Source of the DNA: Chalciporus piperatus
Taxonomy: Eukaryota; Basidiomycota; Agaricomycetes; Boletales; Boletaceae
Direction: 5' to 3'
NCBI GenBank assembly: GCA_038093975.1
Contig: JBBPTG010000050.1
Location: 97,149-161,148 of the forward strand
Length of the DNA stretch: 64,000 nucleotides
Positions 1 through 64,000 of the stretch are shown here, in pieces. Position 1 is the stretch's first letter; every line of letters starts with the position of its first letter. The notes below the pieces were generated by a model that saw nothing but the letters and a program-made list of their open reading frames with translations, was not told where the DNA came from and made no database searches. A program made the position numbers and the translations under genes.

Positions 1-358
1 TCGTTTTGCCAGGTCCTTTCAAATCAAGCTTCTCCGCGAGCCGTTTCCGTTTCCGCGATCTATCCAACTTTATTGTGGTGCCTTTGACCACCCTTGTCAC
101 AATCACATATCATGTCGAAGGTTTGGATTCCTGGTTGCTTTTTCCACCCACCAAGCAAGCGAATCTTTCCTCCCTCGCGTTATATCCGTCCGCGCTCTAG
201 GCGAAGGTGAGTGACGGGATTTTGCAAGAGAAGGCTAAAGTCCGAGGTCTTCGGTTGCCAGGTGGTATTTCAATACTATTTTACCTGCTCCGTCGTTCTC
301 CGCTTCCCTCCCATCTTCTACCCGGGGGGGCTATAGCACTACGTTTGAATTCGCGATC

Positions 359-1657
359 ATGCAGTGGTGTCGATTGTGGAAAGGGAAAGGGGATTCTTCG
401 GTCCCTAACCAGCACGTTGTGCCACTCGTGGCCGACGCGGAGTCAAATCAAGGTGAGCAGTTGGACATATGTGTCGATATGAAGATATCAATGGTCGCGT
501 TCTCAGATGTTGTCGAGTCCGGCGTAATAGACGTCAGGGCACGTGAAACGAACTCCCAAGACTCCCCCTCGTTCGCCGCTCATCTAGATGGCAGAGCGGG
601 AGAAGAGCCCTCGCCGCCTGAGTCGACGAAGGGCTTGCTACCAACACATGTCGATTTTCAATCGGCGCAACGCACGCCGCACTCCCTCCACCAGACGCCA
701 TCTACATCCTCTCTTTCCGCCGTTGTCAAACGATCGACTTCGAGTCGAACCCTTCGATCGGACCAAAAAAGAGAACGATTAGCCGCAAAATCGAATGCTT
801 CCATCGACAAGCAGGTCAATGGGAGGGAATCTGTCGCATCTAGGCGATCCAATTCGGCGGCAACGAAGCCACGAGGGACCACGGTGTGGTCATCAGACGA
901 TACGTTCCTTCCCCGTGCTAAGCCTCCTCCGCCGTTGATCATCAAACCCAAACACAACCGCAGTAGTTCTACTACTTCTACATCACCCCCATCCCCAACT
1001 AAGCGCCGTCGCCCATCGACATCACACCAGACAAGTTCTCACAGAAAGTTGTCGAAACAGCCACTGCAAGCTCCACAACAAATTCCCTCGGCATTACATC
1101 CAACGCGACCCTCTAATGCACGCTCGAATTCCGTGAAAGAGACCTCACCCAGACCACGTTCGGTAGCCCATCGACTGTCCAATAGCCATAGCAACATAGG
1201 CGTTGCTGACGCATTGACACGGATCAGCCCCAAGCCGAGTATCGCGTCCATGGAATCAGAACTCTCGGATCATTCCTTTGCTCCCGGGACCTTCGCTTCC
1301 GCATGGAAGTGGACACCTCCTGCCTGTTGGGCTGGGCCACCTGGGGTTGTTGCATCAGCGGATCACGGTGCAGGGGATAAAGAGATCGGCCGATCCAGGC
1401 TTGTTCGTAAAAACAGCGCAAAAGGCAGTCTAAACAGACATGTTCATATTCGCCCAAATCTTCCCTCTCAAGATATCTGGCGACCGCAATCAGTTCGTCT
1501 AACAGACATCGGAACGCCGGAGGAAGCTTCTCTCAGTGAGGAGGGAAGGTTGTCGCCGGACGTTGTCATCAAGGTCCAGTCTGCCGAAACTGACGAGTGG
1601 CATGAGAGTGGCATGGCTGATGTCATCCCCCACTTAAGGGCACTGAGATCCGGTTAA
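359..1657 (+). CDS. Hypothetical Ser/Pro/Arg-rich protein
   Basis: An open frame of 432 codons with no recognised domain. The translation is dominated by Ser, Pro, Thr, Arg and Lys, with poly-Ser/Thr and poly-Pro stretches near residues 180-230. It looks largely disordered, like many fungal regulatory or scaffold proteins. The start is uncertain. The ATG at 359 is the first in frame, but an ATG at 479-481 is an alternative, and a donor-like gtgagt at about 208 suggests an upstream 5'UTR intron or exon. The stop is at 1655-1657. No function is proposed. Confidence 0.55.
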   Translation: MQWCRLWKGKGDSSVPNQHVVPLVADAESNQGEQLDICVDMKISMVAFSDVVESGVIDVRARETNSQDSPSFAAHLDGRAGEEPSPPESTKGLLPTHVDFQSAQRTPHSLHQTPSTSSLSAVVKRSTSSRTLRSDQKRERLAAKSNASIDKQVNGRESVASRRSNSAATKPRGTTVWSSDDTFLPRAKPPPPLIIKPKHNRSSSTTSTSPPSPTKRRRPSTSHQTSSHRKLSKQPLQAPQQIPSALHPTRPSNARSNSVKETSPRPRSVAHRLSNSHSNIGVADALTRISPKPSIASMESELSDHSFAPGTFASAWKWTPPACWAGPPGVVASADHGAGDKEIGRSRLVRKNSAKGSLNRHVHIRPNLPSQDIWRPQSVRLTDIGTPEEASLSEEGRLSPDVVIKVQSAETDEWHESGMADVIPHLRALRSG

Positions 1658-2024
1658 TTGGACCAAGGTATGTTGATATCGTCAAACAATAAATGTCGTA
1701 TGCCTGACCTATGATGGAATTTTCTAGTGTGGGGAAGGTTGCACCTGCCATGGGCTCAACGAAACCCCATTACTACACTCCACTTACTTATAGTGGCTTA
1801 TTTTTTCGATTAATCTAGTTTATATATCTGCTAGGCAGATCATCGTCACAGGTAGTCGTTCTTCTTTGACGAGACACACATCTATTAAGTGATGTTTTCA
1901 TGACTCCGACCGTCGACTCGCGTTCGAACTGTGGGGACTTAGACGACTTATATAACAACGTGCACATAGCCTCATGCTAGAGTCCACGTCACGCGTCAAT
2001 CCCTGTCGTTATCGAAGGGCTGTC
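1658..2024. other. Intergenic, nothing recognised
   Basis: AT-richer sequence downstream of the low-complexity gene. No supported open frame, RNA gene or repeat arm was seen before the repeat block that begins near 2025. Confidence 0.4.
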
Positions 2025-3478
2025 AGACTTCAGCATAGCTAAGCACTGTGACTGCTATATATCAGTGATGCAAAAAAAATCAGTAAATCATTTCTGACAA
2101 TTCAACAAAGATAGCCACGACCACAGTAACTAAGAACTAGTATTTCTATGTGCTCCTCTTTTTATTACTGGTCTTTGTCAAGACGGAAGAGGAATGCAAA
2201 ATTCTGTTACATCGGTTGAGTGGAAACTATGTGGGAATCCTGTCACGCACCCGCTCAAGCTCAGCAGTTGGCTCTACCGCCTGTCGTTCAGTATCTTCGG
2301 TATTCCAAGTTGGTGTACTCATCCCTGATAGACCAACCAATGACCTCCAGGTGTTATTTCTTCAGTTGACAGGCAAGCGAATCCAAATAAAGACCTAGAT
2401 GCCCTCGGAACCTTGAGTTGTTGACGAGTTACAGAAGGTTACAGACACAAAACATATCTCCATCGAATTCCCCGAGCCTCCAGAATGGCAAGAATGGTGT
2501 TGCACGAACAGTTTGCATTATTGGTACTGGGAGTTTCCACAGACTCTGGCAAGGACCCTCGGGAAGGGAAGGAAGCGGCGAGTATGGCTTTATTGCTGGA
2601 CCGTCGGCATCCCCAACCGATCCAGTTGCTAGAAATATTTGTGACACTTCCGTCATTAAGTCTCTCTACCAAAGTCGTTCGGTGTCGTCATCGAAAGGAG
2701 AGGGACGGAATTCGCGATGACAGTTTCAACTCCCACGAGCTTTCATTGCGGGGCGATGGAAAGGGGTACATAGGCTTCATTACCCGTCCAGACCCTGAAC
2801 AGTTAAGTAAGTAGACACAGCCAGCAGCCTCGGCAATTGACGAGAGATAAGCACACTTAGGGCTAAGCTCCGTTCGGAGAAGGTGCACAATTGGCGCCAC
2901 GAGCGGAATTTCAACTTGAAACATACTCATTCCCTTGGCAGTGCGATCGACGAGAAGATCGGGAAAGCGGGCGCGCCGTGAGGGGACAAACCATGATGGA
3001 TATTCCATACATGGACCTCTGAGATCCGACTCTTGTATGCTGGCGGCGTGCGCGGGGCAAGAAGGCGGGTGGAGTCGAACTTCGTGATCAGTGCAAGCAT
3101 GGGCGGAAAAAAATAGATCAAACGCCACTATCTGATCTTACTTACCGGTCTAGGAGAGTTAAGGCGTTGGAATTGCGTTGGAGATCAATCGATCAACCAG
3201 CGGCGGTCCAGCGGCCCAGTGGGTGATTGTATCACTTTGACCAGCTTTGACCCAGTTTGAGTGTTGTTTGTTATCTGTATTACATATTTTGTTTGACCCG
3301 ATCATGATCGTGCTCATGATCCGTTATGTTGAACCGTTTCTCAACGACCGCGACCATCTCACACCACGACTGTCAATCGAATCATTGATGATACTGACAT
3401 TGGAGCTACTAGGAACACTAGAGATAGTGTCTAGCGCATCGTGTTGGTGGTGATAGAACTTACCAGGTCAGCCTTCAA
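2025..3478. repeat. Diverged duplicated block, copy 1
   Basis: This block is repeated in diverged form directly downstream at about 3480-4700. Shared landmarks in the same order are a segment with a run ending in aaatcatttctgac (2085/3529), a segment with the tctggcaagg core (2543/3846), a segment containing ccatgatggatattccatac (2993/4260), and a final part with gatcatgatcgtgctc. Open frames inside it do not match between the copies and carry many indels, so it is read as non-coding or long-decayed repeat. Confidence 0.6.
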
Positions 3479-3479
3479 G

Positions 3480-4700
3480 CTTCAGCCTTCAGCATAGCTA
3501 AGACATACGTATACCTTACTATCGATATCCGTAAATCATTTCTGACACTTCAACAAAGATAAATCCTCGGCATCACAGTAACTGAGAACTAGTATTTCTA
3601 TCTACCCCTCTTTTTATCAGATTATTACTGGTCTCTGTCAAGGGGTCCACTCCGTCGTCAGGCTCGAGGTCTTGCGTGATACGAGGTGCCAAGCAGGACG
3701 GTAGAAGGAATGCAAAATTCTTGAGTGGAGGCTATGTGGGAATCCCGCCACGCACATGAGCTCAGGAGTTGGCCCTGGTCAGCTTTGAGTTTTTGGCGGG
3801 TCCGAGTTTCCCCAAGCGGATAACGACGGCAAAGGGCGTGACACAGACTCTGGCAAGGAGACCCCAGCCTCCCAATCGATCCAGTTGCTAGCGATTGTGT
3901 GACGCGTCATCAAGGGTCTCTCTGCCAAAGTCGTTCGTTGTCGTCATCGAAGGGAGAGGGTTCGCAGTGACGGTTCTAACTCCCGCGAGCTTTCATTGCG
4001 GGGAGATGAAAGGGGGCGTTTGGTAGGCTTTACCCGTCCAGACCCTTCCAGACCCTGAACAATTGAGACACAGCAAGCGGGCTCGGCGACCAACGAGAAA
4101 TAGACACTGCTCGCGGTGACCTAAAGATAAGCCCCATACAGAGAACGTGCATAACGCCACGTGCGGAGGTGGTCCAAATTTAACATGAAACATACTCATT
4201 CTCTTGGAAGTGCGATCGACGAGAAATCGAAGATCGGGAAAGCGGGCGTGAGGGGACAAACCATGATGGATATTCCATACATGGGCCTCTGAGATCCGGT
4301 TCTTGCATGCTGGTAGCGGACGCAGCAGGTACAGGCGGGTGGATCGAACTCCGCGATCCGGGAAAAACAGATCAAATACCACTCTATTTTTGCTCTATTT
4401 GATCTTACTTACCGGTCTAGGAGAGTTCAGGCCAAGGCGTCCAGCTTCCGTGCATACTGAGGGGTGATTGTGTCACTTTGAACCAGTTTGCGGTTGTTTG
4501 TATGCATATTACGTAATTTGTTTGACCTGATCATGATCGTGCTCGTGATTGTATGTTGAACATATTTCCCAACAACCACGACGGTAAATCGAGTTGTAGA
4601 TTATACTGACCTTGAAGAAACTACTAGGAATACCACTATCTTAGAGATAGTGCCGGAATCGTGCTTGAATGGTGCTGACAGAACGCTCGAAATACCAGTT
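3480..4700. repeat. Diverged duplicated block, copy 2
   Basis: Second copy of the 2025-3478 block in direct orientation. It is shorter by internal deletions and shows many substitutions. The antisense frame at 3993-4382 and its counterpart at 2688-3128 share short peptides such as NIHHGLSPH and NCSGSGRV, showing common origin, but the frames break in between. No terminal inverted repeats or transposase were found. Confidence 0.6.
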
Positions 4701-4905
4701 CACAGACCACTCTCTCCCGCTCAAGCAGCCAATGAGTTACCTCCCCGCTTTGTGCAGTCGTATCCAGTGTTGAGCGATCATTATGAACCAATTAGACACT
4801 GATGCTATTCGCCCACTACTTGATCTCGTCCCGCTCGTCCTTGAAATGGTATGTCTTGTAATCTGGACCTCGCGGCTAATTCTGTCCTTCTTCTAGCCAT
4901 CTCCC
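4696..4905. repeat. Dispersed repeat fragment
   Basis: This segment recurs at about 6452-6690, in part at 32671-32760, and in part at 35240-35345. Shared pieces include the gttacctccccgctttgtgc stretch and a Pro/Ser-coding stretch after a possible intron. It probably derives from a small gene or mobile element of the same family as the 7.3 kb gene region; no intact reading frame survives. Confidence 0.5.
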
Positions 4906-5684
4906 CCTTCCTTGTCGAGAAGGCAGAACACGACCACGATCAAGGGAACATGGTGAAAGAAGTCGCCGAACGAGATGGCAAACACGACGGTGATGACGAC
5001 ATACCAAGCAACACCGGTCGCGACTCACGACGAGTCACACCAGAGACGATTGCTGAGATCGCACATCAAGACCAGTGCGAATATGCTGAGTACTCACTGG
5101 CACCAAGGCCGTCACCACCACCTATTACCCATCATGCAAAACCTGCCAACCCACCGCGCCAAAATCAAATGAATCCACAAATATTAGCCGAACCTGTGCA
5201 TAATCAAGAGCGTCATGCACAAACACGAATGTAACAATTCGGAGATTGATGGGGATGACCTGCACGGTGGTGACACGGAATTAACAATGACGGTAGCTTC
5301 AGGATTCGGCATCGTCTCTAGAAACGTGTACATACAATTGTTTTCTTGACATTCAACCAACGCTGAGCAACCTTTGATAGATATCCCATTTTGTCGTCAA
5401 CGGAGTCGGGGACTGGCGACTCCGCGCGCCGCTACGATTCTATACCATTGCTTCCCTTACTCATGTACTGCTAGCGTCTTTCACTAGCTAATACATACGT
5501 TGTTGAGCTCGACGAGGTTTCGCTGACAGAAGTTTATGCTCGAGCATAATTATAAGTGGGTAATACAAAAGACGGCACTTTGAGCTCAGGATCGTCCTCT
5601 GGCGGGGTAAGCACCGTGGGTCAGACCTGGGGTTCTTTGCTCAAGACGAACATACCCCCAATCCCTGAGTCAACAACACCAGCC
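4906..5684. other. Non-repeat spacer with unassigned short frame
   Basis: A 127-codon frame (4851-5234 +) rich in His, Asp and Pro is open here, but half of its start lies in repeat sequence and it has no recognisable domain. Nothing else was recognised in this stretch. Confidence 0.25.
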
Positions 5685-5800
5685 AGTCTCGAACCAGACG
5701 TACTAGGAACCGGTCGGGCTGACACCCGAACCTTCCGCTTCGTTTTGGTCGCGGGGAGCTTCCCGGAAGCTTCCCACGACCAAAACGGCTGGGTCTACTC
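5685..5800. repeat. Dispersed element with 45-bp near-perfect palindrome
   Basis: Bases 5742-5786 form a palindrome beginning gttttggtcg and ending cgaccaaaac, with an agctt-rich centre. The flanking 55 bp (from about 5685) and the palindrome recur in inverted orientation at about 47448-47560. Two copies sharing the same arms and flank argue for a small mobile element or MITE-like unit rather than a chance hairpin. No target-site duplication was resolved. Confidence 0.5.
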
Positions 5801-5956
5801 AGTCCAAGGACCGGTAAACCTGAAAATGGTTCAATGATAACATGAAACACATGGGAATGGAGAAGACGCGTTCCAGAAGGAGTGAGGAGCATGATACGGT
5901 GGGCGTTTTGGAACCGTGCGCCGTCAGTACTCCGATGGCACAGGCTGACGCGACGA

Positions 5957-6700
5957 CATGAGGAATATCAAACCATACAGCTTGGAGATCTGTGCCTCTG
6001 GAACGGAGATCTATAATGAAATTCGCGTATTGATCGAACGCCTTAACTGTCCCATTTAGCTAATTACTTACCGATCTGGGAGAGTTAAGGCGTTGGGTAT
6101 GATCGTAGGCCCCGCTTTGACGGACCTCATATCGCGTCGCCCATCCGTGGACGTCCAAAGATTCGGCTTTCAATTCTCCTCGAAGGCTCGAAGCCAGAGC
6201 TTAATAGCACATATTCCGAGGTGGTTGTAGGTGATAGCTTCACTTTGAACGAGTTTGAGTGTTGTTTGTGTATGCGTTATGTAAGCTGTTTGCAGCGATC
6301 TGCTCGACATTGAACATCGTGACCGACGTTCGTCTCGACTATCCACACCCGAACCACGACGGTAAATCAAGTTGTAGATTATACTGACCTTGGAACTACT
6401 AGGCATTTTACTATCTTAGCGATAGTGTCTAGCGTGTTTGAATGGTGATGATAGAACCGATACCAGGTCATATCCTCTCAGGCCGCTCTCTCCTCGTTCA
6501 ACCAGCCGATGATTTACCTCCCCGCTTTGTGCGGTCGTATTCAGTGTTGAGCGATCATACGAACCGATTGGAAACTGATCCTATTCGCCCACTACTAAAA
6601 TTGATCTCGTCCCGCTTGAAATGGTATGTCTTGTACTCTGGACCTCGCGGCTGATTCCGTCCTTCTTCTAGCCATCTCCTCTCCCTCCAATTGTTTCTCC
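5957..6700. repeat. Dispersed repeat shared with 34837-35345
   Basis: A long stretch beginning with accatacagcttggagatct is repeated almost base for base at 34857. It continues through the same order of segments (a segment around aattctcctcgaaggctcg, then a gtgttgtttgtg segment) to about 35345. This copy then continues into the repeat also seen at 4696. It lies directly upstream of the intact family gene at 7294, while the other copy lies directly downstream of broken family copies. Confidence 0.6.
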
Positions 6701-7230
6701 CTCTCTCTCCCTTCACATTTTACACCATTTATTGCCTGGCTGGACCCACACACTCGAATCATCATCATTCTGACGAGGTGTGCCTTGATCAGCACTCTCT
6801 TTGATATGTCCTCCCGGCACTTTTACCGGGCTTCCCTCGTGGCTATATCTCTTTTGTTGCACTGCCGGCGCCAACCGCTCCCATATTTCACGTTCCTGCG
6901 CCTCAAGCAGCCACAGCTGGTGCTTCTAATCCATTGGTTTATCTCAGCATTCAAATTGCAATTCCAAGATTACCAGTTCAGCCAACGTGATGGCGGTTTC
7001 CACGGCGGCGAACCATGAGCCCAAAGAGGATTCTATCCTTCTCCCGAATGTCCGCAGAACACCATTGTAAGCCCCCCTGGGATGACATTCCGGGTAAGCA
7101 TCCGATGGACTAGTCCTTCTGGTGTCCCGATCCTACACCGCAAACTCGATCTGCGATCTGAAAACATTCCATCTGGTCATTGGGGCGACCGTGTTTGCCT
7201 CGCCAAAGCGTCCTAGGGGGGTAGACTAAC
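6701..7230. other. Upstream region of the 7.3 kb gene, no clear gene
   Basis: A 130-codon frame (6626-7018 +) is hydrophobic and open, but it starts inside repeat sequence and its counterpart near 32677 is truncated and differs. Its last part may be the 5' flank of the 7294 gene, since the piece from about 7190 onward is also conserved upstream of the broken copy at 33000. Confidence 0.3.
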
Positions 7231-7239
7231 ATATTTAAA
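7231..7239 (+). promoter_or_regulatory. TATA-like box of the 7.3 kb gene
   Basis: The sequence atatttaaa lies about 55 bp before the ATG at 7294. It sits in a block conserved at 32925-32990 in front of the paralogous start at 33000 (there gtgtttaaac). Conservation in both copies supports a core promoter. Confidence 0.45.
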
Positions 7240-7293
7240 CCCTCGGAGTATTCTTCCTATGCCCCATCTTCACTGAATCCCCCTCATCCTAAC

Positions 7294-8158
7294 ATGCCTT
7301 CCAAATCCCAGTGCGTATTTCACGTCTGACGGTCAACGTCAACTGACATCGTCGACTTCCTCCACCAGAGATACCCTGCTGGCTGGGTCTCACCGTCCCG
7401 ACCTAGTCGGACACCTCCTTGAGGTGTATGAGACTCAGGTACGTGCGCCACAAGTTGGTCACATCGTTATCTAACCCCTAGTCCTCCAGGACGAAATTCG
7501 GCCTTTCATAGGCCATACACCTGTCCAGCGTGTTGATCCTGCCCCCGCTCGGCTTCCGCGGGTGGGGCGTTCATCGCGGGGGGTCTTGGTCCCCCAACCC
7601 CCATACACTACCTCCCACAGGGAGGAGTTCGAACGAAGCCCATCTATTCCGTTTAACCGGGATAACTGCGACTACGCAGGGGTACCTCTGACCGAGCTCC
7701 TCAACCAGGCCCGCGCACCTGTGCCGATCGAGCACGGGAACCTCCCATTTGAGGTGGGCCCCTCGACGGTCACATTCCGTCTCCTCGTAAGTCCTTCAGG
7801 TATATGATGCTCTTCCTGACTTAGCACATTTGCCGCAGTGGCCTGGCTATGATGAGAAGGGCAAGACAATATCTCCCTTAAACTTCTCGAGCCCTCGTTG
7901 CCCCAAGCCACGAGCAAAAATTGGTCAAGAAATAGCTCTATTTGTCAAAGAGAAGTTTGAGGTGAGTCTAGGTCGCGCAAGCATAGCTTCGCGCCTTTAA
8001 CACCACTTCAGGATTTTCAGGGCAAGGAAGGCGATGTTGAGGGTTGGAATGTCGCGAACGGCGACGTTCGATTCGAAGAGATTTGGGTAACCGCCCTTCA
8101 CCACGTCTCTAGGGGTTCTTGGCAACCCGAGCTGCGCATGGTGCGGAGGCTCCAATAA
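7294..8158 (+). CDS. Small agaricomycete-specific protein, five exons
   Basis: Five exons join in frame with GT-AG introns: 7294-7310, 7369-7438, 7490-7786, 7839-7961 and 8012-8158, giving 217 residues. The middle exon contains GVLVPQ, a Tyr-Thr-Thr block and VPLTELLN. The next junction yields LLWPGYDEKG, followed by a helix with KIGQEIALFVKEKF. The same landmarks (LVPQ, YTT, VPLTDILN, SPFPNTGT) occur in the broken relatives at 33.0 and 34.5 kb, so this is a real duplicated family. I recall similar uncharacterised proteins in Agaricomycetes, but no function is known to me. It lies in repeat-rich DNA, and its upstream repeat is shared with the relatives. All splice junctions being intact argues this copy is functional. 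Confidence 0.65.
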
Positions 8159-8581
8159 CCACCTCACTTTTGACCATCAGCGATTCCCTCCTGACATTAC
8201 TACATATACTTCGGACTGTCTTGTCTTACGCGATGTATGCCCTGTTCCCGTAGATGCCCATGATCCTAACTAGTGTACTCTAATACAACTCTAATAACAC
8301 ATTCCTGAGAAACACATTTGCGGAGTTCAAACAGTTTGATTACTACGAACACTAGTCTAAGGTCAACACCAGAGGAGCCTGAGTACTAAGTTAGTAAGAG
8401 GAAGACGGCCCATTCGTACCATATCTGTCTGCATCAACTCCACAGAGTCGACTCCTGACTCGGGCGCGGTAAGTCGCGTGTCATACTACTTCTTTGCTTT
8501 GATTCCGATCCACTTGATCAATGTCGAACGAAGCAGGCTAATGACGATCCTGTAGATCTGAGGAACACCTTCTGGCAAAGA
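8159..8581. other. Intergenic between family gene and QTRT2
   Basis: No supported gene. It contains the 3' flank of the family gene and the presumed promoter and 5'UTR of the QTRT2 gene. A short frame from 8521 is closed after seven codons. Confidence 0.4.
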
Positions 8582-10550
8582 ATGGTATCCCACCCACCAA
8601 CAACGGACGTCCGACCCCCCGAGGCCGACGCTTCGAACCCCGAGTCGATACGATCATACCCCTCTCTGACGTTCACTCTCCCTACCCCCGAGTCGATCCC
8701 GAGATTTGGTCCCAGAACCGGTAAACTCGTGCTCACACGACCTCCGACGAACGACGATCAGCACGATGAAAGCACGATGACGATCGAGATGGACACGCCC
8801 GACATCCTCGTCGGTACCTCCCGCGGTGTCGTTCCCCATTTCTCCCGGGATCACACCAAGAGCTCTGATGCCATCCGATGGATAAACGTCCCCTTTGAAT
8901 CGTTGTAAGTCACAGTGCGCCCTGAGGGTGGCCCCCTTGAGATGTGGAGTTGATTCGTAGCTTAGCTTGGAACAGGTTCCTCCTATTCCGACATTACAGA
9001 CGGGGACTCATCCACTCCATCGGTTCTTGGGATTCGATACGAAGAAACATATGACGTCGCTTTGTTTGAGGAATCCGATGGATACGAGGGAGATGCCGCC
9101 GAATGGGAATACGTATGTGTCTGCCAACTGTGTGAGAGGAGTGAGAAAGGTAATGCGTGTTCATATTCTTATATGTACGCCGCTTTCTCGATAGGCCATC
9201 GTCTGACGTGCGTTATTTATTGACTAGGTGACTACGACCGATTGGCGGAACTTTGTCTACAAAATGCAGCCGGATATCGTGTTCGCGCTCGCTGACACCC
9301 CATTCACGCCCCCTCCTCATTCTCAGAAACGCGTCACGAAGAGTATCGAACGCAGTGCAGCATGGGTCGCGGATATCCTTCGACCCGTGCCTGGCTATGA
9401 CACTCTTCCATCATCAGACCGACAATCTCATACATCCCGCACAACTCGACATCCCCTCAATATCTTCGTACACATGGCAGGAGGAACCTCGTTACCAGCT
9501 CGCGAAGCCTTTGCATACGGGCTACGCGAAAAACTTCACGGTCTTGAAGCAGCAGCTGTCAAACCTCTTCAGCGTCTCGACGACGGCATCACAGGGTACT
9601 CGTTCGACCTCGCCGTCTTGCGAGGTATCAAACCGAGTCCCAACACGTCGCATCATCAAAGTCTACCAGACGATTTCTTACGACAGGAATGCCCGGAGAT
9701 GTTACAACATCCCGAGGAGATCGCGGACGCTCTGACTCCCGGCAATTTGAGCCCTGTCCCGTCGAGCGCTTCGTCGATGGCTGAACCACCAATTCCGCCA
9801 AAGATCGAGTCTCTGCTGAGAGCGTCCCTAGGGGAACTCCCAGAATCCAAACCACGTCTCGTGACGGGCATACGATCTCCCCACGAAATGCTGCGTCTCA
9901 TCCGAGACATAGGCGTGGATATATTTGACGCCGGCTGGGCAATGAACGCTGCCAACCTTGGCGTTGCACTCGACTTTGTCTTCCCCGTGGCTCCGAACGA
10001 GGTGATAGGAACTGAGCGGAAGAGCCTAGGTCATAATCTGTACGACACCATCTATGCACACGGATTCGGTCGCCTTGCGGACAACTTTTACGGTGCCGGT
10101 GAAAATGCAGCAGTCGGCACCAGCGAGCGGCTCGTGTGCCCTTGTATTGCATGTTCACCTCGCTCACCATCCTTACATATCCAACACAGCGCCATCGAAA
10201 AGCAGTCTTATGACGCTGTCGAAGAAGCAGCAGTTCGGTATGAGAAGCCTTATAGTCGCGCATACATCCACCACTTGCTTCACACGCACGAGATGTCTGC
10301 ACACACGCTCCTCGTGGCACATAACCTCGCGGTCGTTTCCGCGTTCTTGGCGGGGGTCAGAGGCGTATTGGTCGAGGGTGGGGAGGATCGCATGGCGCTC
10401 GAGGTGGAGAGATTCGAGTCTGCTTACGATGAGAGTGGGGAGTTGTACAACGCTGCAAAGGAAAACTGGGAGTTTGTAGACAAGGCGAGAGGGAAGGGAA
10501 GGTTAGCTAGAGAAAAGGGGAAGCAAGAAGAGAACGGTGAAGATGAGTGA
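8582..10550 (+). CDS. QTRT2: Queuine tRNA-ribosyltransferase accessory subunit 2 (QTRT2)
   Basis: Three exons (8582-8904, 8966-9149, 9228-10550) join in frame to 609 residues; the second acceptor choice at 8965 is forced by frame. The family exchanges guanine for queuine at the wobble position of His, Asp, Asn and Tyr tRNAs, as a heterodimer with the catalytic subunit. The N-terminal exon carries GKLVL and a TPDILVGTSRGVVPH segment typical of the TGT fold start. The C-terminal half has VDIFDAGWAMNAANLGVALD and the zinc-binding CPCIAC (C-x-C-x2-C) at about 10137-10154. A His-rich helix (YIHHLLHTHEM) follows, expected to supply the fourth ligand. Pro/Ser-rich insertions lie around residues 280-370. 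The catalytic partner is not in the window. The gene is convergent with atp18. Confidence 0.9.
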
Positions 10551-10841
10551 TACGGAGGGAGGTGTACCGCCGTCGTCGTCGGGATTCCTACCACGTTGCT
10601 TTCTTGCAAGAACCATTAGGCGGGGGATGTTTGGCTCAGCGCGGATATTTTGCTCAGACTTGTGAGGGTAAAGTGATAGAAAATAGAGAATCAAGCGTTG
10701 GATCCGAAACTCTACATGACGCCGTATCTCGTCTGTCCCTAAAAAAACAGGCAATTAGTGTATGCAGGGTAACCGAAGTGAAAAACTACCTTGTGCACCA
10801 ACAAGCATCGCTCTGCTCGTTTCGGAGAACGTATGTATGTT

Positions 10842-11264
10842 CTAGTGGTGTGCCTGTGCCTCCTTCTCCTTGGCGATCTCCTCGATCCATGGGTTCCGAG
10901 GGTCCTTTGCGTAGGCTTCCGCTGCAAAAGGGTGAGGGACGTAATGGAGAGGAAGGAGCTGGAAACATACAGCGGATCCCCATGGCGTTCATCTGCCAGA
11001 CCAAGTAGTAGGTGATCCCGGAAGCGTAGATGAATGGAGCCATGGGCTTGAAGACCTGTGTCGGTTACGACGTGTGATACATGTTGCGAGACCCGCAGAA
11101 GTCAACGGATGACGAGGCACGTAGAATGAAAGGGTTTCAGAGAGAACCAAGGGGCCGCCATGAATGAGAAATATGAACGAGAAAGACGTTAGCGCCAATT
11201 CATGGACGGTGACTTGGTTGACACGTACGGGTGTGGCCCAACGACGCTTGAAGAAGCCAAACAT
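10842..11264 (-). CDS. ATP18: Mitochondrial F1Fo ATP synthase subunit J (Atp18)
   Basis: Three small exons on the minus strand (11264-11229, 11055-10971, 10921-10842) give 66 residues. The protein starts MFGFFKRRWATP. It then has one membrane segment (PFIYASGITYYLVWQMNA) and ends with KDPRNPWIEEIAKEKEAQ. The small size, the single transmembrane helix near the N-terminus and the DPRNP motif fit subunit i/j of the fungal enzyme, a small inner-membrane subunit of the Fo sector. The introns are 173 and 49 bases. It is divergent from the DnaJ gene over about 215 bp, and the two may share a promoter; both products are mitochondrial. Confidence 0.85.
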
Positions 11265-11479
11265 GATTTTTGCGAGAAAGGGATCGAGCTGGATGATTTT
11301 GGATGAGTTAGACCAACTTCAATAGGTCGAGGGACTCACTTGTCCGGAGAGTGAGGTAGAGTGTTACAACCGTGGATGAAACCGGAAAATGGTGTCGCTG
11401 GTAATGGTATGTCGTTCCCACGTTTGTTTTCTCCGTATGCTACTTCCTAGGGGTCGAGCGTAAAAGGCAACTCCACGCG
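11265..11479. promoter_or_regulatory. Shared atp18 / DnaJ intergenic promoter region
   Basis: 215 bp separate the two divergent start codons. No TATA box is obvious. Both genes encode mitochondrial proteins, which fits a bidirectional promoter; this is inference from arrangement only. Confidence 0.4.
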
Positions 11480-12446
11480 ATGCTCAGACAGTGCACTCGT
11501 CGTCGAAAGACTGTATCTGTCTCATCTCTTCAAGTTCCTGGTGGTCACCGCCAGTTTTCATCGACGGTGTGGAGGGGGAAGATAATAGATCATTACTCGA
11601 CGCTCTCAGTCCCGCGGAATGCTACCAAGGCACAGATCAAGGTACCTACCATCACGTCCACCCATTCCTTGCTAATCACATTGTACTCCGGCTCGTTAGA
11701 CCAGCTACTATCAGGTGAGAAGGTGACGGAGCGTTCGGAATCGTACAGCTGACAGCGTCATAGCTGAGTAAGAAGTATCACCCCGATGCCGCAAAGGACA
11801 ACGCTTCACAAGTCAAGTTTCACGCTGTGAGCGAAGCATATGCAACCCTAGGGGACGACCGAAAACGGTGCGCACTCTGCGATACCGGCTCGCTCACGAT
11901 TCCCTGCTTACCCACCCTCCCAGGCGTGAATACGACCGTACCCTCGGATCTCCCCACCATTCTTCAAATCACCCAGGTCAACATCCCCAAGCGACGACCA
12001 CCCGACAACAATCTGGTTTCAAAAACTCCTGGCCAAACCATCCCAGAAATCGCCAACAACGGGATTCCACGACCGGTCATGCTCCTTACGACCACGGCCG
12101 TTCAGGAAACTATACATTCCATCGACATCCAACAGGACCCCAAGCCTCACAATCGGATCCATTTATGAATCCTTTCGTGCATAGAGCAACAGGCAAGGCT
12201 CGCACCCAAGGACCTCAGTCGAATACTACGCAACACGGTGGTGCGTATCAGGGCGCCAGCTCTACACATTGGGAGGCTTGGAATAGCGAGGGGAGAAATC
12301 GCTCGTCATCTAATCAACGACGACCACGAGATGAATCGAATCCGGAGAGTGGGACGTTGCGGGCACTTGGTGCGTCTGGACTTGTTGGTGTTATCATGCT
12401 TGTCGCCACTGTGATCGGAGGTAGTTCCGGGGGACACTATAGATGA
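11480..12446 (+). CDS. Mitochondrial J-domain (DnaJ/Hsp40) membrane protein
   Basis: Four exons, 11480-11641, 11700-11714, 11764-11867 and 11924-12446, make 267 residues. Residues 1-33 are rich in Arg and Ser and look like a mitochondrial presequence. A J-domain follows ([18 protein letters not shown], then [12 protein letters not shown] with the HPD tripeptide, then [10 protein letters not shown] and REYDRTLG). The HPD loop stimulates Hsp70 ATPase. The remainder is Gln/His/Ser-rich and ends with one hydrophobic helix ([17 protein letters not shown]). The second exon is only 15 bases, yet it restores the canonical [11 protein letters not shown] helix, so it must be real. The protein probably helps mitochondrial Hsp70 at the inner membrane; exact orthology is open. 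Confidence 0.85.
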
Positions 12447-12807
12447 AGGTTGTACTTATCATTATCATATTTACGCGGATACCCTACTTTCCAAGCTATG
12501 GAAGCCTGGACGGTGTCATCTTTTGTAATCGAGAGCGCGATCGGCGTGCAGGATGCCAATCCCAGAGGCCGCTCGGATGACCGACGCCTCACTGAACCCA
12601 TACGTGCTCCCGCAGTAAGTAACATGTACATTTTCTGATGTTTATGATCTATCATACAGTGCATACGACAACACAAGCAACAATGCAATCCTTAGTATTG
12701 TACTTGAAATGCAACGCACAGCATCATTTGGTGCCCACGAAACCCTCCGTAACAATCAGCCACATTGAACGGATGGTAGCCGAGAAATTGTAGGAACGAC
12801 CGTCTTC
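12447..12807. other. Intergenic, nothing recognised
   Basis: Short frames on both strands lack any recognisable domain or splice-consistent extension. It holds the 3' flanks of the DnaJ gene (+) and of the minus-strand fragment at 12808. Confidence 0.35.
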
Positions 12808-13370
12808 CTACCTAAGGGGTGGCCTACGGGAGACTAAGAAATTCCTCGTGGTAATGGACCGAATGCCCCGCCACGATGTCTCGTCGTGGATGTCTTCCGT
12901 CAACTTGACAACAATCACAAGGCTATAGAAGTCAGCGGGAACCTTGGGGTCATGGAATGCGAACTGGACTCTGTACTCCCAGGAACTCTTGGACCCATCC
13001 TCGGACTTGCTGAAGGACATCCAACCACTTTCCTTCGCACTCAGATCCAAGAACGTAGCTTCAACAGTGTTCTTTAAAGCAGACTCAACCTCTTCGGACA
13101 AGACGACATTGAGATCTTTGGTAAAATCTCCTATCACCGTGGCGATATTGATCGTCCCAGCGTGGTGTTGAGCGATCGTGTTCGAGTTCACCGTGTCGAA
13201 AGTCAGGTCAATGTCTGAGAAGGTATGCCATCAGTGGGAAATAATCCTAATGGTCAAAGTTGCCATCACCCGGGTAACCATTGACAGCGTCAAGGAAGGC
13301 TTTCCGGTCAAACCAAACGTGTCCGTCACTCACAACAACGTGGTGGCCAGAAAACTTTGCGACCTGCTTA
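12808..13370 (-). pseudogene. 5'-truncated gene, possible Cyt-like pore-former family
   Basis: On the minus strand an open frame (13191-12808) can be extended upstream through one GT-AG intron (about 13267 to 13213) to about 13370. There the reading frame runs straight into rpt6-derived sequence with no start codon. The remaining part has a helix followed by beta-rich sequence with SGWMSFS and YRVQFAFHD. This weakly recalls the C-terminal half of Cyt delta-endotoxin/volvatoxin-type fungal proteins; that family call is a guess. The loss of the N-terminal half at the exact edge of the duplicated rpt6 segment suggests the cassette insertion cut the gene. Confidence 0.35.
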
Positions 13371-13960
13371 GCACACCCTTGGGTTGGGCGATACTGAGGG
13401 ATTCGAAGAGTTCGGGGAGTTCGATGACTGATTTACTTGTCGAGACCACCGACCATCTCGTACGTGCTGTCGGGTACTTTCTCGACCATCATGAGCGATA
13501 CGATTGGGTCGACTTGGATCTTGTGGGTCGTGTAGCTATCCGAGCGGAGCGCGACGTGCTGTGACGGTGTCAGCGCCAGTCGAAGTCGACGACTATGAGA
13601 GGGACGCCGTGAGCACTGAGTAGAGCAGTGAGACAATCCTACTACCAGCTAAAATCGAAGCCGCGGAATTGTTGATTAATCAAACGACTCAGAATCTGAA
13701 ACGGGTGACTTGGAGGCACAGTGGAATGCGTTGAATGCGAGAGGTGTGTGCCGTTGTCTCTGTCGTGATTCTTGTGTGTGTGAGGCAAGTACTGTTATGT
13801 TGGGTGTCCGCATCATCATGATGGGATAGTGAGGGAGGAGTTGCAGTTGCTTCATGAACCAGCGAGTTATGTGCGCGAGGTGGTCAACGTCACGGGGAAG
13901 AAGAAGGTACAGCCTGAGGGGCCCAAGTATAGTACGTGTTGAATGCCTGCTGGTATCTTG
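13370..13960. pseudogene. rpt6 pseudogene A, scrambled by an internal inversion
   Basis: This is DNA similar to the intact rpt6 at 54748-56184. Part of the third exon lies on the minus strand at 13370-13634 (peptides [18 protein letters not shown] are readable). The first two exons with their intron lie on the plus strand at 13635-13935. The following bases (from 13941) again match the minus orientation. An approximately 300-bp inversion explains this. Introns are retained, so the copy arose from genomic DNA, not from mRNA. It carries a 5-bp insertion in exon 1 and deletions between GGLDKQ and ELFE that are also present in pseudogene B. It lies head-to-head with TPR-CHAT gene 1. Confidence 0.85.
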
Positions 13961-14262
13961 GACGAACGCGCAAGTGATCCGGGTGCTCACATCCTCCGAG
14001 TCCACAACTTCAAGCTTCAAACTTACAAGGTGCGCGACATCGGTGTCACCAAGGTACATATCATTCACAGTATGAAAGATAGACATGTACATGGGGTATA
14101 TACTAAAACCTCTCCAGAATGCGCCGTCCCCGAACCAACAGCCCTCTCACAGTGTTTCGAAGCTTGGCACGGATACTGTACCACGAGCATGCTGTTCTGG
14201 GGGTCCCTTTCTCCGTAACCACCTTCTTCCTTCTGTCGTTCAGTCCCCGCATACACACGACG
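13961..14262 (+). promoter_or_regulatory. Upstream region of TPR-CHAT gene 1
   Basis: Its 5' part is homologous to the rpt6 start-codon region. Later pieces (a segment containing ccagaatgcgccg, and the ccgcatacacacgacgg leader) recur before TPR-CHAT genes 2 and 3. The conservation fits promoter plus 5' leader carried along with the cassette. Confidence 0.5.
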
Positions 14263-14309
14263 GTGAGTGGATTGTATGTGAAGACATCGTCAATGCTCAA
14301 CGTTCGTAG
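14263..14309 (+). other. Predicted 5'UTR intron of TPR-CHAT gene 1
   Basis: A 47-base interval begins gtgagtgg and ends cgttcgtag, with a ctcaac branch-like site. The same donor and acceptor frame is conserved upstream of gene 2 (31435-31389) and gene 3 (56562-56612), which argues for a real intron in the leader. Confidence 0.55.
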
Positions 14310-14430
14310 GTCTGACATTGCTTACTTCAAGTCGCCGTCTTGTTTCTCACCATAACACCGTTTCCCCAATCGATCCATTTCATTGCCCTCCCTTGAAATT
14401 CACCTCTTCCTGCTCGTCCAGCCCACTTCC

Positions 14431-17400
14431 ATGTTTGATATCAACGAGGAAATTTCCCGCAAGCGTGCTGAGTTAGCACTTCTCCCCCAAGGACATCCTG
14501 ACCGAGCCAGGGTGCTAGAAAGCTTCGCGAATTCTCTCCTCCACCAATTCGAGCAGGTGGGGGGGATGTCAGGCCTCGAAGAGGCCATTGCCCTCCACAG
14601 CAATGCACTGCAACTTCGTCCGGACGGACATCCCTTGCGAGCCGTGTCATTAAACAGCCTCGCAATTGCCCTCTGGACTCGGGTCAGGCAGGTGGGGGGG
14701 TTATCTGACCTCGATGAAGCGATCACCCTCCTCCGCAGTGCATTGGCACTTCGTCCGGACGGACATTCTGATCGATCCAAATCGCTAAACAACCTTGCAA
14801 ATGCCCTCCATACTCGGTTCCAGCATGTGGGGGGGATATCTGATCTCGACGAGGCCATCGCGCTCCACCGCGATGCATTAGCACTTCGTCCCGACGGACA
14901 TCCCGATCGGTCCGTGTCATTAAACAACCTCGCTCTCGCCCTCTGGACTCAGTTCGGGCAGGTGGGGTTGTCCAACCTCGATGAAGTGATCGCCCTCCAC
15001 TGCAGTGCATTGGCACTTCGTCCGGACGGACATCCTGGTCGGACAATGTCATTAAACAACCTCGCTCTTGCCCTCTGGGCTCGGTTCGATCAGGTGGGGG
15101 GGTTGTCTGACCTCGATGAGGCCATCGCGCTCCACCGCGATGCATTAGCACTTCGTCCCGACGGACATCCCGATCGGTCCATGTCATTAAACAACCTCGC
15201 AAATGACCTCGAGACTCGGTTCGGGCAGGTAGGGGGGTTGTCTGACCTCAATGAGGCGATCACCCTCCACCGTGATGCATTGGTACTCCGTCCTGATGGA
15301 CATCCCAACCGATCCTCGTCATTAAACAACCTTGCAAATGTCCTCCAGACTAGGTTCGAGCAGGTGGGGGGGTTGTCTGACCTCGATGAGGTGATTGCCC
15401 TGCACCGCGATGCATTGGCACTTCGCCCAGAAGGTCATTCCCTCCGGTCCTGGTCATTAAACAACCTCGCAACTGCCCTTCGGAGTCGGTTCGGGCAGGT
15501 GGGACGGTTGTCTGACCTTGATGAAGCAATCACCCTCCACCGCAGCGCATTGGAACTTCGCCCGGACAGACATCCTGATCGGTCCGTGTCATTAAACAAC
15601 CTCGCAACTGCCCTCTGGACTCGGTTCGGGCAGCTGAGGGGGTTGTCTGACCTTGATGAAGCGATCACCCTCCACCGTGATGCATTAGCACTTCGTCCTG
15701 ACGGACATCCTGATCGGTCCATGTCATTAAACAACCTCGCTCTTGCCCTTCGGAGCCGGTTTAACCAGGTGGGGGGGTTGTCTGACCTTGACGAAGTGAT
15801 TGCCCTCCACCGCAATGCATTGGAACTTCGTCCGGACAGACATCCTGATCGGTCCATGTCATTAAACAACCTCGCAACTGCCCTCTGGGCTCAGTTCGAG
15901 GAGCTGGGAAGGTTGTCTGACCTTGATGAGGCAATTGCGCTCCACCGCAATGCACTGGAACTTCGTCCTGACGGACATCCCAACCGATCCTTGTCATTAA
16001 ATGACCTTGCAAGAGCCCTCTGTAGTCGGTTCGAGGAGCTGGGGGGAATGTTTGACCTGGACGAGGCAATCACCCTTCACCGCCATGCATTGGCACTTCG
16101 TCCGGATGGACATCCCGAACGATCTTCATCAGTGCGTGGTGTTGCATCTTGCCTGCTTCAGCACCCCCAGGGGTCCGAGAAGAATAGGGAAGAAGCATTC
16201 AACCTTTATTCCACACTCTCGGATCTGTCCCAATTGGTAACCTCATCTGACCTGGCTGCTGCCTGGGCCTGGGTTCAGGCGGCTGAACATGTTGGACACC
16301 ATACAACGCTCCCTGCCTATCAAACATCACTCCAGCTCCTCACTACTCATCTCGCCGCTCTCCCGTGTTTACCTCAGCATCTCACCATTCTGAAGAACCG
16401 CATGTCTTCCCTCGCGATGGATGCATTTTCGGCTTCAATTCGTCATGGCACCCTTACTGGTGCAGTCGAACTCCTCGAACAGGGCCGTGGGGTCTTTTGG
16501 AGCCAGCTCACTCGCCTCCGTTCCCCTGTTGACGAGGTTATCGTTTCTGGAGACAAGGGAAAAGAGTTGGGAGAAGGGTTTTTGTCGGTTTCTCGTGCGC
16601 TCCGTGATATTCTTGATTCCAACCCTCAAGATGATCGGGCATGGCGCCTTACCAATGAATTGCGAGAAATCGTGGACGACATCCGCCGGCTTCCTGGCCA
16701 TTCACGTTTCCTCCTCTCTCCACAGTTCTCAGCCCTTCAAAGCGCAGCGAGCGAAGGACCTGTCATCATCGTCAACGCCAGCCAGTATGGCTGTGACGCA
16801 CTCGTCGTTCTTCACAACAGAGAGCCCATCCACATTCCTCTTCGAATCCAGAAAGCACGGGTCAAGGAGTGGTCGGTGGATCTCGGCGAGATCACGAGGA
16901 AGGGCAAAATCCAAGATGTGCAAACAGAGCTCGTCGTGATTTTACGCGAGCTCTGGGATGATGTTGTTGCCCCTGTTGTTCAAGTTCTCGAGAAATTCTG
17001 TCCTCGTCGGTCAAGGATTTGGTGGTTGCCCACCACTGAGTTTTCTCTCCTCCCCCTTCACGCCGCCGGGGAATACAGGCGGAACAAACCACAATTCTCT
17101 GATCTCTACATCTCCTCTTACACCCCAACCTTGACTGCTCTTATTCGCTCTCGACACCCATTTGATTCGACGACACCAAAGACACGTTTCGTTGCAGTGG
17201 GGAATGGAGAATCTCCTGGAGAATCTACGCTCGTAAACGTCCATGCTGAGCTCGTCAGCATCATGGAGTCTGTCAACGCCCGCGCAACATTCACGTGCAT
17301 CGAAGGCCAGGATGCCCAAGTCGGGAGGGTCGGCCAAGAACTCCAAAAGTGTGAATTCGTTCACTTTGCCTGCCATGGGATCCCGAAGCCCGCTCTACCT

Positions 17401-17775
17401 TTCGAGTCCGGCTTCGCACTCTGTGATGGATTATTGACGATTCAAGATATCATCCAATACGACTTGCAGCACTCCAGACTTGCCACCCTGTCCGCTTGCC
17501 ATGCCACTGTCGGATACGAAGACAGTCCGGACGAGGCCATCCATCTCGCTGCAGCGATGCAGTTTGTCGGTTTCCGTTCCGTCGTCGGGACGATGTGGGC
17601 GGTAGGCGATGCTGAAGCGAACATGATTATGACGAAATTCTATCAGAACATGGTGGACATGTCTGGCCACCATGGCCTAGATCATACCCGTTCTGCGTTC
17701 GCGTTGCACAAGGCACTGAGGACTTTGAAGCTGTCACTTGATCAGCGGATCTTGTTTGTACACATCGGCGCGTAG
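14431..17775 (+). CDS. TPR-CHAT protein, gene 1
   Basis: A single open frame of 1114 residues from the ATG at 14431; an in-frame ATG at 14383 is less likely, because the paralogs all start at the same MxxINEEIS-like position. Residues about 40-580 are about twelve copies of a 45-residue tetratricopeptide unit (core LDEAIALHRDALALRPDGHP, then SLNNLA). A linker follows and then a C-terminal CHAT peptidase domain (caspase/separase clan). The CHAT dyad is present: HFACHG with the His at 17374-17376 and LSAC with the Cys at 17497-17499. CHAT domains are proteases that act in stress or immune signalling in other organisms; the substrate here is unknown. No signal peptide or transmembrane segment is seen. 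The gene is head-to-head with rpt6 pseudogene A. Confidence 0.9.
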   Translation: MFDINEEISRKRAELALLPQGHPDRARVLESFANSLLHQFEQVGGMSGLEEAIALHSNALQLRPDGHPLRAVSLNSLAIALWTRVRQVGGLSDLDEAITLLRSALALRPDGHSDRSKSLNNLANALHTRFQHVGGISDLDEAIALHRDALALRPDGHPDRSVSLNNLALALWTQFGQVGLSNLDEVIALHCSALALRPDGHPGRTMSLNNLALALWARFDQVGGLSDLDEAIALHRDALALRPDGHPDRSMSLNNLANDLETRFGQVGGLSDLNEAITLHRDALVLRPDGHPNRSSSLNNLANVLQTRFEQVGGLSDLDEVIALHRDALALRPEGHSLRSWSLNNLATALRSRFGQVGRLSDLDEAITLHRSALELRPDRHPDRSVSLNNLATALWTRFGQLRGLSDLDEAITLHRDALALRPDGHPDRSMSLNNLALALRSRFNQVGGLSDLDEVIALHRNALELRPDRHPDRSMSLNNLATALWAQFEELGRLSDLDEAIALHRNALELRPDGHPNRSLSLNDLARALCSRFEELGGMFDLDEAITLHRHALALRPDGHPERSSSVRGVASCLLQHPQGSEKNREEAFNLYSTLSDLSQLVTSSDLAAAWAWVQAAEHVGHHTTLPAYQTSLQLLTTHLAALPCLPQHLTILKNRMSSLAMDAFSASIRHGTLTGAVELLEQGRGVFWSQLTRLRSPVDEVIVSGDKGKELGEGFLSVSRALRDILDSNPQDDRAWRLTNELREIVDDIRRLPGHSRFLLSPQFSALQSAASEGPVIIVNASQYGCDALVVLHNREPIHIPLRIQKARVKEWSVDLGEITRKGKIQDVQTELVVILRELWDDVVAPVVQVLEKFCPRRSRIWWLPTTEFSLLPLHAAGEYRRNKPQFSDLYISSYTPTLTALIRSRHPFDSTTPKTRFVAVGNGESPGESTLVNVHAELVSIMESVNARATFTCIEGQDAQVGRVGQELQKCEFVHFACHGIPKPALPFESGFALCDGLLTIQDIIQYDLQHSRLATLSACHATVGYEDSPDEAIHLAAAMQFVGFRSVVGTMWAVGDAEANMIMTKFYQNMVDMSGHHGLDHTRSAFALHKALRTLKLSLDQRILFVHIGA

Positions 17776-18060
17776 TTTTGTTACTCTCGTCTGATGACCC
17801 TCCCTCTATGTACTTATGTACTACTAGGTGGTGTATCGGCTAATTATGATCGAGCATTTTGCTATGCGACAATTTTCTTCCTCGAATTTGAATGTGTCTC
17901 GTGGGTATTGACGAAATGCACGGGAAGGAGGAATCCTCCATCTCATGGTATGCCATACTACATAGTACATGCATGCATCATTCGGACAGGTTATTATATG
18001 CGCTTTCAACTCACAATCCCGGATTCATTCGTCCTGGAAGTTCCAATTGGGCAGTCACGG
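17776..18060 (+). repeat. 3' flank shared between TPR-CHAT genes 1 and 3
   Basis: The bases after the stop codon match those after gene 3 (60671-60910). Shared pieces include ctactaggtggtgtatcggc and the cgaatttgaatgtgtctc stretch. The similarity ends at about 18050, marking the downstream limit of the duplicated cassette. Gene 2 does not share it. Confidence 0.7.
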
Positions 18061-18967
18061 GGTTGCCAAAGCGCGTGAGGGAACCCACGGTGAAGGATTC
18101 GAGGTATCAATAGGAATGGGATTCTGAGAAGAAGGGTCGAGCAGATCCACATTCTCTCGATTCAGAGAACGCCTAGTTTCGGGAGTGTCAGCGTTGGAAG
18201 AGGAGTGGGATGAGTCGGCATAGTACGGGGCTTTCAGGAAAGACCTGGAAGGACCTCTGTTTGAAACGCATCCCTAACGAAGCAGGTTGGATGGCAGGGC
18301 ATCCAGGGCTTAGCCTGGCTCTGGCATCGCCATGTAGGATGGTATCATGATAATATTTGGAGCAAGGTCGGGAGCCCTCACCCACGGTTGAGTCTTGCAT
18401 TCGGTGGAAGGGTCAACGATTCCATACACTGCACCAAGCAGCGTGAAGAAAACTGAGGATTCGCTGGAAACGAGCTGCGTACATTTGCCAGTGCACAATG
18501 AAGAGGAAGATTTGGAAGAGAAAGGGCGCGAAGTGGTGGCTGAGGATGTTACTTACGCATTTGCGTATATCTATGATGGGCGCAGGATGAGTTATACATT
18601 CTCAACGGTGGGTGTTAACCTGGATGGCAATTGGTTGTACTTATCGTCAGGCTATGAAAGCCAAAGGGGCAGTTTCTCGACGAAGGTGTTGATCACCGCG
18701 CGGTCTCATGATAGTTGACCGAGGGAGCCGTCCGAGAAACGCAAATAATCATTCACAGATTTGATATCCCTACTGATCGCAAGCGTATGGGTATGACACA
18801 CGTACTTACTGGGGATGATCTTCGAAGCATGTCCAGCCGTCATACAGTTAGGAACGCGTTGCACGTATGCAGTCAACATGAGGCATTGAAGTGAGGTTGA
18901 GAGGTGGCTGGTAGAACTGTCTATCATTATGAACAAGAAGGTGGAGGGTCGAGTGGTACGCGATCCG
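18061..18967. other. Intergenic, nothing recognised
   Basis: A 107-codon plus-strand frame (18395-18718) has no recognisable domain and no supporting context. Otherwise this is AT/GC-mixed sequence between TPR-CHAT gene 1 and the 3' end of the L16 gene. Confidence 0.35.
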
Positions 18968-19757
18968 CTATGATGTCTGAGCAGGTTCCGCTGTAACGAC
19001 AGGTGTTGGAGCGGGGATTGGAGGAGGGGTAGGCTCTATCAGCATGCTTCCTAGCCGAGGTGGTGCATTCCGATTTATGAACTCGTATGTGGTCGGCAGC
19101 TTAGCAGCACCGAGGCGCAGCGCTGTGAAGGGTGTCAGATGACGCAGAAAGAAAATACACCATAACCATTACCTTCTCGTGCAATCTCTTCGCGGATAGG
19201 TACACCACCGACCTCGAAAATGACGCGTCCAGTGGGGACACTAGATAATATTGAGACATTTGCGGACCATATCGAGAGGTCCCGTCCATACCGAGTTGCC
19301 CAGAACTCAAAGGTTCCTTTACCCTTACCCATACGTGTTTCGTTACCCTAGATTCGCAGGGTGTAAGTCTGGTACTCCCTCCACCCACTGCACGAGTACG
19401 CGCCTTTATGCAGACAGGAATGTCGGGGAACACCCGCAAGTAAACTTTGGCACCTTTGACAACCTTGATAGCTCGCTTGATGACTTCCTCGGCAGTGGTG
19501 AGCTGCTTTGCGGTGAACCGAACGCCTTGACCTTTAATTCTGATACCATACTCTCCATACGAGAGTGTAGTGCCCCGCGTAGACCCGCCGATGGGGACTG
19601 GAATGCGACCTTTCTGACGTTTGGGGTACTTGACTTTTCGCGGGGCAATTTGGTTGCGGAAACGGGCACGAAATGTACCGTTAGGGACGGTCACTGGAAA
19701 GGTCGCATTTCGTAGTCTCGGCAGCGCGTTAGAGAGAGAAAAGAATGAAAACATCAC
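18968..19757 (-). CDS. MRPL16: Mitochondrial large ribosomal subunit protein uL16m
   Basis: Four exons (19757-19404, 19347-19292, 19240-19173, 19122-18968) give 210 residues. The N-terminal 35 residues resemble a mitochondrial presequence. The core has the L16 hallmarks: [55 protein letters not shown] and [10 protein letters not shown], then [12 protein letters not shown]. The C-terminus adds a Pro/Thr-rich tail. The first intron (19403-19348) starts with GC rather than GT; only this reading gives the conserved [11 protein letters not shown]. Bacterial-type L16 sits near the peptidyl-transferase centre and A-site finger. The gene is divergent from PRP3 across 152 bp. Confidence 0.92.
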
Positions 19758-19909
19758 TGCCAGTCACTGCCAGGTCTGATGTACTTCGCGTGCAAGTCTC
19801 GAGAGCGGAAAATGTGGTGACCCCCCTTGGAGGGGTTACCTCATTTAAACCATCCAGAGGTCGACCCTTGGCCGTTGTCGACCACTCTGACTGTCTGTTG
19901 GTCATTGCC
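19758..19909. promoter_or_regulatory. Bidirectional promoter between mrpl16 and prp3
   Basis: 152 bp between two divergent start codons. It contains near-palindromic accccccttggaggggttacc around 19820. Both genes must be initiated within it or in the 5' ends of each other. Confidence 0.5.
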
Positions 19910-22268
19910 ATGAGCGACAAGAAGAGAGCTTTCGAAGGCAACGGCGAGTCCTCAGTTGCCAAGAGACTTAGAAGGTTTGTCAAACCTATGTCTAAAGTGT
20001 TCTTTGTGTCTGATTCATGACCTGGCATATCTAGCGATGCTGTGAGTGTCTTTCTCCATCTCTTCCAAGGTGAATTCAGCTACCGCACTCGTTCTAACAT
20101 GTTTCTATAACCTTTCTGCTCTTTCACAGACTCCCTCTGATGGATCTTCCACGCCAGCGGCAAGTGTCCTCAGTCACAATCTTCATTCTTGTTCGCCTAC
20201 TAACACCTGCTTTCCAGCTATCAGGAGATGCGCTCATCGCGCAGAAGCGTGCGGAAATCGCTGCCAAAGTAGCAGCGATGAAGAATGGCATCCCTGGTCT
20301 TCCGACGAAATCCCCCGCTATTCCAACTCCCCCCGTAAAGGCTTCCAGCCCTTCACCTACCCCCGGCCCCGGCCCCGTGATGCCTAACATGGACGACCTC
20401 GCACGCAAAGTGGCGGAGGCGAAACGTCGTGTCGCTGAAGCTCAAAGCAAACTCGCCGTCAAGGATAACCCGTACATGGTGGGTCCCCTCCTTCCCCTCA
20501 TCCGACTGTATGTTAGATGGCTTAAACCGTGTCGCACAGTCGATGCCCCAGACCGGCAAGAAAAATAAGCAACCCGAGCCTGCGCAACAAGGAGCAGGTT
20601 TAAAGATGGCGGCACATCCTTTACTGCTCGAGACTATTCCCGCGGCACCACAGTCGAAGAAGGACAAGTACAAACCTATGCAGCCCAAGTTCGCGTCTAT
20701 CAGGGTGCATTCGCTATCTCTCTTTTGTCGAGTCGTCTTTCTGACACCCTCTCCCAGGCCAATATCCGCAACGTCCCCACGCCTCCCCCTGCTCCATCTC
20801 CTGTCCCCGCAGTCGAAGTCAAAGCTAATCCATATTCCTCTGGACCCTCAGCTGTGAAGGATAGTGGCTTCGAGGGCGCTCCAAGAGAGCGCGCCGGCCG
20901 TTCTTTCCGGTTCAACACCAAAGGCAAGTATGTCCAGCTGGGAAATCAAATGAGGCAAGAGGGTCAACTAGAGGCCTTGAAGCAACGTATCGCGGAGAGC
21001 GCTCGTAAAGCTGGTCTAGACTCGGAATTCGAGACCCTCGAGAAGAATATCAAGGCAAGTATATGCTGCATCGTTGAGCGGTGAAAGAAACTAATCCTTC
21101 TGTAGCGTGAACCTCCCCCAGATGTTGAATGGTGGGATGCCGCCTTGCTACCGAACAAGAACTACGACGACCTCTCGCTCGGTTTCAAGAATCTCAACAT
21201 ACGGTCTGCGGACTCACCCGTCACGCTCTATATCCAACACCCCATCCCGATTCCAGCTCCTGGTGAAAAGAATAACGTCGCCGTCAAACCACTCAAGTTG
21301 ACCACAAAGGCGAGCGATATTGATCATGCCTCTGTTTTTCCTTTTCTTACCTCTCGTACAGGAGCAAAAGAAGCTGAGGAAACAGCGTCGGCAGGCCGAA
21401 CTGCAAGACAAGCGTGACCGCATTCGGATGGGCCTAACTCCTCCTGATGCTCCCAAGGGTATGTGCCTCGATTCACTCACCGGATATAACTCTTAACGCC
21501 CTCTACAGTCCGCCTTGCAAATTTGATGAAGGTCTTGACATCGGATGCGGTGCAAGATCCTACACGTGTCGAGGCTCGCGTGCGGCGTGAGGTCGCCATG
21601 AGAAAGCATACTCACGAAAAGATGAATACTGAGCGCAAGCTTACCGATGAGCAGAGGCGCGAGAAGATAGAGAACAAGAAGAATGAAGAAGAGAAGAAAG
21701 GGGTATGCGGTGCCGTATTCAAGTACGTGAACCATCCCGCAAACTCGTTCCTCCCCAGTCTTAATGCCAGATGTTTTACAGAGTCAAGAATCTATCGGAT
21801 CCTGCCCACCGGTTCAAGGTTCGCAAAAATGCAGAGCAGATGAACTTGACGGGTCTATGCATCTTCAATCCTGGGTTCTGCATGGTCTATGTCGAAGGCG
21901 CGCAGAAGTTCATACGGGACTATAAGCGTTTGCTGCTTCACCGTATTGCGTGGACGGAAGCGGCTCGTCCCCGTGGGGGTGAAGATGTCGAGCTTGAGGA
22001 CAAAGAGGAGGGCAAGGAGGGCGCCTCGGAGGCGAAAGGCAAGGCAAGGGCGGACGAGAGCGCCGAGGCTCCAGAAGGTGTGACATCGTTGGAGAACAAT
22101 GCATGTTACCTGGTATGGGAAGGTCAGCTACGGGAGCGTGCCTTTAGCAGCTTCAAGCCGAGGAGCTGCCCTACCGATGGAACTGCGAAGGAAGCGCTCG
22201 GACATAAGTTGGCGGGATATTGGGATATGACCAAGAACTGGAAGCCGGATGAAGAAGAGTTGTTTTAG
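19910..22268 (+). CDS. PRP3: U4/U6 small nuclear ribonucleoprotein PRP3
   Basis: Ten exons join in frame to 607 residues: 19910-19974, 20035-20041, 20130-20163, 20225-20478, 20540-20704, 20758-21054, 21106-21309, 21362-21458, 21509-21722 and 21782-22268. The DALIAQKRAEIAAKVAAM helix, the RSFRFNTKGKYV block and REPPPDVEWWDAALL are followed by the charged coiled region. After these comes the C-terminal ferredoxin-like domain (VYVEGAQKFIRDYKRLLLHRI and NNACYLVWEGQLRERAF). PRP3 is a U4/U6 di-snRNP protein that binds the U4/U6 stem II and is needed for tri-snRNP assembly. Two introns use GC donors (after 21054 and 21309), and exon 2 is only seven bases; the exact 5' splicing is less certain than the rest. 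Confidence 0.92.
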
Positions 22269-22891
22269 GTCTTCATTTTTCTTTCTTTTGTTATGGTACT
22301 TGTTGTGATGGGATGATAATGACCTTGATATACTCGAGGAAATCGGTTTATCTTGGAGACTTGATGCGAACACGAACTCCGTGGGCTTGGTCATCGTGGT
22401 AGGAGACCTACACGATATCACAGGAGCATCAGGCTTACTGCCAAGTGCAGGTTTGATGAGAAGAGCACATGTATGAAACCGAGTCACATTAATGTCTTGG
22501 GAGTGGAGTGCGGGAATACTTGCTCGCGGTCTAGTCCGATGGTAACAGTCTGCCTTCATAAAAGCGGTACGGGAACTTGAACGACCTTGAACGTTCGGAG
22601 TGCCGTCGACTCAGAGCACGAGGAAGGTATCATGTTGGGAAGTATGATCAAGTACCGGCGGTGCTGGGCATACCCTTCAAGTTCAGGCTGATCGGACGGA
22701 CTCGAACAATTTTGTTTCCTTTTGCTACCTCCTACAGACAATACACCGATCGCTGATACTATAGACCACAATACAGACATCGCGCACTCTGTCGACTGGT
22801 CGTCGACCGTGGTACAATGAGGAAACCATTCCCCTGCCAAACTCGCTCGTCAATCATCAATAACTCGGCGATAAGTATATGCAGTACTCAC
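22269..22891. other. Intergenic between convergent PRP3 and lectin genes
   Basis: Both neighbours end here. No supported coding frame, tRNA-like cloverleaf or repeat was found. Confidence 0.4.
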
Positions 22892-23323
22892 TCATCCAAT
22901 GATGATGTTGGCCGCGAGGTCTTTGCCCTCATGCACCGTGAATTTGACTTCAACCTTGGTTCCGGCTGCACTAGTGACGTCATACTCTGACAACTGTTTC
23001 TCCCTCATGAAGTCCCTCCCTCCTTTGTTGTAGTACTGCGAGTTGATCAACAGGCCAGTCTCTTCGGGACCAAGTCCGGTCACCGCGTCGCACCAGCGCT
23101 TGTTGTTGTGAACACCGACAGCGATCAGGATCCGCTCGCCTTTGTCGGACATCAGCCTGATGGTGCCCGACGTGCCACTACCACCCATGGTAAGGATGCA
23201 GTGACCATCTTGCTCAGACCAGGTTCCGCCGTTGGCGAAGTTGAAGACGGTCTTCTCGACGACGGAGAAGTGGCCGCGAGCAGGGTTGGCCTGGTAGAGG
23301 GCAAGCTTGATAGAGTAAGACAT
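22892..23323 (-). CDS. Fungal fruiting-body lectin (ABL/XCL family)
   Basis: A single-exon gene of 143 residues starting MSYSIKLALYQ at 23323. A 5' extension to 23401 is open but unlikely, because the family begins at this Met. The hallmarks of the fruit-body lectin family (Pfam FB_lectin, actinoporin-like fold) are clear: FANGGTW, LTMGGSGTSGTIR, GVHNNKRWCDAVT, a QYYNKGGRDFMREKQL helix and the end ANIIIG. Members such as Agaricus bisporus lectin are cytosolic and bind Gal-beta-1,3-GalNAc and, at a second site, GlcNAc glycans. They are linked to defence against fungivores. No signal peptide is present, as expected. A TATA box lies about 105 bp upstream. Confidence 0.95.
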   Translation of the reverse strand: MSYSIKLALYQANPARGHFSVVEKTVFNFANGGTWSEQDGHCILTMGGSGTSGTIRLMSDKGERILIAVGVHNNKRWCDAVTGLGPEETGLLINSQYYNKGGRDFMREKQLSEYDVTSAAGTKVEVKFTVHEGKDLAANIIIG

Positions 23324-23428
23324 GGTTTCTAGTATGGAATCTTCAGTATGACAGCGCGGAGAATGAGGAAAAGACGGACTTGTTGGGATGAGGGATTCCA
23401 TTGAGAAATCCTGGAAGCAGTGGGGTGG

Positions 23429-23437
23429 TTTATATAG
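23429..23437 (-). promoter_or_regulatory. TATA box of the lectin gene
   Basis: On the minus strand this reads ctatataaa, about 105 bp before the ATG at 23323. A strong TATA box fits a highly and conditionally expressed gene. Confidence 0.55.
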
Positions 23438-23439
23438 TG

Positions 23440-24133
23440 TGTTTCGTGTCCGAGTTGAGCCATGTCACTTCACTTGACGAGGGGCAGAGGCTTCTCTTGC
23501 ACCCGGGGGGACCCAAGGCGGGAGGAAGGGGTGGTTGAACGTTGAGGATTCATCACCGTCGTTCTCGGCCGCTCCAAAGGGCTGTCAGCTTCGAGTTAGT
23601 GCAAGACTGTGGTCAGTCCAGAGCGTTGAAACAAGAGCGCTGTCGATGTCGATCTGGGATATAGAAGGAACACTTACAATCCAGGATTCATTATCGCAAT
23701 ACAGCCGCTGTGTTCCGCAGAAAATTGCAAAACTTGGTCGATGTGGTAGCAGCTCGGAGTTTGAGATCTTGAGACTGCTACTAACGGTTCTGATCGTGAC
23801 GGAACGCACCAATGGGCGGAGACGAAAAACATTATTACTGGCGTTACATTTGCTCGTCCTACATAGGTCTTCGCCAAATCATCCTGGGTATTGGCGCGTA
23901 CATGAGCGTGTTGCGCTGTCGCAAGGGCACGAACGATGGACCATAACAAGGTGTTCAATTACCTGCAACGGACCATATCACATCCGAAGTACTTTGTTGA
24001 TGTAGCTATGTAGGACCGAGCCGCTCCACAGACAAATCAATCGCCATATTTCCGCTAGTTCGTCACACGCACATCGACTAGAAAGCCCATCTGTATTACC
24101 CTGGATGCAAAACGGTCTACAGCCCAAGATACT
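23440..24133. other. Intergenic, nothing recognised
   Basis: A 156-codon plus-strand frame (23535-24005) has no domain, low-complexity signature or homolog known to me, and antisense frames overlap it. It is treated as upstream DNA of the lectin gene and 3' flank of Derlin. Confidence 0.35.
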
Positions 24134-25132
24134 CTACTGGCTGCCAAGCCGTTGGCCGGATCCCCAGGTGTGACCGGCTACACGGCCACTTGCTGGCTGC
24201 GCGCGTTCTCTTGGTGCAAACGCTTGGTAACCACCCCTGTTGGCAGCCGTATGTTCCCCTTCGCGTTCGCCGAAGAAATCTCTCAACCATCTCGGTGCAA
24301 GAGCCAAACTCGCAAACCTTCCTTGTTCCACCCCTCCAGCTCCGGTGCCCGCACCCCACACTAACCACCACCAGAGGTGACCAACGATCATACCTGTCAG
24401 ACCTTCGGATGCGCGGCCGTTCAACACGTCGATGACGAAAAGAGCGTATGGGAAGTATTTGACGGGGATGCTGATCAAGCCCATGATGGATGTTTGCGCA
24501 CCAGGTGGCGCTAATGCGCACATCAGGTAGGTGAGGCAGTTGAGGAAGGCGTGGTCGTGCACCATGGAGTTAAGTGGACGGTTGAGCGCCTTGATTACAC
24601 ATGACCGTTAATCCATGGCAATGTAACCGATATAGCGCTCAGAGGCTTACAATGACCCCGATGGAGGCAAGGAAAAGTTGCCACGCATAGTCCGAGGAAC
24701 GGCGTTCATAGTGTGAAGATTCGAGACTGTTGGAATTTCGGCTGGTGGTATTTTTGATGTTGAGAGGCGAGGACGGATGAGCGAAGGCGTCAGCAAACTC
24801 ACAATAACATTACAAGGTGGAATACGTATTCAAGTTTGAGCGCTAATTCGTTGGCAATGAGATTTGGGGGAAGCCGCGAATACTTGATGACCACTTACTT
24901 CCGAAGAACATGCTGGTGTAAATTCTCCATAACTGTACCCCAGTTAGGATTGCATCGAGGCGCATGATTCATGGCTCACCTGCCATCTTTTGGTGATGAA
25001 TGGAGTGATGAAGAGCAAGTTGTGCATAGGCACAAAGCCCAGTATGGCGGGAACGGTGACCCCAAGGGAAGACAATACAAGAAAACGGGTCACTGGGGGT
25101 ATTTTCTTGATCTCTGCGATGATGTCTGCCAT
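24134..25132 (-). CDS. DER1: Derlin (Der1-like) ER-associated degradation protein
   Basis: Five exons (25132-24980, 24932-24899, 24842-24803, 24741-24651, 24589-24134) make 257 residues. The start IKKIPPVTRFLVLSSLGVT, the LWRIYTSMFF segment with the conserved Trp-Arg, and HYERRSSDYAWQLFLA fit the Derlin family of rhomboid pseudoproteases. So do several membrane helices and the GLTGMIVGHLWW motif with its G-x3-G pattern. Derlins move misfolded lumenal or membrane proteins out of the ER for ubiquitylation and proteasomal degradation. The tail (about 75 residues) is polar and faces the cytosol. The two small exons (34 and 40 bases) are supported by uninterrupted family similarity across the joins. 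The gene is divergent from the TOK channel gene. Confidence 0.9.
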
Positions 25133-25381
25133 GATGGTACACAAACGAGTCGGTCGTTGGTCGTGTGTACGTGGAAGGAGGAGTACTTGGTAGTAGTAGT
25201 AGTACTAGTCGGTGTAGTACTAGTACTTAGGCCTCGAGGGGATTGCACGTGACCTGAGGTGAAACCGACATTGGTGCCACTGCCAATGTTTTGCAGTACT
25301 CACCAGATGCGCATCGGGTTCGCCTGCGTTGTCGAGCTACTACCTGCCAGTGGGCCATGACTCAAGAGTGGTCTGCCATTG
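25133..25381. promoter_or_regulatory. Shared Derlin / TOK channel promoter with short repeats
   Basis: 249 bp separate the divergent starts. Around 25188-25232 there is a GTA triplet run and two copies of the palindromic agtactagt or gtactagtac. These could be binding sites or simply a microsatellite. Confidence 0.4.
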
Positions 25382-28347
25382 ATGAAGCTAACTCAATTCC
25401 TCCAACAACATACAACTCCTGACGAGGAGAGCTCCCCTCAGGGGATCCGTTCGTCCCAGGAATCACGCAATGTTGGGAACTCGAAGAAAGGACCCGAGGA
25501 AACTCCTTCCGGCGATGTTGATGGAACAGCCGAAGAAGACTTGGAAATTGAGGACGACCAGGAAGCCGACCGTGATGTCCAGCCAGACAACTTGCCTTCG
25601 CGTCACAAGTTTTCGCGGATCTTATCAGTCGTATTTCCCTCCCCAAGCTCCGAGGCAGAAATACAAGCTTACGTCCCTCACTATCGGCTTCTGCCAATTC
25701 TCTCTGGCATTATCATTCCCTTTGCTATTTTGTTGGACATTCCCGGTCTCACAGAACGTTGGTATATCCAGACGAATGGCGCTACCGTCGTGGCCTCAAA
25801 GCCTAATCCGATTTTACTTGAGGTTGGGCTCGTACTGAGTATGCTTTGCGCAGTGCTGGCCAACGTATGCATAATCATGCGATTTTTGGAGAGACGTATC
25901 CTAGCGATGACTATTCTATGCATTGTGTTTCTTTCAATTCATGGTAAGCATCTAATCCCGTTCAATGATGCGAGTATTGACCCTTTTTTCAGACATTATT
26001 AACGTCATCGTTCTGGCTGCGTTCGGCGCTTCGAAGGATGGCCACACCTATGGGCACGCATTCTGGATGACATTATGCTCCACAGTCGCCTCGTCTTTTA
26101 CTAATCTGACGCTTATCTTCGACTACGTTCGAACTCCCAATTTCAAGCGAAGTGGTATGTTTCTGGAGTATCGAGTTCGAATTATATGCTTATCTCGTCA
26201 TCCACCCCAGGGAGCGGTCTCACCCGGAGACAACGATCGCTAGTTATCATAATCATCGGTCTGCTCTGCTACATTGGTCTCGGCGCCCTTATCAACGCAC
26301 TTCTCCTCAACCTGTCCTTCATCAACGGATTGTACTTCACGGTCGTGACCATCGAGACCATTGGCTTTGGGGATATCGTCCCAGATTCACCACGGTCTAG
26401 GGTCTTCATTTGCTTCTATGCGACGCTGGGCATCATTAACCTTGCTTTCGTTGTCGGGTATTTTCGCGAAACGGTCGTCGAAGGCCTCAACTTTGGTTAC
26501 CGGAGGCGAATCTTAGCAATCCAGGAGAGAAGACGAGCGGCTCGTCGACGGAGACGCGCAGAAAATCGATGGAGACATGCCATCGTATGGCGTTTGCGAG
26601 CACGAAATGCGCGTATTTGGATCCCAGAGAAGGGCACAAATGGCGATCAGACATTTTGGTCAAAGCTTACGTTTCGCTTCTGGCGTTTCATATGGAGGCT
26701 TCGGTCGAGAGCTGTGCGGCGAACACACTTTACCCAGTGTTGGCATGGTATGGTTCTCAATCTGAAGGCGCTCCCGCAGCCCGACCTTGAGGCCGCAGCC
26801 CTTGAAGCCGGGGTTCCCCTCGATACCTTGCTCCCGTCGGACTTCTACGAGTCGGACGATCAAGATTCTTCCCTTCAGCAAGGTGATGCTGACCGTAGCT
26901 CATTGCCATGGTGGTTCGTGCGTCATCCGGTCTACCACCATGACGCACCTGTCAGCGAGCCCTTGACGCACCTCCGGCTGGGAACTATGGCTGCGATGCT
27001 AACCAAAGTTGCACTTGCGGTCAGTATGTCCGGTGCTGACCCCGACCAATCTGGTCGTCCATTTGACGCGGATCAAACCTCGTCCATCACCAGGCCTGAG
27101 ATGCCCACTCCCAGCAGTTCTGGCAGCTTGTCTTCCACCATTACGGACGACACAGAAGGAGACTTCCGTACTGTCGTTGCCGAAACTGAGAAGCATGCAC
27201 ATTTTGTCCGGGTTATCTTGTCTTGGGGCTGGTTCCTTGTTTTCTGGATGGTAAGCGATGTTCTCTGTGGTGGGATGGTTACTGAATCGCTCGTCATTTA
27301 GGGCGGTGCAGCGATTTTCATGGCGACAGAGGGTTGGTCATATGGATCGTCCGTATATTTTTGTAGGTATTCGTTTTTTCTGCTGGTCCACACGCTGATC
27401 GTATACATTCAACAGGCTTTATTGCCTTTACCACGATTGGTTACGGAGATTTGTCTCCCAAGACGCCAGCTGGTCGTTCAATATTTGTTGTATGGGCTTT
27501 GGTCGGCGTCGCGACCATGACTATCTTCATTTCTGGTCCGTACCATCTTTTAGCTCGCCGGGATTAAGCTGAGACCACTGTGCGCAGTCGTTGCTGAAAC
27601 ATTTAGCTCCCGATACAAGAATATTTTTGGTCGCAAATCGTTCAAGACGGCAGTCCAGAAGTATCGCGAACGCACCAAAGTAGACATGGGTGAGAAGAGT
27701 CAAGAAATAAGCAGCATGACGACTGTGAGGTTTCACCCGAAGGACACCGTTTACCCAGGCGCCGACGCTACCGGAGCTGAACCGAGCGGGACTACCAACG
27801 AGACAGCTTCTGGTTCTTCAGATGAATCGGCATCTCAAGACCGTCATCAAGCACATTCTCGCGCTCAGACATCGCTCGAGCAGCTTCCGGAACATATTCT
27901 CACAGAAGCACGTGCAATCCAGCAGTATATCCAGCTGATTGGCGACCACGACGGCCATTTGACGGAGCCAGAGCGATATGTCGACGAGAGGATATGGAAC
28001 CTCATGGATGAGATTGTGGATAGCAAGAAGCTGGCTGCGTGTACGAAGGTGGATATCTTGAAGGATCAAGAAGCGCGCCAAGTTCGTGTTTCATCTTCGT
28101 CGCTTCGGTCTTTGGTTGGCTGACGTGCGGCATTCCTACAATAGACGCTGGTTCTGCTGGGCATGGAGAGTGAGTCGAGTGCATTTGACGTGTAGGCAAG
28201 CTGACATATCTGCAACATACAGGATCTATTCGAGAACTAGTGAGCATCGCCGAACAAGCGCTCGCGGCTGTTCAGGAGCGGGATCGGATAATTGCAACAC
28301 TGGAGCAAGAGAGGGAGACGGATGAAGCGGAAGCGAGCACAGAGTAG
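25382..28347 (+). CDS. TOK1: TOK-type two-pore outward-rectifying potassium channel
   Basis: Eight exons (25382-25943, 25993-26154, 26211-27250, 27302-27362, 27416-27535, 27588-28081, 28145-28169, 28223-28347) join in frame to 862 residues. After an acidic cytosolic N-terminus there are about eight membrane helices. Two pore loops are present: one with TIETIGFGD (residue about 315) and one with FTTIGYGDLSP. This is the eight-helix, two-pore layout of fungal plasma-membrane TOK channels, which release K+ on depolarisation. Between the helices after pore 1 lies a very basic Arg-rich stretch and a long cytosolic loop. The C-terminal region is charged and ends in a coiled-coil-like helix. Exon 7 has only 25 bases. 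Confidence 0.92.
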
Positions 28348-28585
28348 ATTTCCCTTTGCACGCAACTTGAACACTTGTGGACGATACGAAGGCATCACAG
28401 TAATTTATGATTATTGATCGAAACTAGCCTGAGAAGCACTCATCGTGGACCTTTGAGACTGGCTAAGAATATCTGCCTTGCCGAACAATCCAAAGGATCG
28501 GCGCAAGTAGAGCGAACTGATCTAGTCGATACACGGCCTAGCAGTACACAGAGAGCAACACAATCACCAGACGAGAGTAACAAGA
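28348..28585. other. Short gap between convergent TOK and TPR-CHAT gene 2
   Basis: 238 bp between two convergent stop codons, with no gene. The 3' flank lacks the sequence shared by genes 1 and 3. Confidence 0.4.
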
Positions 28586-31258
28586 CTACGCGCCGATGTG
28601 TACGAACAAGATCCGCTGACAAAGTGGCAGTCTCACAGTCTTCAATGCCTCGTGCAACGCGGACGCAGCACGGGTATGATCTAGACCACGATGTCCAGAC
28701 TTGTTCACCATATTCCGATAGAATTCTGTCATGATCTTCTTCGCTTCAGCATTGCCCCCCGCCCACATCGTCCCGACGACAGAACGGAAACCGACAAACT
28801 GCATCGCCGCAGCTAAGTGGATGGCATCGTCCGGACTGTCCTTGTATCCGACAGCGGCATGGCAAGCGGACAAAGTGGCAAGTCGGGCGTGCTGCAAGTC
28901 ATGTTGGATGATGTCTTGGATCTTCAATAACCCGTCACTGAGTGCGAAGCCGGACTCGAACGGTGCTTCAGGCTTCGGGATCCCATGGCAAGCAAAGTGA
29001 ACAAACTCGCTCTGTCCGAGAGCTGTACCAACCCTGCCGACTTGGGCATTCTGGCCTTCGAGGCATGTAAATATTGCGCGGGCGTCGACAGACTCCACGA
29101 TGCTGACAAGCTCAGCATGGACGTGCTCAAGTTTGGATTCTCCGGGAGTCTCTCCATTCCCCACTGCAGCGAATCGTGGCCTTCGCGTGGCAGAATCCAC
29201 TGGTCGTCGAGAGCGAATAAGAGCAGCCAAGGTCGGGGTGTAAGAGGACACGTAGAGATCGGAGAATTTCGGCTTGAATGGCCTGTATTCCCCAGCGGCG
29301 TGGAGAGGGAGGAGGGAAAACTCGGCGGTGGGCAACCACCAAATCCGTGACTGACGAGGACAGAATTTCTTGAGAACTTGAACAATGGGGGAAACAACAT
29401 GATCCCAGAGCTCGCGTAAAATCACGACCAGCTCTGTTTGCACGTCTTGATTTTTTCCCTTCTTCGTGATCTTGCCAAGAGCCACCGACCACTCCTTGAC
29501 GCGTGCCTGCTGGATTTGAAGAGGAATGTGGATGGGGTCTCTATCGTAAAAAACCACGAGTCCATCACAACCATACTGGCTGGCGTTGACGACGACGACA
29601 GGTCCTTCGCTCGCCGCCCTTTGAAGGGCTGAGAACTGTGGAGAGAGGAGGAAACGTGAATGGCCAGGAAGCCGGCGGATGTCGTCCACGATTTCTCGCA
29701 ATTCGTTGGTAAGGTGCCATACCCGATCATGTTGAGGGTTGGAATCAAGAACGTTACGAAGTGCGCTAGAAACCGACAAGTACTTTTCGCCCAACTCCTT
29801 TCCCTTGCCTCCAGAAAAAATAACTTCGTCGACAGGGGAGCATAGGCGAGTTAGCTGGCTCCAAAAGACCCCACGGCCCTGTTCGAGGAGTTCGACTGCA
29901 CCGATAAGGGTGCCATGACGAATAGAAGCCGAAAATGCGTCGATTGCGAGGGAAGACATACGGGTCTTCAGAATAGTAAGGTGTTGAGGTAAACATGGGA
30001 GAGCGGCGAGATGAGTAGTGAGGAGGCGGAGTGATGTTTGGTAGGCGGAGAGCGTCGTACAATGTCCGAGTTGTTCAGCCGCCTGAACCCAGGCTCGGGC
30101 AGCGGCAAGGTCGGCTGAGGATACGGATTGGGAGAGATCCGAGAGTGTGGAATAAAGGTTGAATGCTTCTTCCCTATCCTTGTCGGACCCCTGGGGGTGC
30201 TCAAGGAGGCAAGATGCAACAGCTTGCACTGATGAGGATCGTTCGGGATGTCTGTCTGGAAGAAGTTTCAATGCATTGCGATGGAGGACAATGGCCTCCT
30301 CGAGGTCAGAAATCCCCCCCACCTGCTTGAACCGAACCTGGAGGGCAAGTGCGATGTTGTTTGAAAACAAGGATCTGAGGGAATGACCTTCCGGACAAAT
30401 GTTCAATGCGTTTCGATGGAGGGCAATGGCCTCATTAAGATCAGACATCCCCTCCAGCCGCTGGAACCGAATCCAGAGGGCAGTTGCGAGGTTGTTTAAT
30501 GACATGGATCGATCAGGATGTCCATCCGGATGAAGTTCCAATGCATTACGGTGGAGAGCAATCGCCTCATCGAGATCAGATATCCCCCCCAGCTGCTTGA
30601 ACCGAGTAAAGAGGACATTTGCAAGCTTGTTTAATGACATGGACCGATCAGGATGCCCGTCCGGACGAAGTGCCAATGCATTGCGGTCGTGGGCAATTGC
30701 CTCATCAAGGTCAGACATCCCCCCCAGCTGCTTGAACCGACTAAAGAGGGCGGTTGCGAGGTTGTCAAATGACAAGGACCGATCAGGATGCCCGTCCGGA
30801 CGAAGTTCCAATGTATCACGGAGGAGGGTAATGGCCTCGTCCAGGTCAGATGACCCCCCCAGCAGATGGAACCGAGCCTGGAGGGCAAGAGCGAGGTGGT
30901 GTAATAGCGAGTGTCGGAGGGGATGACCTTCTGGACGAAGTGTCAATGCATTGCGGACGTGGGAAATACCCTCATCGAAGTCAGAGATCCCCCCAACCTG
31001 GTTAAATCGAGTCCAGAGGGCAGTTGAGAGGTTGTTTAATGACAAGGATCGATCAGGATGTCCATCCGGACGAAGTTCCAATGCACTGCGGTGGAGAGCA
31101 ATCGCCTCATCGAGATCAGACATCACCCCCAGCTGCTTGAACCGAAAGGAGAAGTTATTCGCGAGGCTTTCTAGCGCCCTGGCTCGGTCAGGATGACCAT
31201 GGGGGAGAACTGCTAATTTAGCACGCTGGTGGGAAATTTCCTCGTTGATCTCGGACAT
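28586..31258 (-). CDS. TPR-CHAT protein, gene 2
   Basis: An uninterrupted frame on the minus strand encodes 890 residues from MSEINEEIS at 31258; the frame is open further to 31345, but the paralogs start here. About seven 45-residue TPR units, fewer and more diverged than in genes 1 and 3, precede the linker and a complete CHAT domain. HFACHG and LSACHA, the expected His and Cys, are retained. Identity with gene 1 is high through the linker and CHAT region. The 5' leader and predicted intron match those of gene 1. The gene is head-to-head with rpt6 pseudogene B. Its function is presumed to be a peptidase effector with a repeat-based sensor; targets are unknown. Confidence 0.9.
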   Translation of the reverse strand: MSEINEEISHQRAKLAVLPHGHPDRARALESLANNFSFRFKQLGVMSDLDEAIALHRSALELRPDGHPDRSLSLNNLSTALWTRFNQVGGISDFDEGISHVRNALTLRPEGHPLRHSLLHHLALALQARFHLLGGSSDLDEAITLLRDTLELRPDGHPDRSLSFDNLATALFSRFKQLGGMSDLDEAIAHDRNALALRPDGHPDRSMSLNKLANVLFTRFKQLGGISDLDEAIALHRNALELHPDGHPDRSMSLNNLATALWIRFQRLEGMSDLNEAIALHRNALNICPEGHSLRSLFSNNIALALQVRFKQVGGISDLEEAIVLHRNALKLLPDRHPERSSSVQAVASCLLEHPQGSDKDREEAFNLYSTLSDLSQSVSSADLAAARAWVQAAEQLGHCTTLSAYQTSLRLLTTHLAALPCLPQHLTILKTRMSSLAIDAFSASIRHGTLIGAVELLEQGRGVFWSQLTRLCSPVDEVIFSGGKGKELGEKYLSVSSALRNVLDSNPQHDRVWHLTNELREIVDDIRRLPGHSRFLLSPQFSALQRAASEGPVVVVNASQYGCDGLVVFYDRDPIHIPLQIQQARVKEWSVALGKITKKGKNQDVQTELVVILRELWDHVVSPIVQVLKKFCPRQSRIWWLPTAEFSLLPLHAAGEYRPFKPKFSDLYVSSYTPTLAALIRSRRPVDSATRRPRFAAVGNGETPGESKLEHVHAELVSIVESVDARAIFTCLEGQNAQVGRVGTALGQSEFVHFACHGIPKPEAPFESGFALSDGLLKIQDIIQHDLQHARLATLSACHAAVGYKDSPDDAIHLAAAMQFVGFRSVVGTMWAGGNAEAKKIMTEFYRNMVNKSGHRGLDHTRAASALHEALKTVRLPLCQRILFVHIGA

Positions 31259-31388
31259 GATAAAGGGCGGGACGAGCGGGAAGAGGTCACAAGGGTGGGG
31301 AATGAAACGGATCGATTGGGGAAATGGTGTTATGGTGAGAAACAAGACGACGACTTGAAGTAGTAAGCAACGTCAGACCAGGTCAGAC

Positions 31389-31435
31389 CTACGAACGTTG
31401 AGCATCGACGATGTCCTGACATACAATCCACTCAC
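31389..31435 (-). other. Predicted 5'UTR intron of TPR-CHAT gene 2
   Basis: A 47-base interval reading gtgagtgg ... cgttcgtag on the minus strand, the same length and ends as in gene 1. Confidence 0.55.
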
Positions 31436-31655
31436 CGTCGGTCCGTCGCGTGGATCCGGGCATTGAACGACAGAAAGAGAAGCAGTTACGGTAAAAGGAC
31501 AGCGTCTTGATTCCTCGTCGTACAGTACCCGTGCCTAAGCCCGCTTCGACTCTCAAAACCGGCGCATTCTGAAGAGGTTTTAGAGTATATCCCCATCACT
31601 CATCTTCATACCCTGGCCCATACCAACACTCCAAGACGCCAACAAGCATTCAATC

Positions 31656-32670
<1,015 letters not shown>

Positions 32671-32999
32671 CTAAAATTGATCTCGTCCTGCCCGTGCTTG
32701 AAATGGTATGTCTGCTTCGCAGCTAATTCCGTCCCTCTTCTAACCATCTCCCCCTCCAATTGTTTCTCCCTCTCTCTTACACCACTTATCACCTGGTTGG
32801 ACCCACACACTCGACCCATCCTCATTCTGGCGAGAGGTGCCTTGATCAGCACTCTCCTTGATATACCCCCCCGGCACTTTTACCAGGCTTCCCTCATGGA
32901 CCGTGTTTCCCTCGACAAAGCGTCCTAGGGGGGTAGACTAGCGTGTTTAAACTCTCGGGGTATTCTTCCTATGCCTCATCTTCACTGAATCACATCCAC
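32671..32999 (+). repeat. Dispersed repeat and conserved leader
   Basis: The first part repeats 6590-6800 (same ttgatctcgtcc start and Pro/Ser-coding stretch). The second part, from about 32880, repeats the promoter and leader of the 7294 gene, including the aaagcgtcctaggggggtag segment. Confidence 0.65.
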
Positions 33000-33330
33000 A
33001 TGCCTTCCCACTATCAGTGCGTGTTTCACATCCGACGGTCAACGTGAAACTGACGTCGTCGACTTCTTCCGCCAGAGAGACCTTGCCCGCTGGACTTCAA
33101 GGGTACGACCCAGTCGGAGACTTACTGGACTCCTATGAGAGTCAGGTATGGCTGCGCCACAAGTAGGTCACGTCACCACCGAACCCCAGGACGAAATTCG
33201 TCCTTTCATAGGCCACACTGTCCAGCACAGGGATCCCGTCCCCGCTCGGCTTCTGCGGGGCCGTTCGTCGCCGGGGGTCACGGTCTTGGTGCCCCAACGC
33301 GCCTAGGGTTGCTTGAGGATACTGAGGTGT
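33000..33330 (+). pseudogene. Broken paralog of the 7.3 kb gene (5' exons)
   Basis: The ATG at 33000, the first exon, the intron positions and exons 2-3 align with 7294-7620. Readable pieces are DEIRPFIGH and LVPQ. After LVPQ the sequence diverges and the frame ends, so the protein would lack its conserved middle and C-terminus. Confidence 0.7.
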
Positions 33331-33800
33331 CAATGTTGTTAGCTAAACTTGCGATTTCGATTGCACGGAAGAGGAAGATGAACACTTTGATTTTCCTCGT
33401 CCCGGAGGACATTGTTGAGTCCGTTTGGTATGTCGTCATCACACGATTACCATCTGGCGCTGACCCTGTTCTTTAGATGTTGACTTTCGTCGGGAGCTTG
33501 ATGAGCATCGGACACTAAGCTAAAATGAACGTTCCTTCTGTTTCCTTTTATGAACATCGTCGAGAAATCCAAAGCGAAGTAAAGTGGACATACAATGTAA
33601 CTCTGACTCATAATCTCACTCAATTGTTGTCCCCCATCGAGCCAAGGTTGCCTGGCGCCACAAGAAGAGTCAAAACCTTCCGCCCTTTGAACAATTGAAC
33701 AATTGAACATTCTGTTGCCATACCGGCGATGCTTGTCACACATATCTGGGGCGTTGCGCCATGTGCATGATCCGTGAGCTTTCGCCACAGTGGAGAAAAG

Positions 33801-33808
33801 GTATATAA
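33801..33808 (+). promoter_or_regulatory. TATA box upstream of the 33.9 kb frame
   Basis: gtatataaac lies about 125 bp before an ATG at 33932 and just upstream of a pyrimidine-rich tandem repeat, a typical fungal core promoter layout. Confidence 0.4.
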
Positions 33809-33823
33809 ACACTCGCAGACTGC

Positions 33824-33880
33824 CTCTCCTCTCTATTCCACAACTCCTTTCCTCTCTATTCCACAACTCCTCTCCTCTCG
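33824..33880 (+). repeat. Short tandem repeat in presumed 5'UTR
   Basis: The unit ctctattccacaactcct is present twice in a row with CT-rich spacers. It lies between the TATA box and the ATG at 33932. Confidence 0.6.
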
Positions 33881-33931
33881 TCTGACGACATTTCGGTGCT
33901 CGTCGACGAACGGCTTCCATTGTCTTGCCTC

Positions 33932-34463
33932 CATGTCTAACTATACCCTCATCGACACTGGCAGTTTGTTTGCATCGCCACACAGCTGGCCCCCTCATGT
34001 GTCTTCTACTTCTACTGCGGCTTCCCAGACCCTCGGTGCTCGCCCCGCGCTACCTATAACATGTCTCGTCAAGCCTCCGCTGCATCTACCTTCCCTTCTC
34101 CGCCCTAACAACATAGACACCTCAGTATCCTCAAGCAACCCAACAGGAAATCACGCGACGAACGTCGATCCATTGAGCACGGGAACCTCCCATTCGAAGT
34201 GGGCCCCACAACGGTCACCTTCCGTCTCCTCGTGGTTAAGAAGCTCGTGCAGCGGTATCCCGGATCACTACCCGGCGTCCTTGTTCCCCAAGAAAGGTAC
34301 ACGGCCATCCAAAGATAACTTGCTCGCGTCACCGCCTAACCCTAGTCTTCCAGGACGAAATCCGCCCTGTTTCAAGCGACGCGGCGGACGCACCCCTGCC
34401 CCCAGGCAGACCCAGCCTGCCCCGAATACAGGCCGCAACAAACCCTCCCCCAAATTACCTTGA
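33932..34463 (+). pseudogene. Chimeric frame over family fragments
   Basis: The frame from ATG 33932 encodes 177 Ser/Pro-rich residues. Its DNA contains family-gene pieces read in the wrong frame, for example the DNA for GNLPFEVGP at about 34178. A segment at 34263-34318 is repeated at 34547-34602. It is probably a by-product of rearranged copies, although the preceding promoter-like sequence means expression cannot be excluded. Confidence 0.4.
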
Positions 34464-34860
34464 ACGTGCAGCTCTGGAAGCCTGAGGTTGTGTCAGCGCT
34501 GACACACGCACCCAACCAACCTCCTTCGCCGATTCCAAACTTGAAGCGATCACTACCTGGCGTCCTTGTTCCCCAAGAAAGGTACACGACCATCCAAAGA
34601 TACAGCACGCACGGTCGGGTTCAGTTCAATCTGGCGGGGTCGGAACATTTAGGTGTTCCCCTCACAGATATCTTGAACAACACATCAAGTTTTGCTCGAC
34701 TGCTCGACGCCGAGTCCCCGTTTCCCAACACGGGGACAGACGAACGGGGACGGACGATGAGCTTCACGCTACGGATCCTGGTCAGCGCTGGGATCGTTTC
34801 GTGACTCCCTTCCTGACTAACCACCTCGGTTGTAGTGGCTGAGGAATATCCGAGTCAAAC
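34464..34860 (+). pseudogene. Second broken paralog of the 7.3 kb gene (middle exon)
   Basis: The open frame shows the family landmarks GVLVPQERYTT, LGVPLTDILNN and SPFPNTGTDERGRTMSF, ending at a GT donor before a tryptophan-starting exon that is not maintained. Flanking sequence switches to the repeat shared with 5957-6480. Only this exon is family-like, and no start codon context is preserved. Confidence 0.6.
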
Positions 34861-35345
34861 CATACAGCTTGGAGATCTGTGCCTCTGGAACGGAGATCTA
34901 GAATGAAATTCGCGTATTGATCGAACGCCTCAACTGTCCCATTTAGCTAATTACTGCCCGGCCTGGGAGAGTTAAGGCGTTGGGTATGATCATAGGCCCC
35001 GCTTTGACGGACCTCATACCCCGTCGCCAATCCGTCGTTGTCCAAAGATTCGGCTTTCAATTCTCCTCGAAGGCTCGAAGCCAGAGTTTACTAGGCTTAT
35101 TCTGAGCTGGTTGTAGGTGATAGCTTCATTGAGTGTTGTTTGTGTGCAGCGATCTGCTCGACATCGAACGTGAACACCGTGATCGACGTCACGGTTCGTA
35201 TCGACTATCTAGCTATTTGAATGGTGCTGATAGAACCCCCGAAATACCAGGTCATATACTCTCAGGCCGCTCTCACCTCGCTCAAGCAGCGGATGAGTAC
35301 CTCCCTGCTGTGCGGTCGTATCCAGTGTTAAGCGATCGGCAGTCA
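34837..35345. repeat. Dispersed repeat shared with 5957-6480
   Basis: Direct repeat of the 5957-6480 block with few changes in the first 250 bp and larger deletions afterwards. Here it follows a family fragment instead of preceding a family gene. Confidence 0.65.
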
Positions 35346-35352
35346 GTAGCTT

Positions 35353-36500
35353 GTGAACAGAGCTATGGCCAACCAAAGTAGGCGCCCGTGCACCCTCAAC
35401 GATCCAGGTAGTGGACTGGCGTGCTCCCGGCATGAACATTCGCTCCGAGGCAATCACGCCTGCATTCGAACAGGTCCTCGGAAGCATGGTGTGCTGGGAG
35501 AACTACAACCGGAATCCTCCCAGTATATGGCCTTTGATTCTTTTTCTGGCGGGGACGTGGCGTCTCAGGTTCCATCACCCAAGGCACTCCAAGTACTTAG
35601 CACAGCAACTATGGTGAGCGAGACGGGTTTCACATGTGCGGCGAGTAACACCCTCATCGTGGGGCAACCTAGATGACACAACCGTCCTGTCTGTAGCCCA
35701 GGGTCCGGGGAGAAACTCGGTGCGGACCCGATCTGACAACCCGGCCAGTACACCACTCACTTGACTCATGTTGCAGTGTCTGCATGACTGCATCTTACAG
35801 ACTCGATGAGAACGCTGACCAATTTTCCGATTTTCCTCTAGGTTTGACGTGCGACACATGCAGGTAAGCGTCATTCTACTGAAATTCAATTATTGCTGCT
35901 GCAATGGCTGGGTAAGCCCAGACTCGGCGGAGATGACGACGACAGTGAAGAAGGTTGGTAAGGTGGTCTTTGGGGAAGGACGTGGCCCGCGAGTTTGACT
36001 TCCAAACTGTTGATGTACATATGAAAGCTGACATTTGGACCTAGGCCATATTTGAAATAGACCAGGCAAACTTCCCTAATGGTGTACAGTACTTGCTTGG
36101 TTCAATTTGTTGAAGATCATGGTACAGTAGTCACGTCATCCAGAGGGGAAGGTGGATAATTGTTGAGGGCGTGAATGACATGAATCAGTCGACCCTCCAT
36201 AACAGTGCAAGTAAGCTTGCTTGTCGTTCGGTGAGGCCGTGTTGGCTTACCTTCTTGTTCGATAGATTATTCGCTTCCAGCTACCGGTGTTAACCGGCTG
36301 GGGTAAAGGGACTCAATTTTACGATTACTTCGGACTCAGTGTCGTTGCAGAACGACTGTTGGAACAGATTGCAATGCAAATGGTACGCTGACACTCTGGT
36401 GCCTAGTACGGCCATTGGCTGTATAGCGTACACAATTTAAATCATTTCCAGATGATGGCAACGCACGTTGCGGTATCAAGTTTACCCAGGCAACAATAGT
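35353..36500 (+). other. Possible multi-exon gene, unrecognised
   Basis: Several plus-strand pieces have coding-like composition and plausible splice borders. One includes WRAPGMNIRSEAITPAFEQV (35411 on). Another, at about 36267-36380, reads IIRFQLPVLTGWGKGTQFYD, followed by a gtacgc donor and an exon ending at a stop near 36500. I could not join them into one convincing protein and recognise no family. Confidence 0.25.
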
Positions 36501-37600
36501 TTTGGTACAGGGTTCAACAGCGTCGGGGGTGGATGGTCAGTGTTTTTCGTTCATCAGCGCCTAACGATGCCAACTGGTTCGTAGACCAACTGGGTAGGCC
36601 TTGTCTTCTCCCGCTTCCCGCTTCCTTGGGGTATCCAATCGATCCATTCCCGCTGCATACTTCCCTAACACAGAATAACATCTTCCTTTATCCCGGGCAA
36701 GACACATTGATACCTTACCCGCTCTCCGTCACTCCAGACCATGTGAACAGCGAGTCTCGTGTCACCCAAGCACGTCCCTGTTCTTGACATTGATCGTCCC
36801 TGTTGTATGGACAACCCGACCGCCTTCGCGGGTGCCTGCTTCGAATTCTCGTCGATTAACATCTACCAATGAGTTGCGTGGTCAGTCAGAATATAAGATA
36901 CAGCCTACGTCGATTTCTGCTGCAATTGCTTGAATCTTTGTCGGTATTCTGCTTGTCGCTTTCAGGTAAGTAGCCACTCGCAAAACTGGAGCTCCAAGAG
37001 TGCGTCGCGTTATGCTGATCTCATGCGCGTCATCGCCAGTAACAATTTTGTTCAACATCATCAGCCTGAGCACAAGGATCTTGACGGCATCTCTTCTCCA
37101 TACGAAGGAGAAGAGCTCGTTCATCGTTACTACCGAACTCCTGACCAAGGCGACCCTTGATCTAGGTTGGAGAGACGTGGGTCAAGAAGGTGGTAACACG
37201 AGGACGAATACAATATCGAGGCACCGCGTCCGAACGATAGATGAACTTTGAGATTTGATATTTGAGAAGCTGGGAGACAAGCTCGTACTTAGTATGTATG
37301 AATATAGCGAACAGTAGTTAGGTACACTCTATTTCAAAGATGCTACAAGAGATCCAAGAGCGTCCGAGAATAATAATATACGAATAGGTAGCGAAAACAA
37401 ACAAAGCAGATGAGAGGGACTCGGGTAGATGGGAATAACGAACTGCGGGTATGCACATTTCGGATATATCACACTCGGGGACGTCGGTCGGTGAGTATGG
37501 CGAACGAAAAAGGTCGGAGGCCGATGAGCAACTGAAGCACTGCGACGAAAGCAAGATGAGCAGCCGTGGTTTGAGGCAGGCGACGCAATCTACCAATCAC
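36501..37600. other. No clear gene; possible membrane-protein remnant
   Basis: The plus strand from about 36890 reads hydrophobic pieces (IFVGILLVAF; after a gtaagt, PVTILFNIISLSTRILT), interrupted by an in-frame stop. This may be a decayed multi-pass membrane protein. A competing minus-strand frame (36882-37148) is equally open. Nothing else was recognised. Confidence 0.25.
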
Positions 37601-38831
37601 TCAGCGTATGTCAATCGCTTCTGAGGTGTCAACCAAGATTGGGGTAGGACACTGAATTGCGATGGAGAGCAAGCCATCCTTCATCGAAACATTGATATCC
37701 GCCGGCTGGAACACAAAAAATCATCACATACGCATTGCCGCAATCAGAGGACGAACGCACTTTAGTTTGAACGGGGACAATGAGTATTCGGGACAAACTC
37801 ATTTGTTTACGCTCTCGAACGAGGTAATCCCTGTCCGCAAACCCTGCCGCTGGGGTATTTTTGGCGGTGACGGTTAATTGCTTCGACCCAGTAAAGGGGT
37901 TGGTCGTAAGAACGATTGTAACATCACTCTTTCTTCTCCCAGGCAAATCACACATGGCGGTGAGGACTTTAGTCTCTGGGTCAAAATGAACATCTGTTCG
38001 AATCAATGCGCCGGGATTGGGACCATTTCCCGAGTAAGCAGTGTTGACGAGCCCTCTGTACGAAGCCATATGTAAGTACGACGCGTCGCCGACAAGGCAA
38101 GGATAGCACACGTACTTGGTCGTTGTCATAACGCGGGCAAACATCGCAGGATTAGGATTTGGGGGCGCTGCTGCTGTCGATTCACGTGCAGTTGATGAAG
38201 CGGGAGTTGGTCGAGGAGGAGCACTTGATGTTGACGGTTCTGGGAATCTCACACTAACTTCCTTTTCCTCGACTCTTGTTCTTGATTTTCTTGGTTTTGA
38301 TTTCGGCTTTCCCACAGACGGAGCAACACTCTGAGCACGCATATATGGATGGACCGCGTCGCGGTGGCCTGTTATCTGCACGGGCGATGCGCGTACTGGG
38401 CCAGTGGCGGGACGATATCCACCACTCGCGTCAGCAGACGGAGGACCCGACAGAGGGCTAGCACTCGTTGGTATAGGTAGACCATGCGTGTCGAGTCTCA
38501 GGTGATATCCCTGGTTCTGGGCTGTTGCAGCGACGTGTTGGAGACGCAATTCTTGCTGATCACGCTCGAACGATGAACCAGGACGCGACATGACCGGATT
38601 TTGACTTGGGACAATTGGGAGAAGTTCTGGTATTTCGATCGTCGTCGTTGGAGATGTGGCGTATACACCGTGATCTGACGGATGAGAGGGTATCTCATGA
38701 TCCAAGACGACGTGTTGATGATGTTGATGATGTTGATGTTGATGTTGGTGAAGCTGTTCGTCTTCCCAACGGTATGATGGGGTCGCAGGCATCGAGGAAT
38801 GCCCCTGTGGGTATGGGTATTGATACGACAT
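37601..38831 (-). CDS. Hsp20/alpha-crystallin-domain protein with long disordered N-terminus
   Basis: Three exons (38831-38116, 38055-37761, 37705-37601) give 371 residues. The first 230 residues are disordered, with a His/Gln-rich run near residues 30-40 and Ser/Pro-rich stretches. The C-terminal third is a small heat-shock domain: FDPETKVLTAMCDLPGRRKSDV, LTVTAKN, RERKQMSLSRILIVP, then PADINVSMKDGLLSIAI after the last intron. Hsp20 proteins are ATP-independent holdases that form oligomers. An N-terminal extension of this length is unusual for a canonical small heat-shock protein and is more typical of basidiomycete regulatory variants. Confidence 0.85.
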
Positions 38832-39281
38832 GAAAAAAAGGGGGATATGGTGGGTGCAATTCGGCGCGGGAGCATTTTTATAGCGGCGGCGTGGCCCCCG
38901 TAAACCTGACTCAATTCAGTCACGGATCCGGATGGGCGCAACATAGCGGGAGGACCCCGAAACCATACCGACACCTCCCCGCTCCAGCGCTTCTGATAGC
39001 AAATCCGTCACTTGGGCAGGGCAAATAGAAGAAAGGAAAGATATCATACATATCGCACTGGTTCATACAGGAATGCTCGACGTCGACCTTTCCATGTAGA
39101 AATTTAATTGTCTAGAACTCGCCCAGCCTCACTGACTGACATTCCCGCCGATCCGATGGCTGTGCTGATAGCGCACCCCTGCACGCATTGTTCGACCCAT
39201 TTAGTCAATCGAATACCATACACCATACAGTGGCACACACCGATTCCGAGTAAGAAAACAATGCAAAAAAGAACAACAACA
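38832..39281. other. Intergenic, nothing recognised
   Basis: 450 bp between the Hsp20-domain gene start and the 3' end of the coiled-coil gene, both on the minus strand. No additional gene was seen. Confidence 0.4.
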
Positions 39282-40628
39282 TCATCCCTGAACGTGAACG
39301 TTATTCCCCTCTCGTCCAGCTAAATCACTTGCCTCTCTCGTCGACGCCAAGCTCTGACTACTCGCTCGAGACCGCGGTAAAAGTGACCCTGTCTCTGCAA
39401 TCCTGCCACCACGTTCCATACCTCCCCGGCTCCCACTCCGTCCATTCCTCAACGTACCCGATTCAGCTACCCGTCCGCCACGCGCGTTAGACCCTCGTCG
39501 ACTGAGTGGTTCAGCAGGCGACGTGTCTCGGTGTGGAAAATACGATATCACAGGCGATCCATACGATGACGATAAAGAAGGCGGCGGAACAGACGGATAT
39601 GACAATGTATGCGCGTTCGAGACCGGGTACGGTGCCGGCACATTCGATTGCAACGACCACGACGAAGGTGGCGTCGTCAGGTGTGTCCCGTTGCTTAAAA
39701 GACTGGCAGGGTGTGTCGACAGCATGGGCGAGAAGGGGAATGGAGACTCCGTAGAAGAGGGTGAGTGTGACAGGGGCGTCGTCGTTTCGGACGCATTGTT
39801 CAACGGTCGATGAATCGACGAAGACGGTCGTGGGATAGGAACGCCATGAGAGGGGATTGGCATTGCGTGCGTCGGTCGTGTAGACGAATGCACCACCGAC
39901 GTACTCGGGGAAGATATCCCAGACGTCGACCGTCGATGTGTCGGTTGTGAGAACGGATCCGAGGGCGTCAACCCCACCAGATTGTCCACCGACAACCCAA
40001 GCTGTATCGTGTAACCATGTAGACAGGCAGGTAGAAACCCATCAGAACTGTTGCATTGCACAAGAGAAACGAAAGAACCACTCACCCTCCGTCGAAGATC
40101 CAACAACTCCTCCCTATAAATATCATTCAACCTTGCAATCCTCACATAATCCCTCTCCGTGTCCACCAACCGACCCCTCAACTGTTCGTTCTCCCGCTTC
40201 ATCGCTTCCAGCATCACATCCGCGCTAGGTGCCGTTGGATCGTGTCCACTGGCATAGGGACTCCGCGTCTCGGGGGATATCGAACCACTCGCGAGAGGTT
40301 GTTGCTGTTGCTGAGCCCTCAACGCAGACAACTCCCTGTTCAATCTATTCACATGTGACTCGCTCTCAGCCTCGAGCACATTCTCGAGTTGGATCTTCTC
40401 CTCCCGTAGCTATAAACAGCCAAAAGAACAAACGTCAATCAACTCAACCCACCCCCGTCGCCACAAAGTGAGAGTAACCGAGACGAAACGTACCTCCTCG
40501 AGCTTGCGCGACAGCACGTTGATGATCCTCTCCTCCTCAGCTTCATACGCATTGATCAAACTCTCCTCTCTCTTCAACTGACTCGTGGGACTCCCGTCCG
40601 GAAAACGACGAATAGGAGAATCAGACAT
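39282..40628 (-). CDS. SIKE/FGFR1OP2-like coiled-coil protein
   Basis: Three exons (40628-40494, 40409-40086, 40001-39282) encode 392 residues. Residues 15-75 form a strong coiled coil (SLINAYEAEEERIINVLSRK, then LREEKIQLENVLEAESESHV), with further coiled coil in residues 105-150. The remaining 240 residues are Ser/Pro-rich and disordered, with RGG-like GGRVAESG and GGRIAETG repeats near the end. The EEKIxLENxLEAESExxVNxL pattern resembles the SIKE family, which in animals (FGFR1OP2, SIKE1) and filamentous fungi (SCI1) is a STRIPAK complex subunit. The STRIPAK role is inferred from this motif only. Confidence 0.65.
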
Positions 40629-41058
40629 TGTTCACGAAGCAACGATCAGAAGATTTAAATTAGCACCACGACCACTGTACCCGTCGGGGGGATTCGTGTT
40701 GGCTGCGATGTAGGAGTGTGACAATATTTGGGGATTAGATTAGTTTACTGTGTCGCCAGGTGTATATGTTTGGCGGTGGTTAGTTGGCAGGTCGTGGACG
40801 AGGACGAGGTGGCGGCCAAAGGAGTGTGCCCTTTATGGAGCCGGATTCCGCTCACCCGTAACCGCGAGACCCCAAAGCATCCTCTCATCTCAGCTTCGGC
40901 GGCGAGAAGGAAAAAAGTGAATAAACATATGTAGGTGTAGGTATGGACATACGAACAGCGCAAGGAACTTTGTAAACAGGACCCCTTCTGAATCGCGAGA
41001 ACGAACGAAAGGGGAAAAGGAGGGAAAAGGGAGAGTCTCTCGAACATGGGGCGTAAAC
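40629..41058. other. Intergenic, nothing recognised
   Basis: 430 bp between two minus-strand genes. It contains the promoter of the coiled-coil gene and the 3' end of the ChAPs gene. No other feature. Confidence 0.4.
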
Positions 41059-44006
41059 TCAGAAATCATACCCCTCCACCTTGAACGTCGTTCCATAGTG
41101 CAAATACCCTTCCATGATCTTCAAAACCGGGTCGGGAAGGCCCATACTGAGCAGCGTGAATGAAATTTTGGCATGTCCTTGGATCTGACCCAGCTTGAAG
41201 AAAGACTTGGCGATCAAGGTCGGGTACTGCAACGCATGTTCAGCAAGCACATCGGGGATGCATACTGAGCACCGACTCACCGCGGCCTCCGTATAATCTG
41301 CATGCTGATACGCAGCGACACGTATCGCAGTTTGAATCGTCCGGGTGATATCCCCTTCCTCGGCATACGTCTCCAACAACTTCGCCCAAGGTTTTTGCGA
41401 ATACCGAGACGACTCTAGACACCTCTGATACGCCTCCTTGGCCTCCTCCTTGTGATGCAGACGAAGTCCCAAGTCACCCAAAATCTCCCATTCCAAACCA
41501 GTCTTGCGATATGCGACGTGTTGCGTCTTGAAATGAGCGACTTCAGCACGGAAGATGGTCCAGACTCTCAGGTCCTGCAAGAGGATAGATAACCCATGTA
41601 AGATCGATCGATCGAAAGAACCACGAGACACATACCTCGTACAGAACCATGAACAAATTATCCAACCACCGTTCACACAACCGCTTGTTCGTGAATGAAA
41701 ACGGATCCTGGCTCGTCCTCGCAGACGTATCCGATTGCTCTTCACCACCAGCAGCCGACACCGGTTTCTCCAACGCCGGACTCATCACCGCGGGTTCAGT
41801 GCCCTCCCCTGAATCTTCATCGCGACCATCTACCCCATTCTCGCCGTTGGCCTTGCCGTTCGCAGCAGCAGCAGCCAACTCGCGTTCCGTATCCGACTCG
41901 GTCGACACCCTGATGATCGGAATACTGCTGGACACGCCCAACCCTAGGTGTCCATCGCTCGGACCCTCCCCCGACGCCTTCGACCCTCTTGGACTATGCA
42001 CCCCTCTCGTCGAGGCATCGTCGTCCGCACTTGATGGTGACCCTATATCGCCGGCACGGGACTTGACCCCGACACGACGCACGACTGACCCGTCTTCATG
42101 AATGACTGAATCGCCAACATCCCCTTCCGACGTCAGCGACTGAGACTGAGACGCTTGCACCGAGCTGTGAATGTCACCTTGAGCCTTTTGCATTCGGTAC
42201 TCTTCCTCCATCACAAACACGGCACTCCGAATCTTCAACAGCTCGTCCCATCCGATATCAGATACGAGCCGCGTGAGGAGGGAGTAGGCGCGTGCCCATG
42301 TGCCACGGAGGCCTGGTGCGGGGAGGCGCAGTAGTGCGGGGTCGGCCTGTCCGCGATGCGATAAGATACAAGCAAACCAGTGCGTCGAGGCGCTTACCTC
42401 GTCGTCCTCCGTCTTCAGTTTTTCCGGTAATATTTCTCCCACTGATTTCTTAAACGGCAAATTCACGCGCGACGTCGCAACAGGGCGGTGCGTGTCCTTT
42501 CCATTAAACGTGAACATCGGGCATGAGTTGAGCGTGAGTAAAGCCTGCAGGTCCCCGTCAGTCTATCCCAACCCCAAACACATAGGTGCGCCACTCACGG
42601 ATTCGTAATCCTTCGTGTCGATATACAACTCTGTGAGCTTCTCCCACGTCACGAACTCGCTTGGCGCACAATTCACAGCCTCCCTCGCAAGTTTAAGAGC
42701 CCACTCTGCTTGCCCTCTCGAGCGCAAGAAGTCACTCTGAGCGTGCAGGAGCGTGTAGGAGTGCGGCGTGTGCCTCATCGCTGCAGACATGATCTGCACT
42801 GCTTTCACTTCCTCGTCTATAAGTGGAACAAGAAACGTCAATCGATCACAATATAACGAGGGGACAGGGCGCTTGGACGAGGAGAGCGGGGCAGATGTAG
42901 ACGTACTCATCCCAATGTAGCTCTTCGCAAGCAATGGCGCCACCTCTGGTTCTCGTGACGTGAGCTTCTCGAACAAATTAGCAGCTTGCTGGTACCGCCC
43001 ACTCGCTCCGAAATACTTCATTACCCCAGCTGTTAGATGGTTCGATACAACCGTTGCAACTTGAATCTCCGGGTCAGAGCCCACTTGCCAGCCTATATTA
43101 GAGGTGTCAACATACATGAATCGTTAACCATGCATCCGGGGCGAACGCCCGGTGGCGGGTGGACATACCCTTTGTGAACAGTGCCTCGACAGCTTGGAGG
43201 AACCGGACCTCACCCTCGATCGAAGTGATCGGGTCAAGCTTCCGATATGCATCAATCCAGTACGTCGGGTCGTCAGAGTACAGAATCGCGCGAAGCAACG
43301 CGGACATGTAGGTTTCTTGCCAGATCTCGGCCGTTGCTTCGTGTCTGATGGCAAATGAGAGAGCCTCTAAAATGAGATCGTGATGACGTTCGAGAAGACG
43401 GAGGAGACGCACCGCTCGCCACGTAGATCAACCACGTATGCATGTACCCCTCCCGGAATCTTGACATCGACGCGTATATCCACTCGCGAAAACGCGTTGA
43501 AGCAACTGCAGGGTATTGACCAGTCAGCGCATATACCCAGCTCTAACGTGGCGCACACTCACCAGTAACAGCCGTTCCTAACCTTCCACGGTGTCCCTTT
43601 CGAGAACCACGCTGAAATATCTTCAATCGCATATGTGAGCGAGTTGATGTATGCCGCGAGAGAGGCCGACGAGGAGGCGTCTACGCCCGATACGAAGTGG
43701 AAAGAGCCGAGCTGCAACAAGCCAGACCGCAGTCGTGAGCACCGAAACCCGATAGCGAAATAAAACAGATCACCCACATCACGCTGTCCAGTCCTCCCCG
43801 TACTTTTCACGACATGACATAAATCTGGGGGCCCCAACTCGCGAAATGTTGCTACATAGCGACCTATTCAATCACGCTGGACACACAACCACACTGACAT
43901 CCACACACCTAGACTCTCCGTTCGGGCCGTCAAGGCTTCTCCGAGTTCGACCTGCGACCGAACCGACGTTCAGCATCCATATCGACTCTCGAGTTCGCAT
44001 CCGCAT
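41059..44006 (-). CDS. ChAPs-family protein (Chs5-Arf1-binding, exomer cargo adaptor)
   Basis: A multi-exon minus-strand gene. Successive exons read GPPDLCHVVKSTG, VSGVDASSSASLAAYIN, WFSKGTPWKVRNG and RVDIRVDVKIPGG, then EALSFAIRHEATAEIWQETY. A TPR-like region follows (QVATVVSNHLTAGVMKYFG, then SYTLLHAQSDFLRSRGQAEW). The last exons read VWTIFRAEVAHFKTQHVAYR and HYGTTFKVEGYDF at the stop. These match the ChAPs family (yeast Bch1, Bud7, Chs6, Bch2), which with Chs5 forms exomer on the trans-Golgi and exports cargo such as chitin synthase. An acidic, Ser-rich insert of about 170 residues (about 42180-41670) separates the conserved parts. The first exon is uncertain: an ATG at 44006 is possible, with an intron before the GPPDLCHV exon. 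Confidence 0.88.
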
Positions 44007-44836
44007 AGCTGGACGAAGGAATTCACCTCAAAGAGTTCTGGAACGTCCTTGAAGGACGCCTCCGCCATTGTTGGGCGACGCTATGCAACCTTGAGCTCTG
44101 ATGTTGAGGTGGGACTGCGGAAACAAATTGATGGCGAGGAAGTTATGCGCTGGGGTCTCGAATTCTGCTTGTGCCAACGTCGTTATGTCGTATAGCCGAG
44201 CAACTTGGTCGTTGACAAAAACAACCCGTGGGAGTTCAAACTTCCGCTTACAGTGTAACATACTCATGATGAACACTAGGTAAGTAGTAGTACTTCCAAA
44301 GTACTTCCCGTTGATCTTTGCACCCTTGCCACGCAAAGGGTGTCCAAGGAAAGTAGCGTGCAAGAATGGATCGGGTGTACCGAAACTATGGAAACCTCTC
44401 ACAGGGCAAGGGCGACTGGTAATCAGCAGTCACTGACTCAGATATGCAGCTCGGGTTCCCCACTAGGCAGACAAAAGAGTCAGGAGCAATTATTCTTCGG
44501 TAAGAGTGTATACCCCACGTTGTACATGCTCAACTAGATAGGTGGGTGTGATTGTCTTCCTACCAAATGGGTTATCACTGAATGGATGGAAGGGTAGTCG
44601 GTGTAAAATAACTGAAACCATGCGAAGAGACAGCGTCCTGACAGACCCTTGCATATACCCGTTCGACAATATGTCCTCCCTATCTTACGCATCCAATGGC
44701 CCCCACACACCTGTTTTCGTCAGCGTGTCCTCCAGGTCAACCGCCCCCTTCTCTCCAGGTGGCAACTTTGGTTTCCTGCCATGAAGCCACCCGAAACATC
44801 CCTTCGGGGCAGCTTCAACTGGGTCTAGCAAGCGGG
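44007..44836. other. No supported gene
   Basis: A minus-strand frame (44402-44028) has some coding-like sequence (DPFLHATFLGHPL, VVFVNDQVARLYDI) and might be a remnant related to the gene at 61-62 kb, which has HDPFLNTELA. The similarity is too short to assert. No other feature. Confidence 0.25.
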
Positions 44837-45262
44837 TCAGTATGACTCTTTGGATCTCCCCAACAGGTCTTCGACACCCTCAAGCGGTGGTAACGCACGC
44901 ACGATTGCATGGAAGCCTTCAGAGTGGAGACCGAGACTCCTCCACCAATCGGTCGCAGCTTCATCTGTCCCTGCATCTCGTACGACAATCAGGAGGGGCC
45001 TAATATCTCCTCCGTACGAACCGTAGAAGGCAGAAATCCGCGCCCGGCACTCCTCGGCGGGTGTCCTGACGGAAACACAGAAAATCAACAGGTCCGCGCC
45101 GCGAGAAACAATTTCTTTCTTGAACCGATGCCCGGCGAGCAGCTGTTGGTCAAGAACGCGACACCTAAAGACAGGGGTTCCAGCAACATCCACAAGACAT
45201 CCTAAGAATGGTGACTTGTCCTTGGAAGTACTGATTGGATAAAGCGGTTGCCCAGGGAGGTC
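44837..45262 (-). pseudogene. G-protein-like fragment without P-loop
   Basis: The minus-strand frame reads VALYDLPGQPLYP and VDVAGTPVFRCRVLDQQLL, then SRGADLLIFCVSVRTPAEEC and a C-terminal helix. DxxG-like switch-II motifs and the LLIFCVSV strand resemble a small GTPase fold. No P-loop exon precedes it: upstream sequence is the end of the neighbouring G-domain pseudogene. It is therefore read as a 5'-truncated copy. Confidence 0.45.
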
Positions 45263-45286
45263 GTATAGGGCGACGGTGAGGATTGG

Positions 45287-46064
45287 TTAGGAACTATCCT
45301 TCCGCGCTGGTTTGAACGCCCCCTTCACAGATGCGAGGGCGGCCGATACCAAGTCTTCTTCGTCAGCTCGCCAATGCCTTTGTGCACACGTTGTGGCGAT
45401 CATCAAGAGCACAGTCAAACGCGAGGCTTCGCAGCGCGGTTTGATTGCAGGAGGATCGTCGTCGTCGGGAACGAGCGTGGTCACACACGCATGCCCATCA
45501 AAATGCATCCCGAACGTTGCAAATTCCCCCTCGTTGGCAACCCTCCATCTCCCCTGTGTAATTCTCCAAGTTGGTCACGACGACCATGATTGGTACTTTC
45601 TTGCGGCAGACGGCGGAGTAGAAAAGGTCATAGTTGGTGAGTAACGTCCTGCGGATACGAGATGATCTGATGCAGTATATCAGGAGGTGGATGCCATTCG
45701 TGTTGATGAGTTCGCGCAGGAGTCGTTTCAGGCTCGTTTCAGCGACCTCTGCGGGAACCGTTCCATCTGTCCCTTCGTCAAGACCGACTGTGTCCTAGAT
45801 CGCGTATCGCATGCCGTCGACTTGAATGTCGTATTTTTGGTGTTGAAAAGTGCACCCTCTCGCGTCACTCGACGTAACAGCGATTGGCCCACCAGCGATC
45901 AGGTTGATGAGGGAGCTCTTCCCTACTCCTGCCTTTCCGAAGATGACAATATTTTTCGAAGAGTGATCAGTGGAGTGCTGTCGACAGGAGAGTAGTCAAC
46001 TTTGCTCTCCGCCAGGGCTGGAGCAATTACCTACCTGGACAACTTGATTTCGCGCCAGCGGCAT
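45287..46064 (-). pseudogene. G-domain (MMR_HSR1/AIG1-like) gene broken by a stop and a frameshift
   Basis: From ATG 46064 a short exon splices (intron about 46027-45971) into NIVIFGKAGVGKSSLINLIA, a perfect P-loop. The next block reads ARGCTF and then YAI-stop-DTVGLDEG. The stop TAG stands where related fungal G proteins have Trp in the WDTVGLNEG motif. The sequence then continues through LLIYCIRSSRIR and NYDLFYSAVCRKKVP. The frame shifts just after GEMEG, at the place where relatives have a Trp-Trp pair, and resumes as NEGEFATFGMHFDGHACVTT. Two independent lesions make it a pseudogene. The family is expanded in agaricomycetes; its role is unknown. Confidence 0.7.
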
Positions 46065-46429
46065 TCTTGTGTTTAGAGGTGGGTGGGGACACTACTTCCT
46101 TCGAGTATTTTATTCATCCCCCGGACTTTTATAGCAGGGTTGTCGCTGCTAGCGCGGTAGTTTCGGAAGCCTGCCGTTGCTGTTAAAGTTATTAGCGTTC
46201 GAATAGAACTTTCCCCGACATGGTCCAGGAAGTTGTGGCAGTCGATATCCCTTAGGGTTTCTCGAGCACAGCCAACACTTCCAACTAAGCTAAAGTTCCT
46301 TCATCCGCTCTGCAATCATTGGCCTCGTGTACACCTAACGATGATCATTATGGCCATGGACTATCCTTAGTAAGTTCGTCTCCGCCCGCGAGCACGGTCT
46401 GACAATTAGTCCTCACAACGCTGACTGAT

Positions 46430-46520
46430 TACAGGTGTGTCGTTGTCGGGAACGAGCGTGGTCATGAACCACCGATTTTCTATCCCGCCTTCATACTGAA
46501 GGTTATCTCGGCGGCCACGA
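46430..46520. repeat. Fragment of the G-domain gene
   Basis: A segment with gtcgggaacgagcgtggtca matches 45457-45480 in the G-domain pseudogene and lies in the same orientation, followed by a divergent but related stretch. It marks another partial copy. Confidence 0.45.
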
Positions 46521-47440
46521 TGGGCACTTTCTTTCGGTCGGAACTATCTCTCAGCCTACACGGGTGTAGGTACGTAGTTGGGTATCTCGCACAATACTTT
46601 CGCTTAGAAGTGGGTGAGTGCGGGGGTAGGGTGATAGTACGTTGGAATGAAGACACAATGATCCCACCACACGTCAACTGGGCTCTCCCAGTCGATTTCG
46701 AGCATTTGCGACGTTTGCACTTGAAAGGGGCTGGTGGAATACTCGAGCCTCGAAGCTCTGAAGAGCAAGGTTGGAATACGCGTGTCGTAGGGAGGACGAT
46801 GAAGCTGACAATTTCAGATTTGCAGTTATATTTTACAACAACTATACACCCGTGGAGGAAAGGGTCAGGACGGCGGAGGAGCATGAGTTTTGTCGGTAGC
46901 TTGACCCAGAGACTCAGCTTGGGTGGTATGTCGATTTCTCCCAGGACTATTGGGTACTTGTTGAGTGACTGTGCATTGCAAGTGTACGTATGCGCAGTGG
47001 TTGGCTCTCGTTGTCTAGTGATGTGCGACTAACTGATTTTGTATGTTGCAGAAACTCGCGCTTTCCGACGATCTGATTGGCAGCTGATATTGCGACGCCC
47101 CGGAGAGGACAAGATAGAATATGGTTACCCGCTGAGAGACTCGGAGCTCGTGCAGTCCCTCCCCTGAGTCACATTTACCAATGATAGCGCTATTCGTTGT
47201 CGACTAAGTGACCGCTTTTTTGACCTGCGTTGTAGGTTGGTCTTGCCGATCTCCGAACTTCAAGTTGTCGGGTATTGACTCTCCCCCTCGTGGATAGTAC
47301 TAGCCGATCGTCTCGTTGGGTGTCTTGTCTCCCCTCTCATTCCTACCCGCTCTTCGCGATCCATCCAACTTGTGACCAGTGTATTGGCAGTTCACCACGG
47401 GCATGACCAAAGAGTCGGATGGGATTGAATCGAACTAAAA
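46521..47440. other. Unassigned spacer
   Basis: A 170-codon plus-strand frame (46520-47032) is open and has no recognised domain. Part of it may be decayed G-domain family sequence. No other feature. Confidence 0.25.
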
Positions 47441-47447
47441 TCATCAT

Positions 47448-47560
47448 CTCGACCCAGCCGTTTTGGTCACTTGAAGCTTTCGAATTCCCGCGACCAAAAC
47501 AGGTTCGCGTGTCAGCCTGACCGGTTCCTAGAACGTCCGGTTCGAGACTACACCGCGACG
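47448..47560. repeat. Second copy of the palindromic element
   Basis: Bases 47460-47500 start gttttggtca and end gcgaccaaaac with a complementary core, in inverted orientation relative to 5742-5786. The flank to 47560 (ggttcctagaacgtccggtt region) is the reverse complement of 5685-5740. Confidence 0.5.
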
Positions 47561-48344
47561 ATGTTATGTACGGAGGCAACGGCACGGTGATGCTGTATAT
47601 AGCACCACAGGACTCGGAGTGGTGCATGTTCCGCAACAGGCGGCTATATGGATCATTCGGCGGAGTATGATGGTTGTTGAATGAATCAACCTCTACTGCC
47701 AGTGAATCACCCCAGGCCATCCGAGTCTCAATCTCGTGCGTAGTTCTATCCTGCTCACACTGTTTGCCAGTCGCACTAGAACTCGATGCCCATTGCAGAT
47801 CCCTTCAGGGAGCATCAACGCATATCCATCGAGCTACCATGAGCCGCGGACAGTCAGTATATACCTCACGGACAATGGACGTGTTGATCAAGTGTTGTGC
47901 TTTACAGGCAACTCGGTCTACAGAACATCCCGGTCCTGTTCGACGATTCCATGGATACCGAGTAAGTGAAATGCACCAGTTGCCCCCTACGATCATTGAT
48001 AAGGGCTTAAGTTTCAGAAACCCAGCGACTGCATCGCTCGAGGGGTTCGACGAGTCGAACTACTCCAATCTCAAACAATCTTGGTTGACGTACGCACACT
48101 AGCGCCAATGCACCTCTCGATCTGATGGATGTTTGGCTCTAGTGGGCTTTCTCAACGTTCCGAGATCATTCCAACAGATTTAGTTGCTTTGCAGTCTGTA
48201 AAGTGCGCGACATGACCTCCCTTGCTCAGCCCCATCTAATACGATCATTCCTGCAGCATCGAGAATCTCCTCGACACTGTACGATCGAAGATTCGTTTTC
48301 GTGTCTTCAATGATCTTCCTTCGCGCGTTCTAAAGCTGCCTGAG
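47561..48344. other. Upstream region of the HET gene
   Basis: The last 65 bases are open in frame with the HET protein (KIRFRVFNDLPSRVLKLPE) behind a possible acceptor near 48257-48262, so an additional 5' exon may exist. No separate gene is supported. Confidence 0.35.
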
Positions 48345-49799
48345 ATGAAGCTTGTGGAAAGAGGCTCAGTGGTGGAATATCTTATCCATCACAAGCTGCA
48401 CGATGTGGTCGAAGAGATTCGCTACAGGGAAGCGGCGCAGCTCAGTGGCTCATCGGTTCCTCCCACGACCTTGGACCGAGACCACCTGCGTGATCACGCC
48501 ATCTCTACACTCGTGGACGATCTGACCAAATTTGCGACTCTATCGCATTCATGGGAACAGCACGAGCCGAGCTACGATGACTTCCTTCAGGGGCGCAGTG
48601 TCAATACAAAGGGATATAAAAAGCTGAAGGAATTCTGCAGGATCGCCCACGAGAAATATGGAGTAGAGTTCGCCTGGGCAGACACCGTTTGTATCAACAA
48701 GCTCAGCAGTTCTGAGCTCGACGAATCAATCCGGTCTATGTTTACGTGGTATCGTGCATCATTCATATGCATCATCTATGTTTCAGGAACCCATTCTCTA
48801 CTAGAATTACCCTTCGACCGGTGGTTCACGCGGGGTTGGACTCTGCAGGAACTTCTTGCGCCGCTACGAATCAAATTCTACAACAAGGACTGGCACCAGC
48901 TCACCGATCTTCGTAATGACAAGTTAGATTGCCCAGAAAATCCTTCCTCCACCCAGCTCTCTTCTCTTGACCCAAAGTATGCCCTCCAGCTACGCCTTCT
49001 CAGCGATGGGATCTCCACGGCAACCGGCATCGACATGGATTATATCCGCTCCTTCCAACCTGGCCTTCGTGACCCACCGTTTCCTGAACGCATGAAATGG
49101 ATTGCTCGAAGAGAAACAACGAGGGCGGAGGACAAGTCGTACTCAATGATGGGAGTATTGGGGGTCAGCATGTCCGTCGCATATGGAGAAGGCCCAGAGC
49201 GCGCTTTCTTCCGCTTAATGCGGGAAGTCCTCGAGATGGACTACTCTGACAGCTGGTTCTTGTGGACAGGAAAACCCATTCCATCCCACATTCACCCATC
49301 AAACATGATCCCCTCTTCGCCCGCGGGCTATCTGTCATGGGATCCGAAGTTCGACCGAGAGACAGGTTTGGACGAAAGAGAGCCTCTCAGTCTCACAAAC
49401 ATCGGGATGGAGATTCAGGTGCTGGTTATCCTTGCCAAAGTGGTCCACCCCCTTCTCGCCTCGAGCACGCCCGATGGAGCTGACATCACCTCCCCTTTCT
49501 TCGATGGTACCATGAAGATGGCCGGGATCCCACGCGAACAGGAGAATCAAGAGGACGCGTTTGCGCTCGGCATCATGGACTATGACTTTGTAGGTCAGGT
49601 CCCAGAGTGGGTATATGCTTTGTTGTTGCGCAGGCCGCGGACCAGGGCACGGTGGATGAGGTGCGAGGCAAGGGATATCATTGCCTTTCGTCCCAATGCG
49701 GCATTTCGCCAGAGAGCGGTGAAGGGGTGGGCAAGGGTTGAGACACCCGCGAAGGGCAATGCTATACATATGATGCGAGTTCAGACTCTGTACTTATGA
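48345..49799 (+). CDS. HET-domain (heterokaryon incompatibility) protein
   Basis: A 484-residue frame from ATG 48345; coding-like sequence in the same frame extends upstream to about 48263, so an earlier exon is possible. Residues 63-175 form a HET domain: FATLSHSW, VEFAWADTVCINK, a SSELDESIRSMFTWYRAS helix, and DRWFTRGWTLQELLAP with FYNKDW. Residues about 265-300 (EDKSYSMMGVLGVSMSVAYG) are the usual HET-associated extension. HET domains trigger regulated cell death after non-self recognition between fungal individuals. No NACHT, WD40 or TPR part is attached. The next gene, a membrane protein in the same direction 420 bp downstream, may be a partner. Confidence 0.9.
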   Translation: MKLVERGSVVEYLIHHKLHDVVEEIRYREAAQLSGSSVPPTTLDRDHLRDHAISTLVDDLTKFATLSHSWEQHEPSYDDFLQGRSVNTKGYKKLKEFCRIAHEKYGVEFAWADTVCINKLSSSELDESIRSMFTWYRASFICIIYVSGTHSLLELPFDRWFTRGWTLQELLAPLRIKFYNKDWHQLTDLRNDKLDCPENPSSTQLSSLDPKYALQLRLLSDGISTATGIDMDYIRSFQPGLRDPPFPERMKWIARRETTRAEDKSYSMMGVLGVSMSVAYGEGPERAFFRLMREVLEMDYSDSWFLWTGKPIPSHIHPSNMIPSSPAGYLSWDPKFDRETGLDEREPLSLTNIGMEIQVLVILAKVVHPLLASSTPDGADITSPFFDGTMKMAGIPREQENQEDAFALGIMDYDFVGQVPEWVYALLLRRPRTRARWMRCEARDIIAFRPNAAFRQRAVKGWARVETPAKGNAIHMMRVQTLYL

Positions 49800-50219
49800 T
49801 TGCTGCGCTGGTCCACACTGTTTCTGCAGTCGTAAAACCTGAGTGTTCTGCCTGATCAAATTAAATTTGGATGCCATCATTCCCATGCGTCTGCATCCGA
49901 GAGTCATCCGAGTTGGCAGCGCTCGTCCACGCCAGGCTTGACCTCACGCTCCCTCACGGCAGCTGTAGTAGACGGCTGTGTGCGGATATATATACAAGAC
50001 TGTAACGCGCGGTCAACTTGAAGATTCGTGCCTTTGCGGTCGGGGTGATGCCATTCCTTGTCTGAGCTGCACAGCTTGTGCAGCACTGCGATCTGTGACC
50101 TGGTCTAGCTGCCTGGTTGGCCTCCAACGAAGTGAGTATATAGAATCTCGTCAACACTGCGAGCTCAACTGATCCTTCCATTTTCTTCCTCTTACCAGCT
50201 ATCCAATCGCGCCGTCAAT

Positions 50220-51578
50220 ATGACCGTTTTCCCCTCCATCCCATTTCTGTCCGTCCCAGCCTATAGCTATGTTAGCTTCGCTGTGGTGGCCATGATAGGT
50301 GGCCAAGAAACCCTCTATGTGATGGCTACCACCCGCATCTACAGACAAAAATGGTTGTGGGCGGGCCATTGGTACAACTCCCCTGGGATGCTTCGATTGG
50401 CCACACACTTCTTCTCGGCCGGACCGAGAATGCACCGCCTTCTAGCTTCGCGAGATGTCCAACTCTTCGACCTCGCTGAGCTGTTCGAGTTGCGTGGCAA
50501 GGGACCGAAATTCACCGCCGCCCATTCGGGTAACATAATACAGGAGACCGGCTATCTGGCAGCTCTCTTCGTGAAGAACCTTGTTTTTCAGGACTCCAAG
50601 GGCAGCGTTGCAGAAAAGTATGGCACTGTTACAGTTATCGTAGCAGAACTCTGCAAAGTCCCCGACTCGGACGAGATGCGGCCCTCATACCCCAGTCCCC
50701 TCCGTTCACTTTCTACCATCCTCCCTATTGCCGCTAGCGCTGGCGCCTGCGCCGGGTCCTTTGCTCTTGGAGATCCGTTTGCAGGGTTCGCAATCTTTGT
50801 GGGCGCCATTGCGAATGGCATATCCTCCCTCCTCATCGGCTCAGCGGATCTTGTCTTTACCAGTCCCAAACCCCAACAGGGGTATTCGCCAGGCGATGGT
50901 ATCTTCGCTTCTGACAAGATGGTGATCGTGCTCAAAGGGGCGGAGGGAGCCATCAACGTGATCACGCATGGCCAGGTCTCCTTCAGGTTCTCAAGACCCC
51001 GCTATCGCATCGTCGGGGTATTGTTTCCCCCGCTGTTGTTCGTGCCTTTCTTCGCCCAGTTACTTTTCGCCGCTCAAGCGACACAATTCGGTCAACTCTT
51101 GTACTTGGCCTCGCTCATCGCCTCTTTTGTTTACAACAAATGGATGGCCAACATCGTGAAAGAGAGGATGCAGTGGGAACTCCTGTTCAAGAATGCGCTT
51201 GGGCTAGAGTTGAAAAACTTTGTTATCCGCTCCCGCATCCAAGCAGCGATCTTCTCGCTCCTCGCGATCCATGGGACGAACGATATACTCTCCAGAGCAC
51301 TCCTGGACGAACTGTTCCCGAATGATACAAAGGTCTGGCAGCACTTCAAAGACACGGTTTCGGAGCGGTTTCCCAGTATTAGATCGTTCCCGTTTACCGA
51401 GGAAGACTGGGAGGTGCCTGGCTTCAACGAAGAGGAGCAACGGTTGCTCAAAGATCTCTACCATGGGTCTATGACCGGCTACGAGTTTTATCTGGAGCAC
51501 TATTCTCCCACCAGTGCGTCCGGCCAACCCAAACCCAATGACGGCCAGCCTGCGACCGTTCGGCCATCGCCAGTCTAA
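50220..51578 (+). CDS. Multi-pass membrane protein, unrecognised family
   Basis: A single-exon frame of 452 residues. Hydrophobic segments lie at about residues 15-35, 163-212 (two small-residue-rich helices with SAGACAGSFALG) and 263-308 (two helices, FPPLLFVPFFAQLLFAAQ and LLYLASLIASFVYNKW). The rest is soluble and Phe/Leu-rich, with an acidic C-terminal region (EEDWEVPGFNEEEQRLLKDL) and a Pro-rich tail. I recognise no family. Its position directly downstream of a HET gene on the same strand suggests co-inheritance, but operon-like function should not be assumed in a fungus. Confidence 0.75.
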   Translation: MTVFPSIPFLSVPAYSYVSFAVVAMIGGQETLYVMATTRIYRQKWLWAGHWYNSPGMLRLATHFFSAGPRMHRLLASRDVQLFDLAELFELRGKGPKFTAAHSGNIIQETGYLAALFVKNLVFQDSKGSVAEKYGTVTVIVAELCKVPDSDEMRPSYPSPLRSLSTILPIAASAGACAGSFALGDPFAGFAIFVGAIANGISSLLIGSADLVFTSPKPQQGYSPGDGIFASDKMVIVLKGAEGAINVITHGQVSFRFSRPRYRIVGVLFPPLLFVPFFAQLLFAAQATQFGQLLYLASLIASFVYNKWMANIVKERMQWELLFKNALGLELKNFVIRSRIQAAIFSLLAIHGTNDILSRALLDELFPNDTKVWQHFKDTVSERFPSIRSFPFTEEDWEVPGFNEEEQRLLKDLYHGSMTGYEFYLEHYSPTSASGQPKPNDGQPATVRPSPV

Positions 51579-52622
51579 GGCTGATTGCGGACTGTTTTAA
51601 TGTAATCTGGTACGTTCTTCAAGCCTCGGCGTTTTTCATTCCTCGACGGTCTGACTCCTACAACTTTAGTATACCCAGCTGGAAGGAATCACGGACAACG
51701 TTTTTTTTTTTTTTTCGTTCTGCCACCGCTTTCCTTCTTTTCATCTCGCTCGTTCTCGCTCGTCACAAATAGTGTGTTGTACCACCAAGTTATTCATTCC
51801 ATTATCATCTTAGACTCTAGCTTCCTCCCCTACGAATTTATGATAGAACATCCCGTAGCTAATCAATTGCTTCCATGGGATCAACGTTCAACCCTTTCTT
51901 CGCGAACTCGGACGATCGACCAAGGATCCAGTATTGCAAAAGGATCGGCGAATGAATCTAGGTGAATCACCAAACCATCACGATTCTCGCTCGAAATCAC
52001 TTTCATTTCTCATTGCATCGCCATCGTATCTACAACCATCCTCACAAAAAAAAAAAAAAAAAAACAATATGCACAGATCAGCGATAGCGTAGTATGTATG
52101 TATGTATGTATGATGTTGTATGTATGTATGCACTCGGAGGGGGGATTCAAATCGCGGGTTAAGTAAAAGCATATGGGGAGTCGGGGATTCAGGGACCTCG
52201 ATGAAAGGAAGAGGGAACAAAAACGTCACGAGTAGGACGGATCGCGACCGGTTAGAGAGTGCATGTACAGTACGAGGAAGAGGAAAGAAAATGCGCCGAC
52301 GTCGCCGTCGTCTACGCGGGGGAAAGGAGGCGAGTGGGTAAGGGAGTCCAGACGTTTGGAAAACTAGGATCGCAATGGGGCTTGCGCGTGATTATACTGA
52401 GACAAAATGATTCGGGATTCGGGATCGATAACTCATCGCGAAACGAATGAGAGGGGAGACGGGACATCCAATGAGACGAGAACTGGACAAGACGAACGAC
52501 GAGAGAAACTAGAGGACACAAGTCAATATCAAACGCACGGATCGGCGAGATCACCTACACATTACAAAAAAATCGGTCAAAGAGACCTTTTCCCACGTCT
52601 TCTAAACAGCGCATATACACAC
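51579..52622. other. Intergenic with homopolymers and a microsatellite
   Basis: About 1 kb between the membrane gene (+) and the 3' end of the bZIP gene (-). It contains 15 T at 51701-51715, 19 A at 52046-52064 and ATGT repeats at about 52093-52130. No gene supported. Confidence 0.6.
52093..52130. repeat. ATGT microsatellite
   Basis: Five uninterrupted tatg units, a short gatgt interruption and three more units. Simple repeat, probably length-variable. Confidence 0.8.
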
Positions 52623-54615
52623 TCATTTCTTGTTCAACGTCAAGCTCCGCATCGACTCTTCAAGTAGATTCAAGCTAGGACACGACCGCTGCGACGACGA
52701 ACTGGACACCGACGATACGCTGTGCGCCGGTGGTGGCACATGAGGAGGTACAGGGGCAACGTCGACGTCGACGATCTTGACGACGGCACGCCCGTCGAGT
52801 ACCTTGCGAACCTTTTCCGTGTCCCATTGCCTGCTCGACGAAGCAGACGACGAGGGCGCGCCCGAGAATGCCTCCCAGAATGCACTGCCAAGCTTGCTGA
52901 AAAGCGTCTGACTCGCAAGCGCAGCAACAGTAGCTTGTTCCCTCGATGGGACAAATGTCGGAAGAAGTGTTGGGGAGGCAGGTGGCGATGGGTAAGCACC
53001 AGCAGACGCGGCCTTGGGTGCATCCTTGAAGAAATGAGGCTTGAGATTGCCTGCCAGCCCACTGGGTGACGAGAACGGGGAATTTGAAGGATAAGATGGG
53101 TGCCGTGGTTGGCTGTGCTGAGCGTGTTGCTGAGCGGCCATCTTTCCCCAGAGCTGCATCCTGTACGCATCGAGCGTCTTGAATGTGAATGGGTTGGCAT
53201 CTGCAAAGGTGTCGAACGCGCCGACACCGTTTCCGATGGTGGAATTGATATTGTTGAGAGCGGGGTTGATGTTTGCGGATCCCTTCTTCTCGACGAGTCC
53301 CTTGTACGACGGAGGGTTGAGACCTGGGTTGAGGTTCTCTTGCAAGGCACGGGAGCGAATAGTCTCCTCGTAGAAGATCGAGGGGTTGAGAATGGCGCTG
53401 CCGCCCAAGAGGGGTGACGTTGATGCCTTGGAAGCAAGCACAGGGATAGGTGGAACAAAGGTCGTGTGCACGGGGGTAACACCCATACCGCCGAGTCCAC
53501 CCCAGAAGGCACGGTTGCTGAGTCTCGGGGAAGTGGGAAGGTCCTTCTGGGTATTGGGAGTAACCACGGACGAACCAGAGCTTGCACTGATGGCTGCGAC
53601 AGGGGTGGGTGTGAGTGGGGGAGATGCCGGTGCAGGTGGAAGTTCCGCTGGTGGTGGGAGATCCGGTAGACTGCGACCCTCGAGGAGATATTTCTTGAGA
53701 GCTGTGATCTCCTGACGGAGTGCAGTATTCTCAGACCTGGACGAGCCGAGTTCCGAACGGATAGCGTCGATGAGGCGATCACGTTCTGCAATGTCGCCTT
53801 CGAGAGCGGAAATGTACTCTAATCAAAGCATCGGTAAATCATCACGCAGAACCAAAAGGCGAAAGGGGCGGGGAAGAAGTCCCACCTTTTCGCCTGACGC
53901 GGAAGTTACGAGCGCTGATTTTGTTGCGCAGTTGGCGTTTCTCCTTGCTGGACATTTTCTTGTACTCTTCTGGACTTGGGCGCCAGTCTTCGGGTTCGAG
54001 TATCTTGAGTGGGAGGGAGTCCTTTTTCGCCTTGCCCTCCTTGCCCCCGTTCTCCTTCTCGGCGGTAGTTGCCTTCTTTATACCGCCCGACATGACGGTG
54101 CCCTTTCTTGACAGCTTTGACTTTGTGACGGGTGGTTCGGGCGTCTCTTCGAGCTCTTCTTCCTCTTGCTGGTCCAGTTCCGCGATATCCTCCTCCTCGT
54201 CGAAGTCGGACATCGCCTTTGATGTGGCGGGTGTACCGACGAGCTGTGGATCGATCGCAAACATGGGATGGGGAGAGTGTGCGTGGCTGGAAGGCGATGC
54301 GCTGGATAAGGATACCTCGGGCGAGCGACCTGCGGCGCCTGTGGCGGTGATACCAGATAGAAATCCGTACGGGGAAGTGGCGGGTGGGATGGCTGGCATC
54401 TTTGAGAATTCGTCTTCGAGGAAGAGAGAGAAGAGGGCGTCGTCTGCTGTGGATGGCTGGGGAGCGTAGGCGGATGGGGGAGTGAGGGGCATGGTTGAGA
54501 ACGAGAATGGAGAGCGTGGAGAGGAGGACGATGCGACGTTTATGGCATCGAGATTGAAAAAGTCGTCGAGTACGTTTGAGTCGAAAGAGATGGAATGCTG
54601 TTCGTCGACGAGCAT
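52623..54615 (-). CDS. bZIP transcription factor
   Basis: Two exons (54615-53886, 53818-52623) give 641 residues. The basic region KEKRQLRNKISARNFRVRRK has the N-x7-R spacing. It runs across the intron into EYISALEGDIAERDRLIDAI and SENTALRQEITALKKYL, a leucine-zipper coiled coil (residues about 215-290). The N-terminus is acidic and Ser/Pro-rich with poly-Glu at residues 145-160, a plausible activation region. The C-terminal 330 residues are Pro/Ser-rich, with a conserved-looking NPFTFKTLDAYRMQLWGKMA segment near the middle. It is nuclear, DNA-binding and probably a dimer; target genes are unknown. It starts 133 bp beyond the end of rpt6 on the same strand. Confidence 0.92.
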
Positions 54616-54747
54616 GGCGTCGATAATCAGAGGATGCTAAGTACGAGATCGAGACTGTGGACTGCACCACCGGATGACAAATCATTATTCACACGGACGC
54701 GTCATCGCTGGCACCGGCAAGGAAAGACTGCGTGTACAGCATGTACA

Positions 54748-56184
54748 CTACGAGAACAACTTGTTCACAGACGTATTACCCTCCTGGTTCTTCTTCAACA
54801 CCTTGGCAATCGCAAACTCGAAATCCTCTTGCGTGACATGCTGACGACGCTCGCGAAGAGCGTACATACCAGCCTCGGTACAGATACCCCGCACTTCAGC
54901 ACCAGAACATTGTCCCATTTTCTCAGCGAGTGCCTTGAGATCAATACCACGTTGCAGTGACATCTAATCATCATCATAAGCGAGTGAACTGCGCATACAA
55001 TCACCGCAGCACGCACCTTGCGAGAGTGAATCCGCAGGATACTGACACGCGCCTCGGGACCTGGCGGAGGGAACTCGATCTTCCTGTCAATCCGTCCAGG
55101 ACGAAGCAGCGCAGAATCCAAAATATCTGTCATACCCAATCAGCACACATCCATCTGAACGTCACTACACTCACCTATTCGATTCGTAGCCATGATCACC
55201 TTGATATTCTTCGTCGCCTCGAACCCATCCAACTGATTCAACAACTCCAACATCGTCCTCTGCACCTCCGAATCTCCACCACCAGACCCACTCTCCCCTC
55301 TCGAACTCCCAATCGAATCAATCTCATCCATGAAAATAATACTCGGGGCATGCTCTCTCGCCATCACGAACAACTCTCGAACCATACGACTACCTTCTCC
55401 AATGTACTTTTGAACCAGCTCTGATCCAGAAACACGAATGAACTTGCAATCCGTGTGATGCGCGACAGCACGTGCGAGCAGGGTCTTGCCAGTACCCGGA
55501 GGACCGTACAAGAGCACACCCTTGGGTTGAGCAATACCAAGAGATTCGAAGAGTTCGGGGTGCTTGACGGGGAGCTCGATGACTTCTTTGATTTCCTTGA
55601 TTTGCTTGTCGAGGCCACCGACCATCTCGTACGTGCTGTCGGGTACTTTCTCGACCATCATGAGCGATACGAGTGGGTCGACTTTGTTGGGTAGGATCTT
55701 GTGGATCGTGTAGCTATCCGAGCGGAGCGCGACGCGCTGAGATGGCGTCAGGACCGATAAATCGATCTCCGAGTCAAAGTCGACGACTGTGAGAGGGACG
55801 CCGTGAGCAGGTAGCTGAGGCTCGATATATAGAGCAGCGAGACACATACTATATTTCCCCTCAGGCTGTACCTTTACCAAAACCTTCTTCTTCCCCATGA
55901 CCTTGACCACCTCGCCCACATAACTCGCCGGTTCGTGGAGCAACTGCAACTCCTCCCTAAGCAGCCTCACTTTCCGACACCCAAGACATCAGTACACCAC
56001 GCACGCGGGTAACCCGACGGGGGGGACGCCACTCACCTCTCGCATTCAACGCATTCCGCTGTGCCTCCAACCGTCTCAGATTCTGGGTCTTTTGATTAAT
56101 CAACAATTCCGCCGCTTCAATTTTAGCTTGGTAGTAGGATTGAATGCCAGCTGGCGTCTTGGACGGGTGTGTGAGTGCTGGCAT
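54748..56184 (-). CDS. RPT6: 26S proteasome regulatory subunit Rpt6 (PSMC5, AAA ATPase)
   Basis: Five exons, with introns near 56036-55970, 55852-55793, 55175-55129 and 55015-54963, starting [15 protein letters not shown] at 56184. An N-terminal coiled coil ([15 protein letters not shown]) and the OB-domain stretch ([20 protein letters not shown]) lead into the AAA domain. This has GPPGTGKT (Walker A), [11 protein letters not shown] (Walker B), MATNR (sensor 1) and [15 protein letters not shown] with the Arg-finger region. The lid and C-terminus follow, up to [10 protein letters not shown]. Rpt6 is one of six ATPases that unfold substrates into the 20S core. This is the only intact copy in the window and must supply the essential function. 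It is head-to-head with TPR-CHAT gene 3. Confidence 0.96.
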
Positions 56185-56561
56185 GGTCCACTGGGGGTAT
56201 GAAGACGAAGGAGACAGAGATTGACAGCTGTTGGTGACGCAAGCACTCGAAGATCTCGACGCGTAGTCCAGTTTCCCACGGTACTCAAATCTTTGCCTTG
56301 TGAATATTTGAATCGTGATCATGATATCCCAACAGTGTCATTCACGCTATGAAAACAGTCATATACTTACATGCAGAGGTATGCTCCAAGACCTTTCCAG
56401 AATGCGCCGTGACTGAGTTCTGAGTGCTTTGTACTGATGACCGGTTTTCAGAGTAGAAGCTGGAGACCACGAGGAATCAACATGTTGTGCTGTGTAGTCC
56501 CTTTTCAGTCCCGTCGCTGTGTTCCTCCCTTCTCTCTTCGGTCCCCCATACATACGCAACG
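56185..56561. promoter_or_regulatory. Shared rpt6 / TPR-CHAT gene 3 intergenic region
   Basis: About 550 bp lie between the divergent starts of rpt6 and gene 3. Pieces of it (the ccagaatgcgccg segment and the leader before the 5'UTR intron) recur in front of genes 1 and 2. This fits a bidirectional promoter that was copied with the cassette. Confidence 0.5.
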
Positions 56562-56612
56562 GTGAGTGGATTGTATGTGCGGACATCGTGTTGTTGCTCA
56601 ACGTCTCCATAG
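56562..56612 (+). other. Predicted 5'UTR intron of TPR-CHAT gene 3
   Basis: 51 bases from gtgagtgg to ctccatag; ends and branch-like ctcaac are conserved with genes 1 and 2. Confidence 0.5.
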
Positions 56613-56736
56613 GTCTGACGCTGCTTGCTTCGAGCTACTGGCTTCCTTCTCACCCTAACACCATTTCTCCAATCAATCCATCACTTTCCTCCCCCTCATG
56701 CGTCGCCTCTTCCCCTGGGCTTTTAAGCCCAGTGCC

Positions 56737-59700
56737 ATGTCTAAGGTCGATAAGGACATTTCCCGCTTGCGTGCTAAATTAGCACGTCTCCCCCAAGGTC
56801 ATCCCGACCTATCCTCGTCTTTCAACAACCTCGCTCTTGCCCTCTGGACTCTGTTCGAGCGGGTGGGGGGGATGTCTGACCTCGATGAGGCGATTACCCT
56901 CCACCGCAATGCATTGCAACTTCGTCGGGACGGACATCCCGACCGATCCATATCATTAAATGGCCTTGCTGTTGCCCTCTGGGCTCGTTTCCGGCAGGTG
57001 GGGGGGATGGCTGTCCTCGATGAGGCGATTGACCTACACCGCAATGCATTAGCACTTCGTCCGGACGGACATCCCGACCGATCCATATCATTATACGGCC
57101 TCGCTATTGCCCTCTGGACTCGGTTCGGGAAGGTGGGGGGGATGGCTGTTCTCAATGAGGCGATTACCCTCCACCGCAATGCATTGCAACTTCGTCGGGA
57201 CGGATGAGGCGATTACCCTCCACCGCAATGCATTGCAACTTCGTCGGGACGGACATCCCGACCGATCCATATCATTAAACGGCCTCGCTGTTGCCCTCTG
57301 GACTCGGTTCGGGGAGGTGGGGGGGATGGCTGTCCTCGATGAGGCGATTGACCTACACCGCAATGCATTAGCACTTCGTCCGGACGGACATCCCGACCGA
57401 TCCATATCATTATACGGCCTCGCTATTGCCCTCTGGACTCGGTTCGGGAAGGTGGGGGGGATGGCTGTTCTCAATGAGGCGATTACCCTCCACCGCAATG
57501 CATTGCAACTTCGTCGGGACGGACATCCCGACCGATCCATATCATTAAACGGCCTCGCTGTTGCCCTCTGGACTCGGTTCGGGGAGGTGGGGGGGATGGC
57601 TGTCCTCGATGAGGCGATTGACCTACACCGCAATGCATTAGCACTTCGTCCGGACGGACATCCCGACCGATCCATATCATTAAACGGCCTCGCTGTTGCC
57701 CTCCACACTCGGTTCGAGCGGGTGGGGGGGATGTCTGACCTCGATGAGGCGATTACCCTCCACCGCAAGGCATTGGCACTTCGTCCGGACGGACATCCCG
57801 ACCGGTTCAAGTCATTAAACAACCTCGCAAATGCCCTCCAGACTCGGTTCGGGGAGGTGGGGGGGATGGCTGTCCTCAATGAGGCGATTGACCTCCACCG
57901 CAATGCATTGGCACTTCGTCCGGACGGACATCCCGACCGATCGGGGTCATTAAACAACCTCGCAAATGCCCTCTGGACTCGGTTCGGGGAGGTGGGGGCC
58001 CTCTGGACTCGGTTCGGGAAGGTGGGGGGGATGGCTGTTCTCAATGAGGCGATTACCCTCCACCGCAATGCATTGCAACTTCGTCGGGACGGACATCCCG
58101 ACCGATCCATATCATTAAACGGCCTCGCTGTTGCCCTCTGGACTCGGTTCGGGGAGGTGGGGGGGATGGCTGTCCTCGATGAGGCGATTGACCTACACCG
58201 CAATGCATTAGCACTTCGTCCGGACGGACATCCCGACCGATCCATATCATTATACGGCCTCGCTATTGCCCTCTGGACTCGGTTCGGGAAGGTGGGGGGG
58301 ATGGCTGTTCTCAATGAGGCGATTACCCTCCACCGCAATGCATTGCAACTTCGTCGGGACGGACATCCCGACCGATCCATATCATTAAACGGCCTCGCTG
58401 TTGCCCTCTGGACTCGGTTCGGGGAGGTGGGGGGGATGGCTGTCCTCGATGAGGCGATCACCCTCCACCGCAATGCATTGGCACTTTGTCCGCACGGACA
58501 TCCCGACCGGTTCAAGTCATTAAACAACCTCGCAAATGCCCTCCAGACTCGGTTCGGGGAGGTGGGGGGGATGGCTGTCCTCAATGAGGCGATTGACCTC
58601 CACCGCAATGCATTGGCACTGCGTCCGGATGGACATCCCGAACGATTCTCATCAGTGCGTGGTGTTGCATCTTGCCTGCTTCAGCACCCCCAAGGATCCG
58701 CGAAGTATAGGGAAGAAGCATTCAACCTTTATTCCACACTCTCGGATCTGTCGCAATCAGTAACCCCAGCCGACCTGGCTGCTGCCCGAGCCTGGGTTCG
58801 CGCGGCTGAAGCATTTGCACACTGTACGACACTATCCGCCTATGAAACATCACTCCGCCTCCTCACTACTCATCTCGCTGCTCTCCCGTGTTTACCTCAG
58901 CATCTTATTGTTATGAAGCACTGCATGTCCTCCCTCGCCATGGACGCATTTTCGGCTTCTATTCGTCATGGCACCCTTACTGGTGCAGTCGAGCTCCTCG
59001 AACAGGGCCGTGAACGATTCTCATCAGTGCGTGGTGTTGCATCTTGCCTGCTTCAGCACCCCCAAGGATCCGCGAAGTATAGGGAAGAAGCATTCAACCT
59101 TTATTCCACACTCTCGGATCTGTCGCAATCAGTAACCCCAGCCGACCTGGCTGCTGCCCGAGCCTGGGTTCGCGCGGCTGAAGCATTTGCACACTGTACG
59201 ACACTATCCGCCTATCAAACATCACTCCGCCTCCTCACTACTCATCTCGCTGCTCTCCCGTGTTTACCTCAGCATCTTATTGTTATGAAGCACTGCATGT
59301 CCTCCCTCGCCATGGACGCATTTTCGGCTTCTATTCATCATGGCACCCTTACTGGTGCAGTCGAGCTCCTCGAACAGGGCCGTGGGGTCTTTTGGAGCCA
59401 GCTGACTCGCCTCCGTTCCCCTGTTGGCGAGGTCATCGCTTCTGGAGACAAGGGAAATGTGTTGGGAGAAAGGTTCCTGTCGGTTTCTCGTGCACTTCGT
59501 CACATCCTTGATTCCAAGCCTCAACACGATAGGGCATGGCACCTTACGAATGAATTGCGAGAAATCGCGGACGACATCCGCCGGCTACCTGGCCATTCAC
59601 GTTTCCTCCTCTCTCCACAGTTCTCAGCCCTTCGAAGAGCAGCAAGCGAAGGACCTGTCATCATCGTCAACTCCAGCCAGTTTGGCTGTGATGCAATCGT

Positions 59701-60670
59701 CGTCTTTCACACTAGAGACCCCATCCATGTTCCTCTTCAAATCCAGAAAGCACGCGTCAAGGAGTGGTCGGTGGATCTCAACAAGATCACGAAGAAGGGC
59801 CAAAATCAAAATGTACAAACAGAGCTCGTCGTGATTTTACGCGAGCTCTGGGATCACGTTGTTTCCCCAATTGTTCAGGTCCTCGAGAAATTCTGTCCTC
59901 GTCGGTCAAGGATTTGGTGGTCGCCCACTGCGCGGTTTTCTCTCCTCCCTCTTCACGCCGCCGGGGAATACAGGCGGAACAAACCGACATTCTCTGATCT
60001 CTACATCTCCTCTTACACCCCAACCTTGACTGCTCTCATTCGCTCTCGACGCCCATTGGATTCGACCACGCGAAAGCCGCGTTTCGTTGCAGTGGGGAAT
60101 GGAGAGACTCCCGGCGAGGCTACGCTTGAACACGTCCATGCCGAGCTCATCAGCATCAGGGAGTCTGTCGACGCCCACGCAACCTTCACATGCATCGAAG
60201 GTCAGGATGCCCACGTCGGCAGGGTTGGCCAAGAACTCCAAAAGTGCGAATTCATTCACTTTGCCTGCCATGGAATCCCCAAGCCCAAACTACCTTTCGA
60301 GTCCGCCTTCGCACTCAGTGACGGGCTACTGAAGATTCAAGATATCATCCAATACGACTTGCAGCACTCCCGACTTGCCACCCTGTCCGCTTGTCATGCC
60401 ACTGTTGGATACAAGCACAGTCCGGACGAGGCCATCCATCTCGCTGCAGCGATGCAATTTCTCGGTTTCCGTTCTGTCGTCGGGACGATGTGGGCGGTGG
60501 GCGATGTTGAAGCGAAGATCATTATGACGGCATTCTATCGGAACATGGTTGGCAAGTCTGGCGATCGTGCTCTAGATCATACCCATGCTGCGTTCGCGTT
60601 GCACAGGGCACTGAGGACTGTGAAGCTGTCACTTGATCAGCGGATCTTGTTCGTACACATCGGCGCGTAG
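56737..60670 (+). CDS. TPR-CHAT protein, gene 3 (reading frame interrupted)
   Basis: The N-terminal frame starts MSKVDKDISRLRAKL at 56737 and ends at a stop at 57205-57207. The rest, in another frame, is open from 57107 to 60670. The break is caused by a 49-bp tandem duplication (57157-57205 repeated at 57206-57254). About fourteen 45-residue TPR units, many nearly identical, precede the linker and a complete CHAT domain with HFACHG and LSACHA. An in-frame 372-bp duplication (58640-59011 and 59012-59383) repeats part of the linker. One TPR near 57990-58030 is a short hybrid. Either this is a recent pseudogene, or the 49-bp unit is spliced out, or the assembly collapsed or expanded a repeat. 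The 1187-residue downstream frame could still be translated. Confidence 0.75.
56870..58640 (+). repeat. Tandem array of 135-bp TPR-coding units
   Basis: The basic period is 135 bp (45 codons). Alternating unit types form a 270-bp higher-order repeat: the block beginning near 57228 recurs near 58068 with no differences that I could see over about 270 bp, and most of it recurs at 57498. Such homogeneity contrasts with gene 2 and points to recent recombination within the array. Confidence 0.85.
57157..57254 (+). repeat. 49-bp tandem duplication causing the frameshift
   Basis: The 49 bases starting gaggcgattaccctccaccg occur twice back to back. 49 is not a multiple of three; the second copy puts a TGA in the upstream frame and moves the reading frame by one. 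Confidence 0.9.
58640..59383 (+). repeat. 372-bp in-frame tandem duplication in the linker
   Basis: The two 372-bp units (124 codons) differ at only about two positions that I could see (Glu/Gln in YETS/YQTS, and an Arg/His change), so the event is recent. It joins LLEQGR directly to ERFSSVRG and leaves the frame intact. Confidence 0.9.
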
Positions 60671-60915
60671 TTTTGTTACCCTCGTTTGGTCATTGTGTTG
60701 CTCCCATGTACTACTAGGTGGTGTATCGGCTATGTATGATCGAGCACTTCGCTATGTGACATTTTCTTCTTCGAATTTGAATGTGTCTCATAGACATCGG
60801 CGAAATGCACGGGAATCTTCCAATAGCAAAGATTTCAGCAAAACTACATAGTACATACGTGATTATATCCGCCTTCAACTCAAAATCCATTGCGCTGCGG
60901 TTCGCTGGCTAGTCG
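60671..60915 (+). repeat. 3' flank shared with TPR-CHAT gene 1
   Basis: Same sequence as 17776-18060 with substitutions and one larger deletion; marks the downstream edge of the cassette duplication. Confidence 0.7.
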
Positions 60916-60919
60916 TCCT

Positions 60920-62240
60920 GGAAGAAGTCAGTGTCAATAGGCTCTAGCGGCGAAATGAGGAGTCGACGCGATGCTCACCACAGCAATTGTATCCTCCTCG
61001 CTCTTCATCGAGAGGGTCCCAAGGCATAGGCGCATCATACCACTGGCTGCCAGTGGGTTGTGGTCTAGTCTATAAACCAAGATCTGAGCATGAGAGCAGA
61101 ATGCACTGACAGGTCACCTTCGGAAGGCTTCTCATAGTCTCGGAGCTTCGGCCAATCCAGCCGTTCGGCGCTTCAGCGTGTAGAGAGGAGTAAAGGAAAA
61201 ATCGCTGTCTTTCCTACAGGCTTCGCGAGAGAGATCGGACTGCACTTCGGACTGCCAATCGAGCCCAAACCCGGCAGCCACGGTGGCACCGGGAGCGTGA
61301 GCAGGGGCCCTCGCCACCAGCTGGAGAGAAACGCTCCCTCCCTCTGAGTTATCAAGTCTTATCAGCGGATGTATAAAAAATATGGAATGCAGAGGGGCTT
61401 ACTCTTGTTTGAGAGATGCATCGTATATGCAGGGCACATATACACCTGGGTGACCAGGTATTTATCCTTGAGCAGCGGTATATTGTAGAAATGTTTCAGT
61501 GCGACATCCGGAGGAAGGTAGCTAATCCCAGGGCGATACATGGCAAGGATAGCACTCCTTTTACCATCCTTGAATGTCCCCTTTATATTGAAGGCTACAC
61601 GTCCGCCACCCTCGACGTTCCTGTCACAGATCAGGGCCCCAAGTGAGTTCGGATTAATCGATCGAGCGATCGAACGATCCCGTAAAACGGCAGAGGGCGT
61701 ACACTTGTGGTCCCACCTCAATGTTCGCCTTCGAGAAATTACTAGAGGCGAGAATGTATTTCTCCTCGACTGGTCCATCTATGGGCTTGCAATTCGCCAA
61801 GGTGAGCCCTACGCCCGCTTTGTCTAACTCTCTGGATTTCGGGATTATCGTAGATATTCCCATCGATCTGGAGTTCCCCCGTTTCCTTGTCGATGGTGCT
61901 ATATGTTCCAACATAGACCGGGCAAGTTCTGTGTTCAGGAATGGATCATGCATCCCAGTAACTCGGACACCGACTGTGATAGAGCATGGGGATATCGGGT
62001 ATCTTTTCATGAAGCATATGGACCTTTATTGACCACAAACTGGGAGACATCGATGATCACCGTGACGTGAATAGGCAGTTCACTGCCTCTTACCAGCATC
62101 GAAGTCGAAAGTTTCGCACCGACCTTTGAAATTCAAATCTTCATTCCCGGAACTCGGGAGGTGGACCTTCCCCGCCCACTTGGCAGAGCTAGATTCACAT
62201 CAGCCACGACACTCGATTGATCTTATCATCATATATACCA
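60920..62240 (-). CDS. Unrecognised multi-exon gene
   Basis: Minus-strand pieces look coding and are separated by plausible introns. 62010-61654 reads SITVGVRVTGMHDPFLNTEL, KSRELDKAGVGLTLANCKPI and IEVGPQVYALCRF. 61640-61410 reads GGGRVAFNIKGTFKDGKRSA, PPDVALKHFYNIPLLKDKYL. 61320-61130 and 61080-60990 may be further exons (QWYDAPMPWDPLDEERGGYN). A start in the 62040-62230 region is likely but not resolved. I recognise no family, and borders are approximate. Confidence 0.4.
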
Positions 62241-62303
62241 ATGTCGTCCAACAAAAAGACTCCAATGGATAAAACTGCGGCGTCCCGCATCCAGTCCCAT
62301 GCG
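62241..62303 (+). pseudogene. First exon of a small SMP-like protein, truncated
   Basis: ATG 62241 opens SNKKTPMDKTAASRIQSHA followed by a perfect gtaagt donor. A PM-x(n)-ASRIQS start is typical of small fungal proteins with a seed-maturation-like domain. Downstream sequence lacks a matching second exon and instead contains an inverted repeat, so the gene seems cut off, perhaps by an insertion. Confidence 0.4.
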
Positions 62304-62381
62304 GTAAGTGACTGGGATATGTCGGTTCTTTTGGATCTAAATGAGGTATGCAGGATCCAGAAGTTCTAAGTTGCTGGGGGA

Positions 62382-62451
62382 GCGTCTCCAGAGAGTCTCT
62401 GAAATTAACCGGAAATTGCCGAGTTTGCTTTTGGAGATTCTCTGGAGACGC
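62382..62451. repeat. 18-bp inverted repeat (hairpin)
   Basis: Arms gcgtctccagagagtctc (62382-62399) and its complement at 62434-62451 match at 17 of 18 positions with a 34-base loop. It could be a MITE core or a small foldback element. Confidence 0.6.
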
Positions 62452-62554
62452 CGGGTTGCTTTTCTTTTCGTTTGTTTTTAGAATCAAGTTCCCAAATGCA
62501 AAGTAACGCCTGCTGCCTGATCAACATATAACCCCCTGCTCATTATCCACAACG

Positions 62555-64000
62555 ATGTCCAGCCCACCCATGTCCCTGTCACCATGGTGGGCCTCTACCC
62601 TGGCCCCACGCTAGCACACCGCCACCAAGCAGTGCTGCAACTTACGTTCCGACGACTATTTAACACGTCTTCCATGGCCATGGTGCTCAGGCTGCTTCGT
62701 GCATCCGGCCTTCCTCCTCGTCCAACTTCAACCTACGCGAAGAGGCAGCGGCAGGCCCCTGGTTATCCTTGACGTCGAACTAGTGCCACACGCCAGGTAA
62801 GTCAGCGACGTTGACAGCTGTGGATCCAGGCTGAGTGTTTGCCCACCAAGACTTGTCTGTCAGGCTACCTCAGCTGGCCCCCGCTGCCTCCGAGCTCAAT
62901 ACCTTCAAGAACAACCTCGTTCCGCACTCACAGCCTCTACACCTAGAGCATACCGTGGTGAGCCCTTGGTTGTCGATCTTCGTCTAAGTGCTAACCTTCG
63001 AGTCCACGTCATTCCTCGTTGTAGATGAGGAAGAAATCAGGCAACGCAACGCCTTGCACGGTCTCAAATTGCCGAAAGGCTGATGGTCAACCCCGTGTAG
63101 CTAACGCTCAATGTGAGAAGGCTCCCCCCCAATGCGCACAGTGTTGCAAGCTGGCTGGGGGGTGTCGTATACATCGTGCAGCTGGGAGTACCGCACTGCC
63201 GCCACCGACGGAACCTCCGCAAGCACCTCCTCCTGCTGTGGAGATAGCACCTACCATCCCTTCGATGGGCAATGGCAGCAGCTTGAGCACGCCTGTTGCT
63301 GCTGCCAGTGTTGCACCCGCTGCTCTGGTCCCATCGACTGTGGTCCCTGCCCCAAGGACTTATGCTCGACCGTTGGACAGCGCATATGGACGAGGTTGGG
63401 CTGCGCGTCCACGAATGCTCGCTGTGACCCAGCAGGTTGATGCAGACGATGCTATGGCTGAGAGCCTACGGAGCATCTTCTGGGTGGTTCTGTGGACAAA
63501 GGTATGTGGTTCCTTTCGCTGAAGTTGAGATGCTTATCATCATGCAGGCTGGCGTTGCTCCTGAGGTCCTTCGATTGAAGACGATGTCGATCGGAAGGTT
63601 CATCCCAGCTGAGCATGTTGTGCTCATGTCTAGCCTCTCCGACACCACCATAATCTCGGTCTACTGTACTACGCCGATCTGTACATGGGTCAAACAGGAC
63701 CTTTCGACGCCAGTTGAGTTTGAGGGTTCGAGAGTGTTGATTAGGGCTGCGGATGTTGATGATGGAGGTATGGTTGGATTAGATGACGAGTTAAGAGCAT
63801 CGGTGTCCCATGGCAAGAGGGCAATGCCCGATGATGTCGAAGTTCAAGGTGTTTCCTCCCTTAAACGTCGCAGGGTCACTACTTCCCTAGATCATACTGC
63901 TACTTTACTGCCTACCAGCTCAACCTCATCAGCTCCATTGCCATATGCTCCTGCATTGGTACTCAAACCCCTTCTGGAAAGCCCTTCAAAGGTTCTACCT
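62555..64000 (+). CDS. Cys-rich protein of unknown role, partial at window end
   Basis: The frame from ATG 63025 (possibly preceded by exons near 62555-62770 and 62860-62962) reads CTVSNCRKADGQPRVANAQC, then a compact QCAQCCKLAGGCRIH cluster that looks like a zinc-binding unit. A Pro/Ala-rich stretch follows, then an intron (about 63502-63546) leading to a beta-rich domain (GRFIPAEHVVLMSSLSDTTI) and a basic Ser-rich tail that continues beyond the window. Similar Cys-rich N-termini occur in expanded, uncharacterised agaricomycete families, often near mobile DNA; that recollection is weak. The start and exon structure are uncertain. Confidence 0.5.

What the first reader, a model, noticed from the sequence alone, without database searches (positions are those of the whole stretch)
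13370..60915. Three head-to-head rpt6 / TPR-CHAT cassettes
An rpt6 gene or pseudogene stands divergently next to a TPR-CHAT gene at 13.4-17.8, 28.6-32.7 and 54.7-60.7 kb, with the same intergenic landmarks and predicted 5'UTR intron each time. The pseudogenes keep introns, so the copies come from genomic DNA. A proteasome ATPase promoter that has been spread together with a caspase-like peptidase gene is, as far as I know, not a described arrangement. One idea is that the constitutive rpt6 promoter drives the immune-type gene.
Basis: partly seen in the sequence, partly recalled or inferred. Interest (0 to 1): 0.85.

Follow-up and report, generated by a model that had tools for sequence, protein, structure and literature searches.

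The report
Duplicated CHAT genes with rpt6 scraps
In a mushroom-forming fungus, a family of caspase-like, probably immune-type genes has been copied several times, and some copies dragged along broken pieces of the neighbouring proteasome gene; this looks like ordinary duplication, not a newly wired gene control.

Summary
The window holds one intact rpt6 gene (54748-56184, minus strand, 401 aa). Decayed rpt6 pieces with introns stand beside the other two TPR-CHAT genes (13370-13939, part of it inverted; 31630-32669). A further TPR-CHAT gene with two rpt6 pieces lies on contig C239 of the same genome.

The main interpretation is not supported. The shared intergenic landmark, including the predicted 5'UTR intron, belongs to the TPR-CHAT subfamily: an intron-start pattern has ten exact sites in the genome, all at TPR-CHAT genes, and five of these show no rpt6 upstream. 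The rpt6-side intergenic stretch is largely missing from the three copies with broken rpt6. The pieces are pseudogenes with partly shared lesions.

Best explanation: DNA-level duplication and recombination in an expanding TPR-CHAT family of a Boletales fungus, with rpt6 fragments as passengers. The CHAT regions are under purifying selection. Whether the intact rpt6/TPR-CHAT pair shares a promoter could not be tested. Interest is modest.

The parts
54748..56184 (-). Intact rpt6 (26S proteasome regulatory subunit 8, AAA ATPase), 5 exons (56037-56184, 55850-55969, 55175-55786, 55017-55126, 54748-54963), 401 aa; the only complete copy found in this genome
   Evidence: Spliced model; PDB best matches are 26S subunit 8 / RPT6 (one exon-spanning frame); 97% identity over full length to a Paxillus rubicundulus protein; genome search
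56185..56736 (.). Divergent intergenic region between intact rpt6 and TPR-CHAT gene 3; the CHAT-side part is the TPR-CHAT family 5' region, the rpt6-side part is largely absent from window loci 1 and 2
56562..56612 (+). Predicted 5'UTR intron of TPR-CHAT gene 3
   Evidence: no transcript data
56737..60670 (+). TPR-CHAT gene 3 (CHAT PF12770 109.6 bits in the open frame 57053-60667). Frame broken near 57205 at a perfect 49-bp tandem repeat (57155-57253); also a 99% tandem repeat of 372 bp (58640-59384)
   Evidence: could be real decay or assembly error
31630..32669 (+). rpt6 pseudogene of locus 2 (parent 56163 to 54994 with internal losses), introns 1 and 3 recognisable, start codon lost, several frameshifts
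28586..31258 (-). TPR-CHAT gene 2, 890 aa, open from ATG to stop; CHAT 116.3 bits; His/Cys motifs kept
31389..31435 (-). Predicted 5'UTR intron of TPR-CHAT gene 2
13370..13615 (-). rpt6 pseudogene of locus 1, middle piece (parent 55809-55513), in the head-to-head orientation
13634..13939 (+). rpt6 pseudogene of locus 1, 5' piece (parent 56142-55842, with intron 1), inverted relative to the other piece
14431..17775 (+). TPR-CHAT gene 1, 1114 aa, open from ATG to stop; about 11.7 copies of a 135-bp TPR unit, then CHAT 107.6 bits
14263..14309 (+). Predicted 5'UTR intron of TPR-CHAT gene 1

Best explanation
This is birth-and-death expansion of a TPR-CHAT (repeat plus caspase-like peptidase) gene subfamily. 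One member stands divergently beside the single complete rpt6 gene. DNA-level segmental duplications copied that member together with part of the neighbouring rpt6. The rpt6 part became inactive early, was copied again as a pseudogene, and has decayed and been rearranged, with tracts exchanged between copies. Some copies (the C35 pair) may have left without any rpt6. Each TPR-CHAT gene carries its own ~240-bp 5' region with a 5'UTR intron, the likely promoter and leader in all copies. The proteins probably act as repeat-based sensors whose CHAT peptidase triggers cell death or defence. SHOWN: homology, intron retention, partly shared lesions, decay of the rpt6 pieces, purifying selection on the CHAT region, and a common 5' region at genes without detectable rpt6. 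INFERRED: order of events, promoter location, splicing of the 5'UTR intron, immune role.
For: One complete rpt6. rpt6-derived DNA was found only on C50 (this contig) and C239, apart from weak matches on C10 and C21 (these searches score only the best candidates). Introns kept. Shared lesions by one MAFFT alignment: a 16-bp exonic gap at parent 55771 in 4 of 4 pieces covering it (ambiguous in locus 2), a 1-bp gap at 55289 in 3 of 3, a 26-bp gap at 55596 in 2 of 4 (locus 1, locus 2). Pseudogenes against parent: 7.8/9.6/17.4% differences at codon positions 1/2/3, as expected with one constrained branch; between pieces the excess at position 3 mostly vanishes (position 3 highest in 5 of 8 pairs, position 2 in 3 of 8; e.g. 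loc2 v C239a 14.6/14.2/18.3%). CHAT-region Ka/Ks 0.22-0.35 in 21 of 21 pairs of seven genes. Intron-start pattern, written from the ten aligned genes: ten exact sites in the genome, these same ten, control 0, plus one site with one mismatch on C105. No rpt6 in the 1.5-3.7 kb upstream of five of the ten. A seven-gene group holding all five rpt6-derived copies plus the C35 pair has 100/100 support in the DNA tree of ten.
Against: The clades are not clean. The three window genes as one clade are rejected (p-AU 0.001) and the five rpt6-derived copies as one clade are weakly rejected (p-AU 0.038) (I had already seen the protein tree when naming these groups). The protein tree puts locus 2 with C26/C49 (84/80) and locus 1 with C35 (87/86). 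Between loci 1 and 2 the CHAT region is further apart (Ks 0.335) than the rpt6 pieces (JC 0.20 and 0.28), so CHAT and rpt6 parts may not share one history. The 26-bp lesion groups locus 1 with locus 2, unlike the DNA tree. So tract exchange, or alignment error, must be invoked. No expression data; no related genome.
Confidence: 0.85

Rival explanations
1. Promoter capture: the constitutive rpt6 promoter was duplicated with, and drives, the TPR-CHAT genes.
For: Divergent gene pair with 552 bp between start codons at the intact locus. C239 copy 1 keeps 72.5% identity over parent 56455-56212 although it has no rpt6 body. The exact string CAGAATGCGCC lies upstream of the 5' region at all three window loci, inside a 37-column stretch alike at loci 1 and 2 (89%).
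Against: The 5' region and intron occur at five TPR-CHAT genes with no detectable rpt6. The rpt6-side stretch is largely missing in locus 1, locus 2 and C239 copy 2. CAGAATGCGCC was not found in C239 or in L033-L048.
Confidence: 0.07
2. Processed (retroposed) rpt6 pseudogenes that landed near TPR-CHAT genes by chance.
For: Fragments are truncated and frameshifted.
Against: Introns 1 and 3 remain recognisable, and locus 2 and C239a also align upstream of the start codon.
Confidence: 0.01
3. A transposable element captured the rpt6-CHAT segment and spread it.
For: Flanks of the copies hold repeated sequence and potassium-channel gene scraps shared between C50 and C239.
Against: Unit ends differ from copy to copy. 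The one flanking repeat tested genome-wide (window 6900-8100) has nine matching pieces, itself included: eight on C50 and C239, one on C18, so it is not a high-copy element in that search. No systematic search for terminal repeats or target-site duplications was made.
Confidence: 0.07

Closest known systems
Fungal TPR-CHAT proteases linked to gasdermin cell death (reviews PMC10197012 and PMC12881547; passages seen)
   Same: TPR repeats plus CHAT caspase-like domain; a HET-domain gene lies in the same window
   Different: No gasdermin (PF04598) match in this genome, though that model may miss fungal gasdermins; the neighbour here is a proteasome gene, mostly as pseudogene
Birth-and-death immune gene families with passenger pseudogenes (general pattern, recalled; PMC10197012 as seen speaks of such evolution for fungal gasdermin and NLR genes)
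   Same: Local and dispersed duplicates, mosaic tracts, repeat-number differences, broken copies
   Different: The passenger is a single-copy proteasome gene
Bacterial Craspase TPR-CHAT (PDB 8d9f, 7x8a)
   Same: Weak sequence match over the His/Cys part of CHAT (E 1.2e-4 and 1.4e-4)
   Different: Very distant; no CRISPR context (a fungal gene)

Membership tests
TPR-CHAT protein | TPR array followed by CHAT domain above the Pfam cut-off | tested here: met
   3 of 3 window proteins: CHAT 107.6, 116.3, 109.6 bits against cut-off 24, with TPR families; protein 3 is the open frame 57053-60667 as it stands
TPR-CHAT protein | His and Cys of the peptidase dyad | tested here: met
   ACHG and LSACH motifs in all three translations; for protein 1, aligned with CHG and GACE of the Craspase CHAT chain. 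Their catalytic role is recalled, not tested.
Gasdermin-CHAT two-gene cell-death cluster | Gasdermin gene nearby | tested here: inconclusive
   PF04598 finds none in the genome; its only control hit was a below-cut-off one in E. coli, so the search had no working positive control
Rpt6 (26S proteasome subunit 8) | Full-length match to RPT6 rather than other Rpt subunits | tested here: met
   for the intact gene only
Processed pseudogene | Introns absent | tested here: not met
   intron 1 (3 copies) and intron 3 (2 copies) aligned in the pseudogenes
Bidirectional-promoter gene pair | Both genes transcribed from one shared promoter region | not testable with these tools
   no transcript data; only the divergent layout at 54748-60670 is seen

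The most novel reading that the evidence does not exclude
At the intact locus rpt6 and a TPR-CHAT gene share a bidirectional promoter, so that a proteasome-linked expression state once set the output of the founder immune-type gene, and remnants of that control (the CAGAATGCGCC box) still act in the window copies.
Probability: 0.06. Interest if true: 0.5.

Novelty: new member of a known kind. Interest (0 to 1): 0.22.

Why it matters
It corrects an attractive but unsupported regulatory reading. It also gives a well-marked case in which decaying pieces of a single-copy gene serve as tags for tracing how a fungal immune-type gene family duplicates, moves and exchanges tracts, and it isolates a conserved 5'UTR intron as the real family landmark.

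Tried and rejected
Retroposition: introns are kept. Functional rpt6 paralogues: frameshifts, a lost start codon in locus 2, in-frame stops in locus 2, C239a and locus 1, little position-3 excess between pieces. Cassette as a genome-wide arrangement: rpt6 sequence, intact or broken, lies beside 4 of the 10 genes with the shared 5' intron; the genome has 46 CHAT matches, some of them parts of one gene. Allelic copy: C239 and the window match in scrambled pieces, so C239 does not look like the other haplotype. Structured RNA: no Rfam family in the window at gathering thresholds. Gasdermin partner: none with PF04598. A first splice model of rpt6 used a wrong acceptor for intron 2 and was corrected. 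Literature: seven searches. Two listed nothing; 24, 28, 44 and 45 listed one or two papers each; 51 listed 10 of 96 and could not match 'basidiomycet' as a whole word. No listed title or abstract start concerned rpt6 beside CHAT genes or CHAT genes in Boletales; of papers I saw only passages of two reviews. Synteny in related fungi could not be tested: the genome has no relatives in the tool. No structure prediction was run.

Full report
WHAT IS THERE. The window is the last 64 kb of contig C50 (161,148 bases) of a 35.5-Mb, 484-contig genome. Among the 120 Rpt6 relatives listed, the highest identities over the full length are to Boletales proteins (Paxillus rubicundulus 97%; Scleroderma, Pisolithus and Suillus 96%); the two rows ranked first by E-value are an insect and a rodent entry at 80% and 84%. 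Named TPR-CHAT relatives include Rhizopogon, Boletus and Lanmaoa. So this is very probably a Boletales fungus. The window has one complete rpt6 gene at 54748-56184 on the minus strand: five exons, 401 aa, best PDB matches 26S subunit 8/RPT6. A six-frame search of the genome with the protein lists 45 matches: the gene itself exon by exon, the pseudogene pieces, and AAA matches on other contigs at 36-65% identity, which I take for other AAA ATPases and did not examine one by one.

TPR-CHAT GENES. Gene 1 (14431-17775 +, 1114 aa) and gene 2 (28586-31258 -, 890 aa) are open from ATG to stop. Gene 3 (56737-60670 +) is frame-broken near 57205 at a perfect 49-bp tandem repeat and holds a 99% tandem repeat of 372 bp. 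Such near-perfect repeats among diverged TPR units may be assembly errors. All three carry CHAT (107.6, 116.3, 109.6 bits, cut-off 24) after TPR matches, with ACHG and LSACH motifs; for protein 1 these align with the Craspase CHAT chain. The genome gives 46 CHAT matches, some being parts of one gene.

RPT6 PIECES. A DNA search of the genome with the rpt6 region returned ten matches: the gene itself, four more on C50, three on C239, and two weak ones on C10 and C21 (66% and 71%) that I take for other proteasome ATPases. Locus 2 keeps pieces of parent 56163-54994; locus 1 keeps two pieces, the 5' one inverted; C239 keeps parent 56186-55168 in one piece (C239a) and parts of 55751-55041 in another (C239b). 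Intron 1 can be aligned in locus 1, locus 2 and C239a, intron 3 in locus 2 and C239b. By the MAFFT alignment the pieces carry 11 (locus 2), 8 and 8 (C239a, C239b) and 2 plus 3 (locus 1) frameshifting exonic indels; misaligned ends inflate these counts. Shared lesions: a 16-bp gap in 4 of 4 pieces covering the site (ambiguous in locus 2), a 1-bp gap in 3 of 3, and a 26-bp gap in 2 of 4. The pieces therefore descend at least in part from an already broken copy. Against the parent, codon positions 1/2/3 differ by 7.8/9.6/17.4%. Between pieces, position 3 is highest in 5 of 8 pairs and position 2 in 3 of 8, with small differences in most. This fits decay without constraint, perhaps after a short constrained stage. 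Exons are 86-90% and introns 67-72% identical to the parent, with one 28-base intron stretch at 86%.

WHOSE PROMOTER. BLAST of each window intergenic region against the held loci finds the same CHAT-proximal stretch at C35 (two genes), C26 (two), C49 (one) and C239 (two) as well as the three window loci. Alignment of the ten shows a predicted 47-53-nt intron starting GTGAGT (9 of 10) or GTAAGT (1 of 10). Mean pairwise identity is 0.85 in the intron, 0.70 in the 75 columns before and 0.80 in the 75 after. A pattern for the intron start, written from these ten and allowing two mismatches, gives 11 sites in the genome: these ten without mismatch and one with one mismatch on C105 that I did not examine; the reversed control gives none. 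BLAST of 1.5-3.7 kb upstream of the five C35, C26 and C49 genes finds no rpt6: only 12-18-base matches at E 0.085 or worse by DNA, none by protein. Of the rpt6-side stretch 56185-56460, C239 copy 1, which has no rpt6 body, keeps most (72.5%). Locus 1 keeps 74 aligned columns (E = 0.001), C239 copy 2 a 25-base match, and locus 2 a short box plus the bases next to the lost start codon. What the TPR-CHAT genes share is thus their own 5' region.

HISTORY. In the DNA tree of the last 1.65 kb of the ten genes, seven lie on one side of a 100/100 branch: locus 1, locus 2, locus 3, the two C239 genes and the two rpt6-free C35 genes. The C26 and C49 genes lie on the other side; the root is not inferred. 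Holding the three window genes together is rejected (p-AU 0.001), as locus 3 sits with the C239 genes; holding the five rpt6-derived copies together is weakly rejected (p-AU 0.038). I had seen the protein tree before naming these groups, which weakens the tests. That protein tree (21 rows; pieces under 300 residues dropped, so one C26 gene is missing) places locus 2 with C26/C49 (84/80) and locus 1 with C35 (87/86). One 280-column tract of locus 3 and C239 copy 2 is 98.6% identical, against at most 93.8% in the other five tracts, which suggests gene conversion. CHAT-region Ka/Ks is 0.22-0.35 in 21 of 21 pairs of seven genes with an open frame there (C26 and C49 genes left out). Between loci 1 and 2, Ks of the CHAT region (0.335) exceeds the distance of their rpt6 pieces (0.20 and 0.28), another sign that the parts have partly separate histories. 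The simplest account is one rpt6-linked ancestor, several duplications with a decaying rpt6 passenger, loss or non-transfer of rpt6 in the C35 pair, and tract exchange. The order of events is inferred.

FUNCTION. [quoted passage not shown] passages seen). For this genome a defence or cell-death role is inference from the family and from the HET gene at 48.2-49.8 kb. No gasdermin was found with PF04598, which is weak evidence.

VERDICT. The layout is real; the regulatory reading is not supported; the arrangement looks like an ordinary product of duplication in an expanding gene family. What could still surprise is promoter use at the one intact divergent pair.

Noticed in passing
14263-14309, 31389-31435, 56562-56612 and seven other TPR-CHAT genes: The predicted 5'UTR intron is better conserved (0.85 mean pairwise identity) than the 75 columns on either side (0.70, 0.80), which is unusual for an intron and may mean a regulatory role.
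   Followed up: partly
57155-57253, 58640-59384: Perfect 49-bp and 99% 372-bp tandem repeats inside TPR-CHAT gene 3, the first at a frame break; possibly assembly errors.
   Followed up: no
about 59560-59840; C239 about 18270-18550: A tract 98.6% identical between locus 3 and C239 copy 2, against at most 93.8% in the other five tracts; looks like recent gene conversion. Places are estimated from alignment columns 560-840.
   Followed up: partly
26105-27301; C239:9782-11006; C239:24362-25055: A potassium-channel-type gene (Ion_trans_2) whose 3' end and downstream sequence are also copied upstream of the two C239 TPR-CHAT genes.
   Followed up: no
2.0-8.1 kb, 32.7-35.3 kb; C239:11.0-13.5 kb: Locally repeated sequence of unknown nature shared between the left end of the window, the flank of locus 2 and C239.
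   Followed up: partly
48240-49799: HET-domain (heterokaryon incompatibility) gene between TPR-CHAT genes 2 and 3.
   Followed up: no
C239:14.3-16.4 kb and 34.6-36.7 kb: Two repeat-rich stretches in inverted orientation, 94.8% identical, one at the contig end.
   Followed up: no
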